DNA of 64,000 nt, taken from the NCBI GenBank assembly GCA_017549805.1, contig JAFYNJ010000005.1, forward strand, positions 1-64,000, written 5' to 3'. The position numbers and the translations under genes are program-made. Shown one piece after another: positions 1 through 64,000 of the stretch. A model generated the notes under the pieces. It did no database searches and had not been told where the DNA came from. It saw nothing but the letters and a program-made list of their open reading frames with translations. This stretch comes from Bacteroidales bacterium. GTDB lineage: Bacteria > Bacteroidota > Bacteroidia > Bacteroidales > F082. Each line of letters opens with the position of its first letter. Position 1 is the first letter of the stretch.

Positions 1-1
1 C

Positions 2-2737
2 GAGGGTTACACGCCAGACCAGCCGGTTGTTTCGGGCAACATGGTCGACGAGGACGTGACCGTGACCGTTACCTACACGATCAACAGCCACCTGCTGACG
101 ATCAACTACGTGATGCCGGAAGGCGTGACCGGCCCGGCCCAATACAGTGCAACCTTGAACTACAACGCGTCGTACAGTGTCGAATCACCGGCAGTGGAAG
201 GCTACACACCAGACATCGCCACGGTGACAGGCACAATGCCAGACGATAACGTGACGGTGACGGTGACCTACACGGTCAATAGCTATGACATCTCGGCGAT
301 GGTGTCGGTCAACCCGACCAATGGCGGTACGGTTACCGGTGCGGGCACCTTGAACTACGGAGAGACCTGCACATTGACGGCCGTGCCGGCCACTGGTCAC
401 CACTTCGTGAAGTGGACGAAGAACGGCACACAGGTCTCCACCAACCCGACTTATTCGTTCACGGTGACGGGAACTGCCACCTATGTTGCTTACTTCGAGA
501 TCAACAGCTATGACATCTCGGCGATGGTGTCGGTCAACCCGACCAATGGCGGTACGGTGACTGGCACGGGCACCTTCAATTATGGAGAAACCTGTAACTT
601 GACCGCAGTACCCGCCACGGGCTACCATTTCGTGAAATGGACCAAGAATGGGACACAAGTTTCCACCAATGCCAACTACAGCTTTGTGGTAACAGGAGAA
701 GCCAGCTATGTAGCCTACTTCGAGCTGAACAGCTATGCGATCACCGCTACAGCCAACCCGACTGCTGGCGGTACTGTGACGGGTGCCAACACCTATAACC
801 ATGGTGCTACCGCCACGCTGACGGCTACACCTGCCACAGGCTATCACTTCGTGAAGTGGACGAAGAACGGCACACAGGTCTCCTCTAACGCGACCTACTC
901 GTTCACGGTGACGGAAGCTGCCGCATACGTTGCCCACTTCCAGCTGAATAGCTATGAGATCACGGCCACGACCAACCCGACTGGTGCTGGTACCATCACA
1001 GGCACTGGCTCATACAACTACGGTGCCTCATGTACGCTGTCGGTGACCGCCAATCAAGGCTATACCTTCCTCTATTGGACAAAGAACGGCGCGCAAGTCT
1101 CGAATAATCCGTCCATTACCTTCACGGTGACGGAAGCTGCCGCATACATTGCCCACTTCAGCTTGAACAGCTATGAAATCACGGCATCGACCAACCCGAA
1201 GGGTGCCGGTACCGTCAAAGGCGCTGGAACTTACGTCTTTGGTACTTCTTGTACCTTGACGGTTATCGCCAATCCGGGTTGTACATTTGTCAACTGGACC
1301 AAGGACGGCGAAGTGGTCAGTACCAATGCCGCCTACACCTTCACAGTTACCGAAGCGGCCGAATATGTCGCCAACTTCAGCCTCAACAGCTATGCGATTA
1401 CGGCTACCGCCAATCCAACCGCTGGTGGCATCTTGACCGGCGCAGGCAGCTATTATCATGGTACGAATTGCACCCTTACTGCAACGGCCAACACGGGCTA
1501 TACCTTTGTTAACTGGACGAAGGATGGCGTAGAGGTCTCTGCCAATCCGTCCTTCACATTCATGGTGACGGGAGCTGGCAGCTATGTTGCCAACTTCTCG
1601 CTGAACAGCTATGAGGTGACGGTGGCTGCCAATCCTGCCGAAGGCGGTACGGTTGCTGGCGCAGGTACCTACAACCATGGCACTACTGCCACGTTGACGG
1701 CTACGGCCAACACGGGCTACACCTTTGTCAACTGGACATTGAATGGCACGGAGGTTTCCACCAATGCAACCTACAGCTTCACGGTGACGGGAGCCGGCAA
1801 TTATGTCGCCAACTTCTCACTGAACAGCTACGAGGTGTCGGTGGCTGCCAATCCTGCCGAAGGCGGTACGGTCGCTGGCGCAGGTACCTACAACCACGGC
1901 GCCACTGCCACTTTGACGGCTACGGCCAACACTGGCTACACCTTTGTCAACTGGACAAAGGACGGCTCTGTGGTTTCCACTGAAGCGACCTACAGCTTCA
2001 CGGTGACGGGAGCTGGCAACTATGTCGCCAACTTCTCGCTGAACAGCTATGAAATCACTGCCACTGCCAATCCTGCCGAAGGTGGCACGGTTACTGGCGC
2101 AGGCAACTACAACCACGGCGCCACTGCCACGTTGACGGCTACGGCCAACACAGGCTACACCTTTGTCAACTGGACTTTGAATGGTACAGAGGTTTCCACC
2201 AATGCATCCTACAGCTTCACGGTGACGGAGGATGGCAGCTATGTCGCCAACTTCTCGCTGAACAGCTACGAGGTGACGGTTGTTGCCGATCCTGCCGAAG
2301 GCGGCTCGGTGACAGGTGCCGGTACTTATCAGTATGGCGCTATGGCTACGGTAAGCGTGACTCTTAACAATGAATACATCTTTGAAAACTGGACGCTGAA
2401 TGGAACGGTGGTTTCAGAGGAACTGACCTATACTTTTGAAGTGACCGGTAACAGCCATCTGGTGGCACATCTCATTTCCACCGTCGAGGTGGGCGAGAAC
2501 GAAGCCCCGACGCTGTTGGCATATCCGAACCCAACCCAGGATAAGGTGTACCTCCAAGGTGTGGCGATGCAAACTGTCAGGGTGTTTAACGCCATGGGCC
2601 AGTTGGTCATCGTGAAGGAATTTGACAATGTCGAGAACGTAGAGCTTGAATTGGGCGGTCTCGTCCCAGGCCTCTATACGGTCTCGGTACGCACCTCCAA
2701 TGGCACCATGGTCAGCAAGGTTGTCATGAAGCAGTAA
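2..2737 (+). CDS. Giant repeat adhesin with T9SS type A sorting domain (5' end cut by window)
   Basis: The frame is open from base 2, before the first ATG at 41, so the N-terminus lies outside the window. The visible part begins with MucBP-like repeats (GYTPD, then DDNVTVTVTYTVN). Ten divergent InlB/Flg_new_2-type repeats of 73-75 residues follow, each starting NSY(D/E/A) and carrying a GYxFVxWTxNG core. The last 80 or so residues form a T9SS type A tail: YPNPTQDKVYL, then an MGQLV strand, a PGLYTVSV strand and final VVMKQ. By family knowledge such proteins cross the outer membrane by T9SS and are anchored or released at the surface, so an adhesin role is inferred. A strong terminator follows. 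Confidence 0.85.
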   Translation, partial: EGYTPDQPVVSGNMVDEDVTVTVTYTINSHLLTINYVMPEGVTGPAQYSATLNYNASYSVESPAVEGYTPDIATVTGTMPDDNVTVTVTYTVNSYDISAMVSVNPTNGGTVTGAGTLNYGETCTLTAVPATGHHFVKWTKNGTQVSTNPTYSFTVTGTATYVAYFEINSYDISAMVSVNPTNGGTVTGTGTFNYGETCNLTAVPATGYHFVKWTKNGTQVSTNANYSFVVTGEASYVAYFELNSYAITATANPTAGGTVTGANTYNHGATATLTATPATGYHFVKWTKNGTQVSSNATYSFTVTEAAAYVAHFQLNSYEITATTNPTGAGTITGTGSYNYGASCTLSVTANQGYTFLYWTKNGAQVSNNPSITFTVTEAAAYIAHFSLNSYEITASTNPKGAGTVKGAGTYVFGTSCTLTVIANPGCTFVNWTKDGEVVSTNAAYTFTVTEAAEYVANFSLNSYAITATANPTAGGILTGAGSYYHGTNCTLTATANTGYTFVNWTKDGVEVSANPSFTFMVTGAGSYVANFSLNSYEVTVAANPAEGGTVAGAGTYNHGTTATLTATANTGYTFVNWTLNGTEVSTNATYSFTVTGAGNYVANFSLNSYEVSVAANPAEGGTVAGAGTYNHGATATLTATANTGYTFVNWTKDGSVVSTEATYSFTVTGAGNYVANFSLNSYEITATANPAEGGTVTGAGNYNHGATATLTATANTGYTFVNWTLNGTEVSTNASYSFTVTEDGSYVANFSLNSYEVTVVADPAEGGSVTGAGTYQYGAMATVSVTLNNEYIFENWTLNGTVVSEELTYTFEVTGNSHLVAHLISTVEVGENEAPTLLAYPNPTQDKVYLQGVAMQTVRVFNAMGQLVIVKEFDNVENVELELGGLVPGLYTVSVRTSNGTMVSKVVMKQ
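278..2479 (+). repeat. Ten tandem coding repeats, 225/219-bp period
   Basis: Unit starts (the Asn codon of NSY) fall at 278, 503, 728, 947, 1166, 1385, 1604, 1823, 2042 and 2261. The first two units are 225 bp and the rest exactly 219 bp. Units 7-9 are the most alike at the DNA level, which suggests recent expansion or gene conversion in the 3' half of the array. Confidence 0.9.
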
Positions 2738-2761
2738 CTCGTTGTCAACACTTAAGAAAAG

Positions 2762-2795
2762 GAAGGGCGGGGAAACATCTCCGCCCTTCTTGTTT
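2762..2795 (+). terminator. Rho-independent terminator of the adhesin gene
   Basis: GAAGGGCGG (2762-2770) pairs with CCGCCCTTC (2781-2789) and is followed by a T-rich stretch. It lies 25 bases past the adhesin stop codon. Confidence 0.85.
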
Positions 2796-2814
2796 AAATT
2801 ACAGACAAATATAG

Positions 2815-2842
2815 TTGCATTAAGAAAAAATTTGTATCTTTG
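2815..2842 (+). promoter_or_regulatory. rpsA promoter
   Basis: Bacteroidota-type promoter: TTG at 2815-2817, 17 bases, then TATCTTTG at 2835-2842. Transcription should begin near 2849. Confidence 0.75.
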
Positions 2843-2848
2843 CAGCCC

Positions 2849-2968
2849 AATTTGAGTTTTGAGTCGGAATGGCTGAATGGTCAAAAGCTTAAGTTGGTAA
2901 AATAAGTCAAACCTCCTCGGATGGGGTGTCCGACACCCAAACGGGTACAAGTAAAAACAAAAACAAAA
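2849..2968 (+). promoter_or_regulatory. rpsA 5' leader with two competing hairpins
   Basis: About 120 bases lie between the predicted transcription start and the ATG at 2969, which is long for this window. Two hairpins overlap and cannot form together: TCGGA (2917-2921) with TCCGA (2929-2933), and GGGTGTC (2924-2930) with GACACCC (2932-2938). S1 autoregulates its own mRNA in other bacteria, so a regulatory leader is a reasonable inference, but I cannot assign it to a named RNA family. Confidence 0.4.
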
Positions 2969-4819
2969 ATGGCAGAAAACGAAAACATCATCAACGAGGC
3001 TCCCAAGCAGAAACCTGTTCCGGACGAGAACTTTGACTGGAACACCTCGCACAAGAAATTTGACAACTACTCAGCCGACGAGCGCGCCAAGCTCGAGGAT
3101 CAGTATGCTGCTACCATGAACCAAGTCGCTGACCACGAGGTCATCGAAGGTACCGTAGTAGCCAAGACCGACCGTGAGGTGGTTGTCAACATTGGCTTCA
3201 AATCAGATGGTGTTATTCCGATTGCAGAATTCCGCACCAATCCTAACCTCGCCGTGGGCGACAAGGTCGAAGTGTACGTTGAAAGCCAGGAAGGCTCCAA
3301 TGGCCAACTCGTCCTCTCCCACAAGAAGGCCCGCATCCTCAAGTCATGGGATCGCGTCAACGCAGCTTACGAAAGCGGCGAGATTGTCAACGGTTACGTC
3401 AAGAGCCGTACCAAGGGTGGTCTCATCGTCGATGTGTTCGGCATTGATTCCTTCCTGCCCGGTTCTCAGATCGACGTCAAGCCGATCCGCGACTACGACG
3501 TGTTTGTTGACAGCGTGATGGAATTCAAAGTTGTGAAGATCAACCAGGAATACAAGAACGTGGTTGTCTCACACAAAGCGCTCATCGAAGACGAACTCGA
3601 GGCTCAGAAGGCTGAAATCATCAGCAAGCTCGAGAAAGGTCAGGTTCTTGAAGGTGTCGTGAAGAACATCACTTCCTACGGCGTGTTCATCGACCTCGGC
3701 GGCGTTGACGGTCTCATCCACATCACCGACCTCTCTTGGGGACGTATCAACCATCCTGAAGAGATCGTCAAGTTGGATGAAAAGATCAAGGTCGTCATCC
3801 TTGACTTCGACGACAACAAGAAGCGTATCGCTCTCGGCCTGAAGCAGCTCACTCCTCATCCTTGGGATGCTCTCGATCCTAACCTCAAGGTTGGCGACAT
3901 CGTCAAGGGTAAGGTGGTGGTCATCGCTGACTACGGCGCATTCATCGAGATCGCTCCTGGCGTTGAAGGCCTCATCCACGTCTCCGAAATGTCATGGTCG
4001 CAACATCTCCGTACCGCTCAGGACTTCCTGAAGGTTGGCGACGAAGTGGAAGCCAAGGTGCTTACCCTCGACCGTGAAGAGCGTAAGATGTCACTGGGCA
4101 TGAAGCAGCTGATTCCGGATCCATGGGCTAACATCAAGGATCGTTATCCCATCGGCTCCAAGCACACTGCTACGGTCCGTAACTTCACCAACTTCGGCAT
4201 CTTCGTCGAACTCGAAGAAGGTGTCGATGGTCTCATCCACATCAGCGACCTCAGCTGGAGCAAGAAGATCAAGCATCCGGCTGAATTCACCAAGGTTGGC
4301 GAAAGCATCGACGTCGTCGTTCTCGACGTTGACGAAGAAAACCGCCGCTTGAGCCTCGGCCACAAGCAACTCGAAGAGAATCCTTGGGAAGTGTTCGAAA
4401 CCGTGTTTACCGTTGGTTCAGTCCACCAAGGCACCATCATCAGCGCTGCTGACAAGGGTGTCGTGGTCTCCCTGCCTTACGGCGTTGAAGGCTTCTGCCC
4501 GAACCGCTACCTGAAGAAGGAAGACGGCACCACTGCCAAGGTTGACGAAACCCTCGACTTCAAGGTCATTGAGTTCTCAAAGGAAAGCAAGAAGATCATC
4601 CTTGCCCATTCCAAGATCTATGAAGAGAAGGAAGCCGCTGCCAAGGACGCTGCCGACAAAGCCGCCGACAAGGCTGCCAAGCAGGCAAAGCGTGCCGTGA
4701 AGCAAATCAACGAAACCATCGAGCACAGCACCCTGGGTGACCTCGAAGTGCTCGCCGGCTTGAAGGAAAACCTTGAGAAGCAGGAAGCTGCCGCCAAGGA
4801 TGAACCGAAAGCAGAATAA
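2969..4819 (+). CDS. rpsA: 30S ribosomal protein S1
   Basis: 616 residues. S1 binds mRNA on the 30S subunit and helps start translation, important in a phylum with weak Shine-Dalgarno use. Six S1 (OB-fold) domains can be counted; typical strands are GVFIDLGGVDGLIHITDLSW in domain 3, GAFIEIAPGVEGLIHVSEMS in domain 4 and GIFVELEEGVDGLIHISDLS in domain 5. The C-terminus is an Ala/Lys/Glu-rich coil. The reading frame extends upstream to an ATG at 2921, but that ATG lies inside the leader hairpins. The ATG at 2969, preceded by an A-rich stretch and starting MAENENI, is the better start. It is a single-gene unit with its own promoter and terminator. Confidence 0.95.
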   Translation: MAENENIINEAPKQKPVPDENFDWNTSHKKFDNYSADERAKLEDQYAATMNQVADHEVIEGTVVAKTDREVVVNIGFKSDGVIPIAEFRTNPNLAVGDKVEVYVESQEGSNGQLVLSHKKARILKSWDRVNAAYESGEIVNGYVKSRTKGGLIVDVFGIDSFLPGSQIDVKPIRDYDVFVDSVMEFKVVKINQEYKNVVVSHKALIEDELEAQKAEIISKLEKGQVLEGVVKNITSYGVFIDLGGVDGLIHITDLSWGRINHPEEIVKLDEKIKVVILDFDDNKKRIALGLKQLTPHPWDALDPNLKVGDIVKGKVVVIADYGAFIEIAPGVEGLIHVSEMSWSQHLRTAQDFLKVGDEVEAKVLTLDREERKMSLGMKQLIPDPWANIKDRYPIGSKHTATVRNFTNFGIFVELEEGVDGLIHISDLSWSKKIKHPAEFTKVGESIDVVVLDVDEENRRLSLGHKQLEENPWEVFETVFTVGSVHQGTIISAADKGVVVSLPYGVEGFCPNRYLKKEDGTTAKVDETLDFKVIEFSKESKKIILAHSKIYEEKEAAAKDAADKAADKAAKQAKRAVKQINETIEHSTLGDLEVLAGLKENLEKQEAAAKDEPKAE

Positions 4820-4839
4820 CGCTTAATGCGTTTGTGACG

Positions 4840-4870
4840 AAAAGCCGCTCGAAAGGGCGGCTTTTCTTTT
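4840..4870 (+). terminator. rpsA terminator
   Basis: AAAAGCCGC (4840-4848) pairs with GCGGCTTTT (4857-4865) and is followed by CTTTTA. Confidence 0.85.
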
Positions 4871-4902
4871 AGAATCCCAAACCATCCGCATCCGTAGGAT
4901 GC

Positions 4903-4910
4903 TAGCTTTG
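4903..4910 (+). promoter_or_regulatory. -7 box giving a nearly leaderless mRNA
   Basis: TAGCTTTG matches TAnnTTTG, with only five bases between its last G and the ATG at 4916. The transcript is therefore expected to begin at or next to the start codon. Confidence 0.6.
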
Positions 4911-4915
4911 TAACT

Positions 4916-5146
4916 ATGGCACAGAAATTAAACAGAATCAGTTTTACGCTTCGCGAAGGCGAAGAATACATTCCGTTAATCGCTTTGTTGAAAGCCACGG
5001 GCGTTGTGGCTTCAGGCAGTGAGGCCCAAGAGGTAGTAACTGCAGGCATGGTGCTTCGCAACGGCGAAGTGGAGCTCCGTAAAAGAGCGAAGATCACCCC
5101 CGGAGAGGTGATCGTATTCCAGAATGTTGAAATTCTGGTTGAATAA
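4916..5146 (+). CDS. Small S4-domain RNA-binding protein (YbcJ-like)
   Basis: 76 residues, essentially one S4-like RNA-binding fold: the LIALLKATGVVASGSEAQEVV helix pair, a GMVLRNGEVELRKRAKI hairpin and the closing strand GEVIVFQNVEILVE. Length and layout fit the stand-alone S4 proteins of the YbcJ/YaaA type, which are thought to bind structured RNA such as rRNA; the exact target is unknown. It stands alone between the rpsA terminator and a bidirectional terminator shared with gcvP, and has its own promoter with almost no 5' UTR. Confidence 0.8.
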   Translation: MAQKLNRISFTLREGEEYIPLIALLKATGVVASGSEAQEVVTAGMVLRNGEVELRKRAKITPGEVIVFQNVEILVE

Positions 5147-5176
5147 AAAAACGCGACCGATTGGCCGCGTTTTTTA
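5146..5176. terminator. Bidirectional terminator between the S4 gene and gcvP
   Basis: AAAAAAACGCGACC pairs with GGCCGCGTTTTTT (one internal mismatch, AT-rich arms on both sides), so it can end transcription arriving from either side. Confidence 0.8.
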
Positions 5177-5195
5177 GTAAATAATAGTGGAATGG

Positions 5196-8060
5196 TTATT
5201 CCACGTTGATCTTGCAAACCAGATTTCTGTCGCCGTAGGCATCGTCGATGCGGGTGACATGCGGGAAATATTTGTCCTGGACGTCGCTCTTCATCGGGAA
5301 GCCGGCCTCTTCGCGGCTGAACGGGAACTTCCATTCGTTAGCCATCAGCATCTCAGCCGTGTAAGGTGCATGCGAGATGATGTTGTCGCCTTGCGGTGCG
5401 CGGCCTTCTTCGATAGCCTTGATTTCCTCGCGGATCTTGATCATGGCATCGACGAAGCGGTCGAGCTCGGCAATCGGCTCACTCTCGGTGGGTTCCACCA
5501 TCAATGTCTCGTGGACGGGGAAGGCCACGGTAGGAGCGTGGAAGCCGAAGTCCATCAAACGCTTGGCGATGTCGATAGCGGCTACGCCCGTGGTCTTGTT
5601 GATGCCGTTGATGTCGAGAATCATCTCGTGGGCAACATGACCGTGGTTGCCGGTATAGAGGATCGGGTAGTAGTCCTTCAGACGATCCTTCAGGTAGTTG
5701 GCGTTCATAATGGCGCCCATGGTGGCTTTCTTCAGGCCTTCACCGCCCAACATCTTGATGTAGCAATAGGTGATGGTGAGGATCTGGGCACTGCCAAACG
5801 GAGCGGCTGAAACAGCGCCTTCCTGCTTGTCGCCACCGCAGTGGAACAGGATGTGTGAAGGCAGGTAGGGCTTCAGATGCTCGGCCACGCCGATAGGTCC
5901 GACACCGGGACCGCCGCCGCCGTGCGGGATGGCGAAGGTCTTGTGCAGGTTGAGGTGGCAGACGTCGGCACCGATGTAGCCAGGACTGGTCAAGCCGACC
6001 TGTGCGTTCATGTTGGCACCGTCCATATAGACCTGTCCGCCGTTGTCGTGAACGAGTTTCACGAGGGTGCGGATGCCATCCTCATAGATGCCGTGGGTGG
6101 AAGGATAGGTGACCATGAAGGCCGCCAGGTTGTCCTTGTATTGCTCGGCCTTGGCCTTGGCGTCATCGAGGTTGATGTTACCGTGCTCGTCGCAAGCAAC
6201 CACCACCACCTGCATGCCAGCCATGGCAGCTGAAGCGGGGTTGGTACCGTGGGCTGAGGCGGGGATCAGGCAGATGTTGCGGTGACCCTGACCGTTGGCC
6301 TCTTGGTAACGGCGGATGGTGAGCAAGCCGGCATATTCGCCACTGGCGCCGGAGTTCGGCATGAAGCTCATGCCCTTGAAGCCTGTGATCTCGCAGAGGT
6401 CCTTGGTGAGCTCGTCGATGAGTTCGAGATAGCCTTGGACTTGGTCGGCAGGCACAAACGGGTGGATGTTGCCGAATTCAGGCCAGCTAAGGGCGAACAT
6501 CGAGGTGGCGGGATTCAGCTTCATGGTGCAACTTCCCAACGGGATCATGCAGCGGTTGAGGCTGAGGTCGCGGTTCTCGAGTTGCTTCATGTAGCGCATC
6601 ATGTCGGTCTCGCTGCGGTATTTGAAGAACAGCGGGGCCTGCATGAACTTGGAGGTTCGGCACATCTCGGGTTGGATGCCGTTGAACTTTTGGCAGTTCG
6701 GGTCGCAGACGAGTTCCTCGTGTTGCTTGCCGAGGGCTTCGGCAACGACTTGGCCGATCTCGTTGATGTCTTCGCGGGCCGTGGTCTCGTCGAGGCTGAT
6801 ACCGAAGTGCTGCTTGTCGATGATACGGAAGTTCATGCCGTGTTTCTCGGCGGCTTCCTTCACCTTGCAGGTGCAGGTGCCTTCGGGCATCTCGAACAAC
6901 AGCGTGTCGAAGAAGTACTTGTTAAGTTGCTTCACGCCGAGTTTGGCCAATTCAGAGGTCAGCTTGCCGGCGAGGCAGTTGATATGGTGGGCAATTTCAA
7001 TCAAGCCGTCGGGACCGTGGTAAACGGCATAGAAGCCCGACATGATGGCCAACAGCGCCTGCGCGGTGCAGATGTTGGATGTGGCTCTTTCGCGTTTGAT
7101 GTGCTGCTCGCGGGTCTGCAAAGCCAGACGGTAGGCGGGATTGCCAAGGGCATCGACGCTGATGCCGATGATACGGCCGGGCATGTCGCGCTTATAGGCT
7201 TCGGTGGTGGCGAAGTAACCGGCATGGGGACCGCCGAATCCCATCGGCAAACCGAAACGCTGGTTGGTGCCTAACACCACATCGGCGCCCCATTCACCTG
7301 GAGGGGTGATCAGCACGAGGCTGAGCAGGTCGGCGGCGACGGCCACTTGCATGCCTTTTTCTTTCCATGCGGCCACTTTGGCGCGGTTGTCAACGATCTC
7401 GCCAAACTGGTTGGGGCATTGGATCAACACGCCAAAGAAATCCTCTCCGGCTTCAAACTTGTTGATGTCGTCCACTACGACTTCGATGCCTTGGAAATGA
7501 GCGCGGGTCTTGATGACCTCGATGCTCTGGGGGAACACGTCGTTGGCAACGAAGAACTTCTTCACGCCAGCCTTCACCTGGGCGCGGCTGCGGGCATGCC
7601 AGAACATCAGCATGGCTTCGGCGGCTGCGGTGGCTTCGTCCAAAAGGGAAGCGTTGGCCAGCGGCATGGCAGTGAGGTCGCTGATGACGGTCTGGAAGTT
7701 CAGCAGGGCCTCAAGACGACCTTGCGACACTTCTGCCTGATAGGGGGTGTAGGAAGTGTACCAGCCGGGGTTTTCAAGGATGTTACGTGTGATGACACCG
7801 GGGGTGATGGTGTTGTAATATCCCAAGCCGATATAGCTTCTGTATTGCTTGTTTTTGGCTCCCAACGCCTTCAGATGGCTGATGCATTCGTATTCGTTCA
7901 TGCCGATGCCGATGTTGAGCGGCTTCGGGAGTCGGATTTCAGGAGAAATAATCTCGTCAACAAGTTGTTCTTGCGAGGCGACACCGATGACCTTGAGCAT
8001 CTTCTCTGCATCCGATGCGGTAGGGCCGTTGTGGCGCTTGATGAAATTGTCTTTGATCAT
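5196..8060 (-). CDS. gcvP: Glycine dehydrogenase (decarboxylating), P-protein of the glycine cleavage system
   Basis: 954 residues, the length of the fused single-chain P-protein. It decarboxylates glycine using pyridoxal phosphate and passes the aminomethyl group to lipoyl GcvH, in the cytosol. The N-terminal half begins with IKDNFIKRHNGP and the C-terminal half holds the cofactor site, NLHKTF (Lys near residue 704) followed by the glycine-rich GGGGPGVGPIG. Both halves are intact. gcvT and gcvH are not nearby. The start overlaps the stop of the upstream lipoprotein gene (ATGA), so the two are translationally coupled. Confidence 0.96.
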   Translation of the reverse strand: MIKDNFIKRHNGPTASDAEKMLKVIGVASQEQLVDEIISPEIRLPKPLNIGIGMNEYECISHLKALGAKNKQYRSYIGLGYYNTITPGVITRNILENPGWYTSYTPYQAEVSQGRLEALLNFQTVISDLTAMPLANASLLDEATAAAEAMLMFWHARSRAQVKAGVKKFFVANDVFPQSIEVIKTRAHFQGIEVVVDDINKFEAGEDFFGVLIQCPNQFGEIVDNRAKVAAWKEKGMQVAVAADLLSLVLITPPGEWGADVVLGTNQRFGLPMGFGGPHAGYFATTEAYKRDMPGRIIGISVDALGNPAYRLALQTREQHIKRERATSNICTAQALLAIMSGFYAVYHGPDGLIEIAHHINCLAGKLTSELAKLGVKQLNKYFFDTLLFEMPEGTCTCKVKEAAEKHGMNFRIIDKQHFGISLDETTAREDINEIGQVVAEALGKQHEELVCDPNCQKFNGIQPEMCRTSKFMQAPLFFKYRSETDMMRYMKQLENRDLSLNRCMIPLGSCTMKLNPATSMFALSWPEFGNIHPFVPADQVQGYLELIDELTKDLCEITGFKGMSFMPNSGASGEYAGLLTIRRYQEANGQGHRNICLIPASAHGTNPASAAMAGMQVVVVACDEHGNINLDDAKAKAEQYKDNLAAFMVTYPSTHGIYEDGIRTLVKLVHDNGGQVYMDGANMNAQVGLTSPGYIGADVCHLNLHKTFAIPHGGGGPGVGPIGVAEHLKPYLPSHILFHCGGDKQEGAVSAAPFGSAQILTITYCYIKMLGGEGLKKATMGAIMNANYLKDRLKDYYPILYTGNHGHVAHEMILDINGINKTTGVAAIDIAKRLMDFGFHAPTVAFPVHETLMVEPTESEPIAELDRFVDAMIKIREEIKAIEEGRAPQGDNIISHAPYTAEMLMANEWKFPFSREEAGFPMKSDVQDKYFPHVTRIDDAYGDRNLVCKINVE

Positions 8061-8659
8061 TTTAATAGTTTATTAATTGTGATATAATCTGGATAGGCTA
8101 ACGATTGGTTGTTGATCTTGATGTAAGGCTTCACCTTGACACCAAGGTTGACGGGGTTGCTTTGGGCTCCGGCAAGCTTGAAGGCCAGGTTCAGCACGGC
8201 ATCGGCGGTTTCGCTGCTGAAGAGCTGGAACAGGTCGGTGCTGATCGGGATGGAGACTTTTCCGGTGGAATTGGCCGGGATGCTGAATCCATTGTTGAAG
8301 GTGCTACTGATAACCTCCCTGTCGTTCAGTGAGATGATGTAATCCATCTTGCCCAAGGTAGCGGCAATGCTGTTCGGGTTGTCCACGTCGAGATTGACAT
8401 TGAAAGAGACGGGCAGTTTCTTGTTGAGCAAAGCATTGGTCACTTTCAACAGCTGTGTAGCGTTGAGGTTGCTTTTGTCCATGCCTTTGCTGAGGTTCAT
8501 GCCGAGCATGTTGATCTGGTCGATGCCACTAACATCGAAGTTGCAGTTTTTCAGGTTGACGATCTGGGCAGCCTGACTGGCAATTTGAACCAACTGTTCG
8601 CAAGCCGTGAAACTCAAGGCAAGAAACAGTACTACGATGATTTTACTAAGTTTTTTCAT
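8057..8659 (-). CDS. Lipoprotein with LEA14-like (water stress/hypersensitivity) fold, tentative
   Basis: 200 residues. A signal peptide (KIIVVLFLALS) ends in the lipobox FTAC, so the mature protein should be lipid-anchored. The rest is beta-rich, with strands such as LPVSFNVNLDVDNPNS and GKVSIPIS, which resemble LEA type 2 / WHy domains; that assignment is by pattern only. It lies 29 bases after typA with no terminator between and overlaps gcvP by four bases, so typA, this gene and gcvP may share an mRNA. Function unknown. Confidence 0.7.
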   Translation of the reverse strand: MKKLSKIIVVLFLALSFTACEQLVQIASQAAQIVNLKNCNFDVSGIDQINMLGMNLSKGMDKSNLNATQLLKVTNALLNKKLPVSFNVNLDVDNPNSIAATLGKMDYIISLNDREVISSTFNNGFSIPANSTGKVSIPISTDLFQLFSSETADAVLNLAFKLAGAQSNPVNLGVKVKPYIKINNQSLAYPDYITINKLLK

Positions 8660-8688
8660 AATGTTGAGTTTTTTATGTGTGATACTAC

Positions 8689-10503
<1,815 letters not shown>

Positions 10504-10538
10504 ATTAGCTTATCGTTCTTGTACAATGTTTTAACCGA

Positions 10539-10570
10539 CAAAGATAACAAACATTCTTTATTTTTTCAAA
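10539..10570 (-). promoter_or_regulatory. typA promoter
   Basis: On the minus strand: TTTG (10567-10570), 20 bases, then TATCTTTG (10539-10546). It is back to back with the recQ promoter, with the two -33 elements six bases apart. Confidence 0.75.
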
Positions 10571-10575
10571 AAAAC

Positions 10576-10605
10576 TTGTCATGTTGAAAAATATCTTTAT
10601 CTTTG
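10576..10605 (+). promoter_or_regulatory. recQ promoter
   Basis: TTG (10576-10578), 19 bases, TATCTTTG (10598-10605), 22 bases before the ATG. Confidence 0.75.
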
Positions 10606-10627
10606 GAGAATAATCTTTTACGCAGCC

Positions 10628-12553
10628 ATGAGCGAGTTCACGAGATCGGTGTTGAAGCGTTATTGGGGATATCCTTCCTTCCGTCCCTTGCAGGAAGAGA
10701 TTGTGGATGCAGTGGTTGCTGGGCGCGATACCTTGGCTTTATTGCCCACTGGTGGCGGCAAGTCGATCTGTTTCCAAGTGCCTGCCATGGCCATGGAAGG
10801 CATCTGCGTGGTGGTGACGCCTTTGATTGCCTTGATGAAGGACCAAGTGGCGCATCTGCTGGCTAAAAGGATTCCAGCGGCTGCCATCTACTCAGGCATG
10901 CATCCTGATCAAGTGGAGTTGACCTACAACCAGGCGGTGTATGGACGGCTTAAGTTCCTCTATGTTTCGCCTGAACGGTTGCAGACCGATCTGTTTCTTG
11001 AGGCCATCAAAAGGATGAAGGTGAACCTGTTGGCAGTGGATGAATCGCACTGCATTTCGCAATGGGGCTATGATTTCAGACCGCCATACCTGAAGATTGC
11101 TGAATTGCGCCCATATATCCCAAAGACACCTGTGTTGGCCTTGACTGCCACGGCTACGTCTAAAGTGGTGGATGACATACAATACCGTCTTGGTTTCAAG
11201 CAGAAGAATGTGTTCAGAAGCAGCTTTGAGCGGAAGAATCTAACCTACAATGTCTATCATGAACCGGACAAGTTCGGCGTGCTTTATAGGAAGCTCCATG
11301 CCTTGCAACAAGGTAGTGCCATCGTGTATGTCCGGAACAGGAAGAAAACACAGGTCATTGCCGAATGGCTCCAATCGGTGGGGGTTCCTGCCACATTTTA
11401 CCATGCCGGTCTGGATTCGAAGACCCGTGACGAACGACAGGATCTTTGGATGCGAGGTAAGGTGAGCGTGATGGTGTCAACCAATGCCTTTGGCATGGGC
11501 ATCGACAAGCCGGATGTGAGGCTTGTGATCCATCTGGATCTTCCCGACAGCATTGAGGCGTATTTTCAGGAAGCTGGCCGTGCAGGCCGCGACCTCCAGC
11601 CTGCAGAGGCTTTCCTGCTGGTTTCGGATGCGGATGTCAAGCAACTGGAGGACAATTTCCAGCAGTCGTATCCCGACATGGATCGCATCAAACGGATCTA
11701 CAATGCCTTGGGAAGTTATTTGAAAGTGCCCGTCGGAGCAGGGGAAGGGGAGTCTTATCCCTTTGATTTGGGTGATTTCGCCAGAACCTACAACTTAGGC
11801 ATGATGGAGACCTTCAGTGCCTTGAAGATGTTTGAGAAGGAAGGCATGATGGTGCTATCGGAAAGTTTTGACGAGCCTTCGAAGGTTTGGATCAAAGCGC
11901 CGAGGGACGACCTCTATCGTTTTCAAGTGGCATTTCCCCAGTTCGACACCTTAATAAAATACATGTTGAGGAGCCTTCCAGGGGTGTTGAGCGACTTCGT
12001 GAGGTTCAACGAAGAAACAGCCGCATTGAAGACGGGGTTGACGGTGGATCAGGTGATCGCCTTGCTCAAGAAGATGGAGTCGTACAACTTCCTTTCGTAT
12101 GATCCAAGGAAGGACAAACCGCAGCTGCAACTGGTTACGGAGTTCTTGGACACGAGATACTTTACCCTTTCGAACGAGACCTATTTGGATCGTAAAAAAG
12201 ATGCCGAAGCGCGAATCAAGGCGGTGATTGGCTTTGTAAACAATGACCAGGAATGTCGAAGCATACAGCTTTTGCGCTACTTCGACGAAGTAAGCCGCAA
12301 GCCGTGTGGACAATGCGATGTTTGTGTGAGTCATGGCTCAGGAGACCTGTCCGCCGGTGCGTATGACCAAATCAGCCATGAGGTGTTGGATGCCTTGGAC
12401 AAAAAGCCGATGTCGGTGCGTGAAATACTGGAGGCATGCCATGGCCATGAAGAGGAAGAGGTGATGGAGACTGTCCGTTGGATGATAGACAACGGACAAC
12501 TGGTGATTGAAGGCGAGATGTTACGATTGAAGACAAAAAAAGAGACGCCATAA
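10628..12553 (+). CDS. recQ: ATP-dependent DNA helicase RecQ
   Basis: 641 residues. 3'-5' superfamily 2 helicase for recombination repair and restart of stalled forks. Walker A LPTGGGKSICFQVP, motif II DESHCISQWGYDFRP, motif VI FQEAGRAGRD. The zinc-binding cysteine cluster is present (CRSIQLLRYF, then CGQCDVC), followed by a short C-terminal region. Bacteroidota genomes often carry more than one RecQ, so this may be one of several. The last codons (KKETP) double as part of the convergent hup terminator. Confidence 0.93.
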   Translation: MSEFTRSVLKRYWGYPSFRPLQEEIVDAVVAGRDTLALLPTGGGKSICFQVPAMAMEGICVVVTPLIALMKDQVAHLLAKRIPAAAIYSGMHPDQVELTYNQAVYGRLKFLYVSPERLQTDLFLEAIKRMKVNLLAVDESHCISQWGYDFRPPYLKIAELRPYIPKTPVLALTATATSKVVDDIQYRLGFKQKNVFRSSFERKNLTYNVYHEPDKFGVLYRKLHALQQGSAIVYVRNRKKTQVIAEWLQSVGVPATFYHAGLDSKTRDERQDLWMRGKVSVMVSTNAFGMGIDKPDVRLVIHLDLPDSIEAYFQEAGRAGRDLQPAEAFLLVSDADVKQLEDNFQQSYPDMDRIKRIYNALGSYLKVPVGAGEGESYPFDLGDFARTYNLGMMETFSALKMFEKEGMMVLSESFDEPSKVWIKAPRDDLYRFQVAFPQFDTLIKYMLRSLPGVLSDFVRFNEETAALKTGLTVDQVIALLKKMESYNFLSYDPRKDKPQLQLVTEFLDTRYFTLSNETYLDRKKDAEARIKAVIGFVNNDQECRSIQLLRYFDEVSRKPCGQCDVCVSHGSGDLSAGAYDQISHEVLDALDKKPMSVREILEACHGHEEEEVMETVRWMIDNGQLVIEGEMLRLKTKKETP

Positions 12554-12566
12554 CGATGGCGTCTCT
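12533..12566 (-). terminator. hup terminator embedded in the recQ 3' end
   Basis: AGAGACGCCA (12541-12550) and TGGCGTCTCT (12557-12566) form a perfect 10-bp stem with a six-base loop. The A-run just upstream on the plus strand (recQ lysine codons) is the U-tract for minus-strand transcripts, so it works for hup. The recQ stop codon lies in the loop. Confidence 0.85.
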
Positions 12567-12594
12567 GAGTTTAGGATGCTATCCTTATTCCGAA

Positions 12595-12858
12595 TTACTT
12601 CAGAATGTTAGCAGCTGGTCTGAACTTAACAACCTTCTTGGCAGCGATCTTAATGGCCTTGCCAGTTCTCGGGTTGTGACCTTTTCTTGCAGGACGGGTG
12701 GCAGTGGCGAGAGTGCCGAAGCCAACGAGGGCAACTTTTCCACCTTTCTTGAGTTCAGCTTTAGCAACAGCGAGGGTTGCATCAAGAGCTTTCTTAGTGT
12801 CAACTTTGGTCATGCCAGCTTTTGCTGCGATGGCATCAATTAATTCAGCTTTGTTCAT
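12595..12858 (-). CDS. hup: HU family DNA-binding protein
   Basis: 87 residues, standard HU length. Nucleoid protein that bends DNA as a dimer. It starts MNKAELIDAIAAKAG and carries the beta-arm signature VGFGTLATATRPARKGHNPR followed by TGKAIKI. The frame stays open to an ATG at 12897, but HU proteins begin at the second Met and the -7 box overlaps 12897, so 12858 is chosen. Single-gene transcript. Confidence 0.95.
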   Translation of the reverse strand: MNKAELIDAIAAKAGMTKVDTKKALDATLAVAKAELKKGGKVALVGFGTLATATRPARKGHNPRTGKAIKIAAKKVVKFRPAANILK

Positions 12859-12896
12859 AGTCTTATTTTTAAGGTTAATAAAAGTGTTTTCCGACA

Positions 12897-12925
12897 CAAA
12901 GATAATCTAAAAAACTAATTTGCAA
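12897..12925 (-). promoter_or_regulatory. hup promoter
   Basis: On the minus strand: TTG (12923-12925), 18 bases, TATCTTTG (12897-12904). Confidence 0.75.
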
Positions 12926-12934
12926 GTGTTTTTG

Positions 12935-12991
12935 AAAAAAAATTGAAGTTTTTTTATGAAAAAAATAAAATTTCTGTATAAAAAACTTCAA
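12935..12991 (-). terminator. AT-rich terminator of fmt (tentative)
   Basis: TTGAAGTTTTTT (12943-12954) and AAAAAACTTCAA (12980-12991) are perfect inverted repeats around a 25-base loop. On the minus strand they are followed by a run of Ts. The upstream arm includes the fmt stop region. The stem is A/T-rich and the loop long, hence modest confidence. Confidence 0.4.
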
Positions 12992-13950
12992 ATTTCAGCT
13001 TTCCAGAGGCCTTCAAGCCGAAATCCTCTTAGAAAATCAGCCGTTTCCATGGCTTTTTTCCCGGCTTGTTGGATGGTGGTCAAGTGGATAAATCCATCGT
13101 TGGCGGCGATTTTCAGGAAAGTCTTGTTGTCGGTCAACACGGTTCCTGCCGGATTGGTGGGATGGCATGTCTCAATGCGTGAATTGTAAACTTTCAATTC
13201 AAGCGAGTCGCCCTGCTCGGAGACCAACCTGGTATGTGCGGCAGGGTAGGGAGAGAGCCCTCGTATGTGGTTGTAGATGGTTTGGCAGTCGCGATTCCAA
13301 CGGATATAGCAAAAATCCTTGAAGATCTTGGGTGCTTCTTTTAAGACGTCTCCAGCGGCAAGTTCCTCTTGGGTCACTGCCTGGATGTCGTTGTTTTCGA
13401 TTTTTTGGATGGTTTTCACCACCAGTTTGTTGCCCAGGACCATCAGTTCGTCGTGGAGTTCACCAGCGGTCTCGTCGGGGCGTATGGCGACGCTTTCGCG
13501 AAGGATTACCTTGCCTTTGTCGATTTCCTCATTCAGGAAGAAGGTGGTCAGGCCTGTAACCGTTTCGCCATTGATGATGGCGTGGTTGATGGGTGCTGCG
13601 CCACGGTATTGCGGCAAGAGTGAAGCGTGTAGGTTGAAGGTGCCGAGTGGAGGCATTTTCCAGACGACGGCGGGAAGCATCCTAAAAGCCACCACGATGA
13701 ACAGGTCGGCATGAAACGACTCAAGGGCTTGCAGGAAAGACGGATCCTTGAGTTTCTCGGGTTGTAACAGGGGCAGATGGTGGTTCAAGGCGGCTTTCTT
13801 TACCTCGGAGCACTGGATCTTCTTGCCGCGTCCTGCGGGCTTATCGGGCATGGTTACCACAGCCGCAACTTCATAGCCGGCGGCCAGGATGGCTTCCAGC
13901 TGCGATGCTGCAAATTCAGGAGTTCCGAAGTAAACGATTCGTATAGCCAT
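12988..13950 (-). CDS. fmt: Methionyl-tRNA formyltransferase
   Basis: 320 residues. Formylates the amino group of initiator Met-tRNA using 10-formyl-tetrahydrofolate. It starts MAIRIVYFGTPEFA, carries the catalytic signature NLHASLLPQYRGAAPINHAI and the Fmt C-terminal domain. The start codon is only six bases downstream of the U-tract of the terminator that ends the upstream TPR gene. No clear -7 box lies between, so its expression may depend on readthrough. Confidence 0.96.
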   Translation of the reverse strand: MAIRIVYFGTPEFAASQLEAILAAGYEVAAVVTMPDKPAGRGKKIQCSEVKKAALNHHLPLLQPEKLKDPSFLQALESFHADLFIVVAFRMLPAVVWKMPPLGTFNLHASLLPQYRGAAPINHAIINGETVTGLTTFFLNEEIDKGKVILRESVAIRPDETAGELHDELMVLGNKLVVKTIQKIENNDIQAVTQEELAAGDVLKEAPKIFKDFCYIRWNRDCQTIYNHIRGLSPYPAAHTRLVSEQGDSLELKVYNSRIETCHPTNPAGTVLTDNKTFLKIAANDGFIHLTTIQQAGKKAMETADFLRGFRLEGLWKAEI

Positions 13951-13956
13951 TTTGAT

Positions 13957-13988
13957 AAAAAAAGCCCGATTCGTATGAATCAGGCTTT
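13957..13988 (-). terminator. Terminator of the TPR gene, directly before the fmt start
   Basis: On the minus strand: AAAGCCTGATTC, four-base loop, GAATCGGGCTTT, then seven Ts (12 pairs including one G-U). The T-run ends at 13957 and the fmt ATG is 13950-13948. Confidence 0.8.
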
Positions 13989-14008
13989 AAAACCATTGTT
14001 ATGAAAAA

Positions 14009-14707
14009 TCAGTTCTTCAATTTCTCTTCCATATTGGCGATGTTCTTGCTGATCTCGAAGGCTTCGTTGCTCAAAGGATAGTCGGCCTTGAGGGCTTTGT
14101 AGCAATTCAGCGCCTTGGCATAGTCACCCATGATCTCGTAGGTCATGCCGGCCTTGGTCAGGAACATGGGACCCGTGAAGTCGTTCTTCGACTTGTTGGC
14201 GGCCTTGTCATAGTAGGCAGCGGCACTGTTTATGTCGTCCAGCTCCATATAGCAGTCGCCAATGGCACCAAGCGCCATGGGGGCGAGGATGTCGTCCTTG
14301 CCATTGAATTTCTTCAGATAGTCGATGGCCTCTTCAAACTTGCCAAGCTTCATGTAACTGATGCCAGCATAGTAGGCGGCGAGCTTGCCGGTCTTGGTAT
14401 TGCTGTATTGGTCATAGACTTCGGTGAATCCGAGATAGTTGCCGTCTCCGTTGAGGGCAGCTTCGTAGGATTCCTTCTCGAAATATTTTTGAGCGGTGAA
14501 AATCTCCTTGCTGGCGTTGGCGTTCTTTCTGTCGTTCAGATACTTAACTCCCCAAATGATGCCTGCAATAATGATGACGGCAGCGATAATGCCGTAAATG
14601 AGTTTCTGGTGCTCTTCAATCCAAAGTTCGGTCTTGCTCAATGCCGATTCAACGTTTTCCAGTCTTTCTTCGCCTTTGGCTTCTTGTTCTTTTTTCTTGG
14701 TTGCCAT
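14009..14707 (-). CDS. Membrane-anchored tetratricopeptide repeat protein (YfgM-like)
   Basis: 232 residues. A charged cytosolic N-terminus (KKKEQEAKGEE) precedes one membrane helix near residues 36-55 (LIYGIIAAVIIIAGIIWGV). The rest is extracytoplasmic with TPR-like helices: GKLAAYYAGISYMKLGKFEEA, GAIGDCYMELDDINSAAAYY, KAGMTYEIMGDYAKALNCY. This layout resembles E. coli YfgM, a periplasmic chaperone partner of the Sec translocon. The equivalence is inferred from layout, not from neighbours. Confidence 0.8.
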   Translation of the reverse strand: MATKKKEQEAKGEERLENVESALSKTELWIEEHQKLIYGIIAAVIIIAGIIWGVKYLNDRKNANASKEIFTAQKYFEKESYEAALNGDGNYLGFTEVYDQYSNTKTGKLAAYYAGISYMKLGKFEEAIDYLKKFNGKDDILAPMALGAIGDCYMELDDINSAAAYYDKAANKSKNDFTGPMFLTKAGMTYEIMGDYAKALNCYKALKADYPLSNEAFEISKNIANMEEKLKN

Positions 14708-14736
14708 ATCTTTTTCTATTCAAAATTTTCGGACTG

Positions 14737-14766
14737 CAAAAATAGGAAATTATAGGTTTGCATCAA
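14737..14766 (-). promoter_or_regulatory. Promoter of the TPR gene
   Basis: On the minus strand: TTG (14764-14766), 19 bases, TATTTTTG (14737-14744). Confidence 0.65.
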
Positions 14767-14774
14767 CAAAAAAC

Positions 14775-14801
14775 TTGAATTTTTTATTTTTACTATCTTT
14801 G
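14775..14801 (+). promoter_or_regulatory. trmH promoter
   Basis: TTG (14775-14777), 16 bases, TATCTTTG (14794-14801); the ATG is 20 bases further on. Confidence 0.7.
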
Positions 14802-14821
14802 CGACCAAATTATTCGTTAAA

Positions 14822-15514
14822 ATGATTCCGAGAGACAAGGCTTTTCTTGAATTCCTATACCAATTCATCACCGATGAACGGAAAGTGCGCTTTGAAGAAG
14901 TGCTCGCATGGCGCACAAGGCATATTACAGTGGTCCTTGAGGACATTTTCCAGCCGCACAATGCCAGCGCCGTGTTGCGAAGCTGCGACCTCACTGGGGT
15001 GCAGGACATCCATATTATTGAGAACAACTATACCTTCGACGTGAATCCCGACGTGGTGATGGGCAGCACCAAATGGCTCGACATCCATCGTTACAATGAA
15101 TTGGACTTCAATACTCCGTTGGTGATCGACCGGTTGAAGGCCCAAGGCTATCAGATTGTTGCCACCTGTCCGCATCAAAATGACTATTCGCCGGAAACCT
15201 TGCCTTTGGATCAACCGATTGCCTTGTTTTTCGGTACGGAGAAAACCGGTCTCACGGATTATGTGTTGGAACACGCTGACAAGTATGTCCAAATCCCGAT
15301 GTATGGCTTCACGGAGAGTTATAATATCAGCGTTTCAGCGGCCTTGCTGATGTATTCGTTGACGCATCGATTGCATGAAATGAATGAAGTGGATTGGCAT
15401 CTCACCGAGGATGAAAAACAAATGGTGCGCTTGGAATGGTCGCGGCGCACCTTAAACCGTATCAGGCAATATGAAAGGAAATTCAAGGAACTTCATCCGG
15501 AATTTGGAGAATAG
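14822..15514 (+). CDS. trmH: tRNA (guanosine-2'-O-)-methyltransferase, SpoU/TrmH family
   Basis: 230 residues, close to E. coli TrmH. SPOUT (trefoil-knot) methyltransferase expected to methylate ribose of G18 in tRNA with S-adenosylmethionine. Motif 1 PHNASAVLRSCDLTGVQDIH, motif 2 ALFFGTEKTGLT, motif 3 IPMYGFTESYNISVSAAL. The catalytic Arg of motif 1 and the Asn-Ser pair of motif 3 are present. Single gene, divergent from the TPR gene. Confidence 0.9.
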   Translation: MIPRDKAFLEFLYQFITDERKVRFEEVLAWRTRHITVVLEDIFQPHNASAVLRSCDLTGVQDIHIIENNYTFDVNPDVVMGSTKWLDIHRYNELDFNTPLVIDRLKAQGYQIVATCPHQNDYSPETLPLDQPIALFFGTEKTGLTDYVLEHADKYVQIPMYGFTESYNISVSAALLMYSLTHRLHEMNEVDWHLTEDEKQMVRLEWSRRTLNRIRQYERKFKELHPEFGE

Positions 15515-15545
15515 CAAGGCGTTTTTTAGATTATATGCTGTTCTT

Positions 15546-16055
15546 TTAAAAGACGTAATAAAAAGACAAAGAGGAACTACCAAGTTCGAATGAGCAACCG
15601 AAATCTTTAAAACCATACCAATAAGAATCGGAGTATCCTATGAAGCCAACGTTTGCTGTTACAGCACAGTGCTTTGATAGTTGGTATTGGATTCCGGGAG
15701 AACAAAAGATAGCATGGTATTTTTCGTTTTTATGGATGGTATAGATAAACTCAGATAGCAGAAATAGTGACATCTTGCCATTATTGTAAAAGTGGTAGCG
15801 AAAAAAAGGGCTAAAGTCGAAAGCGTATTCCCTTTTTATGGTGTAAACACCGTTGTATAAGCGGTTAGCGTTTTGAAAAGCATAATCAAGCCCCCAAGCC
15901 AGTTTGTTGTATTGATAGCCGACGCAAAAACTGAAAAGATGATACTTTAAACTATGTTCAGTGCTGTTGGAGAATTTTCCTCCAATAAAAACTTGGGCCT
16001 GAGTGTTAAGGCAGAAACAAAAAGCGATAGCGATGATGAAGATAATTCGTTTCAT
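15546..16055 (-). CDS. Small outer-membrane beta-barrel protein (first of a tandem pair)
   Basis: 169 residues from the ATG at 16055, chosen because it begins the signal peptide MKRIIFIIAIAFCFCLNTQA. The rest alternates polar and aromatic residues in short strands and ends in LSFYYVF, a typical C-terminal barrel strand. It resembles the neighbour upstream (shared GYSxS then GFKxFG near the end), so the two look like paralogs. The DNA is visibly AT-richer than its surroundings. No function can be assigned. Confidence 0.7.
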   Translation of the reverse strand: MKRIIFIIAIAFCFCLNTQAQVFIGGKFSNSTEHSLKYHLFSFCVGYQYNKLAWGLDYAFQNANRLYNGVYTIKREYAFDFSPFFRYHFYNNGKMSLFLLSEFIYTIHKNEKYHAIFCSPGIQYQLSKHCAVTANVGFIGYSDSYWYGFKDFGCSFELGSSSLSFYYVF

Positions 16056-16070
16056 TTCTCCCAACTATTA

Positions 16071-16601
16071 TTACCAAAACGAATAATAAAAACCAATCCT
16101 TGAAGTACTCATGCTTAAATTAATGCCGAAACCTTTAAAACCATTGCTTTCGTTGGAACTGTATCCAACGATACCAAAACGGAATAAGGTAGAGAAACGG
16201 TCGGTCAATTTGTAAAAGACACCGGGAGAAATGCCAACTTCATGTGTGATATAACCAAAGATGTCGGTAGAATTAACGTATGTATAGAAAGCATCAGCAA
16301 AAAAACCAAATTTTTCTCGTGTTATGATGTCGTAACGTATGTATGGTTCTACTATATACTGCTTCAAATCAGAATAAGAATGGTTACTGTAAGTCTTGGA
16401 AATATAAGAAAATGTTAGGCCTGCTGATAGATTGTGATACCGAAAGCCTATTTCTGGAGAAATACTGAAGTGCTTAACTTCGCTATCTGGGTAGCTTACT
16501 TTGTTTTTATAATAAGCAAACCCTCCGCCGGCATAAAGTTGTGCTTTGGCGGGAAGAACAATCGATAGGACAAAGACGAGAATTAGGAATGCTTTTTTCA
16601 T
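16071..16601 (-). CDS. Small outer-membrane beta-barrel protein (second of a tandem pair)
   Basis: 176 residues from the ATG at 16601, which begins the signal peptide MKKAFLILVFVLSIVLPAKA. The frame is open far upstream, but that stretch runs through the neighbouring genes in another frame and the -7 box at 16621-16628 places the start here. It ends in RIGFYYSFW, a barrel-closing strand, and is followed after 15 bases by its paralog. AT-rich. Function unknown. Confidence 0.72.
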   Translation of the reverse strand: MKKAFLILVFVLSIVLPAKAQLYAGGGFAYYKNKVSYPDSEVKHFSISPEIGFRYHNLSAGLTFSYISKTYSNHSYSDLKQYIVEPYIRYDIITREKFGFFADAFYTYVNSTDIFGYITHEVGISPGVFYKLTDRFSTLFRFGIVGYSSNESNGFKGFGINLSMSTSRIGFYYSFW

Positions 16602-16620
16602 GATGAAATCCATTTTGTGC

Positions 16621-16628
16621 CAAAAATA
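16621..16628 (-). promoter_or_regulatory. -7 box for the outer-membrane protein pair
   Basis: TATTTTTG on the minus strand, about 20 bases before the ATG at 16601. No clear -33 element. Confidence 0.55.
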
Positions 16629-16648
16629 AAACAAAAAACCCAAACTTC

Positions 16649-16954
16649 CTAATCTTTTATATCCGTTCTCCGTTTTCCGTTTTCCACTCTCACCCAGAGT
16701 CGCCACATCAGATAGCCCCAGGCGAAGAAGAGGACATAATAGATCCATTTCGGGATGGAGGTCTGATAGGCGTCTTCGTTGACGATTTCTGAGTATTGTT
16801 CGGTGGGGATGTCGGCATAGTAATAGGCTCCCGCGCCGAAGTCGTAGCCTTCCACCAGACCGAGTTGGTTGGCCATGATCCAGCCGGCCAAAAACAAAGT
16901 GATTACCACCACGACGATGGTAATCACTTTGAATATCTTGTGTTGTTTGTTCAT
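16649..16954 (-). CDS. Small membrane protein of the YeiH operon
   Basis: 101 residues with two hydrophobic helices, near residues 9-28 (FKVITIVVVVITLFLAGWI) and 69-86 (WIYYVLFFAWGYLMWRLW), and a polar loop between containing YYYADIPTEQYSEI. Its ATG shares one base with the yeiH stop (TAATG), so it is translated from the same mRNA. No family recognised; it may be an accessory subunit of the transporter, an inference from position only. Confidence 0.7.
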   Translation of the reverse strand: MNKQHKIFKVITIVVVVITLFLAGWIMANQLGLVEGYDFGAGAYYYADIPTEQYSEIVNEDAYQTSIPKWIYYVLFFAWGYLMWRLWVRVENGKRRTDIKD

Positions 16955-18291
16955 TATTTGAACATGTCCAGATTCGGTACTTCAAAGAGGACTCCCGAGA
17001 GCAGGATCCACACTGCAAAGAGTGTGAGAGCGATGTTGAAAAGCTGGCCGATGATATAGAGCCAGAGCACCTTGCCGCCCTGCATCTGTTTGAAGAGACT
17101 CTTGAAGTTGGTATCGAGGCCGATGCTGGTGAAGGCCAGTACGAAGGCCCAGTTCTTGTATTGGTCGAGCACACCGTTGATGGCTTTCACGTCGCCACCC
17201 AAAGGCTTAACGATGAAGGAAGCAACGAGGGAAGCCACGAAGAAACCGATGATGAATTTCGGGAAGCGGTTCCAGATCTCGCCGGCCCCGACTTTGGCAT
17301 CGCCAGTCTTATCGACTTTGGTGGCGAAGAAGATGGCCACGAAGAAGGCGATGAAGCCGATGAGGATGTTCTGGATCATTTTCACCATGGAGGCCACCTG
17401 AGCAGCTTCTTCGCCGAGGGCTTCGCCAGCCAACACCACAGCACCCGTGGAGTCAACGGTGCCGCCGATGAGGGCGCCGCCCATCATCTGGTTCATGCCT
17501 GCCCAGCGGATGATCATGGGCTCGAACACCATCATCAGGATGGTGAAGATGATGGAGATGGAAATGGCCAGCGAGAGGTCTTCCTTTTTGGCCTTGGCTG
17601 CCGCACCTGTGGCGATGGCGGCACTGGTACCGCACACTGAAGTGGCCGAGGCCAAAGTGATGACCAGCGGCTTGTTGTCGATCTTCAGCACCTTGGTGCC
17701 CAACCACCACATGAAGATGATGACGATGGGGGTGACGATCCAAGCGATGCCGAGACCGTAGAGACCGAACTTGGCGATGTTGCTGAACAGTACCGAGAAA
17801 CCCATGATGACCAGCCCCGTCTTGATGTAGAACTCCGTCCGGATGGCGGGTTTCAGCCAGTCGGGGGTGCCAACGGTGTTGGAGATCAACAGGCCGATGA
17901 GCAAGGCCCAAAAAGCCCACTCAAGGTACATCTTCAGAGTGTATTCGGCGCTGATCATTCTGACGACGATACAGATGATGAACAATACGATGTAAGCGGG
18001 GATGAACTTGCGGATTTTCTCGCCTTGCAGTTTGATGCCGATGCCGAACAAAACACCGGTCACCAAGAAGGTGCGGAGTAGCTTAATCCAGAAGTCGCCG
18101 TTAAACTGGGCGGCCAAAGATTTCTTTTCTTCAATGTTTTCCCACCAATGCCACGTGCTGAACTTGGCAGCGGAGAAGTCGAAAGAACCAGTCAGGACGG
18201 CGATGCAGGCCACAGCGATGACGATGAAGCCAATCCATACGGCCAGCCAGTCCTCTTTTTTCCAAAGATTGGAGGCTTTATTGTTTCCCAT
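16954..18291 (-). CDS. yeiH: YeiH/YadS-type putative sulfate exporter
   Basis: 445 residues, longer than E. coli YeiH (about 350) because of an extra N-terminal helix and a soluble loop near residues 35-60. Polytopic inner-membrane protein of the Cons_hypoth698 family. The conserved core is the LASATSVCGTSAAIATGAAA segment; a second conserved stretch is GGTVDSTGAVVLAGEAL. Family members are annotated as sulfate exporters on limited evidence. It sits 33 bases after a phosphate-selective-type porin and overlaps a small membrane protein, which suggests an anion transport unit across both membranes. Confidence 0.82.
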   Translation of the reverse strand: MGNNKASNLWKKEDWLAVWIGFIVIAVACIAVLTGSFDFSAAKFSTWHWWENIEEKKSLAAQFNGDFWIKLLRTFLVTGVLFGIGIKLQGEKIRKFIPAYIVLFIICIVVRMISAEYTLKMYLEWAFWALLIGLLISNTVGTPDWLKPAIRTEFYIKTGLVIMGFSVLFSNIAKFGLYGLGIAWIVTPIVIIFMWWLGTKVLKIDNKPLVITLASATSVCGTSAAIATGAAAKAKKEDLSLAISISIIFTILMMVFEPMIIRWAGMNQMMGGALIGGTVDSTGAVVLAGEALGEEAAQVASMVKMIQNILIGFIAFFVAIFFATKVDKTGDAKVGAGEIWNRFPKFIIGFFVASLVASFIVKPLGGDVKAINGVLDQYKNWAFVLAFTSIGLDTNFKSLFKQMQGGKVLWLYIIGQLFNIALTLFAVWILLSGVLFEVPNLDMFK

Positions 18292-18305
18292 TTTTTTTAA
18301 AATTT

Positions 18306-18330
18306 AGAAGTCAGAAGTCAGAAGTCAGAA
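18306..18330. repeat. Heptad tandem repeat (AGAAGTC)3
   Basis: Three perfect copies of AGAAGTC plus AGAA, in the porin-yeiH gap and overlapping the porin stop codon (minus strand, 18325-18327). Confidence 0.85.
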
Positions 18331-19371
18331 TTTGTAACTCAGGATGCCTACCACACGATTTGACTTGCTGCCGCCATCGGCTTGGATCAAGGAGTAGTCG
18401 AGCTTGAAGTTGAGCGACTTCACCGGCCAGTAGTTGAGGCCTACAGTGTAATAGCTGGTGCCACCGTCGATGACAGCCGCATCCTTGGTGAAGTATTCAT
18501 AGCGGAACACGGGCATCAACTTTTGGCTGTGGTCCTTGCCGAGCAGGAAGTTGTAACCGGCAACTGCATAGTAGCCTTTGCTGTCCCAATATTGTTCAAC
18601 TTCATCGCCTTCAAGGTTTAGGCTATTGTACCCCGTGGTGCCGCTCAGGTATTCGGCGCGAACCATGATGTCGCCGTCGCTGTATTGGGCACCTGCGCTC
18701 CAACGGTTACGGGTACCGTTGTGGATGCCGCCGTCGATGTCATAGAAACCACGATAGAATGACCCGCTGAGGGTGAGGTCTTTCAACATCGGATGCACTT
18801 CGAGGCGTCCCACAAAGTCTTTGCGGTTGTTGTTGTCCTTCTCGTTGGCACCGTTGCCGTTGAACACGCCAATGCTGTAGTTGACCAAGGAGAAGTCCTT
18901 GTCTTCCACCTTGAACAGTTTTCCAGTTGCCATGATACCAAGGTCACGACCAATGGAACCTACGCCACAGACGTCACTGTAACCGCAGAGTTTCTGGACA
19001 CTTTCGCCATAGTCGAAGATCTCGAGGTTGACTGGGTTGATAGGGCTTTCCATGGTGAAAGGAGTCTTGAATTGTCCAGCTTGGATGGCGAACTCATCAC
19101 AAACTTTGTACTTTACGTAAACATCTACAAGCATGGGCTTTCTGACAAAATCGCCTTGAATCTTGTAGGTCAGGCCGGGAGCGAGTGAACCGTCGAGTGA
19201 CATACGGATGCGTCGGGCTTGAAAGGTGTTGTTTTTGATGATGCCGTTAGCACTGTTCATTTGCCAAAGTCCTTGCACAAAACCCGAGATTTTGGGTGCT
19301 TCTTGTGCTTTGAGGTTCATTGGGAAGAGCATGGCGATAATCCCAATGACCAAGAAGAAATTGCGTTTCAT
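18325..19371 (-). CDS. Phosphate-selective porin O/P family outer-membrane protein
   Basis: 348 residues. Signal peptide MKRNFFLVIGIIAMLFPMNLKA, then a 16-18-strand-type barrel: ISGFVQGLWQMNS, FQARRIRMSLDGSLAPGLTY, QGDFVRKPMLVDVYVKYK, and AIQAGQFKTPFTMESP, the latter typical of OprO/OprP porins. It ends VVGILSYKF. Such porins pass phosphate or other anions. Together with the YeiH gene downstream the likely substrate is a small oxyanion such as sulfate or sulfite, by inference. Its promoter region carries palindromes. Confidence 0.88.
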   Translation of the reverse strand: MKRNFFLVIGIIAMLFPMNLKAQEAPKISGFVQGLWQMNSANGIIKNNTFQARRIRMSLDGSLAPGLTYKIQGDFVRKPMLVDVYVKYKVCDEFAIQAGQFKTPFTMESPINPVNLEIFDYGESVQKLCGYSDVCGVGSIGRDLGIMATGKLFKVEDKDFSLVNYSIGVFNGNGANEKDNNNRKDFVGRLEVHPMLKDLTLSGSFYRGFYDIDGGIHNGTRNRWSAGAQYSDGDIMVRAEYLSGTTGYNSLNLEGDEVEQYWDSKGYYAVAGYNFLLGKDHSQKLMPVFRYEYFTKDAAVIDGGTSYYTVGLNYWPVKSLNFKLDYSLIQADGGSKSNRVVGILSYKF

Positions 19372-19412
19372 AATAAGAATAATTTTAAAATTGTTTTCAA
19401 TTGTTACGGGGG

Positions 19413-19420
19413 CAAAAGTA
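19413..19420 (-). promoter_or_regulatory. -7 box of the porin/yeiH operon
   Basis: TACTTTTG on the minus strand, 41 bases before the porin ATG. The expected -33 position is taken by palindromic sequence instead of TTTG, as expected for a regulated promoter. Confidence 0.6.
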
Positions 19421-19433
19421 GTAAAAATATTGA

Positions 19434-19467
19434 TAGTATATACTTTGATAGTAAATATATTTACTAT
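19434..19467. promoter_or_regulatory. Putative operator: 20-bp palindrome plus 10-bp palindrome upstream of the porin operon
   Basis: ATAGTAAATATATTTACTAT (19448-19467) is a perfect 20-bp palindrome. AGTATATACT (19435-19444) is a second one, and TGATAGTA occurs twice, 15 bases apart. They lie 15-47 bases upstream of the porin -7 box, where a repressor or activator would act. The regulator is not identified. Confidence 0.55.
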
Positions 19468-19472
19468 TTCTT

Positions 19473-19501
19473 GAAAAAAAAGTCAGATGTGTTTTCTGAC
19501 T
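19473..19501 (-). terminator. idi terminator containing the stop codon
   Basis: On the minus strand: AGTCAGA, seven-base loop, TCTGACT, then eight Ts. The stem covers the last idi codons and its TGA. Confidence 0.7.
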
Positions 19502-19989
19502 TCGTCGAACGAGATCTTGAACCACTCGGTATAGCATTTGGGATGAGCTTTCATGTCCTCAGCAATGTCGTCAAGGTTCATGTATTTCCATGCAGCCACC
19601 TCGTCGGTGTTGATTACGGGAGTGTCGTCGCTTTCGCCAAAAAAGACATGGTCGAACTCGTGTTCAATAAGGCCGAGGCCGACAGGTGCCTTATAGATAA
19701 AGGTGAAGACCTCATGCATGTCGCAGTTCATACCCATTTCTTCCATCAGTCGTCGGGAAGTGGCTTGTTCCATGGTCTCACCATTGCGAGGATGGCTGCA
19801 ACAGGTGTTGGTCCAAAGGCCGGGGGAATGGTATTTCGAGAAAGCCCTTTGTTGAAGCAGCAACTCGCCATTACTATTGAAGATAAAGATGGAAAAAGCG
19901 CGGTGGAGGCGGGGCACGATATGCGCCGCCATCTTCTCCATGATGCCGATCTGTTGGTCTTGTTCGTTGACGAGGATGACTTCTTCCAT
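19483..19989 (-). CDS. idi: Isopentenyl-diphosphate delta-isomerase, type I
   Basis: 168 residues. Interconverts IPP and DMAPP in isoprenoid synthesis. The type I (Nudix-fold) signatures are intact: catalytic Cys in LWTNTCCSHPRNGE, the metal-binding Glu pair in RRLMEEMGM, and the GLIEHEFDHVFFG block. The start overlaps the ychF stop (TAATG), so the two are coupled. The 3' end is folded into its own terminator. Confidence 0.94.
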   Translation of the reverse strand: MEEVILVNEQDQQIGIMEKMAAHIVPRLHRAFSIFIFNSNGELLLQQRAFSKYHSPGLWTNTCCSHPRNGETMEQATSRRLMEEMGMNCDMHEVFTFIYKAPVGLGLIEHEFDHVFFGESDDTPVINTDEVAAWKYMNLDDIAEDMKAHPKCYTEWFKISFDEVRKHI

Positions 19990-21059
19990 TACACGTTGAA
20001 TCTGATGTTGAGGATGTCGCCGTCTTGAACGACGTAGGTCTTGCCTTCCACACGGAACTTGCCGGCTTCCTTCACGGCGGCTTCGCTGCCGTATTTCAGG
20101 AAGTCCTCGGTGCTCATCACCTCGGCGCGGATGAATCCGCGCTGCAAGTCGCTGTGGATGGCGCCTGCGGCGATGGGGGCGGTGTCGCCCACATGGATGG
20201 TCCAGGCACGGGTCTCGTCGGGACCAGTGGTGAAGAACGAATGAAGGTTCAAGGTGTGGTAGGCGGTGCGCACCAGCTTGTTTACGCCCGGTTCAGTCAA
20301 GCCGGCGTCTTCCATGAAGAGTTGGCGGTCGTCAGCATCGAGCTCGGCAATCTCAGCCTCGAGTTTGCCTGCGATGATGAGCATGTCCTGACCTTCCTTC
20401 AAGGCGGCCTTCACGGCCTCGGAATACTTGTTTCCTGTCGTGGCGGAGGCATCATCGACATTGCAGACGTAAAGGATGGGTTTGGCGGTCAATAGCTGGA
20501 GGTCTTGGATGTATTTCCGGTCTTCGGGATCGACCTTGGCATCGCGGGCATTGCCCATGTTTTCCAGCACCTCCTTGTAAACGCTGAGCACATCAAAGGC
20601 CTTCTTGTTGTCCTTTTCGCCATTTTTCAGCAGTTTCTGTACGCGTTCCAACTTGCGGGTGACCAAGTCAAGGTCGCGCACCTGCAGTTCCAGGTCGACG
20701 AGTTCCATGTCGCGGACGGGGTCCACGCTGCCTTCGCTGTGGGGGATATTGGGATCGTCGAAACAGCGTAGCACATGGATGAGGGCATCCATGGTCTGCA
20801 CCTCGGCGAGCAGCTTGTTGCCCACGCCTTGGCCGCCCTTGCTCAAGCCGGGCAAGTCAACGATTTCCACCGTGGCGGGTACGATGCGTTTCGAGTGGGA
20901 GATGTTGTCAATAAGCTTTAGGCGGTCATCGACGACCTCGCACATACCGATGTTGGACTTGGAGGCGAAGCCGATCTCCGCCTTGGTGTTGGATATACAG
21001 TTGAATATAGTGGTCTTTCCAGTGCTTGAAAGGCCGATGATTCCACAATTGAGTGCCAT
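19989..21059 (-). CDS. ychF: Ribosome-binding ATPase YchF (Obg family)
   Basis: 356 residues, close to the usual 363. It binds ATP in preference to GTP because the G4 motif is non-canonical (YVCNVDD here). P-loop GLSSTGKTTIFN, G3 DLPGLSKGGQGVGNKLL, and the C-terminal TGS-like domain with FFTTGPDETRAWT and AAGAIHSDLQRGFIRAEV. Involved in translation fidelity and stress response. First gene of a two-gene unit with idi. Confidence 0.95.
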   Translation of the reverse strand: MALNCGIIGLSSTGKTTIFNCISNTKAEIGFASKSNIGMCEVVDDRLKLIDNISHSKRIVPATVEIVDLPGLSKGGQGVGNKLLAEVQTMDALIHVLRCFDDPNIPHSEGSVDPVRDMELVDLELQVRDLDLVTRKLERVQKLLKNGEKDNKKAFDVLSVYKEVLENMGNARDAKVDPEDRKYIQDLQLLTAKPILYVCNVDDASATTGNKYSEAVKAALKEGQDMLIIAGKLEAEIAELDADDRQLFMEDAGLTEPGVNKLVRTAYHTLNLHSFFTTGPDETRAWTIHVGDTAPIAAGAIHSDLQRGFIRAEVMSTEDFLKYGSEAAVKEAGKFRVEGKTYVVQDGDILNIRFNV

Positions 21060-21076
21060 AGTGATTGAATTTGCTG

Positions 21077-21084
21077 CAAAAATA
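21077..21084 (-). promoter_or_regulatory. -7 box of ychF-idi
   Basis: TATTTTTG on the minus strand, 17 bases before the ychF ATG, in the 30-base gap after prsW. Confidence 0.55.
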
Positions 21085-21089
21085 CAAAA

Positions 21090-21776
21090 TTATTGCTTAT
21101 CCTTGAATTGGGAGTTTTCCTGATGCCGGCGGATGTATTTGATGCCCATCCTCCACAACAAGACGTCGCCCACGATGAAGATGACGAGCATCATGAGCGA
21201 TATCAAGGGATGGATCACATCGGTAATCATTAACATCCAGTCGAAAAGACCATGCACCAACACGGGGATGAATAAACTCGCCAAAAGATAGCTCGCCCGT
21301 TTCTTTTCGTCGAACTTGGCCAACGAAAGGAAATAGCCCATGATGATCGCGAAAAGGAAATGTCCGGGAACGGAAAGCAATCCCCTGACGATGCCAGTGC
21401 CGATGCCTCCCTGGAAAACATAAAGCACGTTTTCCACGCAGGCGAAACCCAGTCCGACAAAGACGGCATAAACGATGCCGTCCATGTATTCGTTGAAATT
21501 CTTGTTCCACCAGATGATGAGGAAAAGGACTGCAAACTTGCATAGTTCCTCACAAAAACCGGCTTCGATGAAAGCGGCGTGAAACACCGAGTCGGAATAG
21601 TGGATGCCATTGACCACGGAAACCAGGATCAGATCCATCGGGATGGCGATCATCCCGATAAAGAACGACAGCAACAGCAGACCAACGGGCTCCTTTTCGT
21701 ATTTGTCCTGCCTGTAAATGTAAATCAACAGAAGAATCACCGGCAGAACGGAAAGCGCTAACAGGATTATAGACAT
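21090..21776 (-). CDS. PrsW family intramembrane glutamic protease
   Basis: 228 residues from the ATG at 21776. The frame continues upstream, but only into DNA holding the divergent promoters and guaA. Polytopic membrane protein with the PrsW/CAAX-like motifs in order: EAGFCEELCKF (EExxK), GFACVENVLY (FxxxEN), GHFLFAIIMG (HxxxA) and VLVHGLFDWM (HxxxD). In Bacillus PrsW cleaves an anti-sigma factor; no anti-sigma gene is nearby, so the substrate is unknown. Confidence 0.85.
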   Translation of the reverse strand: MSIILLALSVLPVILLLIYIYRQDKYEKEPVGLLLLSFFIGMIAIPMDLILVSVVNGIHYSDSVFHAAFIEAGFCEELCKFAVLFLIIWWNKNFNEYMDGIVYAVFVGLGFACVENVLYVFQGGIGTGIVRGLLSVPGHFLFAIIMGYFLSLAKFDEKKRASYLLASLFIPVLVHGLFDWMLMITDVIHPLISLMMLVIFIVGDVLLWRMGIKYIRRHQENSQFKDKQ

Positions 21777-21795
21777 GATGTTTGCAATTATTGAG

Positions 21796-21803
21796 CAAAA
21801 ATA
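21796..21803 (-). promoter_or_regulatory. -7 box of the prsW gene
   Basis: TATTTTTG on the minus strand, 19 bases before the chosen start; supports the start at 21776. Confidence 0.55.
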
Positions 21804-21810
21804 AGATTTT

Positions 21811-21843
21811 TTGACAAGCTTAACGTGAAAAAGCCTAAATTTG
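21811..21843 (+). promoter_or_regulatory. guaA promoter
   Basis: TTG (21811-21813, preceded by a T-run), 22 bases, TAAATTTG (21836-21843). It lies inside the apparent upstream extension of guaA, which argues for the ATG at 21861. Confidence 0.6.
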
Positions 21844-21860
21844 CACCAAAAAGTGGAAGT

Positions 21861-23435
21861 ATGCAAGAAATGATTCTTATCCTCGACTTTGGCTCCCAAG
21901 TGACCCAGTTGATTGGCCGTCGTCTTCGTGAGCTGAACGTCTATTGCGAGATTCACCCTTTTAACAAGATACCTGCCATTGGCGACAACGTCAAGGGTGT
22001 CATCTTGAGCGGCAGCCCGTTCTCGGTGCGTGACGACAAGGCTCCATTCGTTGACTTGACAGGCATCAAGGGCAAGTTGCCGTTGCTGGGCATCTGCTAT
22101 GGCGCCCAGTTCATGGCACAGCATTTCGGTGGTGAGGTCAACGGCTCGATCGCCCGCGAATATGGCAGGGCCATGCTGAAAGTGGTGGATGTGAACTCGC
22201 CATTGTTTGCCAAAGTGAGCCCAACCAGCCAAGTTTGGATGAGTCATGGCGACACTATCGCCAAACTTCCCGAAAAGGCACGCATCATTGCCTCGACCGA
22301 TGATGTGGAGAATGCCGCTTACAAGATCGAAGGGGAGGAGACCTACGCCGTGCAGTTCCATCCGGAGGTGTTCCACACCAAGGAGGGTCCGCAGATCCTA
22401 TCCAATTTCGCCTTGGGTATATGTGGCTGCAAAGGCGACTGGACCCCGGCCTCGTTTGTGGACAACACCGTTGCGGCGTTGCGCAAGCAACTTGGTGACG
22501 ACAAGGTCATTCTCGGCCTGTCGGGTGGCGTGGACAGCACTGTGGCCGCTGTGTTGCTCAACAAGGCCATCGGCAGCAACCTGACCTGCATCTTTGTGGA
22601 TAACGGCTTGCTGCGCAAGAACGAATTTGAGGATGTGTTGGATTCCTACAAGGAGATGGGCTTGAATGTCATTGGTGTTCATTCCGGACCGCTGTTCCTG
22701 AAGAAACTGGAAGGTGTCACCGATCCCGAGGCAAAGCGCAAAGCCATCGGATCGACTTTCATAGAGGTTTTCGATGCTGAAGCGCAAAAAATCCAAGGTG
22801 CGCGTTGGCTGGCGCAAGGCACCATCTATCCCGATGTCATCGAGAGTGTGAGCGTCAACGGACCGAGTTGCAAGATCAAGTCGCACCACAATGTGGGTGG
22901 ACTTCCCGAGAAGATGAACCTAAAGATTGTGGAGCCGTTGCGTACCCTGTTTAAGGACGAGGTGCGCCGTGTGGGTCGTTCCTTGGGCATCAAGCGAGAG
23001 TTGATTGGCAGGCATCCCTTCCCGGGACCGAGCCTCGGCATCCGCATCTTGGGCGAAGTCACCGAAGAGAAACTTCGTATCCTGCGTGATGCCGACGACA
23101 TCTTCATCAAGGGACTGAGGAACTGGCCGTGCGAGCTGCCGAGCGCTTCCTATCCCAACGAGATGGCCGACAACCTCTACGATAGTATCTGGCAGGCGGG
23201 CACCATGCTGCTTCCTGTGAAATCAGTGGGCGTAATGGGCGACGAACGGAGTTATGAATACACTATTGCTTTGCGTGCTGTCATATCTACCGACGGCATG
23301 ACGGCCGATTGGGTGCATCTTCCTTATGAATTCCTTGCCAAGGTGTCAAACGACATTATAAATAAGGTGAAAGGCGTCAATCGAGTGTGTTACGATATCT
23401 CGTCGAAACCGCCTGCGACCATTGAATGGGAGTAA
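21861..23435 (+). CDS. guaA: GMP synthase (glutamine-hydrolysing)
   Basis: 524 residues from the ATG at 21861 (an upstream ATG at 21825 lies within the promoter). Converts XMP to GMP. N-terminal class I amidotransferase with catalytic Cys in [12 protein letters not shown] and His-Glu in VQFHPEVFH; then the ATP-pyrophosphatase P-loop [13 protein letters not shown]; then the dimerisation domain ending KPPATIEWE. Complete single-chain form. The next gene follows after 22 bases, joined by a heptad repeat. Confidence 0.97.
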
Positions 23436-23439
23436 TAAT

Positions 23440-23460
23440 AGTTTAGAGTTGAGAGTTATG
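23440..23460 (+). repeat. Heptad tandem repeat running into a start codon
   Basis: AGTTTAG-AGTTGAG-AGTTATG: three heptads, the last containing the ATG of the LysM gene. Confidence 0.7.
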
Positions 23461-25506
23461 ATTAGGAAGTTGATCAAAATATGGATACTGTTTGGGTTGT
23501 TCCTTGTGCTGCCAATGGTTGGACATGCGCAAGTGGTGGAGGTTGAGAAGTCAACTGAGATTGTCACCATCAGCAGCAAGCAGTATTACATGCACCATGT
23601 GAAAAAGGGTCAGACGCTGTATGGCATTGCCAAGGCGTATCAGGTCACCGAAGAGGATATCAAGCGATTGAATCCAGAAATCAATGAACTGGGGTTGCAG
23701 GCCAACATGGTTATCGGTATTCCTGTTGTGGTTGAGCATGAGGAACAACCATTAGTAGAACCCGTGGAGCAACCTGAAGAGAAGCCAGTGATGATTCCGG
23801 TGGCGACTCCAGAGGAAGACCTGGAGGAGGTGCTTGAGGATACGCTGAAGACTCCAAAGCCGACAAAGATTTCGGATCTGCCGATTTCGGACGACGATGA
23901 GTTTGGCGACGGCTATGTCATCCACACAGTAAAGGAGGGTGAGAAAACAAAACGCCTGTTGCGCCGTTGGGGCGTCTCCGAGGAGGATTTCAGAAAGCTG
24001 AATCCTTCTGTGGGTTCTCGCGTTTTTGTCGGACAGAAAGTGCTGATTCCAGTGGAAGTGATGCCTGAAACACAGATTGAGGACAATCAGGAATCCAACA
24101 TTCAGGTTCCCGACACCATCAAGGTGATTGTGGAGGAGAATCCGGTAGTTGACACGGTTGTTGAGGATGAGGATCTTTCGGGAGTCTTTGAGCTTCCCGA
24201 GGAAAAGCCCGATGAGTGTTATGCCTCGCCCGACAACGCCACCCGTTCTTATCATGTAGCCTTGCTGGTGCCGTTATATCTCAATGAGATTGATCGTCTG
24301 GACTTGTCTAAGGCCAAGATAGAGAAGACGAAACACAGCCGTGCCATGAAGTTCCTGCAATTCTATGAAGGATTCATGATGGCAGTTGATTCGTTGACGC
24401 GTTATTATGGTTTGCAACTGGATCTGACCGTCATGGATGTCAGTGAAAACGTCGCGGGTGCCCAAGCGGCCGTGAGCGCCATGGAAAAGGAACAAATTGA
24501 CTTGATCATAGGTCCTTTCTTCAGCAAGTCGTTTGCCGTAGTTGAGGAATTTGCATTGAGTAGGGACATTCTTATTGTCAATCCGATGTCGGAGCGTGAG
24601 AGTATTCTTGAGAATGCACCTAATGTGGTAAAGCTGAAACCCAGTGCGTCTGCCATGGCTGACGAATTGGGCGACTTGATTCGCATTCGGTATCCCAAGG
24701 CTAAGGTGACGCTGCTTGCTACGGGCAGTGCCAAGGATAGTGTCAAGGTTGCGATGATTGAGGAAGCCTTGCTGAAGGCCGTGGAACCAGAGGTGAGACT
24801 TACCAACGACGAGATGCTTGACTTGATTACCAAAGAGAGTGCCCGTAGGAAAATGGGGAAACGCGTTCTCTCCACACTGGAGGTTGAAGGCCAGATCTTT
24901 TCAACGAAATCACTGAAAGAAGACCCTAATGGCGAGGTGTTTTTCGACAACCCGTTCCGTCGGATCACTTACGCTGAGACGGATGTCTTCAAGAAGGGTC
25001 TTTCGTCAGCCCGTGACAATGTATTGGTCGCTTATGGAAGCGATATTGTATTCGCAACAAAGATATTGAATAATATCAATAGATCAGCAAAAAAATATCC
25101 CATTACACTGATTGGTTTGCCTAACTGGTCGGAATTCGACAATTTGTTGGTGCCTAACTTGTTGAATATGAACGCAATTTATATGGTCGACAATTTTGTG
25201 GACTATAATGACGAAACGATTCAGCGGTTTGTCGACCATTTCCGCGAGTCCTACAATTGCGATCCTATTGACTATGCGTTTGAGGGCTATGATGTGGCAT
25301 GGTATTTCTTGAAGGCCTTGATGGAATTCGGTCCGCATGCCGGGGAGTGCCTGCCTTACTATCATCCGGCTCTGATGCATTCGAGGTATTATTTCAACAA
25401 GAAACGCTATGAGGACGGGTTGGAGAACCGCTATTGGAGTATTTACCAATACGACAATCCTTCAGTAGAACTCAAGCCGATTTTGATTTATTCAGAGGAG
25501 GATTGA
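23458..25506 (+). CDS. Exported LysM / type 1 periplasmic-binding fusion protein
   Basis: 682 residues from the ATG at 23458 (the first Met, at 23422, overlaps guaA and lacks a signal peptide). Signal peptide KLIKIWILFGLFLVLPMVGHAQ. LysM 1 is near residues 40-83 (HHVKKGQTLYGIAKAYQVT) and LysM 2 near 155-205 (IHTVKEGEKTKRLLRRWGVS), separated by a Glu/Pro-rich linker. From about residue 265 it resembles a type 1 periplasmic-binding (LivJ/LpoA-like) domain: VALLVPLYLNEID, QIDLIIGPFFSKSF, DNVLVAYGSDIVFA. LysM implies peptidoglycan binding. The combination suggests a wall-bound sensor or an LpoA-like synthase activator, but that is inference. Confidence 0.85.
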   Translation: MIRKLIKIWILFGLFLVLPMVGHAQVVEVEKSTEIVTISSKQYYMHHVKKGQTLYGIAKAYQVTEEDIKRLNPEINELGLQANMVIGIPVVVEHEEQPLVEPVEQPEEKPVMIPVATPEEDLEEVLEDTLKTPKPTKISDLPISDDDEFGDGYVIHTVKEGEKTKRLLRRWGVSEEDFRKLNPSVGSRVFVGQKVLIPVEVMPETQIEDNQESNIQVPDTIKVIVEENPVVDTVVEDEDLSGVFELPEEKPDECYASPDNATRSYHVALLVPLYLNEIDRLDLSKAKIEKTKHSRAMKFLQFYEGFMMAVDSLTRYYGLQLDLTVMDVSENVAGAQAAVSAMEKEQIDLIIGPFFSKSFAVVEEFALSRDILIVNPMSERESILENAPNVVKLKPSASAMADELGDLIRIRYPKAKVTLLATGSAKDSVKVAMIEEALLKAVEPEVRLTNDEMLDLITKESARRKMGKRVLSTLEVEGQIFSTKSLKEDPNGEVFFDNPFRRITYAETDVFKKGLSSARDNVLVAYGSDIVFATKILNNINRSAKKYPITLIGLPNWSEFDNLLVPNLLNMNAIYMVDNFVDYNDETIQRFVDHFRESYNCDPIDYAFEGYDVAWYFLKALMEFGPHAGECLPYYHPALMHSRYYFNKKRYEDGLENRYWSIYQYDNPSVELKPILIYSEED

Positions 25507-25507
25507 A

Positions 25508-26158
25508 ATGAGGTTTGGAGTCCGTTTGCTGTTCATCCTGGTTTTGCTGGGTGTGGTATCTTGCAATCATCCCGTTAAGGTCAAGAAGGACTATTGGGAC
25601 AACGGCAACTTGAAATCGGTTTTGCGTTACGAGAATGATCAGCTGAACGGCCTCTGCGAATGGTATCTGCTCAACGGGAAGCTCCAGATGGAGGCGACCT
25701 ACAAGGACAACAAGATGAACGGTTTGCTGCGCCGTTGGTATGAGAACGGGAAGATCATGGAGGAGTCGTGGTACAAGGATGGTGTCCAGGACAGCGTGTT
25801 TCACGCCTATTCCTTGAAAGGCATCTTGGTTGAGGAGGGCTATTATGTTGACGGCAAGCTCAACGGAGAATACAAGCGTTGGTATGAAAACGGCCAGGTG
25901 TTTCAAGAAGGTCAATATGAGGATGACATGATGGATGGTTCGTGGCTGATTTTCTATGCCGATGGAAAACTGGCTGCCACGGCTAACTTCGACAAGGGTA
26001 CCGGAACCCAGACGAGTTATGAGCAGTCTGGATATAAGTGTTTGGTTACCAACTATGTGGATAATGAAAAGCATGGTAAGGAGACCTACTTCAATCCTGA
26101 CGGCAAGGTGACTCGAGTGGCGGTTTATGAGCATGGAGAATGGGTGAGAGACGAGTAA
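25508..26158 (+). CDS. MORN-repeat (YwqK-type) lipoprotein
   Basis: 216 residues, one base after the LysM gene stop. Lipoprotein signal ending GVVSCNH. At least six MORN-variant repeats of about 22 residues with the YxxGKxxGxxxxW pattern: NGNLKSVLRYENDQLNGLCEW, NGKLQMEATYKDNKMNG, NGKIMEESWYKDG, DGKLNGEYKRWYENG. Databases often label this family 'toxin-antitoxin YwqK antitoxin', but no toxin gene is present, so that name should not be taken as function. Probably a surface or periplasmic scaffold. Confidence 0.82.
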   Translation: MRFGVRLLFILVLLGVVSCNHPVKVKKDYWDNGNLKSVLRYENDQLNGLCEWYLLNGKLQMEATYKDNKMNGLLRRWYENGKIMEESWYKDGVQDSVFHAYSLKGILVEEGYYVDGKLNGEYKRWYENGQVFQEGQYEDDMMDGSWLIFYADGKLAATANFDKGTGTQTSYEQSGYKCLVTNYVDNEKHGKETYFNPDGKVTRVAVYEHGEWVRDE

Positions 26159-26203
26159 AATAAATTATTTTTACTTTATGTGTTTTTATTGGATTTTTAA
26201 TGC

Positions 26204-26211
26204 TACCTTTG
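26204..26211 (+). promoter_or_regulatory. gdhA -7 box and 5' UTR
   Basis: TACCTTTG at 26204-26211, 64 bases before the ATG. The UTR carries a small hairpin, AAACAAT (26227-26233) with ATTGTTT (26238-26244). Confidence 0.6.
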
Positions 26212-26275
26212 CACCGAAAAAATTGAAAACAATCATTATTGTTTAATAAAACCTTTTAATAATCAAGTTAATAAA

Positions 26276-27619
26276 ATGAAAGTAAATGAAATCATGACCG
26301 CTCTGGAAGCTAAACATCCAGGCGAAAAGGAGTATTTACAGGCAGTACGCGAAGTGCTCGAATCAATCGAAGAAGTTTACAACCAACATCCTGAGTTCGA
26401 GAAGGCCAAGATCGTTGAAAGACTCGTTGAGCCTGATCGTATCTTCACTTTCCGTGTGACTTGGGTTGACCGCAATGGCGAAGTTCAGACCAACCTGGGC
26501 TACCGCGTTCAGTACAACGCCGCTCTCGGCGCTTACAAAGGCGGTTTGCGTTTCCACAAGGCTGTTAACGTCTCCATGCTGAAGTTCTTGGGCTTCGAGC
26601 AGATCTTCAAGAACTCCCTGACCAACCTGCCTCTCGGCGGTGGCAAGGGCGGTTCCGACTTCGACCCGGTTGGCAAGACCGACGAAGAAATCATGCGTTT
26701 CTGCCAAGCTTTCATGTATGAACTTTGGAGAAACATTGGTCCCGACCAAGACTCACCTGCTGGTGACGTCGGCGTTGGTGGCCGTGAGATCGGTTACCTC
26801 TATGGCGCTTACAAGAAGCTCGCCCGTGAACACAGCACTGGCGCTCTGACTGGTAAGAGCTATGGCTGGGGTGGTTCTTTGATCCGTCCTGAAGCTACCG
26901 GTTTCGGTGCTATCTACTATGTTGAACGCATGGTGAAGCAAACCGGTGACAAGATGGAAGGCAAGCGCATCGCCCTCTCAGGCTTCGGCAACGTGGCTTG
27001 GGGTGCCGCCATCAAGGCTACCGAACTCGGTGCTAAGGTTGTTGCTTTGTCAGGTCCCGACGGCGTTTGCGAACTGCCCAACGGTATCGACAAGGAAATG
27101 ATCGACTACATGCTCGACATGCGTGCCTCGAACCGCAACAAGGTTCAAGACATGGCCGACAAGTTCCCGGGCAAGGCCGTCTTCACTCCTGGCAAGAAGG
27201 CTTGGATGGTGAAGTGCGACATCGCATGCCCCTGCGCTTTCCAAAACGAGCTTGCTGAAGAGGATGCCAAGGAACTGATCGCCAATGGCGTGAAGTATGT
27301 GGCTGAAGTCTCCAACATGGGCTGCCAGCCTGGTGCAATTGCTGCATTCCAAGCTGCCGGTATCCCATTCGGTCCTGGTAAGGCTGTCAACGCCGGTGGT
27401 GTTGCCACCTCAGGCCTTGAAATCTGCCAGAACGCTGGTCACATCAACTGGACTGCTCCTGAAGTTGACCAGAAGCTCCACAAGATCATGAACGACATCT
27501 ATGACATGTGCGTGAAGTACGGTACTCAAGCTGACGGCACCATCAACTACGTGAAGGGTGCTAACATCGCTGGCTTCATGCGCGTTGCCAACGCCATGCT
27601 CGCTCAAGGCATCATCTAA
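26276..27619 (+). CDS. gdhA: Glutamate dehydrogenase, NADP-type hexameric
   Basis: 447 residues, the standard length of the small hexameric enzymes. Interconverts 2-oxoglutarate plus ammonia and glutamate; central to ammonia assimilation. Substrate-binding segments GGLRFHKAVN and LPLGGGKGGSDFDP contain the catalytic Lys; GPDQDSPAGDVGVGGREIGY follows. The Rossmann motif is ALSGFGNVAWGAA. Cofactor preference (NADP over NAD) is inferred from family, not proved. Codon choice is strongly biased toward C-ending codons, as in highly expressed genes. Confidence 0.96.
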   Translation: MKVNEIMTALEAKHPGEKEYLQAVREVLESIEEVYNQHPEFEKAKIVERLVEPDRIFTFRVTWVDRNGEVQTNLGYRVQYNAALGAYKGGLRFHKAVNVSMLKFLGFEQIFKNSLTNLPLGGGKGGSDFDPVGKTDEEIMRFCQAFMYELWRNIGPDQDSPAGDVGVGGREIGYLYGAYKKLAREHSTGALTGKSYGWGGSLIRPEATGFGAIYYVERMVKQTGDKMEGKRIALSGFGNVAWGAAIKATELGAKVVALSGPDGVCELPNGIDKEMIDYMLDMRASNRNKVQDMADKFPGKAVFTPGKKAWMVKCDIACPCAFQNELAEEDAKELIANGVKYVAEVSNMGCQPGAIAAFQAAGIPFGPGKAVNAGGVATSGLEICQNAGHINWTAPEVDQKLHKIMNDIYDMCVKYGTQADGTINYVKGANIAGFMRVANAMLAQGII

Positions 27620-27642
27620 ACCAAAGTTCAAAGGTTTTTACG

Positions 27643-27678
27643 CAAAGGCGGCCCTAAAAAGCCGCCTTTGTTTTTTTT
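27643..27678 (+). terminator. gdhA terminator
   Basis: CAAAGGCGGC (27643-27652) and GCCGCCTTTG (27661-27670), a perfect 10-bp stem, followed by eight Ts. Confidence 0.92.
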
Positions 27679-27705
27679 GTTTTTTAGGGATTTTTTTTAT
27701 TTTTG
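27676..27705 (+). promoter_or_regulatory. Promoter of the M6 protease operon
   Basis: TTTG (27676-27679), 18 bases, TATTTTTG (27698-27705). The -33 element uses the last Ts of the gdhA terminator tract. Confidence 0.7.
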
Positions 27706-27744
27706 CTCTCTAAATCATTTATTTCTATCTAAAAACAACATGCT

Positions 27745-30700
27745 ATGAAAAAACTGATAACCCTTTTGATGGCTTGTTTCTGCATGATCAATGTGCATGC
27801 TGCCTATCTGAGAAACATTCCCATGACCCTAACTCAGCCGGACGGCACCGTCTTACACTGCTTTGCCTCAGGTGATGAGTATTTCAACTACCTCCATGAC
27901 GAGAATGGGTTTACCATTATGCAACATCCCCAAACGGGTTATTACGTTTATGCGGAGAAACGCGATGGCAAATTGGTGGCCACGAACTATGTGGCGGGTA
28001 TTTACGACCCGGCAAGCAAGGGCCTCAAACCGTATGCCCTGATCTCGCCCGAGGAATGGATGGCCAGGAGAAAAGCCTGGGAAGTGCCCGACGAGCGCCC
28101 CAAAAACAGGGATGCCAACCATGGCACACTCAACAACATCTCCATATTCATCCGTTTTTCCGATGATGGAGAGTTTACAAACACCTATTCCTCCATTGAC
28201 AACATGTTCAACGATATGTCAACCAATGGCGTTTCCTTGAGAAAATACTTCCAGGCGGCTTCCTACGGCGCTATTGATATTCCCACCTACTTCTATCCAG
28301 GGCATAACGGAGAGACCATCATTTCTTACCAAGACACCTATCCGCGGAGCTATTTCCAGCCTTATAATTCAAGTACCAATACTAACGGCTATCAAAACGA
28401 TACGGAAAGGAGAGAACGTGAGTTTGACTTGTTGGAACGCGCTGTGACCTATATCAACAACAACTATCCAATCCCTACCACTCTGAACATAGACTATGAC
28501 AATGACAACTGTGTTGACAATGTGTGTTTCATTGTAAGGGGAGACGTGGGCGCATGGAGCTCTTTGCTTTGGCCTCATAAATGGTCTATTTTCAACAGAT
28601 ATGTTTACATCAACAATAAACGGGTATATACCTTCAATTTCCAGTTGGCTGATGCCTCTGGCTATTTCAACGCTGCTGTAATGTGTCATGAAATGAACCA
28701 TTCTTTGAGTGCGCCTGATTTGTATCATTATTACTATGGGGAAGACTTGAGTCCGGTAGGTCCTTGGGATTTGATGGAAAACACTGCCTATCCGCCTCAA
28801 CATTGCGGAGCCTATATGAAGATGAAGTATGGCAATTGGATTGACAATATCCCTGAAATCACCCAAGCGGGTACTTATACCTTGAACCCCATCAGTTCAT
28901 CAACGCCTACGAATGTGGCCTATAAAATAGCTTCGCCGGATCCCGACCAGTTTTATGTGTTGGAATATCGTGACAACACCTCCTTGTTCGAAAGTGCCTT
29001 GCCAGGGTCTGGACTCCTGATTTATCGTATTGACACGCGTTTTGAGGGCAATGCCGACTATGAACCTGATGCGGGAATTTATGATGAGGTTTATCTTTAT
29101 CGTCCCAGCGGTACAACGACTGCAAACGGCAACCTTAATCAAGCCCATTTCAGTTCGGGTGTTGGAAGGACTTCTTTCGATGCTTCTACTAATCCCTATC
29201 CATTCTTAACCGATGGAACTGTTGACAATGAATTGAGCATCTACAATATTACCAGCGCTGGAAGCACCATATCTTTCACTTTTGGAGGATCGTCCATCCA
29301 GAGCTATACCATCACTGCCTCTGCCGACCCAAGTGATTGCGGAACGGTGAGCGGTGGCGGTTCATATACTTCGGGTTCCGATTGCATCTTGACGGCAACA
29401 CCTAACGAAGGCTATCTTTTCATCAACTGGACTTGCAACGGTAATGTGGTCTCTACAGCATCTACATATACTTTCACGGTAACGGATAATGCAGATTACG
29501 TTGCCCACTTTGAGGAAATAGGGCTTGTACTCGGCGAAGGCACTGCAACCAATATTTATTTGCCGAGCTATTCCTTTTACAATTATTCTTTAACTCAGCA
29601 GATTTATACTGCTTCGGAGATTGGTATGGACGGCAATATCTACCGTTTGTCGTTTTATAACGATGGGGCAACAAAGACCCGAACCTACGATGTTTATATG
29701 GTGCATACCGATAAGACGGAGTTTTCTACCAATACCGACTGGATTACAGTGACTGAAGCCGACAGGGTGTTTAGCGGCACCGTAACCATGACATCAGGTG
29801 ATTGGACAACGCTTATACTTGACACGCCTTTCGTTTATGATGGGGTATCCAATTTGGCAATTGTCGTGGACGACAATAGTGGGAATTATACTAGTTCTCC
29901 CCACATGGCATGTCGGGTTTATAATGCCGAAGGCAACCAAGCCATTCGTATTTATAGCGATGGCACCAATTATGATCCGTATAATCCATCAAGCTACAAT
30001 GGAACACGTCTTTCGGTGAAAAACCAAATCATCCTGAAAATCGAGAAACTCATTACCCTTGGTGAAGGCACTGCGACCAATGCCTATTTGCCGAGCTATT
30101 CCTATTACAATTATTCTCTTACTCAACAGATTTACACTGCTTCGGAGATTGGAACGAGTGGCTTTATTACTAGTCTATCGTTTTATAACGATGGGGCAAC
30201 AAAGACCCGAACCTACGATGTTTATATGGTGCATACCGATAAGACGGAGTTTTCTACCAATACCGACTGGATTACAGTGACTGAAGCCGACAAGGTGTTT
30301 AGCGGTACCGTAACCATGAACCAAGGTGTTTGGACAACAATTGTGCTTGACGGACCTTTTGCCTATAGTAATATGTCCAATTTGGCAATTGTCGTGGACG
30401 ACAATAGTGGGGATTGGACTTATTCGCCACACATGGCATGTCGGGTTTATAATGCTGAAGGAAACCAGGCTATTCGAATCTATAATGATGACACCAACTA
30501 TGATCCGTATAGTTCCTCAAGCTATAATGGCACACTTCAGACAGTGAAAAACCAGATTGAACTGTCAATGTTGAGTGCCGGGGATATTGTCGTTGGTGAA
30601 AGCACAGCACTCAGCGCATTTTTGCCGAGTTATTCATTTTTTAATTATTCTCTAACCCAACAGATTTATACTCCATCAGAGATCGGCATGAGAGGCAAAA

Positions 30701-31644
30701 TTACCAGTTTGTCGTTTTATAACGAAGGAGCCTCCAAGACTCGAAGTTTCGACATCTATATGACGCATACCTCAAAAACTGAGTTTGAAAGTTCTTCTGA
30801 CTGGATTACGGTTGCTGAATCCGATATGGTGTTCAGCGGCACTGTAACCATGGCTGAAGGAGGTTGGACAACGCTTGTTCTTGATACGCCTTTTGCTTAT
30901 AATGGGTCTTCCAATATGCTACTTGTCGTGGACGACAATAGCGGGAATTATACGGGTTCGCCTCACATGGCTTGTCGGGTTTATAATACCGAAGGCAACC
31001 AAGCCATTCGAATCTATAGCGATGGCACCAATTATGATCCGTTTAATACATCAGGTTACAGTGGAACACGCCTTTCTGTGAAAAACCAGATCAAGCTATC
31101 AATTCAAGTAAGTAGCACCCGTTCCCAGACAATTGCCTTGTCAGCCGGCGCCAACTGGTTCTCGACTTATGTGGACATTACCTTGGATGATCTCAAGGCC
31201 GCCCTTGTGGAAGCGTTGCCTAACGCTACTAACATTGTCATCAAGTCAAAGACCCAAAACGCCAAATACAACGGTACCACTTGGAGAGGCGATTTGACTT
31301 GGGATCTCTCGAAGATGTATTTGATTACTGTTGAAAGCGACTGCGAAATCACTTTGGAAGGCGTGCCCATCAACCCAGCAGATCATCCCGCCACCATCTT
31401 GAGTGGCCAAACCAACTGGATTGCGTTCCCGGTCCACGGGGAAATGACGCTCAGCGAGGCCTTCGCCAACTTCAATGCCATCGACGGCGATGTGATCAAA
31501 TCCAAGACCGGCAACGCCAGATACACAGGCACCTCATGGAGGGCATCGGGGCTTACCACACTCGAACCCGGAAAGGGCTACCTCTTCAATTCGGCTACAA
31601 CAACGGAAAGCAGAACGCTGGTTTTCCCCTCTGGTGCGAAGTAA
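27745..31644 (+). CDS. Secreted M6 family metalloprotease with repeat modules
   Basis: 1299 residues. Signal peptide KKLITLLMACFCMINVHA. The M6 (immune inhibitor A-like) catalytic domain covers roughly residues 30-500, with zinc motif HEMNH at 315-319 followed by SAPDLYHYY. An InlB-like Flg_new_2 repeat follows (about 517-592), then three copies of a module of about 176 residues (596-1122, each starting GEGTATNxYLPSYS), then the 173-residue C-terminal module (1126-1299) shared with two proteins downstream. There is no T9SS type A tail. The role in host or food protein breakdown is inferred. First gene of a likely five-gene operon. Confidence 0.87.
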   Translation: MKKLITLLMACFCMINVHAAYLRNIPMTLTQPDGTVLHCFASGDEYFNYLHDENGFTIMQHPQTGYYVYAEKRDGKLVATNYVAGIYDPASKGLKPYALISPEEWMARRKAWEVPDERPKNRDANHGTLNNISIFIRFSDDGEFTNTYSSIDNMFNDMSTNGVSLRKYFQAASYGAIDIPTYFYPGHNGETIISYQDTYPRSYFQPYNSSTNTNGYQNDTERREREFDLLERAVTYINNNYPIPTTLNIDYDNDNCVDNVCFIVRGDVGAWSSLLWPHKWSIFNRYVYINNKRVYTFNFQLADASGYFNAAVMCHEMNHSLSAPDLYHYYYGEDLSPVGPWDLMENTAYPPQHCGAYMKMKYGNWIDNIPEITQAGTYTLNPISSSTPTNVAYKIASPDPDQFYVLEYRDNTSLFESALPGSGLLIYRIDTRFEGNADYEPDAGIYDEVYLYRPSGTTTANGNLNQAHFSSGVGRTSFDASTNPYPFLTDGTVDNELSIYNITSAGSTISFTFGGSSIQSYTITASADPSDCGTVSGGGSYTSGSDCILTATPNEGYLFINWTCNGNVVSTASTYTFTVTDNADYVAHFEEIGLVLGEGTATNIYLPSYSFYNYSLTQQIYTASEIGMDGNIYRLSFYNDGATKTRTYDVYMVHTDKTEFSTNTDWITVTEADRVFSGTVTMTSGDWTTLILDTPFVYDGVSNLAIVVDDNSGNYTSSPHMACRVYNAEGNQAIRIYSDGTNYDPYNPSSYNGTRLSVKNQIILKIEKLITLGEGTATNAYLPSYSYYNYSLTQQIYTASEIGTSGFITSLSFYNDGATKTRTYDVYMVHTDKTEFSTNTDWITVTEADKVFSGTVTMNQGVWTTIVLDGPFAYSNMSNLAIVVDDNSGDWTYSPHMACRVYNAEGNQAIRIYNDDTNYDPYSSSSYNGTLQTVKNQIELSMLSAGDIVVGESTALSAFLPSYSFFNYSLTQQIYTPSEIGMRGKITSLSFYNEGASKTRSFDIYMTHTSKTEFESSSDWITVAESDMVFSGTVTMAEGGWTTLVLDTPFAYNGSSNMLLVVDDNSGNYTGSPHMACRVYNTEGNQAIRIYSDGTNYDPFNTSGYSGTRLSVKNQIKLSIQVSSTRSQTIALSAGANWFSTYVDITLDDLKAALVEALPNATNIVIKSKTQNAKYNGTTWRGDLTWDLSKMYLITVESDCEITLEGVPINPADHPATILSGQTNWIAFPVHGEMTLSEAFANFNAIDGDVIKSKTGNARYTGTSWRASGLTTLEPGKGYLFNSATTTESRTLVFPSGAK
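29530..31110 (+). repeat. Three tandem 528/534-bp coding repeats in the M6 protease gene
   Basis: Units begin at 29530, 30058 and 30592. Between units 1 and 2, bases 29650-29764 and 30178-30292 are identical over 115 bp, synonymous sites included. A fourth, diverged copy of the module lies in the protein encoded at 47555-50521. Confidence 0.88.
31120..31644 (+). repeat. C-terminal module, copy 1 of 3
   Basis: Encodes about 173 residues, internally duplicated: half 1 SAGANWFSTYVDITLDDL, then IVIKSKTQNAKYNGTTWRG; half 2 SGQTNWIAFPVHGEMTLSEA, then VIKSKTGNARYTGTSWRA, GKGYLF and RTLVFP at the end. Closely similar DNA at 47013-47534. Confidence 0.85.
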
Positions 31645-31674
31645 GGTTGGCTTTTGAGAAATTGATTGTTAAAG

Positions 31675-32145
31675 ATGAAACAAACCACCCTGTGCTACTT
31701 GGAACGCGGCAACCAGTATTTGATGCTGCACCGCACCAAAAAGGAGAATGACCTCAACCACGACAAATGGCTTGGGGTGGGTGGTAAGTTTGAAGAAGGG
31801 GAGAGCCCTGAGGATTGCATGCTGCGTGAAGTGCGTGAGGAGACGGGCTTCACTGTCACCCAGTGGCGTTACTGCGGCATCGTCACCTTCATCTCCGACA
31901 TCTGGGAGAGCGAGCACATGCATCTCTTCGTCTGCACAGACTGGGCAGGCGAAGAGATCGAGTGCAACGAGGGCGACTTGGAATGGATTGAGAAAAAACG
32001 CCTTTTGGAATTGACGATGTGGGAGGGCGACAAGATCTTCCTCCGTCTCATGGACGAAAAAGCGCCTTTCTTCTCCCTGAAACTCACCTACAAAGGCGAT
32101 GACCTTCAAGAGGCCGTTTTGAACGGGGAAACCATGAAACTATGA
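31675..32145 (+). CDS. NUDIX hydrolase, MutT/8-oxo-dGTP diphosphatase type
   Basis: 156 residues from the ATG at 31675. The complete Nudix box GKFEEGESPEDCMLREVREE plus TGF matches Gx5Ex7REUxEExGU. N-terminal MKQTTLCYLERGNQYLMLHR resembles the mammalian-type MTH1 group, so nucleotide-pool sanitising is the likely role. It lies 30 bases after the protease and its stop overlaps the next start (ATGATG). A cytosolic housekeeping enzyme within a run of exported proteins is odd. Confidence 0.88.
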   Translation: MKQTTLCYLERGNQYLMLHRTKKENDLNHDKWLGVGGKFEEGESPEDCMLREVREETGFTVTQWRYCGIVTFISDIWESEHMHLFVCTDWAGEEIECNEGDLEWIEKKRLLELTMWEGDKIFLRLMDEKAPFFSLKLTYKGDDLQEAVLNGETMKL

Positions 32146-34910
32146 TGGCTATGAAAAAACAACTTTTGATCGGCTTTTGCTTGTTGTCGTTAGGTGTGCT
32201 AACGACAAGGGCTCAGATTCCGACTACCCAAGGCACGGAGTTTTGGGCCTCTTTCATGAGAAACGGCTACAATTCAAGCAATTCGTACGATCATTTTACT
32301 TTGATAGCCAGTGCCAAGCATGCTTGTACAGTAACGGTGACCAACCCCAATACGGGATGGTCGGACCAATTCCAGGTGCCGAACAATGGTGTCAGCACCT
32401 GTTACGTAAATCGGGCACAAGGCTATAATGACCAAATGGGAGGCAAGGCTTTCAAAGGCCTTCACATCACTTCTACCGACACCATTTCGCTGTACATCGC
32501 CAACGAAGCCGAGAATTCGTACGATGCCGCCAATGTGTTGCCCGCCTCGGCATTGGGCAGCGAGTACATGCTGCAGAGCTACAAGGCATTGGGCGACCAG
32601 TCGAGTCACTATGGGGATAGCCGTGCCTCGTTCTTGGTATTGGCTACGGAAAACAATACGGAGGTGCAGATCACACCTTCTTGCCAGACTTACGACAACC
32701 ATAATGCAGGTCGGCCTTATACCGTATCGCTCAATCGTGGTGAGTGCTACCATGTATTGAACAAGAATGCAGGAACTACCACGAATGTGGATGGCGACTT
32801 CTCGGGCACCATGGTGGTGAGCGCTGACGACAAACCCATTGCCGTATTCAATGGCAATAGCATCACTTCGGTTCCGGGCGGGCTCTCTACAGGCTATGAC
32901 CACATCTTCGAACAGGCCATGCCCACCAATTACTGGGGCAAGCAATTTGTGGTGACGAGTACGAGGTGCCCGTCGTACATGAATCTTTCACCGGACCAGA
33001 TCAAGGTGACCGCCTTGTTCGACAACACCACGGTTATGCGCGATGGCGCGACCTTGTTTACCTTGAATGCTGGCGAGAGCAACCACTTTGAGATGAATTT
33101 GGTCAATGAGCCCTGCACCTATCTCGAAGCGGATAACCCCATAGCCGTGTTTCTCTACCAGCATTCCCACGGTAGCGGCAATCCGGCCTACGGCGATCCT
33201 TCGATGGTGTGGATCTCGCCTGTGGAGCAGACGGTTTATGAAGTGACGTTTTCCACCTTTGAGGTTCAGGAGGTGGAGGTGCATTTTGTCAATGTGGTAT
33301 GTTATACTGAGAATGTGTCAGGCATGACCCTTGATGGTTCCAACATCTCGTCTTCGTTTGCTCCAGTGCCAGGGTCTCCCGACTATTCATACGCCCGCCT
33401 GCAATTGAATCACGCAGCCCACACCCTTCGTTGCCCTCGTGGTTTCGTTGCCCATGTGTATGGCATCGGTCAAGCTGAAGGCTACGCCTATTCCGTTGGC
33501 TCCAGTGCCAAAACGCTTACCAACCAGCTGTTTGTGAACAACGAACTTGTTTTGGACGACTATAGTACCTGTCAGTCGGAAGTGTTGCAATTCAGACTGG
33601 AAACCAACTATGAACCTGACTTGGTGAAATGGAGCTTTGGCGACGGGAGTCCGATTGTTCAGGGCCCCTCTGTGTCGCATACCTACCAGGTTGTTGACGA
33701 TTATCAGGTTGAGGTGATGGTGGACCATGTAGTCAATGGTGAACCGCAGACCGACACATTAGGCATGATCGTACATGTGAACCCGACGAATGAGTTTTGG
33801 GTGGAAGATTCCACCTGTCTTCCAATCTATCGTTTTCATGGGAAAGAATTTGATGTGCCTTATTTCGGCGAGGCAGTGTTCCCCAGCGATGTGGGTTGTG
33901 ACACGATATACCATTTGAGCATCACGGAAGGCTCGTCGCAGTCTTTCGTGACATCCGACACCGCCTGCATGGAATACCTGTGGTTTGATACCATACGTTA
34001 TGAGAGTGGCACCTATTTGGTGATTTTGAATCAACCTGGCGGCTGCGATAGCCTTTATATCCTTCATCTGACCATCGGCGAGCCTCCCGAAGAACCGGTG
34101 ACTCACTATTCATCGTGCGATACATATTATTGGCACGGCAATGTCTGCAATCATACGGATACTTATTATGCCTCCTTCACGACAAAGGAAGGCTGTGTGT
34201 ATGACAGCATACTGTATTTTACACTGACGCCAACAGGTCAGGCACCGGTGGAGACGGTTGAAGCTTGTGACTCTTATTTTTGGCAAGACCATCTGCGTAC
34301 GGAGACGGGTGTGTATCATGAGACTGTCACCGGCGATAATGGTTGTGAAACTTATTTAACGCTTGATTTGACCATATACCATACACCGCCATTTGAGGAA
34401 ATCATGGGTTTGGGCAACATTGCCGTAGCCACTACTTTCTGGCCTGGTAAATACAAATACTATCTGGATTGTAGTGAAGGCATGTTGAAGGATAGTATTC
34501 ATTGGGAACTAAATCCTCCAATATGGCAGATTGAACCTTATGGGGATACTTGTCTTGTTACGGCTACGGCCATGGGATCGGCTACGCTAAAGGTGTGGAC
34601 CACGGGCAATGGCGATTGTGACAAGATGAAAGTGAAGACCATCCATGCCGGTGGCTTTGGCGTGGAAGAGCAAGATATCATCCCTGTGACGGTCTATCCC
34701 AATCCTACGAGAGACGAGCTCATCGTTGAGGCGGACGACATGGAACGAGTTGCCGTGTATGACTTGAGGGGACAAAAGGTCAAGGAGGTCGCAGCTCAAC
34801 AGGCGAATCTCGTGAGAATTGCCGTCAACGATTTGGTTCCTTCCCTGTATCTTGTTGAAGTCCGGACAAGGATGGGCAATAAAACGAAGTTGTTTGCTGT
34901 TATACGTTAG
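32142..34910 (+). CDS. IgGFc-binding-domain surface protein with PKD and T9SS tail
   Basis: 922 residues if started at 32142; ATGs at 32145 and 32151 are alternatives and the last gives the cleanest signal peptide (KKQLLIGFCLLSLGVLTTRAQ). Residues about 30-440 resemble the IgGFc_binding domain (TQGTEFWASFMRNGY; FLVLATENNTEVQITPS). A PKD domain follows (LVKWSFGDGSPIV), then four Cys-containing repeats of about 65 residues (CxxYxW ... GCDSLYILHLTI). The T9SS type A tail is VYPNPTRDELIVEA, YDLRGQKV, PSLYLVEVRT. Binding of host mucus or antibody is family-based inference. Confidence 0.85.
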   Translation: MMAMKKQLLIGFCLLSLGVLTTRAQIPTTQGTEFWASFMRNGYNSSNSYDHFTLIASAKHACTVTVTNPNTGWSDQFQVPNNGVSTCYVNRAQGYNDQMGGKAFKGLHITSTDTISLYIANEAENSYDAANVLPASALGSEYMLQSYKALGDQSSHYGDSRASFLVLATENNTEVQITPSCQTYDNHNAGRPYTVSLNRGECYHVLNKNAGTTTNVDGDFSGTMVVSADDKPIAVFNGNSITSVPGGLSTGYDHIFEQAMPTNYWGKQFVVTSTRCPSYMNLSPDQIKVTALFDNTTVMRDGATLFTLNAGESNHFEMNLVNEPCTYLEADNPIAVFLYQHSHGSGNPAYGDPSMVWISPVEQTVYEVTFSTFEVQEVEVHFVNVVCYTENVSGMTLDGSNISSSFAPVPGSPDYSYARLQLNHAAHTLRCPRGFVAHVYGIGQAEGYAYSVGSSAKTLTNQLFVNNELVLDDYSTCQSEVLQFRLETNYEPDLVKWSFGDGSPIVQGPSVSHTYQVVDDYQVEVMVDHVVNGEPQTDTLGMIVHVNPTNEFWVEDSTCLPIYRFHGKEFDVPYFGEAVFPSDVGCDTIYHLSITEGSSQSFVTSDTACMEYLWFDTIRYESGTYLVILNQPGGCDSLYILHLTIGEPPEEPVTHYSSCDTYYWHGNVCNHTDTYYASFTTKEGCVYDSILYFTLTPTGQAPVETVEACDSYFWQDHLRTETGVYHETVTGDNGCETYLTLDLTIYHTPPFEEIMGLGNIAVATTFWPGKYKYYLDCSEGMLKDSIHWELNPPIWQIEPYGDTCLVTATAMGSATLKVWTTGNGDCDKMKVKTIHAGGFGVEEQDIIPVTVYPNPTRDELIVEADDMERVAVYDLRGQKVKEVAAQQANLVRIAVNDLVPSLYLVEVRTRMGNKTKLFAVIR

Positions 34911-34922
34911 TTATTTGCATCT

Positions 34923-35654
34923 ATGGGTAAAAGCAGAACATTCGTTTTGATGGCATGGCTCCTGTTACTGACGATGGCAGGCTGCTTGAAGGATGACCCT
35001 AATCAAGGCACCATTATCCTTATGGGTACTGAATCGTATGTAAAAACAATCGAGGAGGTGATTCCAGATGCTTTGCTGTCGTTTTTGGATGCCAACGACA
35101 TTGCATTGCACGAAGGCAATGTCCCTCCCGATATTCAAGGCGAATTGCGCTTTCCTAGGGATTTGATCTATTACAATTGCAGCGCTGGAGAGGCCATACA
35201 GGTTGATGATACCCTGTTTTATCGGTTTGGTGGCGATAACGCCCTTGATGGAAATTTCGTCTATTATCCAAATGGTCAACACGGAAGAGTGTTACCATGC
35301 GATAGTTGGGAAACAGGTGTCGCCATATCGGCCACCAATCCGGCATATTTGATGGGCAATGGCAATGATTTCACCATGTATTTCATACAGCATTGCAAAG
35401 TGGAGGAAAACGATATGCAAGTGAAATACGATCTCGATCGAGCCGTCGTCATTGTTGGGACTGTGACTGCAGATGGTTTGGATGATGCCATGGTGGCTTA
35501 CCTGAACATCGGCGTTTCCAATATTGACAATCCGATGGGATTTGTCCCTAATCAATATATCATGGCCATGGTGGGCCGTATTAATGTCTATCAAGTGAAA
35601 CCGGATAGGGAGGCTATATGGATGGAATGGTATCTTGATCCATACGGCAATTAA
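34923..35654 (+). CDS. Lipoprotein of unknown function
   Basis: 243 residues. Signal peptide with lipobox TMAGC. No domain recognised; the mature part contains GNVPPDIQGELRFPRDLIYY and an AVVIVGTVTADGLDDAMVAY strand set, suggesting a beta-sandwich. Twelve bases after the IgGFc-type gene and twelve before the barrel gene, so probably a partner in the same surface operon. Confidence 0.72.
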   Translation: MGKSRTFVLMAWLLLLTMAGCLKDDPNQGTIILMGTESYVKTIEEVIPDALLSFLDANDIALHEGNVPPDIQGELRFPRDLIYYNCSAGEAIQVDDTLFYRFGGDNALDGNFVYYPNGQHGRVLPCDSWETGVAISATNPAYLMGNGNDFTMYFIQHCKVEENDMQVKYDLDRAVVIVGTVTADGLDDAMVAYLNIGVSNIDNPMGFVPNQYIMAMVGRINVYQVKPDREAIWMEWYLDPYGN

Positions 35655-35666
35655 AGAGTAGCAAAG

Positions 35667-36485
35667 ATGAAGAAGTTGTTGGTTGGCATATTGGTCATGC
35701 TTTCTGTTACGATGGTAGCCCAGCAAAAGCGGAGCACCCATCAGGCGATCGCCTTGGGTATCAAGGGGGGCGTCAACCTTTCTTCCTTTAAGTATTTTGG
35801 CGACCCCGACAAAAACGCCTTGCCTTTCGATAGCTTTCAGCATCGTTTGCGTCCGTTGCTCGGTGTGAGTGCGGAGATTCCCTTGGGTGATTATTTCTTT
35901 ATGGCTCCAGAAGTGATGCTTACAGGTAGGGGAGATGCCCGACTTTTTGAAAGTGCTACATGGAACGCCCTGATGCGTTATCAGGCTAAGACCTATTATT
36001 TGGAAGCCCGGCTTCCCATGGCGCTTTGTTATTCGGTGACCCCAAAAGTGAGACCCTACGTCTTTGCTGCCCCTGTCTTCGGATTGACGATGCCAATGGG
36101 TAGCATTGCCCAGTATTTTCCCGATACCCCCAAAACTATTAATCCGGTTGCCATCGACTCGAGCAATATGGCGCCATACGATATTGGGTTTATGACAGGC
36201 GCTGGCGTCCGGTTTATGATCGACTTTGACCGTTTTTCCTTGGCCATCAAGGTAGAGGCAGGTTATCATTTTGGCATGTTGGACACCTATTCGTGGGCAG
36301 AACATCATGACGAGGCTCCCGCTGTGAATGTGAATGCCTATAATGTGAAAGGCGAACGGAGAAATCGAGGCCTTGAAACCAGTGTGACAGTTGCCCTTCC
36401 ATTGAGATTCCTTCCCGGTGACGCTTGTTCAAGTTTTTCAAGTAAAAACCGAACCCGACATCGTTTGGGTAGTTATGGCTTCTAA
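35667..36485 (+). CDS. PorT-like outer-membrane beta-barrel protein
   Basis: 272 residues. Signal peptide KKLLVGILVMLSVTMVAQ, then a barrel of about eight strands with the OMP_b-brl_2 look: LGIKGGVNLSSFKYFG, PLLGVSAEIPLGDYFFMAPE, YYLEARLPMALCYSVTPKVR, VRFMIDFDRFSLAIKVEAGY. The C-terminus (SSFSSKNRTRHRLGSYGF) is not a strong barrel end. Last gene of the 27.7-36.5 kb operon; its stop codon lies in a heptad repeat. Confidence 0.75.
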   Translation: MKKLLVGILVMLSVTMVAQQKRSTHQAIALGIKGGVNLSSFKYFGDPDKNALPFDSFQHRLRPLLGVSAEIPLGDYFFMAPEVMLTGRGDARLFESATWNALMRYQAKTYYLEARLPMALCYSVTPKVRPYVFAAPVFGLTMPMGSIAQYFPDTPKTINPVAIDSSNMAPYDIGFMTGAGVRFMIDFDRFSLAIKVEAGYHFGMLDTYSWAEHHDEAPAVNVNAYNVKGERRNRGLETSVTVALPLRFLPGDACSSFSSKNRTRHRLGSYGF

Positions 36486-36516
36486 CTCCTCACTCCTCAC
36501 TCCTAACTCCTAACTA
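36482..36516. repeat. Heptad tandem repeat, five units
   Basis: CTAACTC-CTCACTC-CTCACTC-CTAACTC-CTAACTA. Overlaps the upstream stop codon and ends two bases before the next ATG. It is the reverse complement of the type found at 53462-53496. Confidence 0.88.
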
Positions 36517-36518
36517 AA

Positions 36519-38501
36519 ATGACCTTCCTCTATCCATCGATGTTTTGGGCCTTGACGGCGTTGGCGATCCCCATCGCGGTACACCTTTTCAATTTCAGGA
36601 GGCATAAGCTGGTGTATTTTAGCAATACCGCCCTGCTCAAGACCATTCAGCAGGAGAATGCCAAGACGAAAAAGCTGAAATATCTTGTCGTATTAGGGCT
36701 TCGCTGCCTGTTTATCGCCGCCTTGGTGTTGGCTTTTGCCTTCCCCTATAAACCCGATGCCGCCGTGAGCATCGATACCGAAGAGGGACTGGTGGGCGTT
36801 TATCTCGACAATTCCATGAGCATGAAGGCCCAGTCGTCCAAGACCACCCTGCTGGAAGATGCGCGCGAGTCGGCTAAGAGCCTGTTGGAGCAGTTTTCAC
36901 CCTCGACGCGCTATGTGTTGATGACCAACAGCTTCGAGGTGCAAAACGAATACCCGATGAACCGTGACGAGATGCTGGATCAGCTGGACCGAATGAACCT
37001 TGACGGTCATCCAGTAAAAATGAATGCACTCTTGGATCGCTTTGGGATGCTCAAGAAACTCCATGGCTTCGATCAAGCCACCCTGTTTGTATATTCCGAC
37101 TTCCAGAAGAACCAGTTCGACTTAGCGGGCGTCCAGCAAGATAGCGGATTGCGTGTGGTTGCCGTGCCCATTCAGGCTGAAGTCCAGTCGAACATCTCCA
37201 TCGACTCGGTATGGCTCGACTCCCCGGTGTTGCAAGTGGGATTGGCCAACGACTTGCATGTGAAGATTACCAATCATGGCGAAAAGGAAGTAAAGGGCTT
37301 GCCGGTCAACTTGAACATGGAGGGACGAAACGCGGCTTCGGCTACGGTTGACGTGGAAGGGAAGGCCTCATCGGAACTGGCGATGCAGTTCGTGTTGGAA
37401 ACGGCAGGCGACACCCGGTGCAGTGTTTCGTTGGTTGACTTTCCCATCACCTTCGACGACACTTACCAGTTTGTGTTGTCCACCCGTCCGACCTTGAAAG
37501 TGGTTGAGTTGAACGGTAAGGAATCGAGGTCGGCTGTCTCGATGGTGTTCGCAGATGATCCACAATTTGACTTTGTGTCGATGGAACCCAGCCGATTCGA
37601 TCTCAATGGCCTCTCGCAGGCCCAGTTGATCGTAGTGGATGAGATGTCGGCCATCAACGCAACCCTGCGCCAAGCATTGTTGGAAGACGCTTCGGATGGG
37701 GCGAGCGTTGTCTTTTTCCACGATGAAGGCAAGACGGTGGATACCAATACCGTTTCGGTAAGCGATGTGGCCGTTCGCCATGAGTTTTTCAGCGACATGA
37801 TCCTTGATCTGCCCCAGCAGGCCGACCTGCCACAGGTGAAGCAACATGTCCGCTTGTTACCCGCTTCCAATACCACCGTGCTGATGCATCTCGACAACGG
37901 CGACCCCATGCTGACGATGAGACCGATGGGAAAGGGCCTGGTATTTGACTTCGCCACAACACTCGATGCCCAATGGAGCACCTTGGCCGACCATTCGCTG
38001 TTTGTGCCTCTGATGCTAAAGATGGCCTTGTTGGGTGGCGGCGTGAGTCGGCTTTCCTATACACTTGGTGTGGACCAATCCCTGGTGTTTGGCGACCTGC
38101 CGTTCGAGGGTCTGGAGCAGTTGAGGATCAAGAAGGGGGATGGCAGCTTCGAGATGATGCCTGCCCATGAAGTCAGGAACAATAGGGTATGCTTGTTTTT
38201 CCAGGATGACCTGCCTGAATCGGGATGCTATGAACTGATGATGAACGACTCCGTCTATCATGTGATGGCTTGGAACGACAGCCGCCTTGAGTCGCAGATG
38301 GATTGCTTTGACAAAGAGGCGATAGGCAAGGCGTTCAAAGAGACTGGCATTGAATTGATGGCCGTGCTCGATGTGGATGATTTTGCCGGCCACGACCTGA
38401 TGCAAGCCATGGCGCGCCAGTCGTCGCTTTGGAAATGGTTCGTGTTGCTTGCCCTGCTGGCATTGGCAGGCGAGGTGGCGGTGCTGCGTTTTTGGAAGTG
38501 A
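36519..38501 (+). CDS. BatA-type (aerotolerance N-terminal domain) membrane protein
   Basis: 660 residues. The N-terminal BatA domain MTFLYPSMFWALTALAIPIA with FNFRRHKLVYFSN is diagnostic. A second membrane helix (LRCLFIAALVLAFAFPY) and a vWA-like motif VGVYLDNSMSMKA (DxSxS) follow, then a long periplasmic beta-rich region and a final helix (WFVLLALLALAGEVAVLRFW). Unlike bat operons, no MoxR ATPase or other Bat proteins are adjacent. Function unproven; related proteins are linked to envelope stress in Bacteroides. Confidence 0.85.
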   Translation: MTFLYPSMFWALTALAIPIAVHLFNFRRHKLVYFSNTALLKTIQQENAKTKKLKYLVVLGLRCLFIAALVLAFAFPYKPDAAVSIDTEEGLVGVYLDNSMSMKAQSSKTTLLEDARESAKSLLEQFSPSTRYVLMTNSFEVQNEYPMNRDEMLDQLDRMNLDGHPVKMNALLDRFGMLKKLHGFDQATLFVYSDFQKNQFDLAGVQQDSGLRVVAVPIQAEVQSNISIDSVWLDSPVLQVGLANDLHVKITNHGEKEVKGLPVNLNMEGRNAASATVDVEGKASSELAMQFVLETAGDTRCSVSLVDFPITFDDTYQFVLSTRPTLKVVELNGKESRSAVSMVFADDPQFDFVSMEPSRFDLNGLSQAQLIVVDEMSAINATLRQALLEDASDGASVVFFHDEGKTVDTNTVSVSDVAVRHEFFSDMILDLPQQADLPQVKQHVRLLPASNTTVLMHLDNGDPMLTMRPMGKGLVFDFATTLDAQWSTLADHSLFVPLMLKMALLGGGVSRLSYTLGVDQSLVFGDLPFEGLEQLRIKKGDGSFEMMPAHEVRNNRVCLFFQDDLPESGCYELMMNDSVYHVMAWNDSRLESQMDCFDKEAIGKAFKETGIELMAVLDVDDFAGHDLMQAMARQSSLWKWFVLLALLALAGEVAVLRFWK

Positions 38502-38518
38502 TTTTGCTGTTTTTTTCG

Positions 38519-38548
38519 TTTGACAACGAAGAAAAAATCGTATCTTTG
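38519..38548 (+). promoter_or_regulatory. parC promoter
   Basis: TTTG (38519-38522), 18 bases, TATCTTTG (38541-38548): a near-ideal Bacteroidota promoter, which excludes the ATG at 38520 as the start. Confidence 0.8.
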
Positions 38549-38567
38549 CCCTTTCTTAAGCAAGTTT

Positions 38568-41237
38568 ATGGATATTGAAGAAAAAGACGAGTCTTTTCAT
38601 GTGATTCCCATCAAAGGGATGTTTGAGAATTGGTTTCTCGACTATGCCTCGTATGTGATTTTGGAACGCGCTGTGCCCGCCATTGAAGATGGCTTGAAAC
38701 CCGTGCAGCGCCGTATTCTTCATTCCATGAACGAGCTGGACGACGGCCGTTTCAACAAGGTGGCCAACATCGTGGGCAACACCATGAAATACCACCCTCA
38801 CGGCGATGCTTCCATTGGCGATGCTTTGGTGCAGATGGCCCAGAAAGACCTGCTGATCGACACCCAAGGAAACTTTGGAAATGTCTTGACAGGCGACGAT
38901 GCCGCTGCTCCACGTTATATTGAAGCGAGGCTCTCGAAATTTGCCAAGGAGGTGGTGTTCAATAAGAAGACCACCGACTGGAGTCCTTCTTACGACGGAC
39001 GCAACCAAGAGCCGGTATCGTTGCCGGTGAAGTTTCCGTTGCTGCTGGCGCAAGGCACCGAGGGCATTGCCGTGGGCTTGGCCTCCAAGTTTTTGCCGCA
39101 TAACTTCAACGAGTTGATCGATGCCTCCATCGCCTATTTGCGCGACGAGCCCTTTACCTTGTATCCCGATTTTCCGACGGGAGGCTTGATGGACGTGAGC
39201 AACTATAATGACGGTCTCCGCGGCGGTCGTATCAGGGTGCGTGCGCGCATCAGCCAACCCGACAAGAAGACGCTGGTCATCAGTGAGATACCTTACGGCA
39301 CCACCACGGGCAGCCTGATCGATAGCATCGTAAAGTGCAACGACAAAGGCAAGATTAAGATCAAGAAGATCGACGACAACACCGCTGAACAGTGCGAAAT
39401 CGTCATCTATCTCAATCCTGGCGTTTCGCCTGACCAAACCATTGACGCACTTTATGCCTTCACCGATTGTGAGGTGTCCATCTCACCCAATGCCTGTGTC
39501 ATCATCAAGGACCATCCCGTGTTCATGGGTGTCAGCGAGATCCTGAAACGTTGCACCGATCGCACCATGGAACTCCTCAGCTGGGAGCTCCAAATCCTGC
39601 TCGACGAACTGGAATCCGACTGGCATTGGATCTCCTTGGAGAAGATCTTCTTCGAGAAGGGCATCTACAAGGAGTTGGAGAAGAAGGACTACGAGACTTG
39701 GGAAGACCAGGTGACGGGCATTGAAAAGCGTTTCGATCCCTATCGCAAGAAGCTAAAGCGCGAAATCACCCGCGATGATGTGCTGAAGCTTTGCGACAAG
39801 CCAGTGCGCAAGATTTCCAAGTTCGACATCAAGAAAGCCGATGAGCAATTGGCCGACATCGAGGCCAAGATGGAAGAGGCACGCTATAACCTCGACCATA
39901 TCGTTGACTATACCGTCAATTATTATATCCATATCAAGGAGAAATATGGCGAGGGTCGTGATCGCAAGACCGAGATCCGTAACTTCGACAACATCTCGGC
40001 AGTGGCGGTGGCGGCCAACAACGAGAAGCTGTACCTGAATGCCTCTGAAGGCTTCGTGTGTACCGCCGAGGGCCTGAAACGCGAGAAGAACAAGGAAGCC
40101 TATACCTATATCTCCGACTGTTCCGACATGGATGACATCATCGTGTTCCACGAGAAGGGTACTTACATGGTGACCAAGCTACAATCCAAGCTTTTTGTCG
40201 GTGCCAACGTGATTCATGCTGCTGTCTTCCATAAGAACGACGACCGCACTACTTACAATGCCGTGTATCGCGACGGCAAGCCGGGGAACGCCTTCTATGT
40301 GAAGCGTTTTGCGGTGACGGGTGTCACTCGCGACAAAGAATACGATCTCACCCAAGGCAAGCCCGACTCGAGGGTGGTGTATTTCACCGCCAACCCCAAC
40401 GGAGAGGCTGAGGTCATCAAGGTGCAGCTGCGTCCCGCCCCCAAGATCAAGAAATCGACCTTCGACTATGACTTTGCCCAACTTGCCGTGAAGGGTCGTG
40501 CCGCGCGTGGTAACCTGCTGACAAAGTATGCTATCAAGGTGGTGTTCAAGCATGACGACGGCGTTTCAACCTTGACGGCTCGCGATCTCTGGTATGACGA
40601 TACGGTGCGTCGCCTCAATGCCGACAAACGCGGCCAATATCTTGGAGCTTTTGAGGGTGACGACCACATCCTGCAGCTCTTTGCCAATGGCGAGTTCAAG
40701 GTTACGGGTTACGACCTCTCCACGCACTTCGACGACGACATGGTGGAGATCCGCAAGTTCGATCCCGACGAGATCTTCTCGGTGGTTTACATCGAAGGTG
40801 AGACCCAGAAGATGTATCTGAAGCGTTTCTGCATCGAGAAGGATATCAAGCTCAACACCCGTTTTTCGTTTATCGGGGAGCATGAGGCCGCCAAGTACCT
40901 CTCGTTCTGCACGGACGTGATGCCGCGACTTCTGTTGAGCTATCAAGTGAGCGACGCGGGCAACAGCTTCCCCGACGACGAGCTCAACGTAGAGGAATTC
41001 ATTGGCATCAAGAGCTTCAAGGCCAAGGGCAAACGCCTTTCGAACAGGGAGATCGAGCATTTTGAATGGCTTGAGCCGTTTGAGCCTGAAGTGCCTGAGG
41101 GACCAGAAGTGACTGAAGCACCGGAGGACAATACCGATGACTCGAATCCCGAAGTCCCGAGTCCCGAAGTCCCGAGTCTCACGTCCGACGATGACAAGAA
41201 ACATGGAGGTGAACCCATCCAGATGGAATTGTTTTGA
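38568..41237 (+). CDS. parC: DNA topoisomerase IV subunit A (ParC)
   Basis: 889 residues from the ATG at 38568. Breaks and rejoins DNA to separate daughter chromosomes. Active site Tyr near residue 117 in AAPRYIEARL; quinolone-region motif YHPHGDASIGDALVQMAQ. The C-terminal half carries beta-pinwheel-like blades. The last 60 or so residues are an acidic Pro/Glu/Ser-rich tail made of short repeats, ending GGEPIQMELF. parE is not adjacent. Could also be called a gyrase A paralog; the PRYIEAR form fits ParC. Confidence 0.93.
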   Translation: MDIEEKDESFHVIPIKGMFENWFLDYASYVILERAVPAIEDGLKPVQRRILHSMNELDDGRFNKVANIVGNTMKYHPHGDASIGDALVQMAQKDLLIDTQGNFGNVLTGDDAAAPRYIEARLSKFAKEVVFNKKTTDWSPSYDGRNQEPVSLPVKFPLLLAQGTEGIAVGLASKFLPHNFNELIDASIAYLRDEPFTLYPDFPTGGLMDVSNYNDGLRGGRIRVRARISQPDKKTLVISEIPYGTTTGSLIDSIVKCNDKGKIKIKKIDDNTAEQCEIVIYLNPGVSPDQTIDALYAFTDCEVSISPNACVIIKDHPVFMGVSEILKRCTDRTMELLSWELQILLDELESDWHWISLEKIFFEKGIYKELEKKDYETWEDQVTGIEKRFDPYRKKLKREITRDDVLKLCDKPVRKISKFDIKKADEQLADIEAKMEEARYNLDHIVDYTVNYYIHIKEKYGEGRDRKTEIRNFDNISAVAVAANNEKLYLNASEGFVCTAEGLKREKNKEAYTYISDCSDMDDIIVFHEKGTYMVTKLQSKLFVGANVIHAAVFHKNDDRTTYNAVYRDGKPGNAFYVKRFAVTGVTRDKEYDLTQGKPDSRVVYFTANPNGEAEVIKVQLRPAPKIKKSTFDYDFAQLAVKGRAARGNLLTKYAIKVVFKHDDGVSTLTARDLWYDDTVRRLNADKRGQYLGAFEGDDHILQLFANGEFKVTGYDLSTHFDDDMVEIRKFDPDEIFSVVYIEGETQKMYLKRFCIEKDIKLNTRFSFIGEHEAAKYLSFCTDVMPRLLLSYQVSDAGNSFPDDELNVEEFIGIKSFKAKGKRLSNREIEHFEWLEPFEPEVPEGPEVTEAPEDNTDDSNPEVPSPEVPSLTSDDDKKHGGEPIQMELF
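41141..41180 (+). repeat. Short tandem repeat inside the parC tail
   Basis: CCCGAAGTCCCGAGT occurs twice in direct tandem (41148-41162 and 41163-41177), itself made of 7-8-base units. It encodes PEVPSPEVPS. Resembles the intergenic heptad repeats but lies in frame. Confidence 0.7.
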
Positions 41238-41240
41238 GTT

Positions 41241-42017
41241 ATGAAAACCAGGAATCTTATTATCGGTGTTGTCATGGCATTGCTGTTCACAAGCTGCGGC
41301 AGCGAGATCAAGCTGGCTAACCAATTTGTGGTCAAGTCGCGCCAAACCCAGGCGGCCGTTTATTTTCCCGAATCAGCGAAAGTGACCTTGATCCAGGCTG
41401 AAGACGGATCCTATACCAATGTTTTGGACTCGTTGAACCAGGATGCCTTTCTTGATATGATGTATTTGGCCTACGCCGATGAAATGAGCCGATATGGCGT
41501 GAATGTCTATATTCCTGACGATCCCGATCATGTTCCTGTCGATTCCACCCATTGGCTGGTGATCCTGTCCAATATGGAGATACAAGGACTTTTCACGGAT
41601 TATGTGGATCAACTCTTCGATTTCATTGACGAATATGAGTATTCTTTTTCGTTGAATACGGTCAATGTAGCCTCTTGGTTTGATGTCAACGACGGCGAAT
41701 GGCACCCCACCTTGTTCGACGAGCACAACCTCGTGGATGATTTCGATTCATACGTGACACAAAATGGTGTCGATGGGGCACAATACCATTATGACATCAA
41801 GAAGATTGCCAATGCCGACCTTTACAACTATGCGGTGTATCTTGGGAAGCGCTATGCCGCTTACACCTACGACTACATGATGAACCGCTATATCGGTGAT
41901 GAGTTGAAGAAGAACAACGGTACGGCGCGTTTCAAGCTGCGCTGGGATCCCTACAAAGAATCGCTCTATTTCATGGAAGAAGGAGAGGGGTTCGTTGAGT
42001 TGAAAGCTGAAAACTGA
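41241..42017 (+). CDS. Lipoprotein of unknown function
   Basis: 258 residues, three bases after parC. Lipoprotein signal NLIIGVVMALLFTSCGS. No recognised domain; the protein is rich in Asp and Tyr (NVYIPDDPDHVPVDSTHWLV; ANADLYNYAVYLGKRYAAY). Its stop lies in a heptad repeat shared with the convergent cdaA stop. Confidence 0.72.
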   Translation: MKTRNLIIGVVMALLFTSCGSEIKLANQFVVKSRQTQAAVYFPESAKVTLIQAEDGSYTNVLDSLNQDAFLDMMYLAYADEMSRYGVNVYIPDDPDHVPVDSTHWLVILSNMEIQGLFTDYVDQLFDFIDEYEYSFSLNTVNVASWFDVNDGEWHPTLFDEHNLVDDFDSYVTQNGVDGAQYHYDIKKIANADLYNYAVYLGKRYAAYTYDYMMNRYIGDELKKNNGTARFKLRWDPYKESLYFMEEGEGFVELKAEN

Positions 42018-42029
42018 AAACTGAAAACT
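42002..42029. repeat. Heptad tandem repeat GAAAACT, four units
   Basis: GAAAGCT then three perfect GAAAACT. The stop codons of both convergent genes lie in or at the edge of the repeat (TGA 42015-42017 on plus; TAG 42028-42030 on minus). Confidence 0.85.
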
Positions 42030-42801
42030 AACTAATTAATTCGTGGTTTAGGGTTTCCTCTAGGTCTTCGGGCTGGACGGTGGTGATTTTCCCGTTTTTT
42101 ACTAGGCTGATGCTGCCGGTTTCTTCAGAGACTACAAGCACGATGCAATCGTTATTTTCGGTGACACCCACGGCGGCGCGATGACGCAAACCGAAATGTC
42201 CGGGAATCTCGCTGTTGTTGGTGACGGGTAGGATGCAACGTGCAGCCACAATCTTGTTGTCGGTAAGGATCATGGCACCATCGTGGAGCGGGCTGTTCTT
42301 GAAGAAGATGTTCTCAATCAATGGTTTGCTGATCTCTCCGTCGATGGTGACGCCGGTCAGGACAATGTCGCTTAGTGTGTTCTGGCGGGTGATGACGATA
42401 AGTGCGCCCTGCTTGATGTTCGACATGGATTGGCAGGCCCTACACACCGACTCGGTGTCCATTGAGATGCCCTTGCTTTTCCTGCGGAATAGTTTGAACG
42501 ACTTGATATTGTCGTTTTTCGTTTGGATGCCGATGGTGAAAAGGAAACGGCGTATTTCGGGCTGGAAAATGACGATGAGCGCGATGAAGCCAACGTTAAC
42601 AAAAGCACCCAGGATCGACGACAGTAGCTCCATCTGTAGGGCGTTGACCAGCTGCCAAAGGAGGAAGATGGCTACGATGCCGACGAAGATGCTAATGGCG
42701 CCCGTACCTTTCAGCAGCCTGTAGAGGGTGTAGAGTAGGGCGGCGACCAACACGATGTCGATGATGTCAACGATACGTATTTGTATGAAGAGGTTCAGCA
42801 T
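42028..42801 (-). CDS. cdaA: Diadenylate cyclase CdaA
   Basis: 257 residues. Makes cyclic di-AMP from two ATP. Three N-terminal membrane helices (VDIIDIVLVAALLYTLYRLL onward), then the DAC domain with both catalytic motifs intact: HDGAMIL (DGA) and GLRHRAAVGVTE (RHR). Three bases after folP, so the pair is co-transcribed, as is common in Bacteroidota. Confidence 0.95.
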   Translation of the reverse strand: MLNLFIQIRIVDIIDIVLVAALLYTLYRLLKGTGAISIFVGIVAIFLLWQLVNALQMELLSSILGAFVNVGFIALIVIFQPEIRRFLFTIGIQTKNDNIKSFKLFRRKSKGISMDTESVCRACQSMSNIKQGALIVITRQNTLSDIVLTGVTIDGEISKPLIENIFFKNSPLHDGAMILTDNKIVAARCILPVTNNSEIPGHFGLRHRAAVGVTENNDCIVLVVSEETGSISLVKNGKITTVQPEDLEETLNHELIS

Positions 42802-42804
42802 GTT

Positions 42805-43611
42805 CTATTCCGTTGGTTGCGCAAAATTAAAGGTTTTTTTCAAATCCACGGCGTTTTTCACGTTGTGGACTCTTAAAAAGTCAGCACCGCTCAGCATGGC
42901 GATGGTGTTGAGGATGGTGGTGCAGTTCTCCAGATCGGCATCGGGTCCCAGCAACTTGGGAATCATCGACTTCCGTGAGATGCCGATGAGGATGGGGTAT
43001 TCGTGATGACGATAACGTTCCAGATGGCTGAGCAGGGCGTAGTTGGACTCTAAACTTTTCCCGAAGCCGATGCCTGGGTCGAGGATGATCTGTTGATCGC
43101 CGTATGCTTCCAGGATGTCGCATTGCTTTTTGAAGAAATCCAGAACGGTTTGGTGGATGTCGCCGTCCAAATGGTATTGGTGCATGGTCTCTGGGGTGCC
43201 CACGCAATGCATCAGCACATAAGGGATGTGGTTTTTGCCGATGTAGGGCAGCATTTCCGAATCGAAGAGCCCGCCCGAGATGTCGTTGATGATATCGGCG
43301 CCTTCAATCATGCAGGCCTCGGCGATGTTTTTACGGAAGGTGTCGATGGAGACCATCGCATCAGGGAAATGCAGCCGGATGGCTTTCAACACGGGGATGA
43401 CCCTTGCCATTTCTTCTTGTTCGGTGGCGATGGCGTTGTTGGGTCGGGTGGAGCATCCGCCAATGTCGATGATGTCGGCACCTTGTTGCAGCATCTCCTC
43501 GCAATGCTGCAGTGCCTTGTCCACGCTGTTGTATCTGCCTCCGTCGGAAAACGAGTCGGGGGTGACGTTAAGGATGCCCATGATGGCGGGGCGGGAGGGG
43601 AGTTCTTTCAT
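42805..43611 (-). CDS. folP: Dihydropteroate synthase
   Basis: 268 residues. Joins p-aminobenzoate to dihydropterin pyrophosphate in folate synthesis; the sulfonamide target. Motifs GILNVTPDSFSDGGRY, DIGGCSTRP, IINDISGG, DPGIGFGKSLESN, ILIGISRKS. First gene of the folP-cdaA unit. Confidence 0.96.
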   Translation of the reverse strand: MKELPSRPAIMGILNVTPDSFSDGGRYNSVDKALQHCEEMLQQGADIIDIGGCSTRPNNAIATEQEEMARVIPVLKAIRLHFPDAMVSIDTFRKNIAEACMIEGADIINDISGGLFDSEMLPYIGKNHIPYVLMHCVGTPETMHQYHLDGDIHQTVLDFFKKQCDILEAYGDQQIILDPGIGFGKSLESNYALLSHLERYRHHEYPILIGISRKSMIPKLLGPDADLENCTTILNTIAMLSGADFLRVHNVKNAVDLKKTFNFAQPTE

Positions 43612-43627
43612 GGTTGGTTATTTGACG

Positions 43628-43635
43628 CAAAAGTA
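43628..43635 (-). promoter_or_regulatory. -7 box of folP-cdaA
   Basis: TACTTTTG on the minus strand, 16 bases before the folP ATG. It is divergent from the promoter at 43645-43675. Confidence 0.6.
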
Positions 43636-43644
43636 AGTTTTTTT

Positions 43645-43675
43645 TTTGATTTAAAGAATCTTATTCTTATCTTTG
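43645..43675 (+). promoter_or_regulatory. Promoter of the surface protein pair at 43.7-50.5 kb
   Basis: TTTG (43645-43648), 19 bases, TATCTTTG (43668-43675): close to consensus in both boxes and spacing. Confidence 0.75.
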
Positions 43676-43721
43676 AAACCTCTATTGACTTGATAGTAAA
43701 AAAAAGCAAAAACGATAAAAA

Positions 43722-46700
43722 ATGACAGAACACAGGTTGCACCACATACTCCTTGCCCTGCTGCTCGCCATAACAGCTCTCATGTCTTTCACATCGACGG
43801 TTTGGGCGCAAGGACTGTCAGGCACAGGCACAAGCACCGACCCGTATCTCATCAACGACAGCATTGAGTGGAACTGGTTTGCCCAAAGCGTCACCAACGA
43901 CTCGACCTACGCGGGCAAGTTCGTGCAACTCACTGACGATATCATCGTCGGCACCATGGCGGGAATCGAGAACAAGTGTTTCTCCGGCACTTTCGATGGA
44001 CAGGGCCACACCATCACTCTCGACATGACGGCCACCATGCAGTTCACCGCCCTCTTCTGTTACGCCGACGGCGCCACCTTCCGGAACCTCAAAGTGGACG
44101 GTGTCCTCAACACCTCGAAAAAGTTCTGCGCCGGCCTCGTGGGGGCGGTCGTGTACCACGGCTGCACCTTCACCAACTGCGTCAGCGATGTCACCATCAA
44201 CTCCACGGTAAATGGCGACGGCACGCATGGCGGCTTTGTGTCGTATGTATGGGGTGCCAACACCTTCGAGGGCTGTGCCTTCACCGGCAAGCTGCTCGGC
44301 CCAAGCACCACCCACGTTGGCGGCTTTGTCGGCTATACGAAAAACGGTGAACCTCAAAACGGATCGGTCACCTTCACCAACTGTCTCTTCATCCCCGAGG
44401 AAGTCACCATGAGCGGCAACGGCAGCCAGACCTTCGCACGCTGGTATTCGGGCGACAGTGCCGTCACCATTGGAGCCAACTGCTACTACTCGCAGACCCT
44501 CGACGGCACCCAAGGCAAGATGATGCACAGCATCACCGGCGATGCGAATGTCACCGTGGCGTTCAATGGACAAGCCACCAATTACGGCATGAGCGGCATC
44601 CAGGCTTACAATGCGGGCATCGTTTATGACGGCACCCTTTATGCAGGCGAGGGCGACACGGTGAGCCTCAACCTCAGTTGCGAGGTGCCTTGGGGCTATG
44701 TCTTCGAGGGCAGCTATTTGGCCGAGCCCAACGCCACCCTGAGCGGCACAGCAAACCCCTACACGCTGGTCATGTCAAACACTGATGTGAGGATTGTGCC
44801 CATCTATTCGGCATATACCGTCAGTACCGATGCCAGCCCGAACATCTATGGTGCGGTGCAGGTGAGCCTCGACAACGCCACTTGGGGCAGTTCGGTCACC
44901 ACATCCATGAATGACGTCGTGTATTTCAGGTTCAATGTGCCGTCTGGCTATCTCATGAACGGTTTTCATATCAAAACCGAGGACGGTGTATCGGTCGGTT
45001 ACTCCGATAACCATTTCGGAATGCCTCCCTCGAATGTGACGGTACATGCCGATCTCATGGAAATGGGTGGCGCAACTGGGGATGTTTATACCGTCACGCT
45101 TTCGCCTGGCGAGGGAGAGGGCACCCCCTTGATATGCAACTCTACCGTATTTCCCGTGGCTGCCAGCGCTGCTTCTGCCGAAAACCTACAGTTCTATCAA
45201 ACGGGCAGCACATTAGGCTTCCGATTAGACGCCAATTATTGCCCGGATTCATTTACCGCGCCTGAAGGGCGTTTGTTCACCGGATGGGACGGCTGGAGCA
45301 ACAACGGGTATATCACCCTGAACTCGCTGGCTACCATCTTCACCGCACAATGGATCGAATACGAACCCTACACTGTCACCCTTTCGCCGGGCATTGGCGG
45401 TGGCGATCCTATCGTTTACACCTCCAATTTGACAACTATGGCTCCCAATGCTAACAGCGCCAATACATGCCAGTTCTATTATGTGAACAACACCACGATA
45501 GGCTTCAGGCTGCCTCGCGATTACTGCCCTAATTCATTTACCGCACCAGAATGGCATGTGTTCAACGGATGGGATAACTGGAGCAACAACGGGTATATCA
45601 CCCTGACCTCGACGGCTACGACCTTCACTGCACAATGGTTCGAATTCGAACCCTACACTGTCACCCTTTCGCCGGGCATAGGCGGAGGCGATCCTATCGT
45701 TTACGCCTTCAACCTGATGACTGCGGCTCCCAATGCTAACAGTGCCAATATACGCCAATTCTATTTTGTGAACGACACCACGATAGGCTTCAGGCTGCCT
45801 GGCGATTACTGCCCTTATTCATTTACCGCGCCTGAAGGACATGCGTTCATCGGATGGGACGGCTGGAATAACAATGGGTATATCACCCTAACCTCGACGG
45901 CTACCACTTTCACCGCAATATGGGAAGATTTGGAGAATTTTACCGTCACCCTTTCGCCGGGCATAGGCGGAGGCGATCCCATCGTTTACACCTTCGACCC
46001 GACAACTGCTGTTTCTCATTCTTACTTGGCCGAGACTTGCCAATTCTATTATGACAGCATCACGATAGGCTTCAGATTGCCTGCCGATTACTGCCCAAGT
46101 TCTTTTGTTGCACCTAACGGGTTACAATTCTTAGGTTGGGAAGGCTGGAACCACAATGGGTACATCACGCTGACCTCGACATCAACCACATTTACTGCGC
46201 GGTGGATGATTCCGATCAACTACATCGATGGAAACGGCGAAATGCACACTTGCACCAACTATACCGTGCTCACAGGCGGCGGCACCACAACACTCGCTGC
46301 GGGTTGGTATGTGGTGGACAGCGACATCACCTACAGTGATAGAATTAAACTCAACGGCGATGTAACCATCATCCTCTGCAACGGCAAGACGATGACGGTT
46401 GCCTCCGAACGATACAATAATGGACAAGGTCACACTCTAGCCATCTATGGCCAGAGCCTCGACTCCATCGAGGCTGGCACTTTTAATGTCAACTGCAATG
46501 ATGTAGTACCAGCCCTCGATCATTTAACCTACATCCAGCACAGCGGCAATGTCATCGTTAGAAGCCCGAATCATTCTTCTGCGATCGGTGACAATAGCTT
46601 CACCATTAACGGAGGCAGCCTCCATGCCAGCGGCAAAAACTGCGGCATCTGGACCAACTACATAACCATCAACGGTGGCACCGTCATCTCCAGCAGTACC

Positions 46701-47534
46701 TTAACCAATGGTGGGCTTGCCGACCTCTCTGCCGAATACGATGTCGTCATCAACGGCGGCAAAGTGGTAGCTAACAAAATCCATTCCGACTACAACACCA
46801 TCACCCTCGGCTGGACCAATGCCGACGACTACATCCTTTCAGGTGGCTTCAGCACCTGGTTCGCGGATTACACGGTCGCTATAAAAAGCGGCCAGTCCTT
46901 CTATTACGAAAACGACGAGGGCGAGCAAGTCATCGTCAGCGACACGCTCAACACCGACCAAATCAATGCCATCGCAGGCAAGACGCTGCGACCGTATATT
47001 GTACCCACCACGGTCACCCAGACAGTAACGTTGTCTGCCGGTGCCAACTGGTTCTCGACCCACCTCGAGATTACCTTGGACGACCTCAAGGCCGCCCTCG
47101 TGGCAGCATTGTCCGGCACGAACATCGTCATCAAGTCAAAGACCCAAAACGCCAAATACAACGGCAGCTCTTGGAGAGGCAACTTGACTTGGGACCTGTC
47201 GAAGATGTACTTGATTACTGTTGAAAGCGCCTGCGAGATCACTTTGGAAGGCGAGCCCATCAACCCAGCAGATCATCCCGCCACCATCTTGAGTGGCCAA
47301 TCCAACTGGATTGCGTTCCCGGTCAACGAGGAAATGACGCTCAGCGCGGCCTTCGCAGGCTTTAATGCCGTCAACGGCGACGTGGTCAAATCCAAGACCG
47401 GCAATGCCAAATACAACGGCTCAACGTGGAGAGCAACGGGGCTCAACAAACTTGAACCAGGAAAGGGCTACCTCTTCAATTCGGCGTCATCGCAGACAAG
47501 GACGTTGACCTTCCCAAGTGCAAAAAAGCAATGA
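43722..47534 (+). CDS. Large exported surface protein with GLUG-like, List-Bact-type and beta-helix regions
   Basis: 1270 residues. Signal peptide LHHILLALLLAITALMSFTSTVWAQ. Residues about 35-250 look like GLUG/beta-helix repeats (GTFDGQGHTITLD; GGFVGYTKNGE). Four repeats of 94-95 residues follow (about 456-830; YTVTLSPGIGGGDPIVY ... GWDGWSNNGYITL ... TFTAQW), resembling InlB/List_Bact repeats. A right-handed beta-helix-like stretch comes next (VVDSDITYSDRIKLNGDVTI onward), then the 173-residue C-terminal module (1098-1270). No T9SS type A tail. Function likely adhesion, by inference. Confidence 0.8.
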   Translation: MTEHRLHHILLALLLAITALMSFTSTVWAQGLSGTGTSTDPYLINDSIEWNWFAQSVTNDSTYAGKFVQLTDDIIVGTMAGIENKCFSGTFDGQGHTITLDMTATMQFTALFCYADGATFRNLKVDGVLNTSKKFCAGLVGAVVYHGCTFTNCVSDVTINSTVNGDGTHGGFVSYVWGANTFEGCAFTGKLLGPSTTHVGGFVGYTKNGEPQNGSVTFTNCLFIPEEVTMSGNGSQTFARWYSGDSAVTIGANCYYSQTLDGTQGKMMHSITGDANVTVAFNGQATNYGMSGIQAYNAGIVYDGTLYAGEGDTVSLNLSCEVPWGYVFEGSYLAEPNATLSGTANPYTLVMSNTDVRIVPIYSAYTVSTDASPNIYGAVQVSLDNATWGSSVTTSMNDVVYFRFNVPSGYLMNGFHIKTEDGVSVGYSDNHFGMPPSNVTVHADLMEMGGATGDVYTVTLSPGEGEGTPLICNSTVFPVAASAASAENLQFYQTGSTLGFRLDANYCPDSFTAPEGRLFTGWDGWSNNGYITLNSLATIFTAQWIEYEPYTVTLSPGIGGGDPIVYTSNLTTMAPNANSANTCQFYYVNNTTIGFRLPRDYCPNSFTAPEWHVFNGWDNWSNNGYITLTSTATTFTAQWFEFEPYTVTLSPGIGGGDPIVYAFNLMTAAPNANSANIRQFYFVNDTTIGFRLPGDYCPYSFTAPEGHAFIGWDGWNNNGYITLTSTATTFTAIWEDLENFTVTLSPGIGGGDPIVYTFDPTTAVSHSYLAETCQFYYDSITIGFRLPADYCPSSFVAPNGLQFLGWEGWNHNGYITLTSTSTTFTARWMIPINYIDGNGEMHTCTNYTVLTGGGTTTLAAGWYVVDSDITYSDRIKLNGDVTIILCNGKTMTVASERYNNGQGHTLAIYGQSLDSIEAGTFNVNCNDVVPALDHLTYIQHSGNVIVRSPNHSSAIGDNSFTINGGSLHASGKNCGIWTNYITINGGTVISSSTLTNGGLADLSAEYDVVINGGKVVANKIHSDYNTITLGWTNADDYILSGGFSTWFADYTVAIKSGQSFYYENDEGEQVIVSDTLNTDQINAIAGKTLRPYIVPTTVTQTVTLSAGANWFSTHLEITLDDLKAALVAALSGTNIVIKSKTQNAKYNGSSWRGNLTWDLSKMYLITVESACEITLEGEPINPADHPATILSGQSNWIAFPVNEEMTLSAAFAGFNAVNGDVVKSKTGNAKYNGSTWRATGLNKLEPGKGYLFNSASSQTRTLTFPSAKKQ
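45087..46212 (+). repeat. Four tandem 282/285-bp coding repeats
   Basis: Unit starts at 45087, 45369, 45654 and 45939, each beginning (Y/F)TVTLSPG. Units 2 and 3 are the most alike at the DNA level. Confidence 0.88.
47013..47534 (+). repeat. C-terminal module, copy 2 of 3
   Basis: Same internally duplicated module as 31120-31644. Long stretches of DNA are identical between the two, for example CATCAAGTCAAAGACCCAAA and the codons after it. The frame ends RTLTFPSAKKQ. Confidence 0.85.
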
Positions 47535-47554
47535 ACAAATAAAAACTCCATACC

Positions 47555-50521
47555 GTGAAAAGAATCTTTCCTGCCAACAAAAGCATATTCATCCTCCTTA
47601 TTGCCTTCTTCCTGGGTTTGGGATCGGCTTTTGCCTACGACTTCTCAGCGACTTGCTCCACAGGGCAGACATTGTACTACAACATCATTGATGCAACCAA
47701 CCATTATGTGGAAATAACCTGCCCGGGAGAGGATTACGATGATCCTTGGAATGGGTTTGAAGAACCAACAGGAAACATTACCTTGCCCCCAACAGTCTCC
47801 TATAATGGCATCTCTTATTCCGTGAAAAAGATAGGCTATTGTGCCTTTTATAATTGCAGAGGTTTGACAGGCTCGCTGACCATCCCGAATTCCGTTACAG
47901 AAATCAACTCTATTGCTTTCTATGATTGCGAGGGTTTAACGTCGTTGTCTCTTGGCAATTCTGTGACTACGATAGGCATTGCAGCTTTTTATTATTGCAT
48001 TGGCTTGACAGGAACATTGACCATCCCGAGTTCCGTGACCTCGATAGGCACTGAGGCTTTTGGGGATTGTACTGGCATCTCACAGTGGAAATTCAACGCT
48101 ATCAATTGTGCCGATGTTTCAATGCCATCCACCCCCTTTGATCATTGTAGCGGCTCACTCACCATTGGCAACAATGTGACAAGGATCCCTGCCTATATGT
48201 TCTATGGAGCCAACTTTACGAGTCTGAGCATCTCCAATACCGTAACTTCGATAGGCAATGGTGCTTTCTACAATTGCTATCATTTGACGGGCTCGCTGAC
48301 CATTCCCAGTTCTGTGACCACCATAGGCAGTTCGGCCTTCTATCAATGTTCTGGTCTCACTGGCTCGCTGACCATCCCGAATTCCGTGACTGAGATAGGT
48401 GAAGAAGCTTTCTATCATTGTAACGGTTTCACTGGGTTGACCATCTCGAATTCCTTGACGGAGATCAATATGTATGCATTCGCCCATTGGCACGGTATTA
48501 CAACGCTGTACATTCCGAGTTCCGTGGCTGTGATTAATTACGGGGCTTTCTACGATTGCATCAACCTGACTTCCATGACAGTCGATCCTTTGACACCGCC
48601 CACCTTAGGCGAAGATGTGTTCTACGACGTTCCCAGAAACATTCCGATACATGTTCCTTCTGCCGCCGTTAATGCTTATCTGACGGCTTCGGGCTGGAGT
48701 GATTTTCTTTGCATCAATCCTTTTATGGTAACAGTCAATGTATTCCCTTCCAATGGCGGTACGGTAACAGGCCAAGGATTGGTGGGTTACGGCCGAACCT
48801 GTACTATGATAGCCACCCCGAATGCTGGTTGGCTGTTCCTTCACTGGAGAAAGAACGGCGAAGTGGTCAGCTGCAATGCCACCTACGAATTCAACGTGTA
48901 TGAAGACACCGACCTTGAGGCCGTGTTTATGGACATCCCGTATAATGTCAAAATAATCGGACAAGGCGAAACAGTATCAGAAGAGCTGCCTAGCAATTCG
49001 TATTACAATTATTCCATGACACAACAAATATACACGGCCGATGAGTTGGGAGGGAGCCGCAAAATCACCAGCATTTCTTTTTTCAATGTCGGTCCCACCA
49101 AGACCCGCTATTACGATATCTACATGACGCATACCTCCAAGACGAGTTTCAACAGCGACATGGATTGGATCACTGTGAGCGCATCACAACGCGTGTATAG
49201 CGGCACCGTGGAATTGAAGCAGGGCGTATGGACCACCATCCCGTTGGACCAGGACTTCAATTACGAAAGTACGTATTCGGGGGGAACCAACCTTGTCCTT
49301 GTTGTGGACGACAACACGGGTGACTATGACAACAACATTGAGTGCCGTACATTCCCCACTCAGAGTTACCAAGCACTTTATGTCCGCAATGACGGTACCA
49401 ACTTCAATCCCCTTAATCCTTCTTCTTACATGGGTGCACCTTTGATGGAGAAGAACCAGATCATGTTCAACAGGCCCTTGTATAGCGTCGTTGCCGTCCC
49501 ATCCGGTGCATCGGCAGGCACGGTCATCGGAGCTGGACACTATGGTCGCAACGATGTGTGTAGGCTGCAAGCCATTCCCAACACCGGCTATATCTTTTTG
49601 GATTGGACTGACAATAATGGCACCGTGGTTTCCTTGGATCCAGAATTTACTTTCGTCGTGGAAAACGACATGGAGCTTACGGCAAATTTCCTGCCGGAGG
49701 GCGACTATTGCGACCTAACCTTCAATCTTCACGACAGCTACGGCGACGGCTGGAACGGCAACTATCTGGTAATGGACTTCGGTAACGGCATGGTCCAACG
49801 CCTTACTGTTCCAGCTGGCGAGGATGAAGCCACCATAACGCTGCCAGTGGCATCCGGAAACCATGTGGTATTGAGTTGGGTTGTGGGCAACTACACCTAT
49901 GAATGCTCCTTCACGATAAGCTATGCGGGAGGCAATGTATTCTACGAGAGTTCCGGCTTAGGTTCGGACTATGGATATGAGTTTGATGTGAATTGTGGTG
50001 TCACCCAGACGATTGCCTTGTCGGCCGGCGCCAACTGGTTCTCGACATACATCGAAATGACCTTGGCTGACCTTCAGAACGCTCTTAAAACAGCTCTAGG
50101 CAACAACGCTTCCATCACGATCAAGTCACAGACTCAAAGCTGCCAGCTGAAGCGTGGCAACTGGACGGGTAGCTTGACCTCAATGGATGTTGCCTTGATG
50201 TACAAGATCGTTGTCGATGCCGCGTGTGAGTTCACACTGGAAGGCGCACCCATCAACCCTGCCGAGCATCCCGTCACCATCAACCCGGGAGCTACCGTTT
50301 GGATCGGATATCCGTTCAGCGAGAGTATGACGGTAGCCAATGCCTTTCCCTCCAGCTTTATCGTCAACAGCGACCAGCTCAAGTCGCAAACGCTAAGCAC
50401 CCAAGTGAAGCGCGGTAGTTGGAATGGCCAACTGAACACGCTCGAACCCGGACAAGGCTACATCTTCAAGTCGGCATCCACCGAGACAAGAACTTTCACC
50501 TTCCCGACAAGTAATAAATAA
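47555..50521 (+). CDS. BspA-like leucine-rich-repeat surface protein
   Basis: 988 residues with a GTG start 20 bases after the previous gene, chosen because it begins the signal peptide (KSIFILLIAFFLGLGSAFAY). Residues about 80-385 are BspA-type LRR_5 repeats (GSLTIPNSVTEINSIAFYDC). An InlB-like repeat, one copy of the 176-residue module found in the M6 protease (SYYNYSMTQQIYTADELG), a second InlB-like repeat and a DSYGDGWNG domain follow. The 173-residue C-terminal module (816-988) closes it. Family members bind host matrix proteins; here that is inference. Probably co-transcribed with the gene upstream. Confidence 0.84.
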   Translation: MKRIFPANKSIFILLIAFFLGLGSAFAYDFSATCSTGQTLYYNIIDATNHYVEITCPGEDYDDPWNGFEEPTGNITLPPTVSYNGISYSVKKIGYCAFYNCRGLTGSLTIPNSVTEINSIAFYDCEGLTSLSLGNSVTTIGIAAFYYCIGLTGTLTIPSSVTSIGTEAFGDCTGISQWKFNAINCADVSMPSTPFDHCSGSLTIGNNVTRIPAYMFYGANFTSLSISNTVTSIGNGAFYNCYHLTGSLTIPSSVTTIGSSAFYQCSGLTGSLTIPNSVTEIGEEAFYHCNGFTGLTISNSLTEINMYAFAHWHGITTLYIPSSVAVINYGAFYDCINLTSMTVDPLTPPTLGEDVFYDVPRNIPIHVPSAAVNAYLTASGWSDFLCINPFMVTVNVFPSNGGTVTGQGLVGYGRTCTMIATPNAGWLFLHWRKNGEVVSCNATYEFNVYEDTDLEAVFMDIPYNVKIIGQGETVSEELPSNSYYNYSMTQQIYTADELGGSRKITSISFFNVGPTKTRYYDIYMTHTSKTSFNSDMDWITVSASQRVYSGTVELKQGVWTTIPLDQDFNYESTYSGGTNLVLVVDDNTGDYDNNIECRTFPTQSYQALYVRNDGTNFNPLNPSSYMGAPLMEKNQIMFNRPLYSVVAVPSGASAGTVIGAGHYGRNDVCRLQAIPNTGYIFLDWTDNNGTVVSLDPEFTFVVENDMELTANFLPEGDYCDLTFNLHDSYGDGWNGNYLVMDFGNGMVQRLTVPAGEDEATITLPVASGNHVVLSWVVGNYTYECSFTISYAGGNVFYESSGLGSDYGYEFDVNCGVTQTIALSAGANWFSTYIEMTLADLQNALKTALGNNASITIKSQTQSCQLKRGNWTGSLTSMDVALMYKIVVDAACEFTLEGAPINPAEHPVTINPGATVWIGYPFSESMTVANAFPSSFIVNSDQLKSQTLSTQVKRGSWNGQLNTLEPGQGYIFKSASTETRTFTFPTSNK
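50000..50521 (+). repeat. C-terminal module, copy 3 of 3 (diverged)
   Basis: Begins TQTIALSAGANWFSTYIEMT like the others but is more diverged inside (IKSQTQSCQLKRGNWTGSL; QLKSQTLSTQVKRGSWNGQL). Ends TRTFTFPTSNK. Confidence 0.8.
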
Positions 50522-50542
50522 AGGACAACAAAAAAACTTTCA

Positions 50543-50550
50543 TATCTTTG
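50543..50550 (+). promoter_or_regulatory. -7 box upstream of the DUF1599 gene
   Basis: TATCTTTG, 19 bases before the ATG at 50570. No clear -33 element. Confidence 0.6.
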
Positions 50551-50569
50551 CTTCGTTAATAGAATAGAA

Positions 50570-51136
50570 ATGGAAAACCCGAAAACAGCAAAGCAATACC
50601 ATGCCGTGCTGGCGCAATGCCGACGGCTGTTCAGCGATAAGATGAAGGACTACGGACCAGCCTGGCGCATCCTCCGTACACCTTCCATCACCGACCAGAT
50701 CTTCATCAAGGCCAATCGCATCCGTACCCTGCAAACCACCTCGGAACACCTGGTGGACGAAGGCATCGAACCGGAATTCATCGGCATCGTCAACTATGCG
50801 GCCATGGGCATCATCCAGCTGCAACAGGGTGTGGTGGACCAGCCCGACCTTACCTCGGAAGAGGCAGCCAGGATGTATGACAAGGTCACCAACGAGGCAT
50901 ACGAGCTTATGACACGCAAAAACCACGACTATGACGAAGCATGGCGCTCCATGCGCATCAGCTCCATCACCGACCTCATCCTGATGAAGGTGCTGCGCAC
51001 CAAGTCTATCGAGGACCATGATGGCAAGACCATCGCCTCGGAAGGGCTTGACGCCAACTATTACGACATGATCAACTATGCGGTATTTGCGCTAATCCTG
51101 CTTGCCGAACAAAAGGAAATGGGCCATGAAGACTAA
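50570..51136 (+). CDS. DUF1599 domain protein, internally duplicated
   Basis: 188 residues. Two similar halves: residues about 12-85 (MKDYGPAWRILRTPSITDQI, FIGIVNYAAMGIIQL) and about 105-180 (NHDYDEAWRSMRISSITDLI, YYDMINYAVFALILL). This is the DUF1599 (nucleotide-modification-associated domain 1) family; the activity is not established. Its end overlaps the next gene by 11 bases, so it is coupled to the DoxX-type gene. Confidence 0.85.
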   Translation: MENPKTAKQYHAVLAQCRRLFSDKMKDYGPAWRILRTPSITDQIFIKANRIRTLQTTSEHLVDEGIEPEFIGIVNYAAMGIIQLQQGVVDQPDLTSEEAARMYDKVTNEAYELMTRKNHDYDEAWRSMRISSITDLILMKVLRTKSIEDHDGKTIASEGLDANYYDMINYAVFALILLAEQKEMGHED

Positions 51137-52415
51137 AAAGAACATACTGAGTTGGATTAGCGTTGCCATCGCCATCGCATCGGCGGTGGGAATCGTCTTC
51201 GTTCCCACCTATAGGATGTGGTTCCTGCTGGTGTTGTTGGCCAACCTGCTGCTGGCATTTGTGGGAGGGCTGCAGTGCCGCTCCGCATCCCGTCGCGAAG
51301 GACCGCCCAAAGGCTTCAGCAAGCGTGAACATCAACGTCCCGTGCTCGTAGTCTGCCGGCTCTTGGTAGGCGGTCTTTTCATCTTCAGCAGCTTCACCAA
51401 AGGAGTGGATCCGTTAGGAACGAAATACAAGATGCTGGATTATTTCGCTGCCTACAACATCGAGTGGCTCAACGGAGCAGCCATGGTGCTGGCCGTGCTG
51501 ATGATCCTGGCCGAATTCCTGATTGGCATCTGCCTGCTGACGAATGTCTGCCCTAAGGTCGCTGTGATTGGCGGCGCGTTGTTCATGCTGCTCTTTACCG
51601 CAGTGACGCTCTTCGATGCCCTTTACGACAAGGTTCCAGATTGCGGATGTTTCGGCACTGCGGTCAAGATGACCAACTGGCAGACCTTTTATAAGAATCT
51701 GGTGATCGATGCCGTGCTATTGCCCTTGATCTTGAACATCAGGTCGCTGAAATGCCGTCTCAAGCCATGGACGCAGTTCGTCATCGGGCTGGTTTATGCC
51801 TTGTTGTTTACCGGCTTCGAGATCTACAACTACCGTCACCTTCCTGTGATCGACTTCATGAACTGGAAGGTGGGAAAGCAGATGAACGCCACCAACGATC
51901 AAGAACCGCAAATCTACTTGACTTTCAAGAATAAGGAGACGGGCAAGACGGAAGAATTCCTCTCACCCAACTATCCGTGGAACGATTCGGTGTGGATGAG
52001 CCAATGGGACTTTGTGGACCAGCGCGTTGAGGGAGATGCCGATTTCTTGGGCTTCTCGGCCTTGGATCAGGATGGCGACGATGTCACGGACATGATCTTG
52101 ACCACCGAGAACCTACTGATGTTTACCTCGCACGACATGTCGAAGATTACCGACAAGGAATGGGAGAAGATCAAGGAAATAACCGAAAAGGCCGAAAAGA
52201 ATGGCTATTATGTGGTGTGGGTCACGGCCTCGAACCAAGACTATGTGGAGGAACTTCAAGAGTCGCATCCCTTCTTGACGGAGGTGTATTACGGCGATGA
52301 ACTGGAAATCAAGACCATCGTTCGTTTCAATCCGGGATTGATCCTGTTGGACGAAGGCTTGGTGGTTGACAAATGGAGTGCGATCGACTTTGACAAGGCA
52401 TGGGAGCGTATATAA
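51126..52415 (+). CDS. BT_3928-type DoxX family membrane protein
   Basis: 429 residues from the ATG at 51126, chosen because it begins the first hydrophobic segment. Six to eight membrane helices in the first 230 residues, with the DoxX-like core RLLVGGLFIFSSFTKGVDPL and the conserved Cys pair VPDCGCFGTAV, typical of MauE/DoxX proteins that handle thiol redox. The C-terminal 180 residues are soluble and thioredoxin-like in outline, but no CxxC is visible. Function inferred as electron or redox handling at the membrane. Overlaps the ABC permease gene by 16 bases. Confidence 0.8.
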   Translation: MKTKKNILSWISVAIAIASAVGIVFVPTYRMWFLLVLLANLLLAFVGGLQCRSASRREGPPKGFSKREHQRPVLVVCRLLVGGLFIFSSFTKGVDPLGTKYKMLDYFAAYNIEWLNGAAMVLAVLMILAEFLIGICLLTNVCPKVAVIGGALFMLLFTAVTLFDALYDKVPDCGCFGTAVKMTNWQTFYKNLVIDAVLLPLILNIRSLKCRLKPWTQFVIGLVYALLFTGFEIYNYRHLPVIDFMNWKVGKQMNATNDQEPQIYLTFKNKETGKTEEFLSPNYPWNDSVWMSQWDFVDQRVEGDADFLGFSALDQDGDDVTDMILTTENLLMFTSHDMSKITDKEWEKIKEITEKAEKNGYYVVWVTASNQDYVEELQESHPFLTEVYYGDELEIKTIVRFNPGLILLDEGLVVDKWSAIDFDKAWERI

Positions 52416-53467
52416 TCAGGAAGTTGCTATATGGTTTGGCGGTGCTATGGGGTGTCGCCACCTTGGTGTTCTTTCTGTTTAACATCCTTCCTGGCGATCC
52501 TGCACAAATGATGCTTGGCCAGCGTGCCGACAAGGAGTCGGTGGATGCCATCCGTGAGGAGTTGGGCTTGAACCAGAGTCTCGGCAAGCAATACATCGAT
52601 TATCTTAACGACTTGGTGCCGCTCTCGTTTTACGATGTCTCAAAAGGGGAGGAGAAGCTGGAACGCGTGGCTCCCTATAGCAAGATTGCCACGATAGGAG
52701 CGACGGCGGTAGTGCTGAAGGCACCCTACCTGAGGATGTCGTACCAAAGCAAGCGCAAGGTGTCGAACATCCTAGGGGAGGCTTTCCCAAACACCCTACT
52801 GCTGGCCTTTGTATCCATTTCCATTGCCTTCATCTTAGGGCTGGTCATCGGTATCCTGACGGCCATCTTGAATACGAATTTCCTGAACAAGCTTACCCTG
52901 TTCATCACCACCATTGGCATGTCGTTGCCTTCGTTCTTTGCCGCCATCCTGATGGCCTGGATCTTCGGTTTTATCCTGGAGGATGTCACAGGCCTTAGCA
53001 TGACGGGAAGCCTCTATACGGTGGATGAATACGGCCGTGGCGAATACCTCACCCTGTCGAACCTCATTCTGCCCGCCTTGACTTTGGGCATGCGTCCCTT
53101 GGCGGTGGTGGTCGAATTGACCCGTACCTCCTTGTTGGAAGCCCTGTCGATGGATTATGTGAGGACGGCCAAAGCCAAGGGATTGAGGCCATGGAGGGTG
53201 GTTTGCGTTCATGCCTTGCGCAATGCCCTGAATCCGGTGGTGACCGCCATCTCTGGCTGGTTTGCCTCTCTGTTGGCAGGTGCCGTGTTTGTGGAATATG
53301 TGTTTGATTGGAAAGGCATCGGCGTGGTGGTGGTAGATGCCTTGGAGAAATACGATTTCCCCGTCATCATGGGCGCCGTTTTGTTGATTGCCGTGATGCT
53401 CATCATTGTCAACTTGATCGTTGACATCGTTTATGGGATCATTGATCCGAGAGTCAGAATTAGTTAG
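52400..53467 (+). CDS. ABC transporter permease, DppB/OppB family
   Basis: 355 residues. Inner-membrane subunit of peptide/nickel-type importers. N-terminal motif IIRKLLYGLAVLWGVATLVF, then FNILPGDPAQMMLGQRADKE. The BPD_transp_1 region has six helices with the EAA-like loop RTAKAKGLRPWRVVCVHALR. A soluble insert (LSFYDVSKGEEKLERV) sits after the first helix. No second permease, ATPase or binding protein is adjacent, so its partners must be elsewhere. Confidence 0.9.
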   Translation: MGAYIIRKLLYGLAVLWGVATLVFFLFNILPGDPAQMMLGQRADKESVDAIREELGLNQSLGKQYIDYLNDLVPLSFYDVSKGEEKLERVAPYSKIATIGATAVVLKAPYLRMSYQSKRKVSNILGEAFPNTLLLAFVSISIAFILGLVIGILTAILNTNFLNKLTLFITTIGMSLPSFFAAILMAWIFGFILEDVTGLSMTGSLYTVDEYGRGEYLTLSNLILPALTLGMRPLAVVVELTRTSLLEALSMDYVRTAKAKGLRPWRVVCVHALRNALNPVVTAISGWFASLLAGAVFVEYVFDWKGIGVVVVDALEKYDFPVIMGAVLLIAVMLIIVNLIVDIVYGIIDPRVRIS

Positions 53468-53496
53468 GAATTAGGAGTGAGGAGTTTGGAGTGATG
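53462..53496. repeat. Heptad tandem repeat, five units
   Basis: AGTTAGG-AATTAGG-AGTGAGG-AGTTTGG-AGTGATG. It begins in the upstream stop codon and its last unit contains the ATG of the esterase gene. Confidence 0.88.
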
Positions 53497-54453
53497 AGAA
53501 AAGTTCTATTAATGATATGGTTATTGTTCTTGCTGCCCTTGACCTCATCGGCGCAGTTGATGGCATGTCGCGGCTTCGTTGAGGACAATTACGACTTCTT
53601 GCTCTATCTTCCAGAAAGTTACCAAAGGGCAGATGAGTTGCCCTTGGTGATGTTTTTGCATGGCAAAAGCCTGAGTGGCGACTCGTTGGAGATGGTGCTG
53701 CGTTACGGCTGTATCGATGCGGTGGTCAGGGGGCGTCGTATCGATGCCATCGTGGTGGCTCCACAGGCCCAGTCGGCATGGGAACCAAAGAAGTTGATTG
53801 CCTTATATGATTGGATTGACGACCATTACAAGGTGGACACCAACCGCTTCTATGTACTTGGCATGAGCATGGGCGGTTACGGCACCTTGGACATGGCGAC
53901 TGCCTATCCCGACAAGATTGCTGCAGCTATAGCGATGTGCGGGGGTGCCTCGGGCAAAGATCTTTGCGGCTTGACCACCATGCCCCTTTGGATCATCCAT
54001 GGCACGGCGGATGAGTCGGTATCGGTGAGTTGTTCCGACCGTGTGGTTGACTTCATGCGCTCGTGCGGCGACACCACGCGCCTGATTTATGATCGCATGG
54101 AAGGAGTGAACCATTCCCGCTTGGCGCGTGTTTTCTACCTTAAGCAGACCTACGACTGGCTGTTTTCCCATTCGCTGTTGGACAAGGACCGTCCTGTCAA
54201 CAGGTCGTTTGCCATGACCACGGAGCTGTTGGATGTGGCCTATAACGACATGGGCATGAAATATCCCATGGAAATCGTGGAATTGGAATATCCGCCAATC
54301 CTTGACAGGAAGCAATACTACATAGTGAAAAAAGGCGAGAGCTTGGCCGAGATTGCGGTGGAGAACTATACGACGGTCTCCATCCTATGCAAGCTCAACA
54401 ATTTCAAGAAAACCGTCAAGCTTTGGCCTGGACGGAAGATTCGGGTGAAATAG
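53494..54453 (+). CDS. Exported alpha/beta hydrolase with C-terminal LysM
   Basis: 319 residues from the ATG at 53494 (a GTG at 53491 is possible). Signal peptide RKVLLMIWLLFLLPLTSSAQ. Catalytic triad candidates: Ser in GMSMGGYG, Asp in IIHGTADES, His in EGVNHSRLA; oxyanion region VMFLHGKS. This resembles feruloyl/acetyl-xylan-type esterases. The last 50 or so residues are a LysM domain (YYIVKKGESLAEIAVENY ... WPGRKIRVK), implying cell-wall attachment. An esterase fused to LysM is unusual; the substrate is unknown. Confidence 0.84.
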   Translation: MRKVLLMIWLLFLLPLTSSAQLMACRGFVEDNYDFLLYLPESYQRADELPLVMFLHGKSLSGDSLEMVLRYGCIDAVVRGRRIDAIVVAPQAQSAWEPKKLIALYDWIDDHYKVDTNRFYVLGMSMGGYGTLDMATAYPDKIAAAIAMCGGASGKDLCGLTTMPLWIIHGTADESVSVSCSDRVVDFMRSCGDTTRLIYDRMEGVNHSRLARVFYLKQTYDWLFSHSLLDKDRPVNRSFAMTTELLDVAYNDMGMKYPMEIVELEYPPILDRKQYYIVKKGESLAEIAVENYTTVSILCKLNNFKKTVKLWPGRKIRVK

Positions 54454-54455
54454 GC

Positions 54456-55208
54456 TCAGTTGATCATCCACGATACGCCGCAACTGATGGCGAAATAATC
54501 CTTTAGGTTTTGGAAATCGAGGTCGGCGGCGATATCGAATTGCAGCCGAGGCGAGGGCATGAAATAGAGTCCGAACTCGGTTAGATACTGGTTTCCTTCG
54601 GGATGAAGGTAGTTGTAGGTCTCCACAAAGGCACCCAAGTCATCCCTGATGTCAAAGCCCAATAGCAGCGATAGGAAGGTGGTGGGAGTGGCCGTTTCGC
54701 CATCCCATTCCGCTCCGGCGTTGTAATAGACATAACACCAGTCGGTGATGCTGTTCTCAAAAACCAAGTACATGGAAGGTGCCAGATGGGAGGGGAGCAG
54801 CTCCGAGGAACCCAAATGTGGTGACTGGACTTGAGCTAAAAAGCCCACCGAAGGTAACCAGCCATCGCCCTCATAGCACTTGAACTTGGCTCCGATGGTA
54901 AGGGGAGCAACACCCATCGTTTTGGTGGCTTGGCCTTCCATCTTTTGGGACACAACGTCAGCGCCAACCCGAAGCTCCACATTCTCGAAGATGCCATAGC
55001 GGACGATGGTGCTTGGGAGGGTGATGGAGCGTTGGTCGGCATCGCGCTCAAAGCCAAAGCCGTTCTCCCAAGAGACCTTGTGGTAAGGCAGCACTTCGGC
55101 GCCCCAGGTGTTTCCGGGACGGTCGGTGGGGAAGGAGATCTCCTCTTCTTGTGCATGGCATAAACAGGCCATGGTCAGCAAAGCAAAAAACAAGATTCTT
55201 TTTTTCAT
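54456..55208 (-). CDS. Outer-membrane transporter-like protein (MetA-pathway of phenol degradation family)
   Basis: 250 residues. Signal peptide KKRILFFALLTMACLCHAQ. Barrel strands with FPTDRPGNTWGAEVLPYHK and VRYGIFENVELRVGADVV, ending CGVSWMIN. Fits the Phenol_MetA_deg (PF13557) fold group, in which the annotated phenol role rarely applies; probably a small barrel of unknown substrate. Only two bases separate its stop from the convergent esterase stop. Confidence 0.75.
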   Translation of the reverse strand: MKKRILFFALLTMACLCHAQEEEISFPTDRPGNTWGAEVLPYHKVSWENGFGFERDADQRSITLPSTIVRYGIFENVELRVGADVVSQKMEGQATKTMGVAPLTIGAKFKCYEGDGWLPSVGFLAQVQSPHLGSSELLPSHLAPSMYLVFENSITDWCYVYYNAGAEWDGETATPTTFLSLLLGFDIRDDLGAFVETYNYLHPEGNQYLTEFGLYFMPSPRLQFDIAADLDFQNLKDYFAISCGVSWMIN

Positions 55209-55228
55209 CGGATCGGGTATTAACTGGG

Positions 55229-55236
55229 CAAATTTA
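55229..55236 (-). promoter_or_regulatory. -7 box of the outer-membrane protein gene
   Basis: TAAATTTG on the minus strand, 20 bases before the ATG; 12 bases from the divergent tpiA box. Confidence 0.55.
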
Positions 55237-55248
55237 CGAAATAATCCG

Positions 55249-55256
55249 TATCTTTG
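55249..55256 (+). promoter_or_regulatory. tpiA -7 box
   Basis: TATCTTTG, 32 bases before the tpiA ATG at 55289. Confidence 0.65.
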
Positions 55257-55288
55257 CCTATCTTGAATTCTTTAAAACCTATATCATA

Positions 55289-56068
55289 ATGAGAAGCAAA
55301 ATCGTAGCAGGAAACTGGAAAATGAACCTCACCTTTGATGAGGCTGATACCTTGGTCAACGACATCCTTGATCGTTTGGAGGAACAGGAGGACATGAAAT
55401 GCGAAGTGATCATCTGTCCGCCATTCCCGTATTTGGAGATGCTCACCGACATGGAGTTTGAGGAGCAACAGTTCAACGTGGGCGCACAGAACTGCAGCGC
55501 CTACGACAAGGGCGCCTACACGGGCGAAGTGTCGGCCAAGATGCTGAAGTCGCTCGATGTGGACTACTGCATCATCGGGCATAGCGAGAGGAGGAAGTAT
55601 TTCGCTGAAACCAATGAGATCCTTGCCGAGAAGATCAACCGCTTGATCGAAAATAACATGTCGCCCATCTATTGCGTAGGCGAGGTGCTGGAAGAGCGCG
55701 AAGCGGGACGCCACTTCGAGGTGGTGAAGGAACAGCTTGAGAAAGGCCTGTTCCACCTCGATGGCGATGCCATTTATGACGCCATCATTGCCTACGAACC
55801 CGTTTGGGCTATTGGCACGGGCAAGACAGCCACGCCTGAGCAAGCGCAGGAAATGCATGCCTACATCCGTTCGTTGGTGAAAGAGCATTATGATGAAGCC
55901 GCAGCTGACGACATTCGCATTCTGTACGGCGGCAGTTGCAATGCCAAGAATGCCACAGAGCTGTTTTCGCAACCTGATGTGGACGGTGGCTTGATCGGCG
56001 GTGCCTCGCTGAAGGCTGACGACTTTGTCTCCATTTGCAAACAAGCGTCTGAAATAGTTGAGAGTTGA
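55289..56068 (+). CDS. tpiA: Triosephosphate isomerase
   Basis: 259 residues from the ATG at 55289. The frame is open to 55151 but that would cross the promoter. Interconverts DHAP and glyceraldehyde 3-phosphate. Catalytic Lys in AGNWKMN, His in IIGHSERR, Glu in AYEPVWAIGTGKTA, and phosphate loop LYGGSCN with GGASL. Slightly longer than usual (250). First gene of a three-gene run with prmA. Confidence 0.96.
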   Translation: MRSKIVAGNWKMNLTFDEADTLVNDILDRLEEQEDMKCEVIICPPFPYLEMLTDMEFEEQQFNVGAQNCSAYDKGAYTGEVSAKMLKSLDVDYCIIGHSERRKYFAETNEILAEKINRLIENNMSPIYCVGEVLEEREAGRHFEVVKEQLEKGLFHLDGDAIYDAIIAYEPVWAIGTGKTATPEQAQEMHAYIRSLVKEHYDEAAADDIRILYGGSCNAKNATELFSQPDVDGGLIGGASLKADDFVSICKQASEIVES

Positions 56069-56083
56069 AAGTTTAGAGTTTAG
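56056..56083. repeat. Heptad tandem repeat, four units
   Basis: AGTTGAG-AGTTGAA-AGTTTAG-AGTTTAG. It contains the tpiA stop codon (TGA, 56066-56068) and ends two bases before the prmA ATG. Confidence 0.88.
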
Positions 56084-56085
56084 AG

Positions 56086-56916
56086 ATGAAGACTATAGAA
56101 TACTCGTTTACTTTGCCTACATCCGATATTCAGCACGACATGCTGACGACAATGCTTGGGGAGTTGGGCTTCGACTCGTTCATGGACGACGACATGGCGC
56201 TGAAAGCCTACTGCACCGAGGACCAGCGCGACGATAACGCCGTGGCTGATCTGCTGTTGATGGATGCTTTCAAAGGAATTCATCTACTCGGTGTGGAGGA
56301 GATGCCCGACAAGGACTGGAACGAGGTCTGGGAAGCGTCTTATCAACCTGTCATCGTCAATGAGCGTTGCCGCGTGAGGGCACCGTTCCATGAGCCGGAT
56401 CCAAGTTATGAATTTGATTTGGTCATCGAGCCGAAAATGTCGTTCGGCACGGCCAACCACGAGACCACGGCACAGATCATCCAGCTGATGCTGGAAACCG
56501 ACTTCCAGGGCAAAGAGGTACTCGACATGGGCAGTGGAACGGCCGTTTTGGCCATCCTCGCCAAGAAGTTGGGTGCCGCTCGCACCGTGGCCATCGACAA
56601 CGACGAGTGGGCCTATAACAATGCCTTTACCAACGTGGCACTCAATAGCATCGAAGACATCGAGATAGTGCTGGGGGATGCCCATGCCATCGGCGATGCC
56701 CTGTACGACATCATCCTCGCCAACATCAACCGCAACATCCTGTTGCGTGACATGCATTGCTATGTCGATGCCATGCGACCTCAGGCGCGAATCTTCTTCA
56801 GCGGATTCTATGAAGAGGATCTGGAAAGCATTAAAGAGGAGGCACAACGGTTGGGACTGAACTATGTTTGCCATCTTGCGAGAAACAAGTGGGTGGCGGC
56901 TGAATTTGAAAAATAA
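56086..56916 (+). CDS. prmA: Ribosomal protein L11 methyltransferase
   Basis: 276 residues. Trimethylates L11 using S-adenosylmethionine. N-terminal substrate-binding part, then the Rossmann motif VLDMGSGTAVLAILAKKLGA and the post-motif ILANINRNILL (NPPF-like position). Next gene follows after four bases. Confidence 0.92.
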   Translation: MKTIEYSFTLPTSDIQHDMLTTMLGELGFDSFMDDDMALKAYCTEDQRDDNAVADLLLMDAFKGIHLLGVEEMPDKDWNEVWEASYQPVIVNERCRVRAPFHEPDPSYEFDLVIEPKMSFGTANHETTAQIIQLMLETDFQGKEVLDMGSGTAVLAILAKKLGAARTVAIDNDEWAYNNAFTNVALNSIEDIEIVLGDAHAIGDALYDIILANINRNILLRDMHCYVDAMRPQARIFFSGFYEEDLESIKEEAQRLGLNYVCHLARNKWVAAEFEK

Positions 56917-56920
56917 CATT

Positions 56921-59900
56921 ATGAAAAGGGTTGTATTGGTATGGGTGGCGCTCTTGTCCATTGTCGTGGGAGGCTTCGCCCAATCGACGCATTTCTCCAC
57001 AGATAAGGACCGTTTCATCGAGGAGCTGAAAGCTTATCTTACCTCTGCGACCTCAAAGGATGACAGGGTCGAGGCTGAGGCCTTGATGAAAGATTTTCAG
57101 GGTGTTTGGAACATGCATTATGATGCCACCGAAGCCGCCTTGGCCATCGACTTGTATGAGTTGATGCGCAGCAAGACCGCCAATCGAGCCTATTACAACA
57201 TCTTTACCTTTACGGAGGTTTTGCTTCGAGCGCCCTATAACGGCATGACGAAAGGCGACATGAACCGTTTCCTTAACTATACCAAGCGTCGCTTTGCCCA
57301 ACGCCAGGCCCAAATGGACAAATACCTGAAGTCGTGCCGTGACCTCTTTGTCGATCATCTGATGGCGGAAAAAGGCGCTACCCAATGGATTGCCCCCAAC
57401 GCCAATTTCACTTTCCCTACCGATACCGCCTGCCTGTTCGTCGTTAAGCAATGCGACCTCATGCTCAAGTCGGATAACGACCAATCGGTCATTCACGACA
57501 CGTATGGAAGGTTTAACCTTGAAACCCGTCAATGGGTTGGCCAAGGGGGACGCGTCGATTGGAGTCGTTTTGGCATTCCCACCGATAAGGTGTACGGCAT
57601 TCTCGACGACTACCAAATCAATCTGAATGCCTCCAGCTACCGTATTGAGACCATCAATTTCTACAACATGGACTATTTCACGCGTCCATGTCTCTGCTCC
57701 TTTGAAGATGCAGTCACTAACGCGACACCAAACGAGAAGACCATGTTCCCGAAAGCCATGTCGAAAGGCGACAATGTGGAGTTTGGGAAGCTGTTTGGCA
57801 ACATAGAGTTTCTTGGCGGTTTCGGCATGGTGGGCAATGCAGTGAACTTCTTTGGCGACGGCGATCATCCCGCCCAGTTTGTTTTCAGACATCGCAACCG
57901 CGTGACGGTCAGGGTTAGGGCGAAACGTTTCATCATGTCGGACAAGAGCCTGATCTCAAGCCAAGCGAGTGCGCGTGTCTATCTGTATGATTCCGTCCAT
58001 CAGACCGTCGATTCCATCTATCACAACGATTTGGGCTTCTGGTACAACAACGACAAGAACCAGGTGCTGCTCTATCGTAAGGACAACGGTGTGGGGACAG
58101 GCCCTTTCCACGACACCTATCACGAATACGACATCTTTTTGGAAGCCATCTATTGGGATCGAAACACGGATGTCATGGAGTTCCGTCGTTTGGAAGGCAC
58201 CAGCGGCGACAGCGAGGGCGTGGTTTCGTCGGTAAACTATTTTAGGAAGGCCGATTACCTAAAGATCCAGGCGCTTGACATGAAGCATCCCATGGAGAAC
58301 CTGAACCAGTTTGTCAAGCTGTTCGCTGATGAGCATCACCGATTCAATATCCACGACTATGTGGCCTATATCAAATACCCCCTTTCGCAAGTGCTTTCGC
58401 TGATACTGAACCTGCAGGCGGAAGGCTATCTTGAATTTGAGAAGGATACACAGACGGTGACTATTCTGGATCGATTCTTCGATGTGTTGGCATCGGACCA
58501 CAACGAGTTTGATTTTGATGTGATCAAGTTCCAGACCCGTACCACCGATCGCCAGCCCAATATCCGTCTCTCGCTGCGTTCCAACGACATGCAGGTTTAT
58601 GGCATCCATGAAGATCAGGTCAAGGCCAATATGCCAGCTGTCACCTTGAGCGACTTCAAGCATGTATTGATTTTGCTCGACGATGCCAGCATCGTGTTGA
58701 AAAAGCACCGCGATTTCTTCTTCTCAGGATGCGTTATGGCGGGAATGTACGAGTTCTTCACCAAAGACTGTTTCTTCAACTACAATAGGTTTGCCATTGT
58801 AATGAACGATGTGGATTCGCTGCGTTTCTATGCGCGTTTCAACGACAAGGTGTATCCGGTTGAAGGTACTTTGGAACGGCTTGCAGGGACGCTGGAAATA
58901 GACGAGAACGACAATAAGTCGAGCGTGAGAGAGACCCCCGACTATCCGAAGTTCCATAGCACGGGCAATGCCTACAAGTTCTACAGAAACATCAACGGAG
59001 GGGTTTTCGATCCGGCGTTGTCTTCCGATTCCATCAGCGATGAGGTGCTGGCCGGCAAGTTCTACTATTGCCTCGATCCTTTTACGGCGGAGCGACTCGA
59101 CAACCTGAACAGCGAGGATATCGCCCTAAAGGGCAGGTTAGTGTCGGGAGGCATTTTTCCCGACATTGTGGAGCCTTTGGTGGTGATGGAGGACCATTCC
59201 CTTGGCTTCAAGCATCAGATCGGCAACGGTGACAGCGATAGCTATCCCATGTTTGGCGGCAAGGGAGGCTTCCATCAGGAGGTGTTCCTTTCCGACGAGG
59301 GCTTCTTCGGCCAAGGACAGCTGGATGTGGAATCTTCGGAGTTTATGGCACCGCATTTCGACTTTTATCTCGATTCCGTTACTGCTGCGGTGCAGTCGTT
59401 CGTGATGCACGAGAGCAATGCGGGCACTACTTTCCCGAAGGCGACCTGCGGTCCGATGGAGGTGAAATGGGATCTCACGGAACCCCGGCTTTACGCCACC
59501 ACCCTGGAGGAGCCGATCTGCATGTATGACAGCACCTTCTTCCGTGGAACAACCAAGCTCTCCGACGCGGGCTTCCTCGGCGACGGCGTGCTGACCTTCG
59601 GTCTGACACGTTTCAACTCGAAATATTTCGACTTCGATGCCCGCTCCTTTGTGGCCGATTCCTCCGACTTCGTGCTGTATGACGAGGATGCCGTCACGGA
59701 GGCTTTCCTGGCCGACAATTACCGCCTGAATGTGAATCTGGGTGCCAAGCAGGTGCAGTTTGGCTATCTCGACGCAAAGAGCAATCTGGACTTCCCGTTG
59801 AACAAGTTCTATTGCTCCTTGAACCAAGCGGAATGGGACATGGCTTCGAACAGCATCCATCTGCATGGCGAAGCCTCCGAGTTCGTGTCGCTGCTGCCTG

Positions 59901-61372
59901 AGCAGGATTCCCTTTCGTTCTATAGCACCAATGCCGACTACGACATGAACGAATATGTCATCCATGCCCATGAGGTGAAGTCGGTGAAGGTGGCCGACGC
60001 GGAGATTGTGCCTTGGGACTTCAACATCGACATCATGCGCAACGCGGAGATCAGCCCGTTGGAGCATGCCACCATCGTCGCCGATACGGCCAATCAGGCT
60101 CATGTGTTCAAGGATGCGGCTGTTTCCATCTATAGCCGCCATGACTATTCGGCTTTGGGAACCAAGGATTATCTTGACTCCGAGGGTGTGGCTACACCAT
60201 TGTTTTTCGACGCCATCGCTCCTGTTGACGGCATTACCGTGGGGCATGCTGAGATTGCAGATACCTTGTGGTTCATGTTGAATCCCTATTTCGGTTTCAA
60301 GGGTGAGGTCATCTCAACGGCAAACCGTCCGTTCGATCTATATGATGGCTACTACCGTTTGGACCAATCATGCCTTGAAGACACCGTGTGGTTTGTCTCG
60401 GCCACGGAAATCGATCCCGAAGCGGTCAGTATTGACATTGACATGAACAAGGTGCGGAAGGTGCGTCAGGGATTTTTCAACGGCTTGTGCTATGAATACG
60501 GAAGCAAGGGCGGCTATCATGTCAATTTTATGAAACCCATGAATCCTGAGACGGTGGATGTAACCGTTCAGAACGGCACCCTGACCTACGATGTGGAGCA
60601 TCAGAGCTATGTGATACAGGATACGCTGCGTTCCGATCAGGAGTTACGGCTTTCCGAGCGTTGCGTGGTCACCAAGCACGGCACTTCGAACCTGGGATTC
60701 GACGAAGGCTTGACGCAATTCACCTGTTATGGTGAATACGTGAACTATCCCAACGACAGCGTGACCATTGATGTGTTGAATGTGTTCAAGGCTCCGATCT
60801 TTGACGATGAAGTATTGCAGGAGATTGCTGAAATCTACGCCATGGTGGACGGCGAAGCCATCGACCTTACCAAGACCAATTGGCTGGATTACCTACGTTC
60901 CGAAAAGGGAGAGGGAGCCGTTGCCACCATGCAACAGGAGATCGAGCTTTCGGGCTATCCCGAGGTATCTGATGACAGCTTCTACGACAACACCATCGTG
61001 ATTCCTTCGCTGAAGATGGTTTGGAATCCTGAATTGAGGGCATTTGTGTCGGTTGGCAAGATCGGTCTGGGCAATCTCGGGAAGCATGTTGTAAACCGTT
61101 ATGTAGATGGTCGCGTGGTTTACGACAAGCGCTTGGGAGTCATCACCTATTTCTTCGAGAACGACCTGTTCATGACCTATTTGAGCTACAATTGCGGGGA
61201 TGGTCAACTGCAGGTCCATGCCACTTACGGGACCATCAATGCACGCCTTTCGGAGATGGATGAAAAGAGCCGTGAAACACGATCGGGAAATTCCTATTTT
61301 GAGTATGTGGTCACGCCTTACGAAGCGATTACCGGTTTCTTGACCAAGTTGAGACGAGCGGGGGCTTATTAG
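56921..61372 (+). CDS. Very large exported protein of unknown function
   Basis: 1483 residues from the ATG at 56921, chosen because it starts the signal peptide KRVVLVWVALLSIVVGGFAQ. No domain recognised. Residues about 15-150 are helical (FIEELKAYLTSATSKDDRVE); the remainder is long, beta-rich and aspartate/aromatic-rich with recurring strand-turn units and no obvious short-period repeat. The C-terminus (YVVTPYEAITGFLTKLRRAG) is not a T9SS tail. Four bases after prmA, so likely the same mRNA. It may act in the envelope; that is inference from the signal peptide only. Confidence 0.8.
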   Translation: MKRVVLVWVALLSIVVGGFAQSTHFSTDKDRFIEELKAYLTSATSKDDRVEAEALMKDFQGVWNMHYDATEAALAIDLYELMRSKTANRAYYNIFTFTEVLLRAPYNGMTKGDMNRFLNYTKRRFAQRQAQMDKYLKSCRDLFVDHLMAEKGATQWIAPNANFTFPTDTACLFVVKQCDLMLKSDNDQSVIHDTYGRFNLETRQWVGQGGRVDWSRFGIPTDKVYGILDDYQINLNASSYRIETINFYNMDYFTRPCLCSFEDAVTNATPNEKTMFPKAMSKGDNVEFGKLFGNIEFLGGFGMVGNAVNFFGDGDHPAQFVFRHRNRVTVRVRAKRFIMSDKSLISSQASARVYLYDSVHQTVDSIYHNDLGFWYNNDKNQVLLYRKDNGVGTGPFHDTYHEYDIFLEAIYWDRNTDVMEFRRLEGTSGDSEGVVSSVNYFRKADYLKIQALDMKHPMENLNQFVKLFADEHHRFNIHDYVAYIKYPLSQVLSLILNLQAEGYLEFEKDTQTVTILDRFFDVLASDHNEFDFDVIKFQTRTTDRQPNIRLSLRSNDMQVYGIHEDQVKANMPAVTLSDFKHVLILLDDASIVLKKHRDFFFSGCVMAGMYEFFTKDCFFNYNRFAIVMNDVDSLRFYARFNDKVYPVEGTLERLAGTLEIDENDNKSSVRETPDYPKFHSTGNAYKFYRNINGGVFDPALSSDSISDEVLAGKFYYCLDPFTAERLDNLNSEDIALKGRLVSGGIFPDIVEPLVVMEDHSLGFKHQIGNGDSDSYPMFGGKGGFHQEVFLSDEGFFGQGQLDVESSEFMAPHFDFYLDSVTAAVQSFVMHESNAGTTFPKATCGPMEVKWDLTEPRLYATTLEEPICMYDSTFFRGTTKLSDAGFLGDGVLTFGLTRFNSKYFDFDARSFVADSSDFVLYDEDAVTEAFLADNYRLNVNLGAKQVQFGYLDAKSNLDFPLNKFYCSLNQAEWDMASNSIHLHGEASEFVSLLPEQDSLSFYSTNADYDMNEYVIHAHEVKSVKVADAEIVPWDFNIDIMRNAEISPLEHATIVADTANQAHVFKDAAVSIYSRHDYSALGTKDYLDSEGVATPLFFDAIAPVDGITVGHAEIADTLWFMLNPYFGFKGEVISTANRPFDLYDGYYRLDQSCLEDTVWFVSATEIDPEAVSIDIDMNKVRKVRQGFFNGLCYEYGSKGGYHVNFMKPMNPETVDVTVQNGTLTYDVEHQSYVIQDTLRSDQELRLSERCVVTKHGTSNLGFDEGLTQFTCYGEYVNYPNDSVTIDVLNVFKAPIFDDEVLQEIAEIYAMVDGEAIDLTKTNWLDYLRSEKGEGAVATMQQEIELSGYPEVSDDSFYDNTIVIPSLKMVWNPELRAFVSVGKIGLGNLGKHVVNRYVDGRVVYDKRLGVITYFFENDLFMTYLSYNCGDGQLQVHATYGTINARLSEMDEKSRETRSGNSYFEYVVTPYEAITGFLTKLRRAGAY

Positions 61373-61398
61373 AGTTGAGAGTTGAGAGTTTAGAGAGA
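61371..61398. repeat. Heptad tandem repeat, three to four units
   Basis: AGAGTTG-AGAGTTG-AGAGTTT-AGAGAGA, starting within the stop codon of the large exported protein. Confidence 0.85.
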
Positions 61399-61453
61399 GG
61401 GGAAGCCGTCAATATTATTTTTTTGAAAAATGATAAAGGATTGGATTTTTTTG

Positions 61454-61461
61454 TATTTTTG
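61454..61461 (+). promoter_or_regulatory. dnaN -7 box
   Basis: TATTTTTG, 56 bases before the dnaN ATG; the -33 element is unclear. Confidence 0.5.
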
Positions 61462-61517
61462 TAGATTGGTGAATTGGATAAATAGCGATTAGAAATAACA
61501 ATTAAATACAAGAGACA

Positions 61518-62645
61518 ATGAAATTTATCGTATCAAGTTTGAAATTGCTGAAGAACCTTCAGGCCATGAGTGGCGTGATCGGCTCAAACAACACTTTGCC
61601 TATTTTGGATGACTTCCTGTTCCAGTTGAGTGATTCGGGACTGAAAATCACGGTGTCCGACCTTGAGACGACGATGACGGTGACCATGCAGCCCGATATG
61701 GTGGAAGGCGCTGGTGAAGTGACCATCCCAGCCAGGATCCTGCTCGACATCATGAAGAACTTCCCGGATGTCCCCGTTACCATCAACGTGGCGGAGGATA
61801 CCCTGGCAGTGGTGTTGAGAGCCGGTGACGGCCAATACAAGCTGTCGGGTCACAAGAGCGACGAGTTCCCGCAGATTCCTGTGATGGAAGACACTTCTGC
61901 ATGGGAGATTCCCGCCGATGTGTTGGCAGCCGGTTTCGAGAAGACCGTGTTTGCCACGGGCAACGACGAAATCCGTCCGATCATGTCGGGCGTGCTGATG
62001 GAGATGAAGGAAAACTACCTGACCTTTGTGGCTACCGATGCCCACAAGCTGGTCCGTTACAGAAGAATGGACGTCAGGTCTGACGTGGTGGCATCCTTCA
62101 TTATGCCCAAGAAGCCCATCAACCAGTTGAAGAACATCCTGGGCACCATGGCCGACGAGCCTGTGAAGATCGAGTTCAACAGAACCAACGCTTCCTACGT
62201 GTTCGGCGACTACAAGTTGGTGTGCCGTCTGATTGAAGGCCATTATCCGAACTACGAGGCCGTCATTCCCGCCAACAACCCCAACCAGCTGGTCATCGAC
62301 CGCCAGTCGTTCCTGTCGGCCATCCGCCGTGTAGCTGTGTTCTCCAGCAAGGCTACCCATCAGGTGCGCTTCAAGATCACAGGTCAGGAGATCCTGCTGA
62401 CAGCCGAAGACATCGACTTCTACAACGAAGCCAAGGAACGCTTGTCGTGCAGCTATTCGGGCGATGATATCGAAATCGGATTCAACTCACGTTTCTTCCA
62501 AGAGATGTTGAACAACCTCGATACCGAAGAGGTGAAGCTTGAGATGTCGGCACCGAACCGCGCGGGCATCCTCACGCCTGTCAACAATGAAAAGGCAGGG
62601 GAGGACATCCTGATGCTCCTGATGCCGGTGATGTTGAATTCGTAA
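61518..62645 (+). CDS. dnaN: DNA polymerase III beta subunit (sliding clamp)
   Basis: 375 residues, standard length. Forms the ring that tethers the replicase to DNA. Three repeated clamp domains: MKFIVSSLKLLKNLQAMSGV, AAGFEKTVFATGNDEIRPIM, VIDRQSFLSAIRRVAVFSS. The C-terminus is IMLLMPVML-like (DILMLLMPVMLNS). Not next to dnaA or recF, so the usual origin cluster is split here. Confidence 0.96.
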   Translation: MKFIVSSLKLLKNLQAMSGVIGSNNTLPILDDFLFQLSDSGLKITVSDLETTMTVTMQPDMVEGAGEVTIPARILLDIMKNFPDVPVTINVAEDTLAVVLRAGDGQYKLSGHKSDEFPQIPVMEDTSAWEIPADVLAAGFEKTVFATGNDEIRPIMSGVLMEMKENYLTFVATDAHKLVRYRRMDVRSDVVASFIMPKKPINQLKNILGTMADEPVKIEFNRTNASYVFGDYKLVCRLIEGHYPNYEAVIPANNPNQLVIDRQSFLSAIRRVAVFSSKATHQVRFKITGQEILLTAEDIDFYNEAKERLSCSYSGDDIEIGFNSRFFQEMLNNLDTEEVKLEMSAPNRAGILTPVNNEKAGEDILMLLMPVMLNS

Positions 62646-62662
62646 GGCTTGATGCTTTAAAT

Positions 62663-62693
62663 AAAAAGCCCCGCCGTTTGGCGGGGCTTTTTT
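62663..62693. terminator. Bidirectional terminator between dnaN and pckA
   Basis: GCCCCGCC (62668-62675) and GGCGGGGC (62680-62687), with A-runs on the left and T-runs on the right, serving both convergent genes. Confidence 0.92.
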
Positions 62694-62698
62694 GTTGA

Positions 62699-64000
62699 TT
62701 ACAGTTTCGGTCCTGCGGCAACCAGCGCCTTGCCTGCGTCGTTCGTCGTGAACTTCTCGAAGTTCTTGATGAAACGTCCTGAGAGGTCTTTGGCTTTCTC
62801 TTCCCAAACGCTCTTGTCGGTATAGGTGTCGCGCGGGTCGAGGATGTTGGGATCCACACCTGGCAATGCGGTTGGCACCTCAAAGTTGAAGTATGGGATC
62901 ATTTTGGTCGGGGCCTTTTCGATGCTGCCATCGAGGATGGCGTCGATGATACCACGGGTGTCGCGGATGCTGATACGTTTGCCCGTGCCGTTCCAGCCTG
63001 TGTTCACCAAGTAAGCCTTGGCGCCGCTCTTTTCCATGCGTTTCACCAGCTCCTCGGCGTATTTTGTCGGGTGCAGCTCAAGGAAGGCTTGTCCGAAACA
63101 GGCGCTGAAGGTCGGGGTGGGCTCGGTGATGCCGCGCTCGGTGCCAGCCAACTTGGCGGTGAAGCCGCTCAGGAAGTAATATTTGCACTGATCGGGCGTC
63201 AGGATGCTGACGGGAGGCAGCACGCCGAAAGCATCGGCGCTGAGGAAGATGACGTTCTTGGCGGCGGGACCCGAGGAAATCGGTCTGACATTCTTAACGA
63301 TCTTCTCGATGTGTTCGATAGGATAGGAGACGCGGGTGTTTTCGGTCACGTTCTTGTCCTTGAAGTCGATCTTGCCGTCTTTGTCAACAGTGACGTTTTC
63401 CAGCAGGGCATTGCGCTTGATGGCGTTGTAGATGTCGGGTTCGCTCTCCTTGTCGAGGTTGATGACCTTGGCATAGCAGCCGCCTTCGAAGTTGAACACG
63501 CCTTCATCGTCCCAGCCGTGCTCGTCGTCGCCGATGAGCAGACGTTTCGGGTCGGTCGAAAGGGTGGTTTTGCCCGTGCCGCTGAGGCCGAAAAAGATGG
63601 CAGTATTCTCGCCCTTCATGTCGGTGTTGGCGGAGCAGTGCATGGCGGCAATGCCTTGTAGCGGCAAGTAGTAATTCATCATCGAGAACATGCCTTTCTT
63701 CATTTCACCACCATACCAAGTATTCAAGATGACCTGTTCGCGGCTGCTGACGTTGAAGGCCACGCAGGTGTCGCTGTTCAGGCCGAGTTCCTTGTAATTG
63801 TCCACTTTGGCTTTCGAAGCGGTATAGACGGTGAAATTCGGCTTGAATTCAGCCAGTTCCTCAGCCGTTGGCTTGATGAACATATTCAGCACGAAATGGG
63901 CCTGCCATGCCACTTCCATGATAAAGCGGACGGCCATGCGAGTGTCTTTGTTGGCACCGCAGAAGGCATCGACCACATAGAGGTTCTTGCCGCTGAGCTG
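62699..64000 (-). CDS. pckA: Phosphoenolpyruvate carboxykinase (ATP), N-terminus beyond the window
   Basis: The frame is open to the last base of the window. The visible part starts [17 protein letters not shown], an internal PckA segment, so roughly the first 100 residues are missing. Converts oxaloacetate to PEP, or the reverse carboxylation that many Bacteroidales use on the way to succinate. P-loop [11 protein letters not shown], then the metal site [20 protein letters not shown]; arginine/adenine-binding region [15 protein letters not shown]. Complete C-terminus. Confidence 0.96.

Follow-up and report, generated by a model that had tools for sequence, protein, structure and literature searches.

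What stands at the C-terminus of large Bacteroidota proteins that do not end in a T9SS type A tail, and could it do the work of that tail? The question is raised by the window, a stretch of 64 kb of Bacteroidales DNA. Three of its ORFs (27745-31644, 43722-47534 and 47555-50521) share, by their translations, one C-terminal module of 173-174 residues, and in all three the translations at these coordinates place the stop codon directly after it. The initial annotation of the window had reported that three proteins end in the same module of about 173 residues, and this is borne out by translations and alignment. It had also reported type A tails on the repeat adhesin and the IgGFc-type protein, both of which are confirmed by PF18962 and TIGR04183 matches. 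The features are listed below.

2519..2728, forward strand: type A T9SS tail of the repeat adhesin encoded at 41-2737, for comparison (TIGR04183 45.3 bits; PF18962 36.9 bits)
27745..31644, forward strand: M6-family metalloprotease with the module at its end and a Sec-type N-terminus (TIGR03296 120.1 bits, above the cut-off)
31120..31641, forward strand: module copy 1, a doublet, at the exact C-terminus of the M6 protein
34692..34889, forward strand: type A T9SS tail of the IgGFc-type protein encoded at 32142-34910, for comparison (TIGR04183 33.5 bits; PF18962 36.7 bits)
43722..47534, forward strand: large exported protein with the module at its end, called "GLUG/beta-helix protein" in the initial annotation (no Pfam family above the cut-off)
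47013..47531, forward strand: module copy 2, a doublet, modelled (pLDDT 96.2)
47013..47264, forward strand: half 1 of copy 2, module residues 1-84 (half homology, secondary structure)
47271..47531, forward strand: half 2 of copy 2, module residues 87-173 (half homology, secondary structure)
47555..50521, forward strand: BspA-type LRR protein with the module at its end, GTG start, no visible signal peptide (PF13306 190.9 bits)
50000..50518, forward strand: module copy 3, a doublet and a divergent copy (translation)

The module had been described as internally duplicated, and its two halves do align as homologues in a profile-profile comparison (hhalign probability 98.9%). Against copy 2, copy 1 shows 79% protein identity and copy 3, the divergent one, 52%. 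Among the conserved aromatic positions W139 is invariant, and W13, W99, Y66 and Y153 are nearly invariant. Two points of the initial annotation had to be corrected. All three proteins had been taken as exported, which stands for the M6 protease and the 43722-47534 protein but not for the LRR protein; by eye the latter lacks a signal peptide, which leaves two clearly exported proteins. The GLUG repeats assigned to the 43722-47534 protein find no support from Pfam at E 0.1. Note that the LRR ORF begins with its GTG inside the repeat region, 20 bp past the stop of the previous gene. It looks 5'-truncated, and a rearrangement at the module is perhaps the cause.

Is the module a diverged form of a known tail? 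The T9SS CTD classes described in PMC10202324 are A, B and C. We scanned 73 aligned modules singly, and none of them matches TIGR04183 or PF18962 (type A) at E 0.01, TIGR04131 (type B) or NF033708 (type C). No other Pfam or NCBIfam match recurs, each family being matched by at most one of the 73, and no model of these collections describes the module. Homology to type A tails is undetectable in a profile comparison as well (hhalign probability 0.6%). With model matches and profile similarity both absent, a diverged type A, B or C tail was rejected. Structure prediction of the doublet had been proposed as a check, and AlphaFold2 with the 73 aligned modules gives a confident fold (pLDDT 96.2, pTM 0.89) in which each half has a helix among its strands, at residues 22-32 and 110-113, the second of only four residues. 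This is not the all-beta Ig-like fold described for the type A CTD in PMC11285876; when the tail of the IgGFc-type protein was modelled as a control, it came out as seven strands with no helix (pLDDT 88.2). A control profile of 44 type A tails, two of them from the window, finds the CTDs of gingipain R2 (5hfs, 5ag8) and mirolase (8qb1) as well as HBP35 (5y1a), whereas with the module profile no solved structure scores better than E 0.1. Since the type A profile recovers solved CTDs and the module profile none, and the predicted fold has helices, the module is not a hidden type A domain. A Foldseek search of the PDB gave no convincing fold match (0 of 619 at E 0.001, best E 0.077). The closest predicted fold is that of the one BFVD match, A0A8D9C8P8, labelled "putative hemin binding protein" and from an uncultured marine phage (E 2.7e-4, TM 0.55), and among 93 pattern stretches in viral contigs no module relative was confirmed. 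A search of open-access literature found no account of the module.

How is the module distributed in its own genome? The genome of the window (G000; 2.73 Mb in 33 contigs) has 19 module matches, 14 of them complete and five cut by contig ends. Two of the 14 are duplicates on contigs C8 and C30, which leaves 12 distinct complete copies; the T9SS type A tail model has 107 matches in the same genome. Six of the 12 copies, standing on different cargo, show 80-90% DNA identity, while the 300 bp upstream of them show only 55-63%; the remaining six are more diverged. High identity within the module against low identity upstream indicates that it moves from gene to gene as a unit, and the pattern of identities fits module shuffling with sharp borders. 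The initial annotation had called copies 1 and 2 near-identical over long DNA stretches. This was too strong, for their DNA identity is 84% and their longest exact run is 46 bp. A closer pair is formed by copy 2 and another gene of G000, with 90% DNA identity and an exact run of 110 bp. Contig ends lie inside module copies at several places (C3, C4, C8 and C30), where the assembly was probably broken by near-identical modules. With contigs broken within modules, the copy number given for G000 is a lower bound. In four genomes from other families of the order sample (G270, G316, G257 and G505), a first look gave about 100-160 module candidates each, of which only 10 per genome were scored, and these genomes may hold much larger expansions.

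Where does the module sit in its proteins? Public genomes yielded 69 loci on scanning, many of them from ruminant-gut MAGs; they were selected by module similarity, and the locus sets overlap. G000, the window and the 69 loci together have 111 distinct full modules of at least 140 model positions whose 3' end is closed. Of these, 98 end no more than 15 residues before the stop (95 no more than five), and the other 13 do not. Outside G000 the number is 86 of 99. In this set the remark that the module occupies the place of a sorting signal is well founded. Tail classes were assigned with a home-made profile of 25 type A tails from G000, whose misses are classed as Dint or none, and the protein end beyond 7 of the 13 internal modules matches it. 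The terminal doublet and the type A tail had been expected to exclude each other, and among ORFs of at least 250 aa with a closed 3' end none of 162 terminal-module ORFs (overlapping loci counted repeatedly) carries both. The terminal module may be a second, unrecognised export or surface-sorting tag.

Does this picture hold at larger phylogenetic distance? The module is present in 82 of 149 genomes sampled from the window's family, and in 65 of 344 sampled from the order. Beyond the window's genus the loci read come from other families and were selected by score and copy number, not at random; they hold 15 terminal and 40 internal modules, and 29 of the 40 internal ones stand in proteins with a recognised type A tail. 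Counted by family, 24 of 29 have internal modules only, 2 have both kinds and 3 have terminal ones only; terminal modules thus occur in five families besides the window's. From the end of an internal module to the stop there are mostly 205-238 residues (range 173-255) across families, and in L198-L225 a further stretch of about 140 residues lies between the module and the type A tail. The proposal of an alternative sorting domain had been tied to the module not being mostly internal or followed by a T9SS tail; it is so placed in most other families, and it is not in the window's genus. Since the module is internal, with a type A tail after it, in most of the other families read, it is not a sorting signal by nature. 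This counts against a role in routing, as the type A tail presumably does the sorting there. The main rival explanation is that the doublet is a surface- or substrate-binding domain, adhesive and for example carbohydrate-binding; export would use another signal or route, and the module would be terminal simply because nothing need follow it. Besides the internal copies in type A cargo of many families, the conserved Trp and Tyr positions and the adhesin- or enzyme-like modular cargo agree with a binding domain, as does a marginal CBM77 match in one of the 73 modules (E 0.0096). No Pfam family matches more than a single one of the 73 modules, however, and no solved structure gives a good match. 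Together with the evidence from tail exchange given below, this makes a binding domain rather unlikely in our judgement.

Which proteins end in the module? In G000 they are two gingipain-like C25 proteases, both with C25 propeptides, an M14 carboxypeptidase, a PAD_porph protein, an endonuclease I and a Cthe_2159 protein, to which the window adds the M6 protease and the LRR protein. Elsewhere the cargo includes a C10 protease, an M14 carboxypeptidase, an LRR protein, a dockerin-bearing repeat protein and a fibronectin-repeat protein; in this set of 10 proteins from outside G000, 4 have no Pfam family and one has a sub-threshold match only. RgpB, CPG70 and PPAD are described as CTD cargo of the P. 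gingivalis T9SS in PMC11285876. For 72 of 104 terminal-module proteins we found a cargo relative, matching over at least 150 residues from the N-terminal side, that has no module end, counting all tail classes and including some matches based on repeats.

One case of exchange is PAD, a peptidyl-arginine deiminase of the Porphyromonas type. It is present in 131 of 148 genomes, and its ends were read in 46 distinct ORFs of the fetched loci: 40 carry a type A tail, 3 the module, 1 the module plus a type A tail, and 2 are unclassified. The three module-ended PADs, from G000, G092 and G118, form one clade with SH-aLRT 100, nested inside the type A PADs; all three genomes also encode a paralogous PAD that carries the type A tail. 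In PAD the module replaces the type A tail rather than adjoining it, which is not what a mere binding domain would lead one to expect. Exchange between module and type A tail on homologous cargo is also seen in C10 and M6, and by eye in endonuclease I. C10 has 8 module ends, 3 type A ends and 1 type A end by eye; M6 has 6 module and 2 type A ends, and endonuclease I has 5 module ends and 1 type A end by eye. On trees that count module plus type A as type A, and that hold one by-eye type A row each for C10 and endonuclease I, the tail changed twice in C10 on the best tree (once if only well-supported branches count), once in M6 and once in endonuclease I. The exchange in C25 is between module and module plus type A: of 32 rows, 28 end in the module, 3 in the module plus a type A tail and 1 is unclassified, with at least two tail changes on the tree, the ends being known among the matches listed in a search over 99 genomes. 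In M14 all 14 of 14 end in the module and there is therefore no tail contrast.

Could these ends be the remains of a loss? On that account the following domain and the type A tail have been lost, the proteins stay in the periplasm or are released by lysis, and the doublet has no role in transport. In C25 the tree places proteins with a module end close to those with the module plus type A, so gain or loss of the type A part can occur. Decay should leave a type A remnant behind the stop, however, and loss by a stop codon or frameshift was rejected: only one of 117 downstream stretches (600-903 nt, read in three frames) matches type A, about 460 nt past the stop in L247, which belongs to another family. 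The module ends many cargo families, and its genes are open and full-length. Of 112 columns without variation among 19 type A PADs, the module-ended PADs keep 107-108, and in none of the three is an invariant Cys, His, Asp, Trp or Asn replaced; these PADs are therefore not in decay. It would also be unlikely for gingipain-like proteases to be stocked in the periplasm. We consider loss without a transport role improbable.

The explanation that we put forward, at about even chances, is that T9SS cargo carries the module as a mobile domain which, when it comes to be terminal, would take over the routing or anchoring done by the type A tail. The more widespread setting of the doublet is the internal one, in Bacteroidales proteins with a type A tail at their end. 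Within the window's genus, as in part of the members read from five further families, it has come to form the very C-terminus, at the place of that tail. The cargo would be exported by Sec, here known only as an N-terminal pattern, and fold in the periplasm; the terminal doublet would then be recognised by the translocon of the T9SS, or by a shuttle barrel, instead of a type A domain, and the cargo would reach the surface, to be kept there or set free. A stronger form of this, possible in our view and somewhat short of an even chance, makes the terminal doublet a fourth T9SS CTD class: a mobile tandem domain, unrelated to the Ig-like CTDs by sequence and predicted fold and derived from an internal cargo domain, which would end gingipain-like proteases, replace type A on PAD, M6 and C10 in and around one genus, and have terminal forms in five further families.

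How well does the export context agree with routing by the doublet? By a simple heuristic, a Sec-like N-terminus is found in 84 of 96 terminal-module ORFs, 70 of 85 type A ORFs and 102 of 453 unclassified ORFs. A basic last residue (K or R) is found at 61 of 118 module ends and at 51 of 111 type A ends, against 84 of 493 unclassified ORFs, the last class including spurious ORFs. SprA, the T9SS translocon, has a match in 95 of the 99 genus members. In the order sample it is present in all 65 module-bearing genomes and in 259 of the 279 others (324 of 344 in total; Fisher p 0.019), an association that is weak since SprA is nearly universal in the order. One genome that is 95% complete (G122) has a module match along with PorV and C25 matches, and no SprA match. 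T9SS cargo is reported to need a CTD in PMC10202324; a binding domain without a routing role would thus require another signal, and none was seen. We infer that the T9SS moves the terminal-module proteins and that the doublet is what it reads.

Several observations count against this. One is that the module has no detectable homology to type A tails and a predicted fold with helices, where the type A control is all-beta. The last hairpin of terminal modules shows no specialisation, having the same look in internal modules, and 24 of 118 terminal modules have no clear last strand by pattern (about fourteen by eye), while the removal of two C-terminal residues is described in PMC11285876 as disabling RgpB export. 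The same source describes PPAD as tolerating the removal of two residues, loss of its export taking more than two. That neither a recurrent linked partner nor a larger set of PorV-family genes was found counts against it too. In 75 loci no other family with ORFs of at least 120 aa occurs in more than 6; the sole large neighbour cluster holds 167 cargo-like genes, 116 of them with the module, joined by shared cargo and repeats. Hand-tallied PorV-family genes average 4.0 in 30 genus members with at least 5 module matches and 3.9 in 13 members with none, and an added shuttle of the PorV family was accordingly rejected. The missing partner family bears on one more explanation, in which the doublet is a docking domain and the proteins exit bound to, or attach on the surface to, a partner with a T9SS tail of its own. 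Module-ended and module-plus-type-A proteins do adjoin in L099, where they are encoded side by side, and the similarity of the two halves would permit domain pairing, which is speculation. In view of the 75 loci we regard docking as very improbable.

A correlate was also sought in SprA itself. Near its profile position 1573, a basic low-complexity insertion of about 25 residues is seen in part of the genus (L302-L311), to which most module-rich genomes belong. The HMM match to SprA is split in 22 of 30 module-rich and in 11 of 42 module-poor genomes, three genomes having no usable SprA call being left out. The split follows clade and fails to mark G000 and G118, where insertions are visible by eye, and the insertion was rejected as a correlate of the module.

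How does the doublet compare with known systems? Like the type A CTD (TIGR04183/PF18962), the doublet ends large Sec-exported Bacteroidota proteins of the same cargo families, often with a basic last residue and in T9SS-positive hosts. Unlike that CTD, which has about 70-80 residues in an all-beta Ig-like 3+4 sandwich, it has about 173 residues in two halves, does not match the type A HMMs, is predicted to contain helices and is also common as an internal domain. Type A cargo is cleaved and its new C-terminus is glycosylated. The type B CTD (TIGR04131, with its PorP/SprF shuttle) is likewise distinct from type A, and is described as probably uncleaved (PMC10202324, PMC12618676); the doublet differs from it in having no TIGR04131 match, and no recurrent linked partner gene was seen in the 75 loci, a linked PorP/SprF-like gene being usual but not universal for type B. 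Shuttle specificity is described for types A and B in PMC12618676. For a foreign CTD, PMC11285876 describes a lack of proper secretion in another species. The type C signal (NF033708, ChiA type) is a precedent for a further CTD class, and the doublet has no match to it. The short and long CTDs of P. intermedia show by modelling that the form of a CTD may vary and yet fit PorV; unlike the doublet, they keep the type A motifs B, D and E and have about 40-82 residues (PMC11969387).

Then why would a further tail matter? T9SS cargo is counted by type A, B and C models, and if terminal doublets route cargo, the secretomes of the Bacteroidales concerned are undercounted, above all in their proteases. 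Rumen T9SS cargo, for instance, was counted with TIGR04183 in PMC5831590, and counting of this kind would miss terminal-module proteins. If the reading is true, the natural swap of unrelated C-terminal domains on the same enzyme also makes recognition by translocon or shuttle testable, and it raises the question whether the translocon reads a sequence motif, a fold or only a folded C-terminus. One minor observation concerns the sortase side of the system. At G000:C5:12414-19193 two tandem C25 genes are followed by a PorV-family gene, with similar spacing in several members of the genus, and these C25 genes are likely PorU-type sortase genes.
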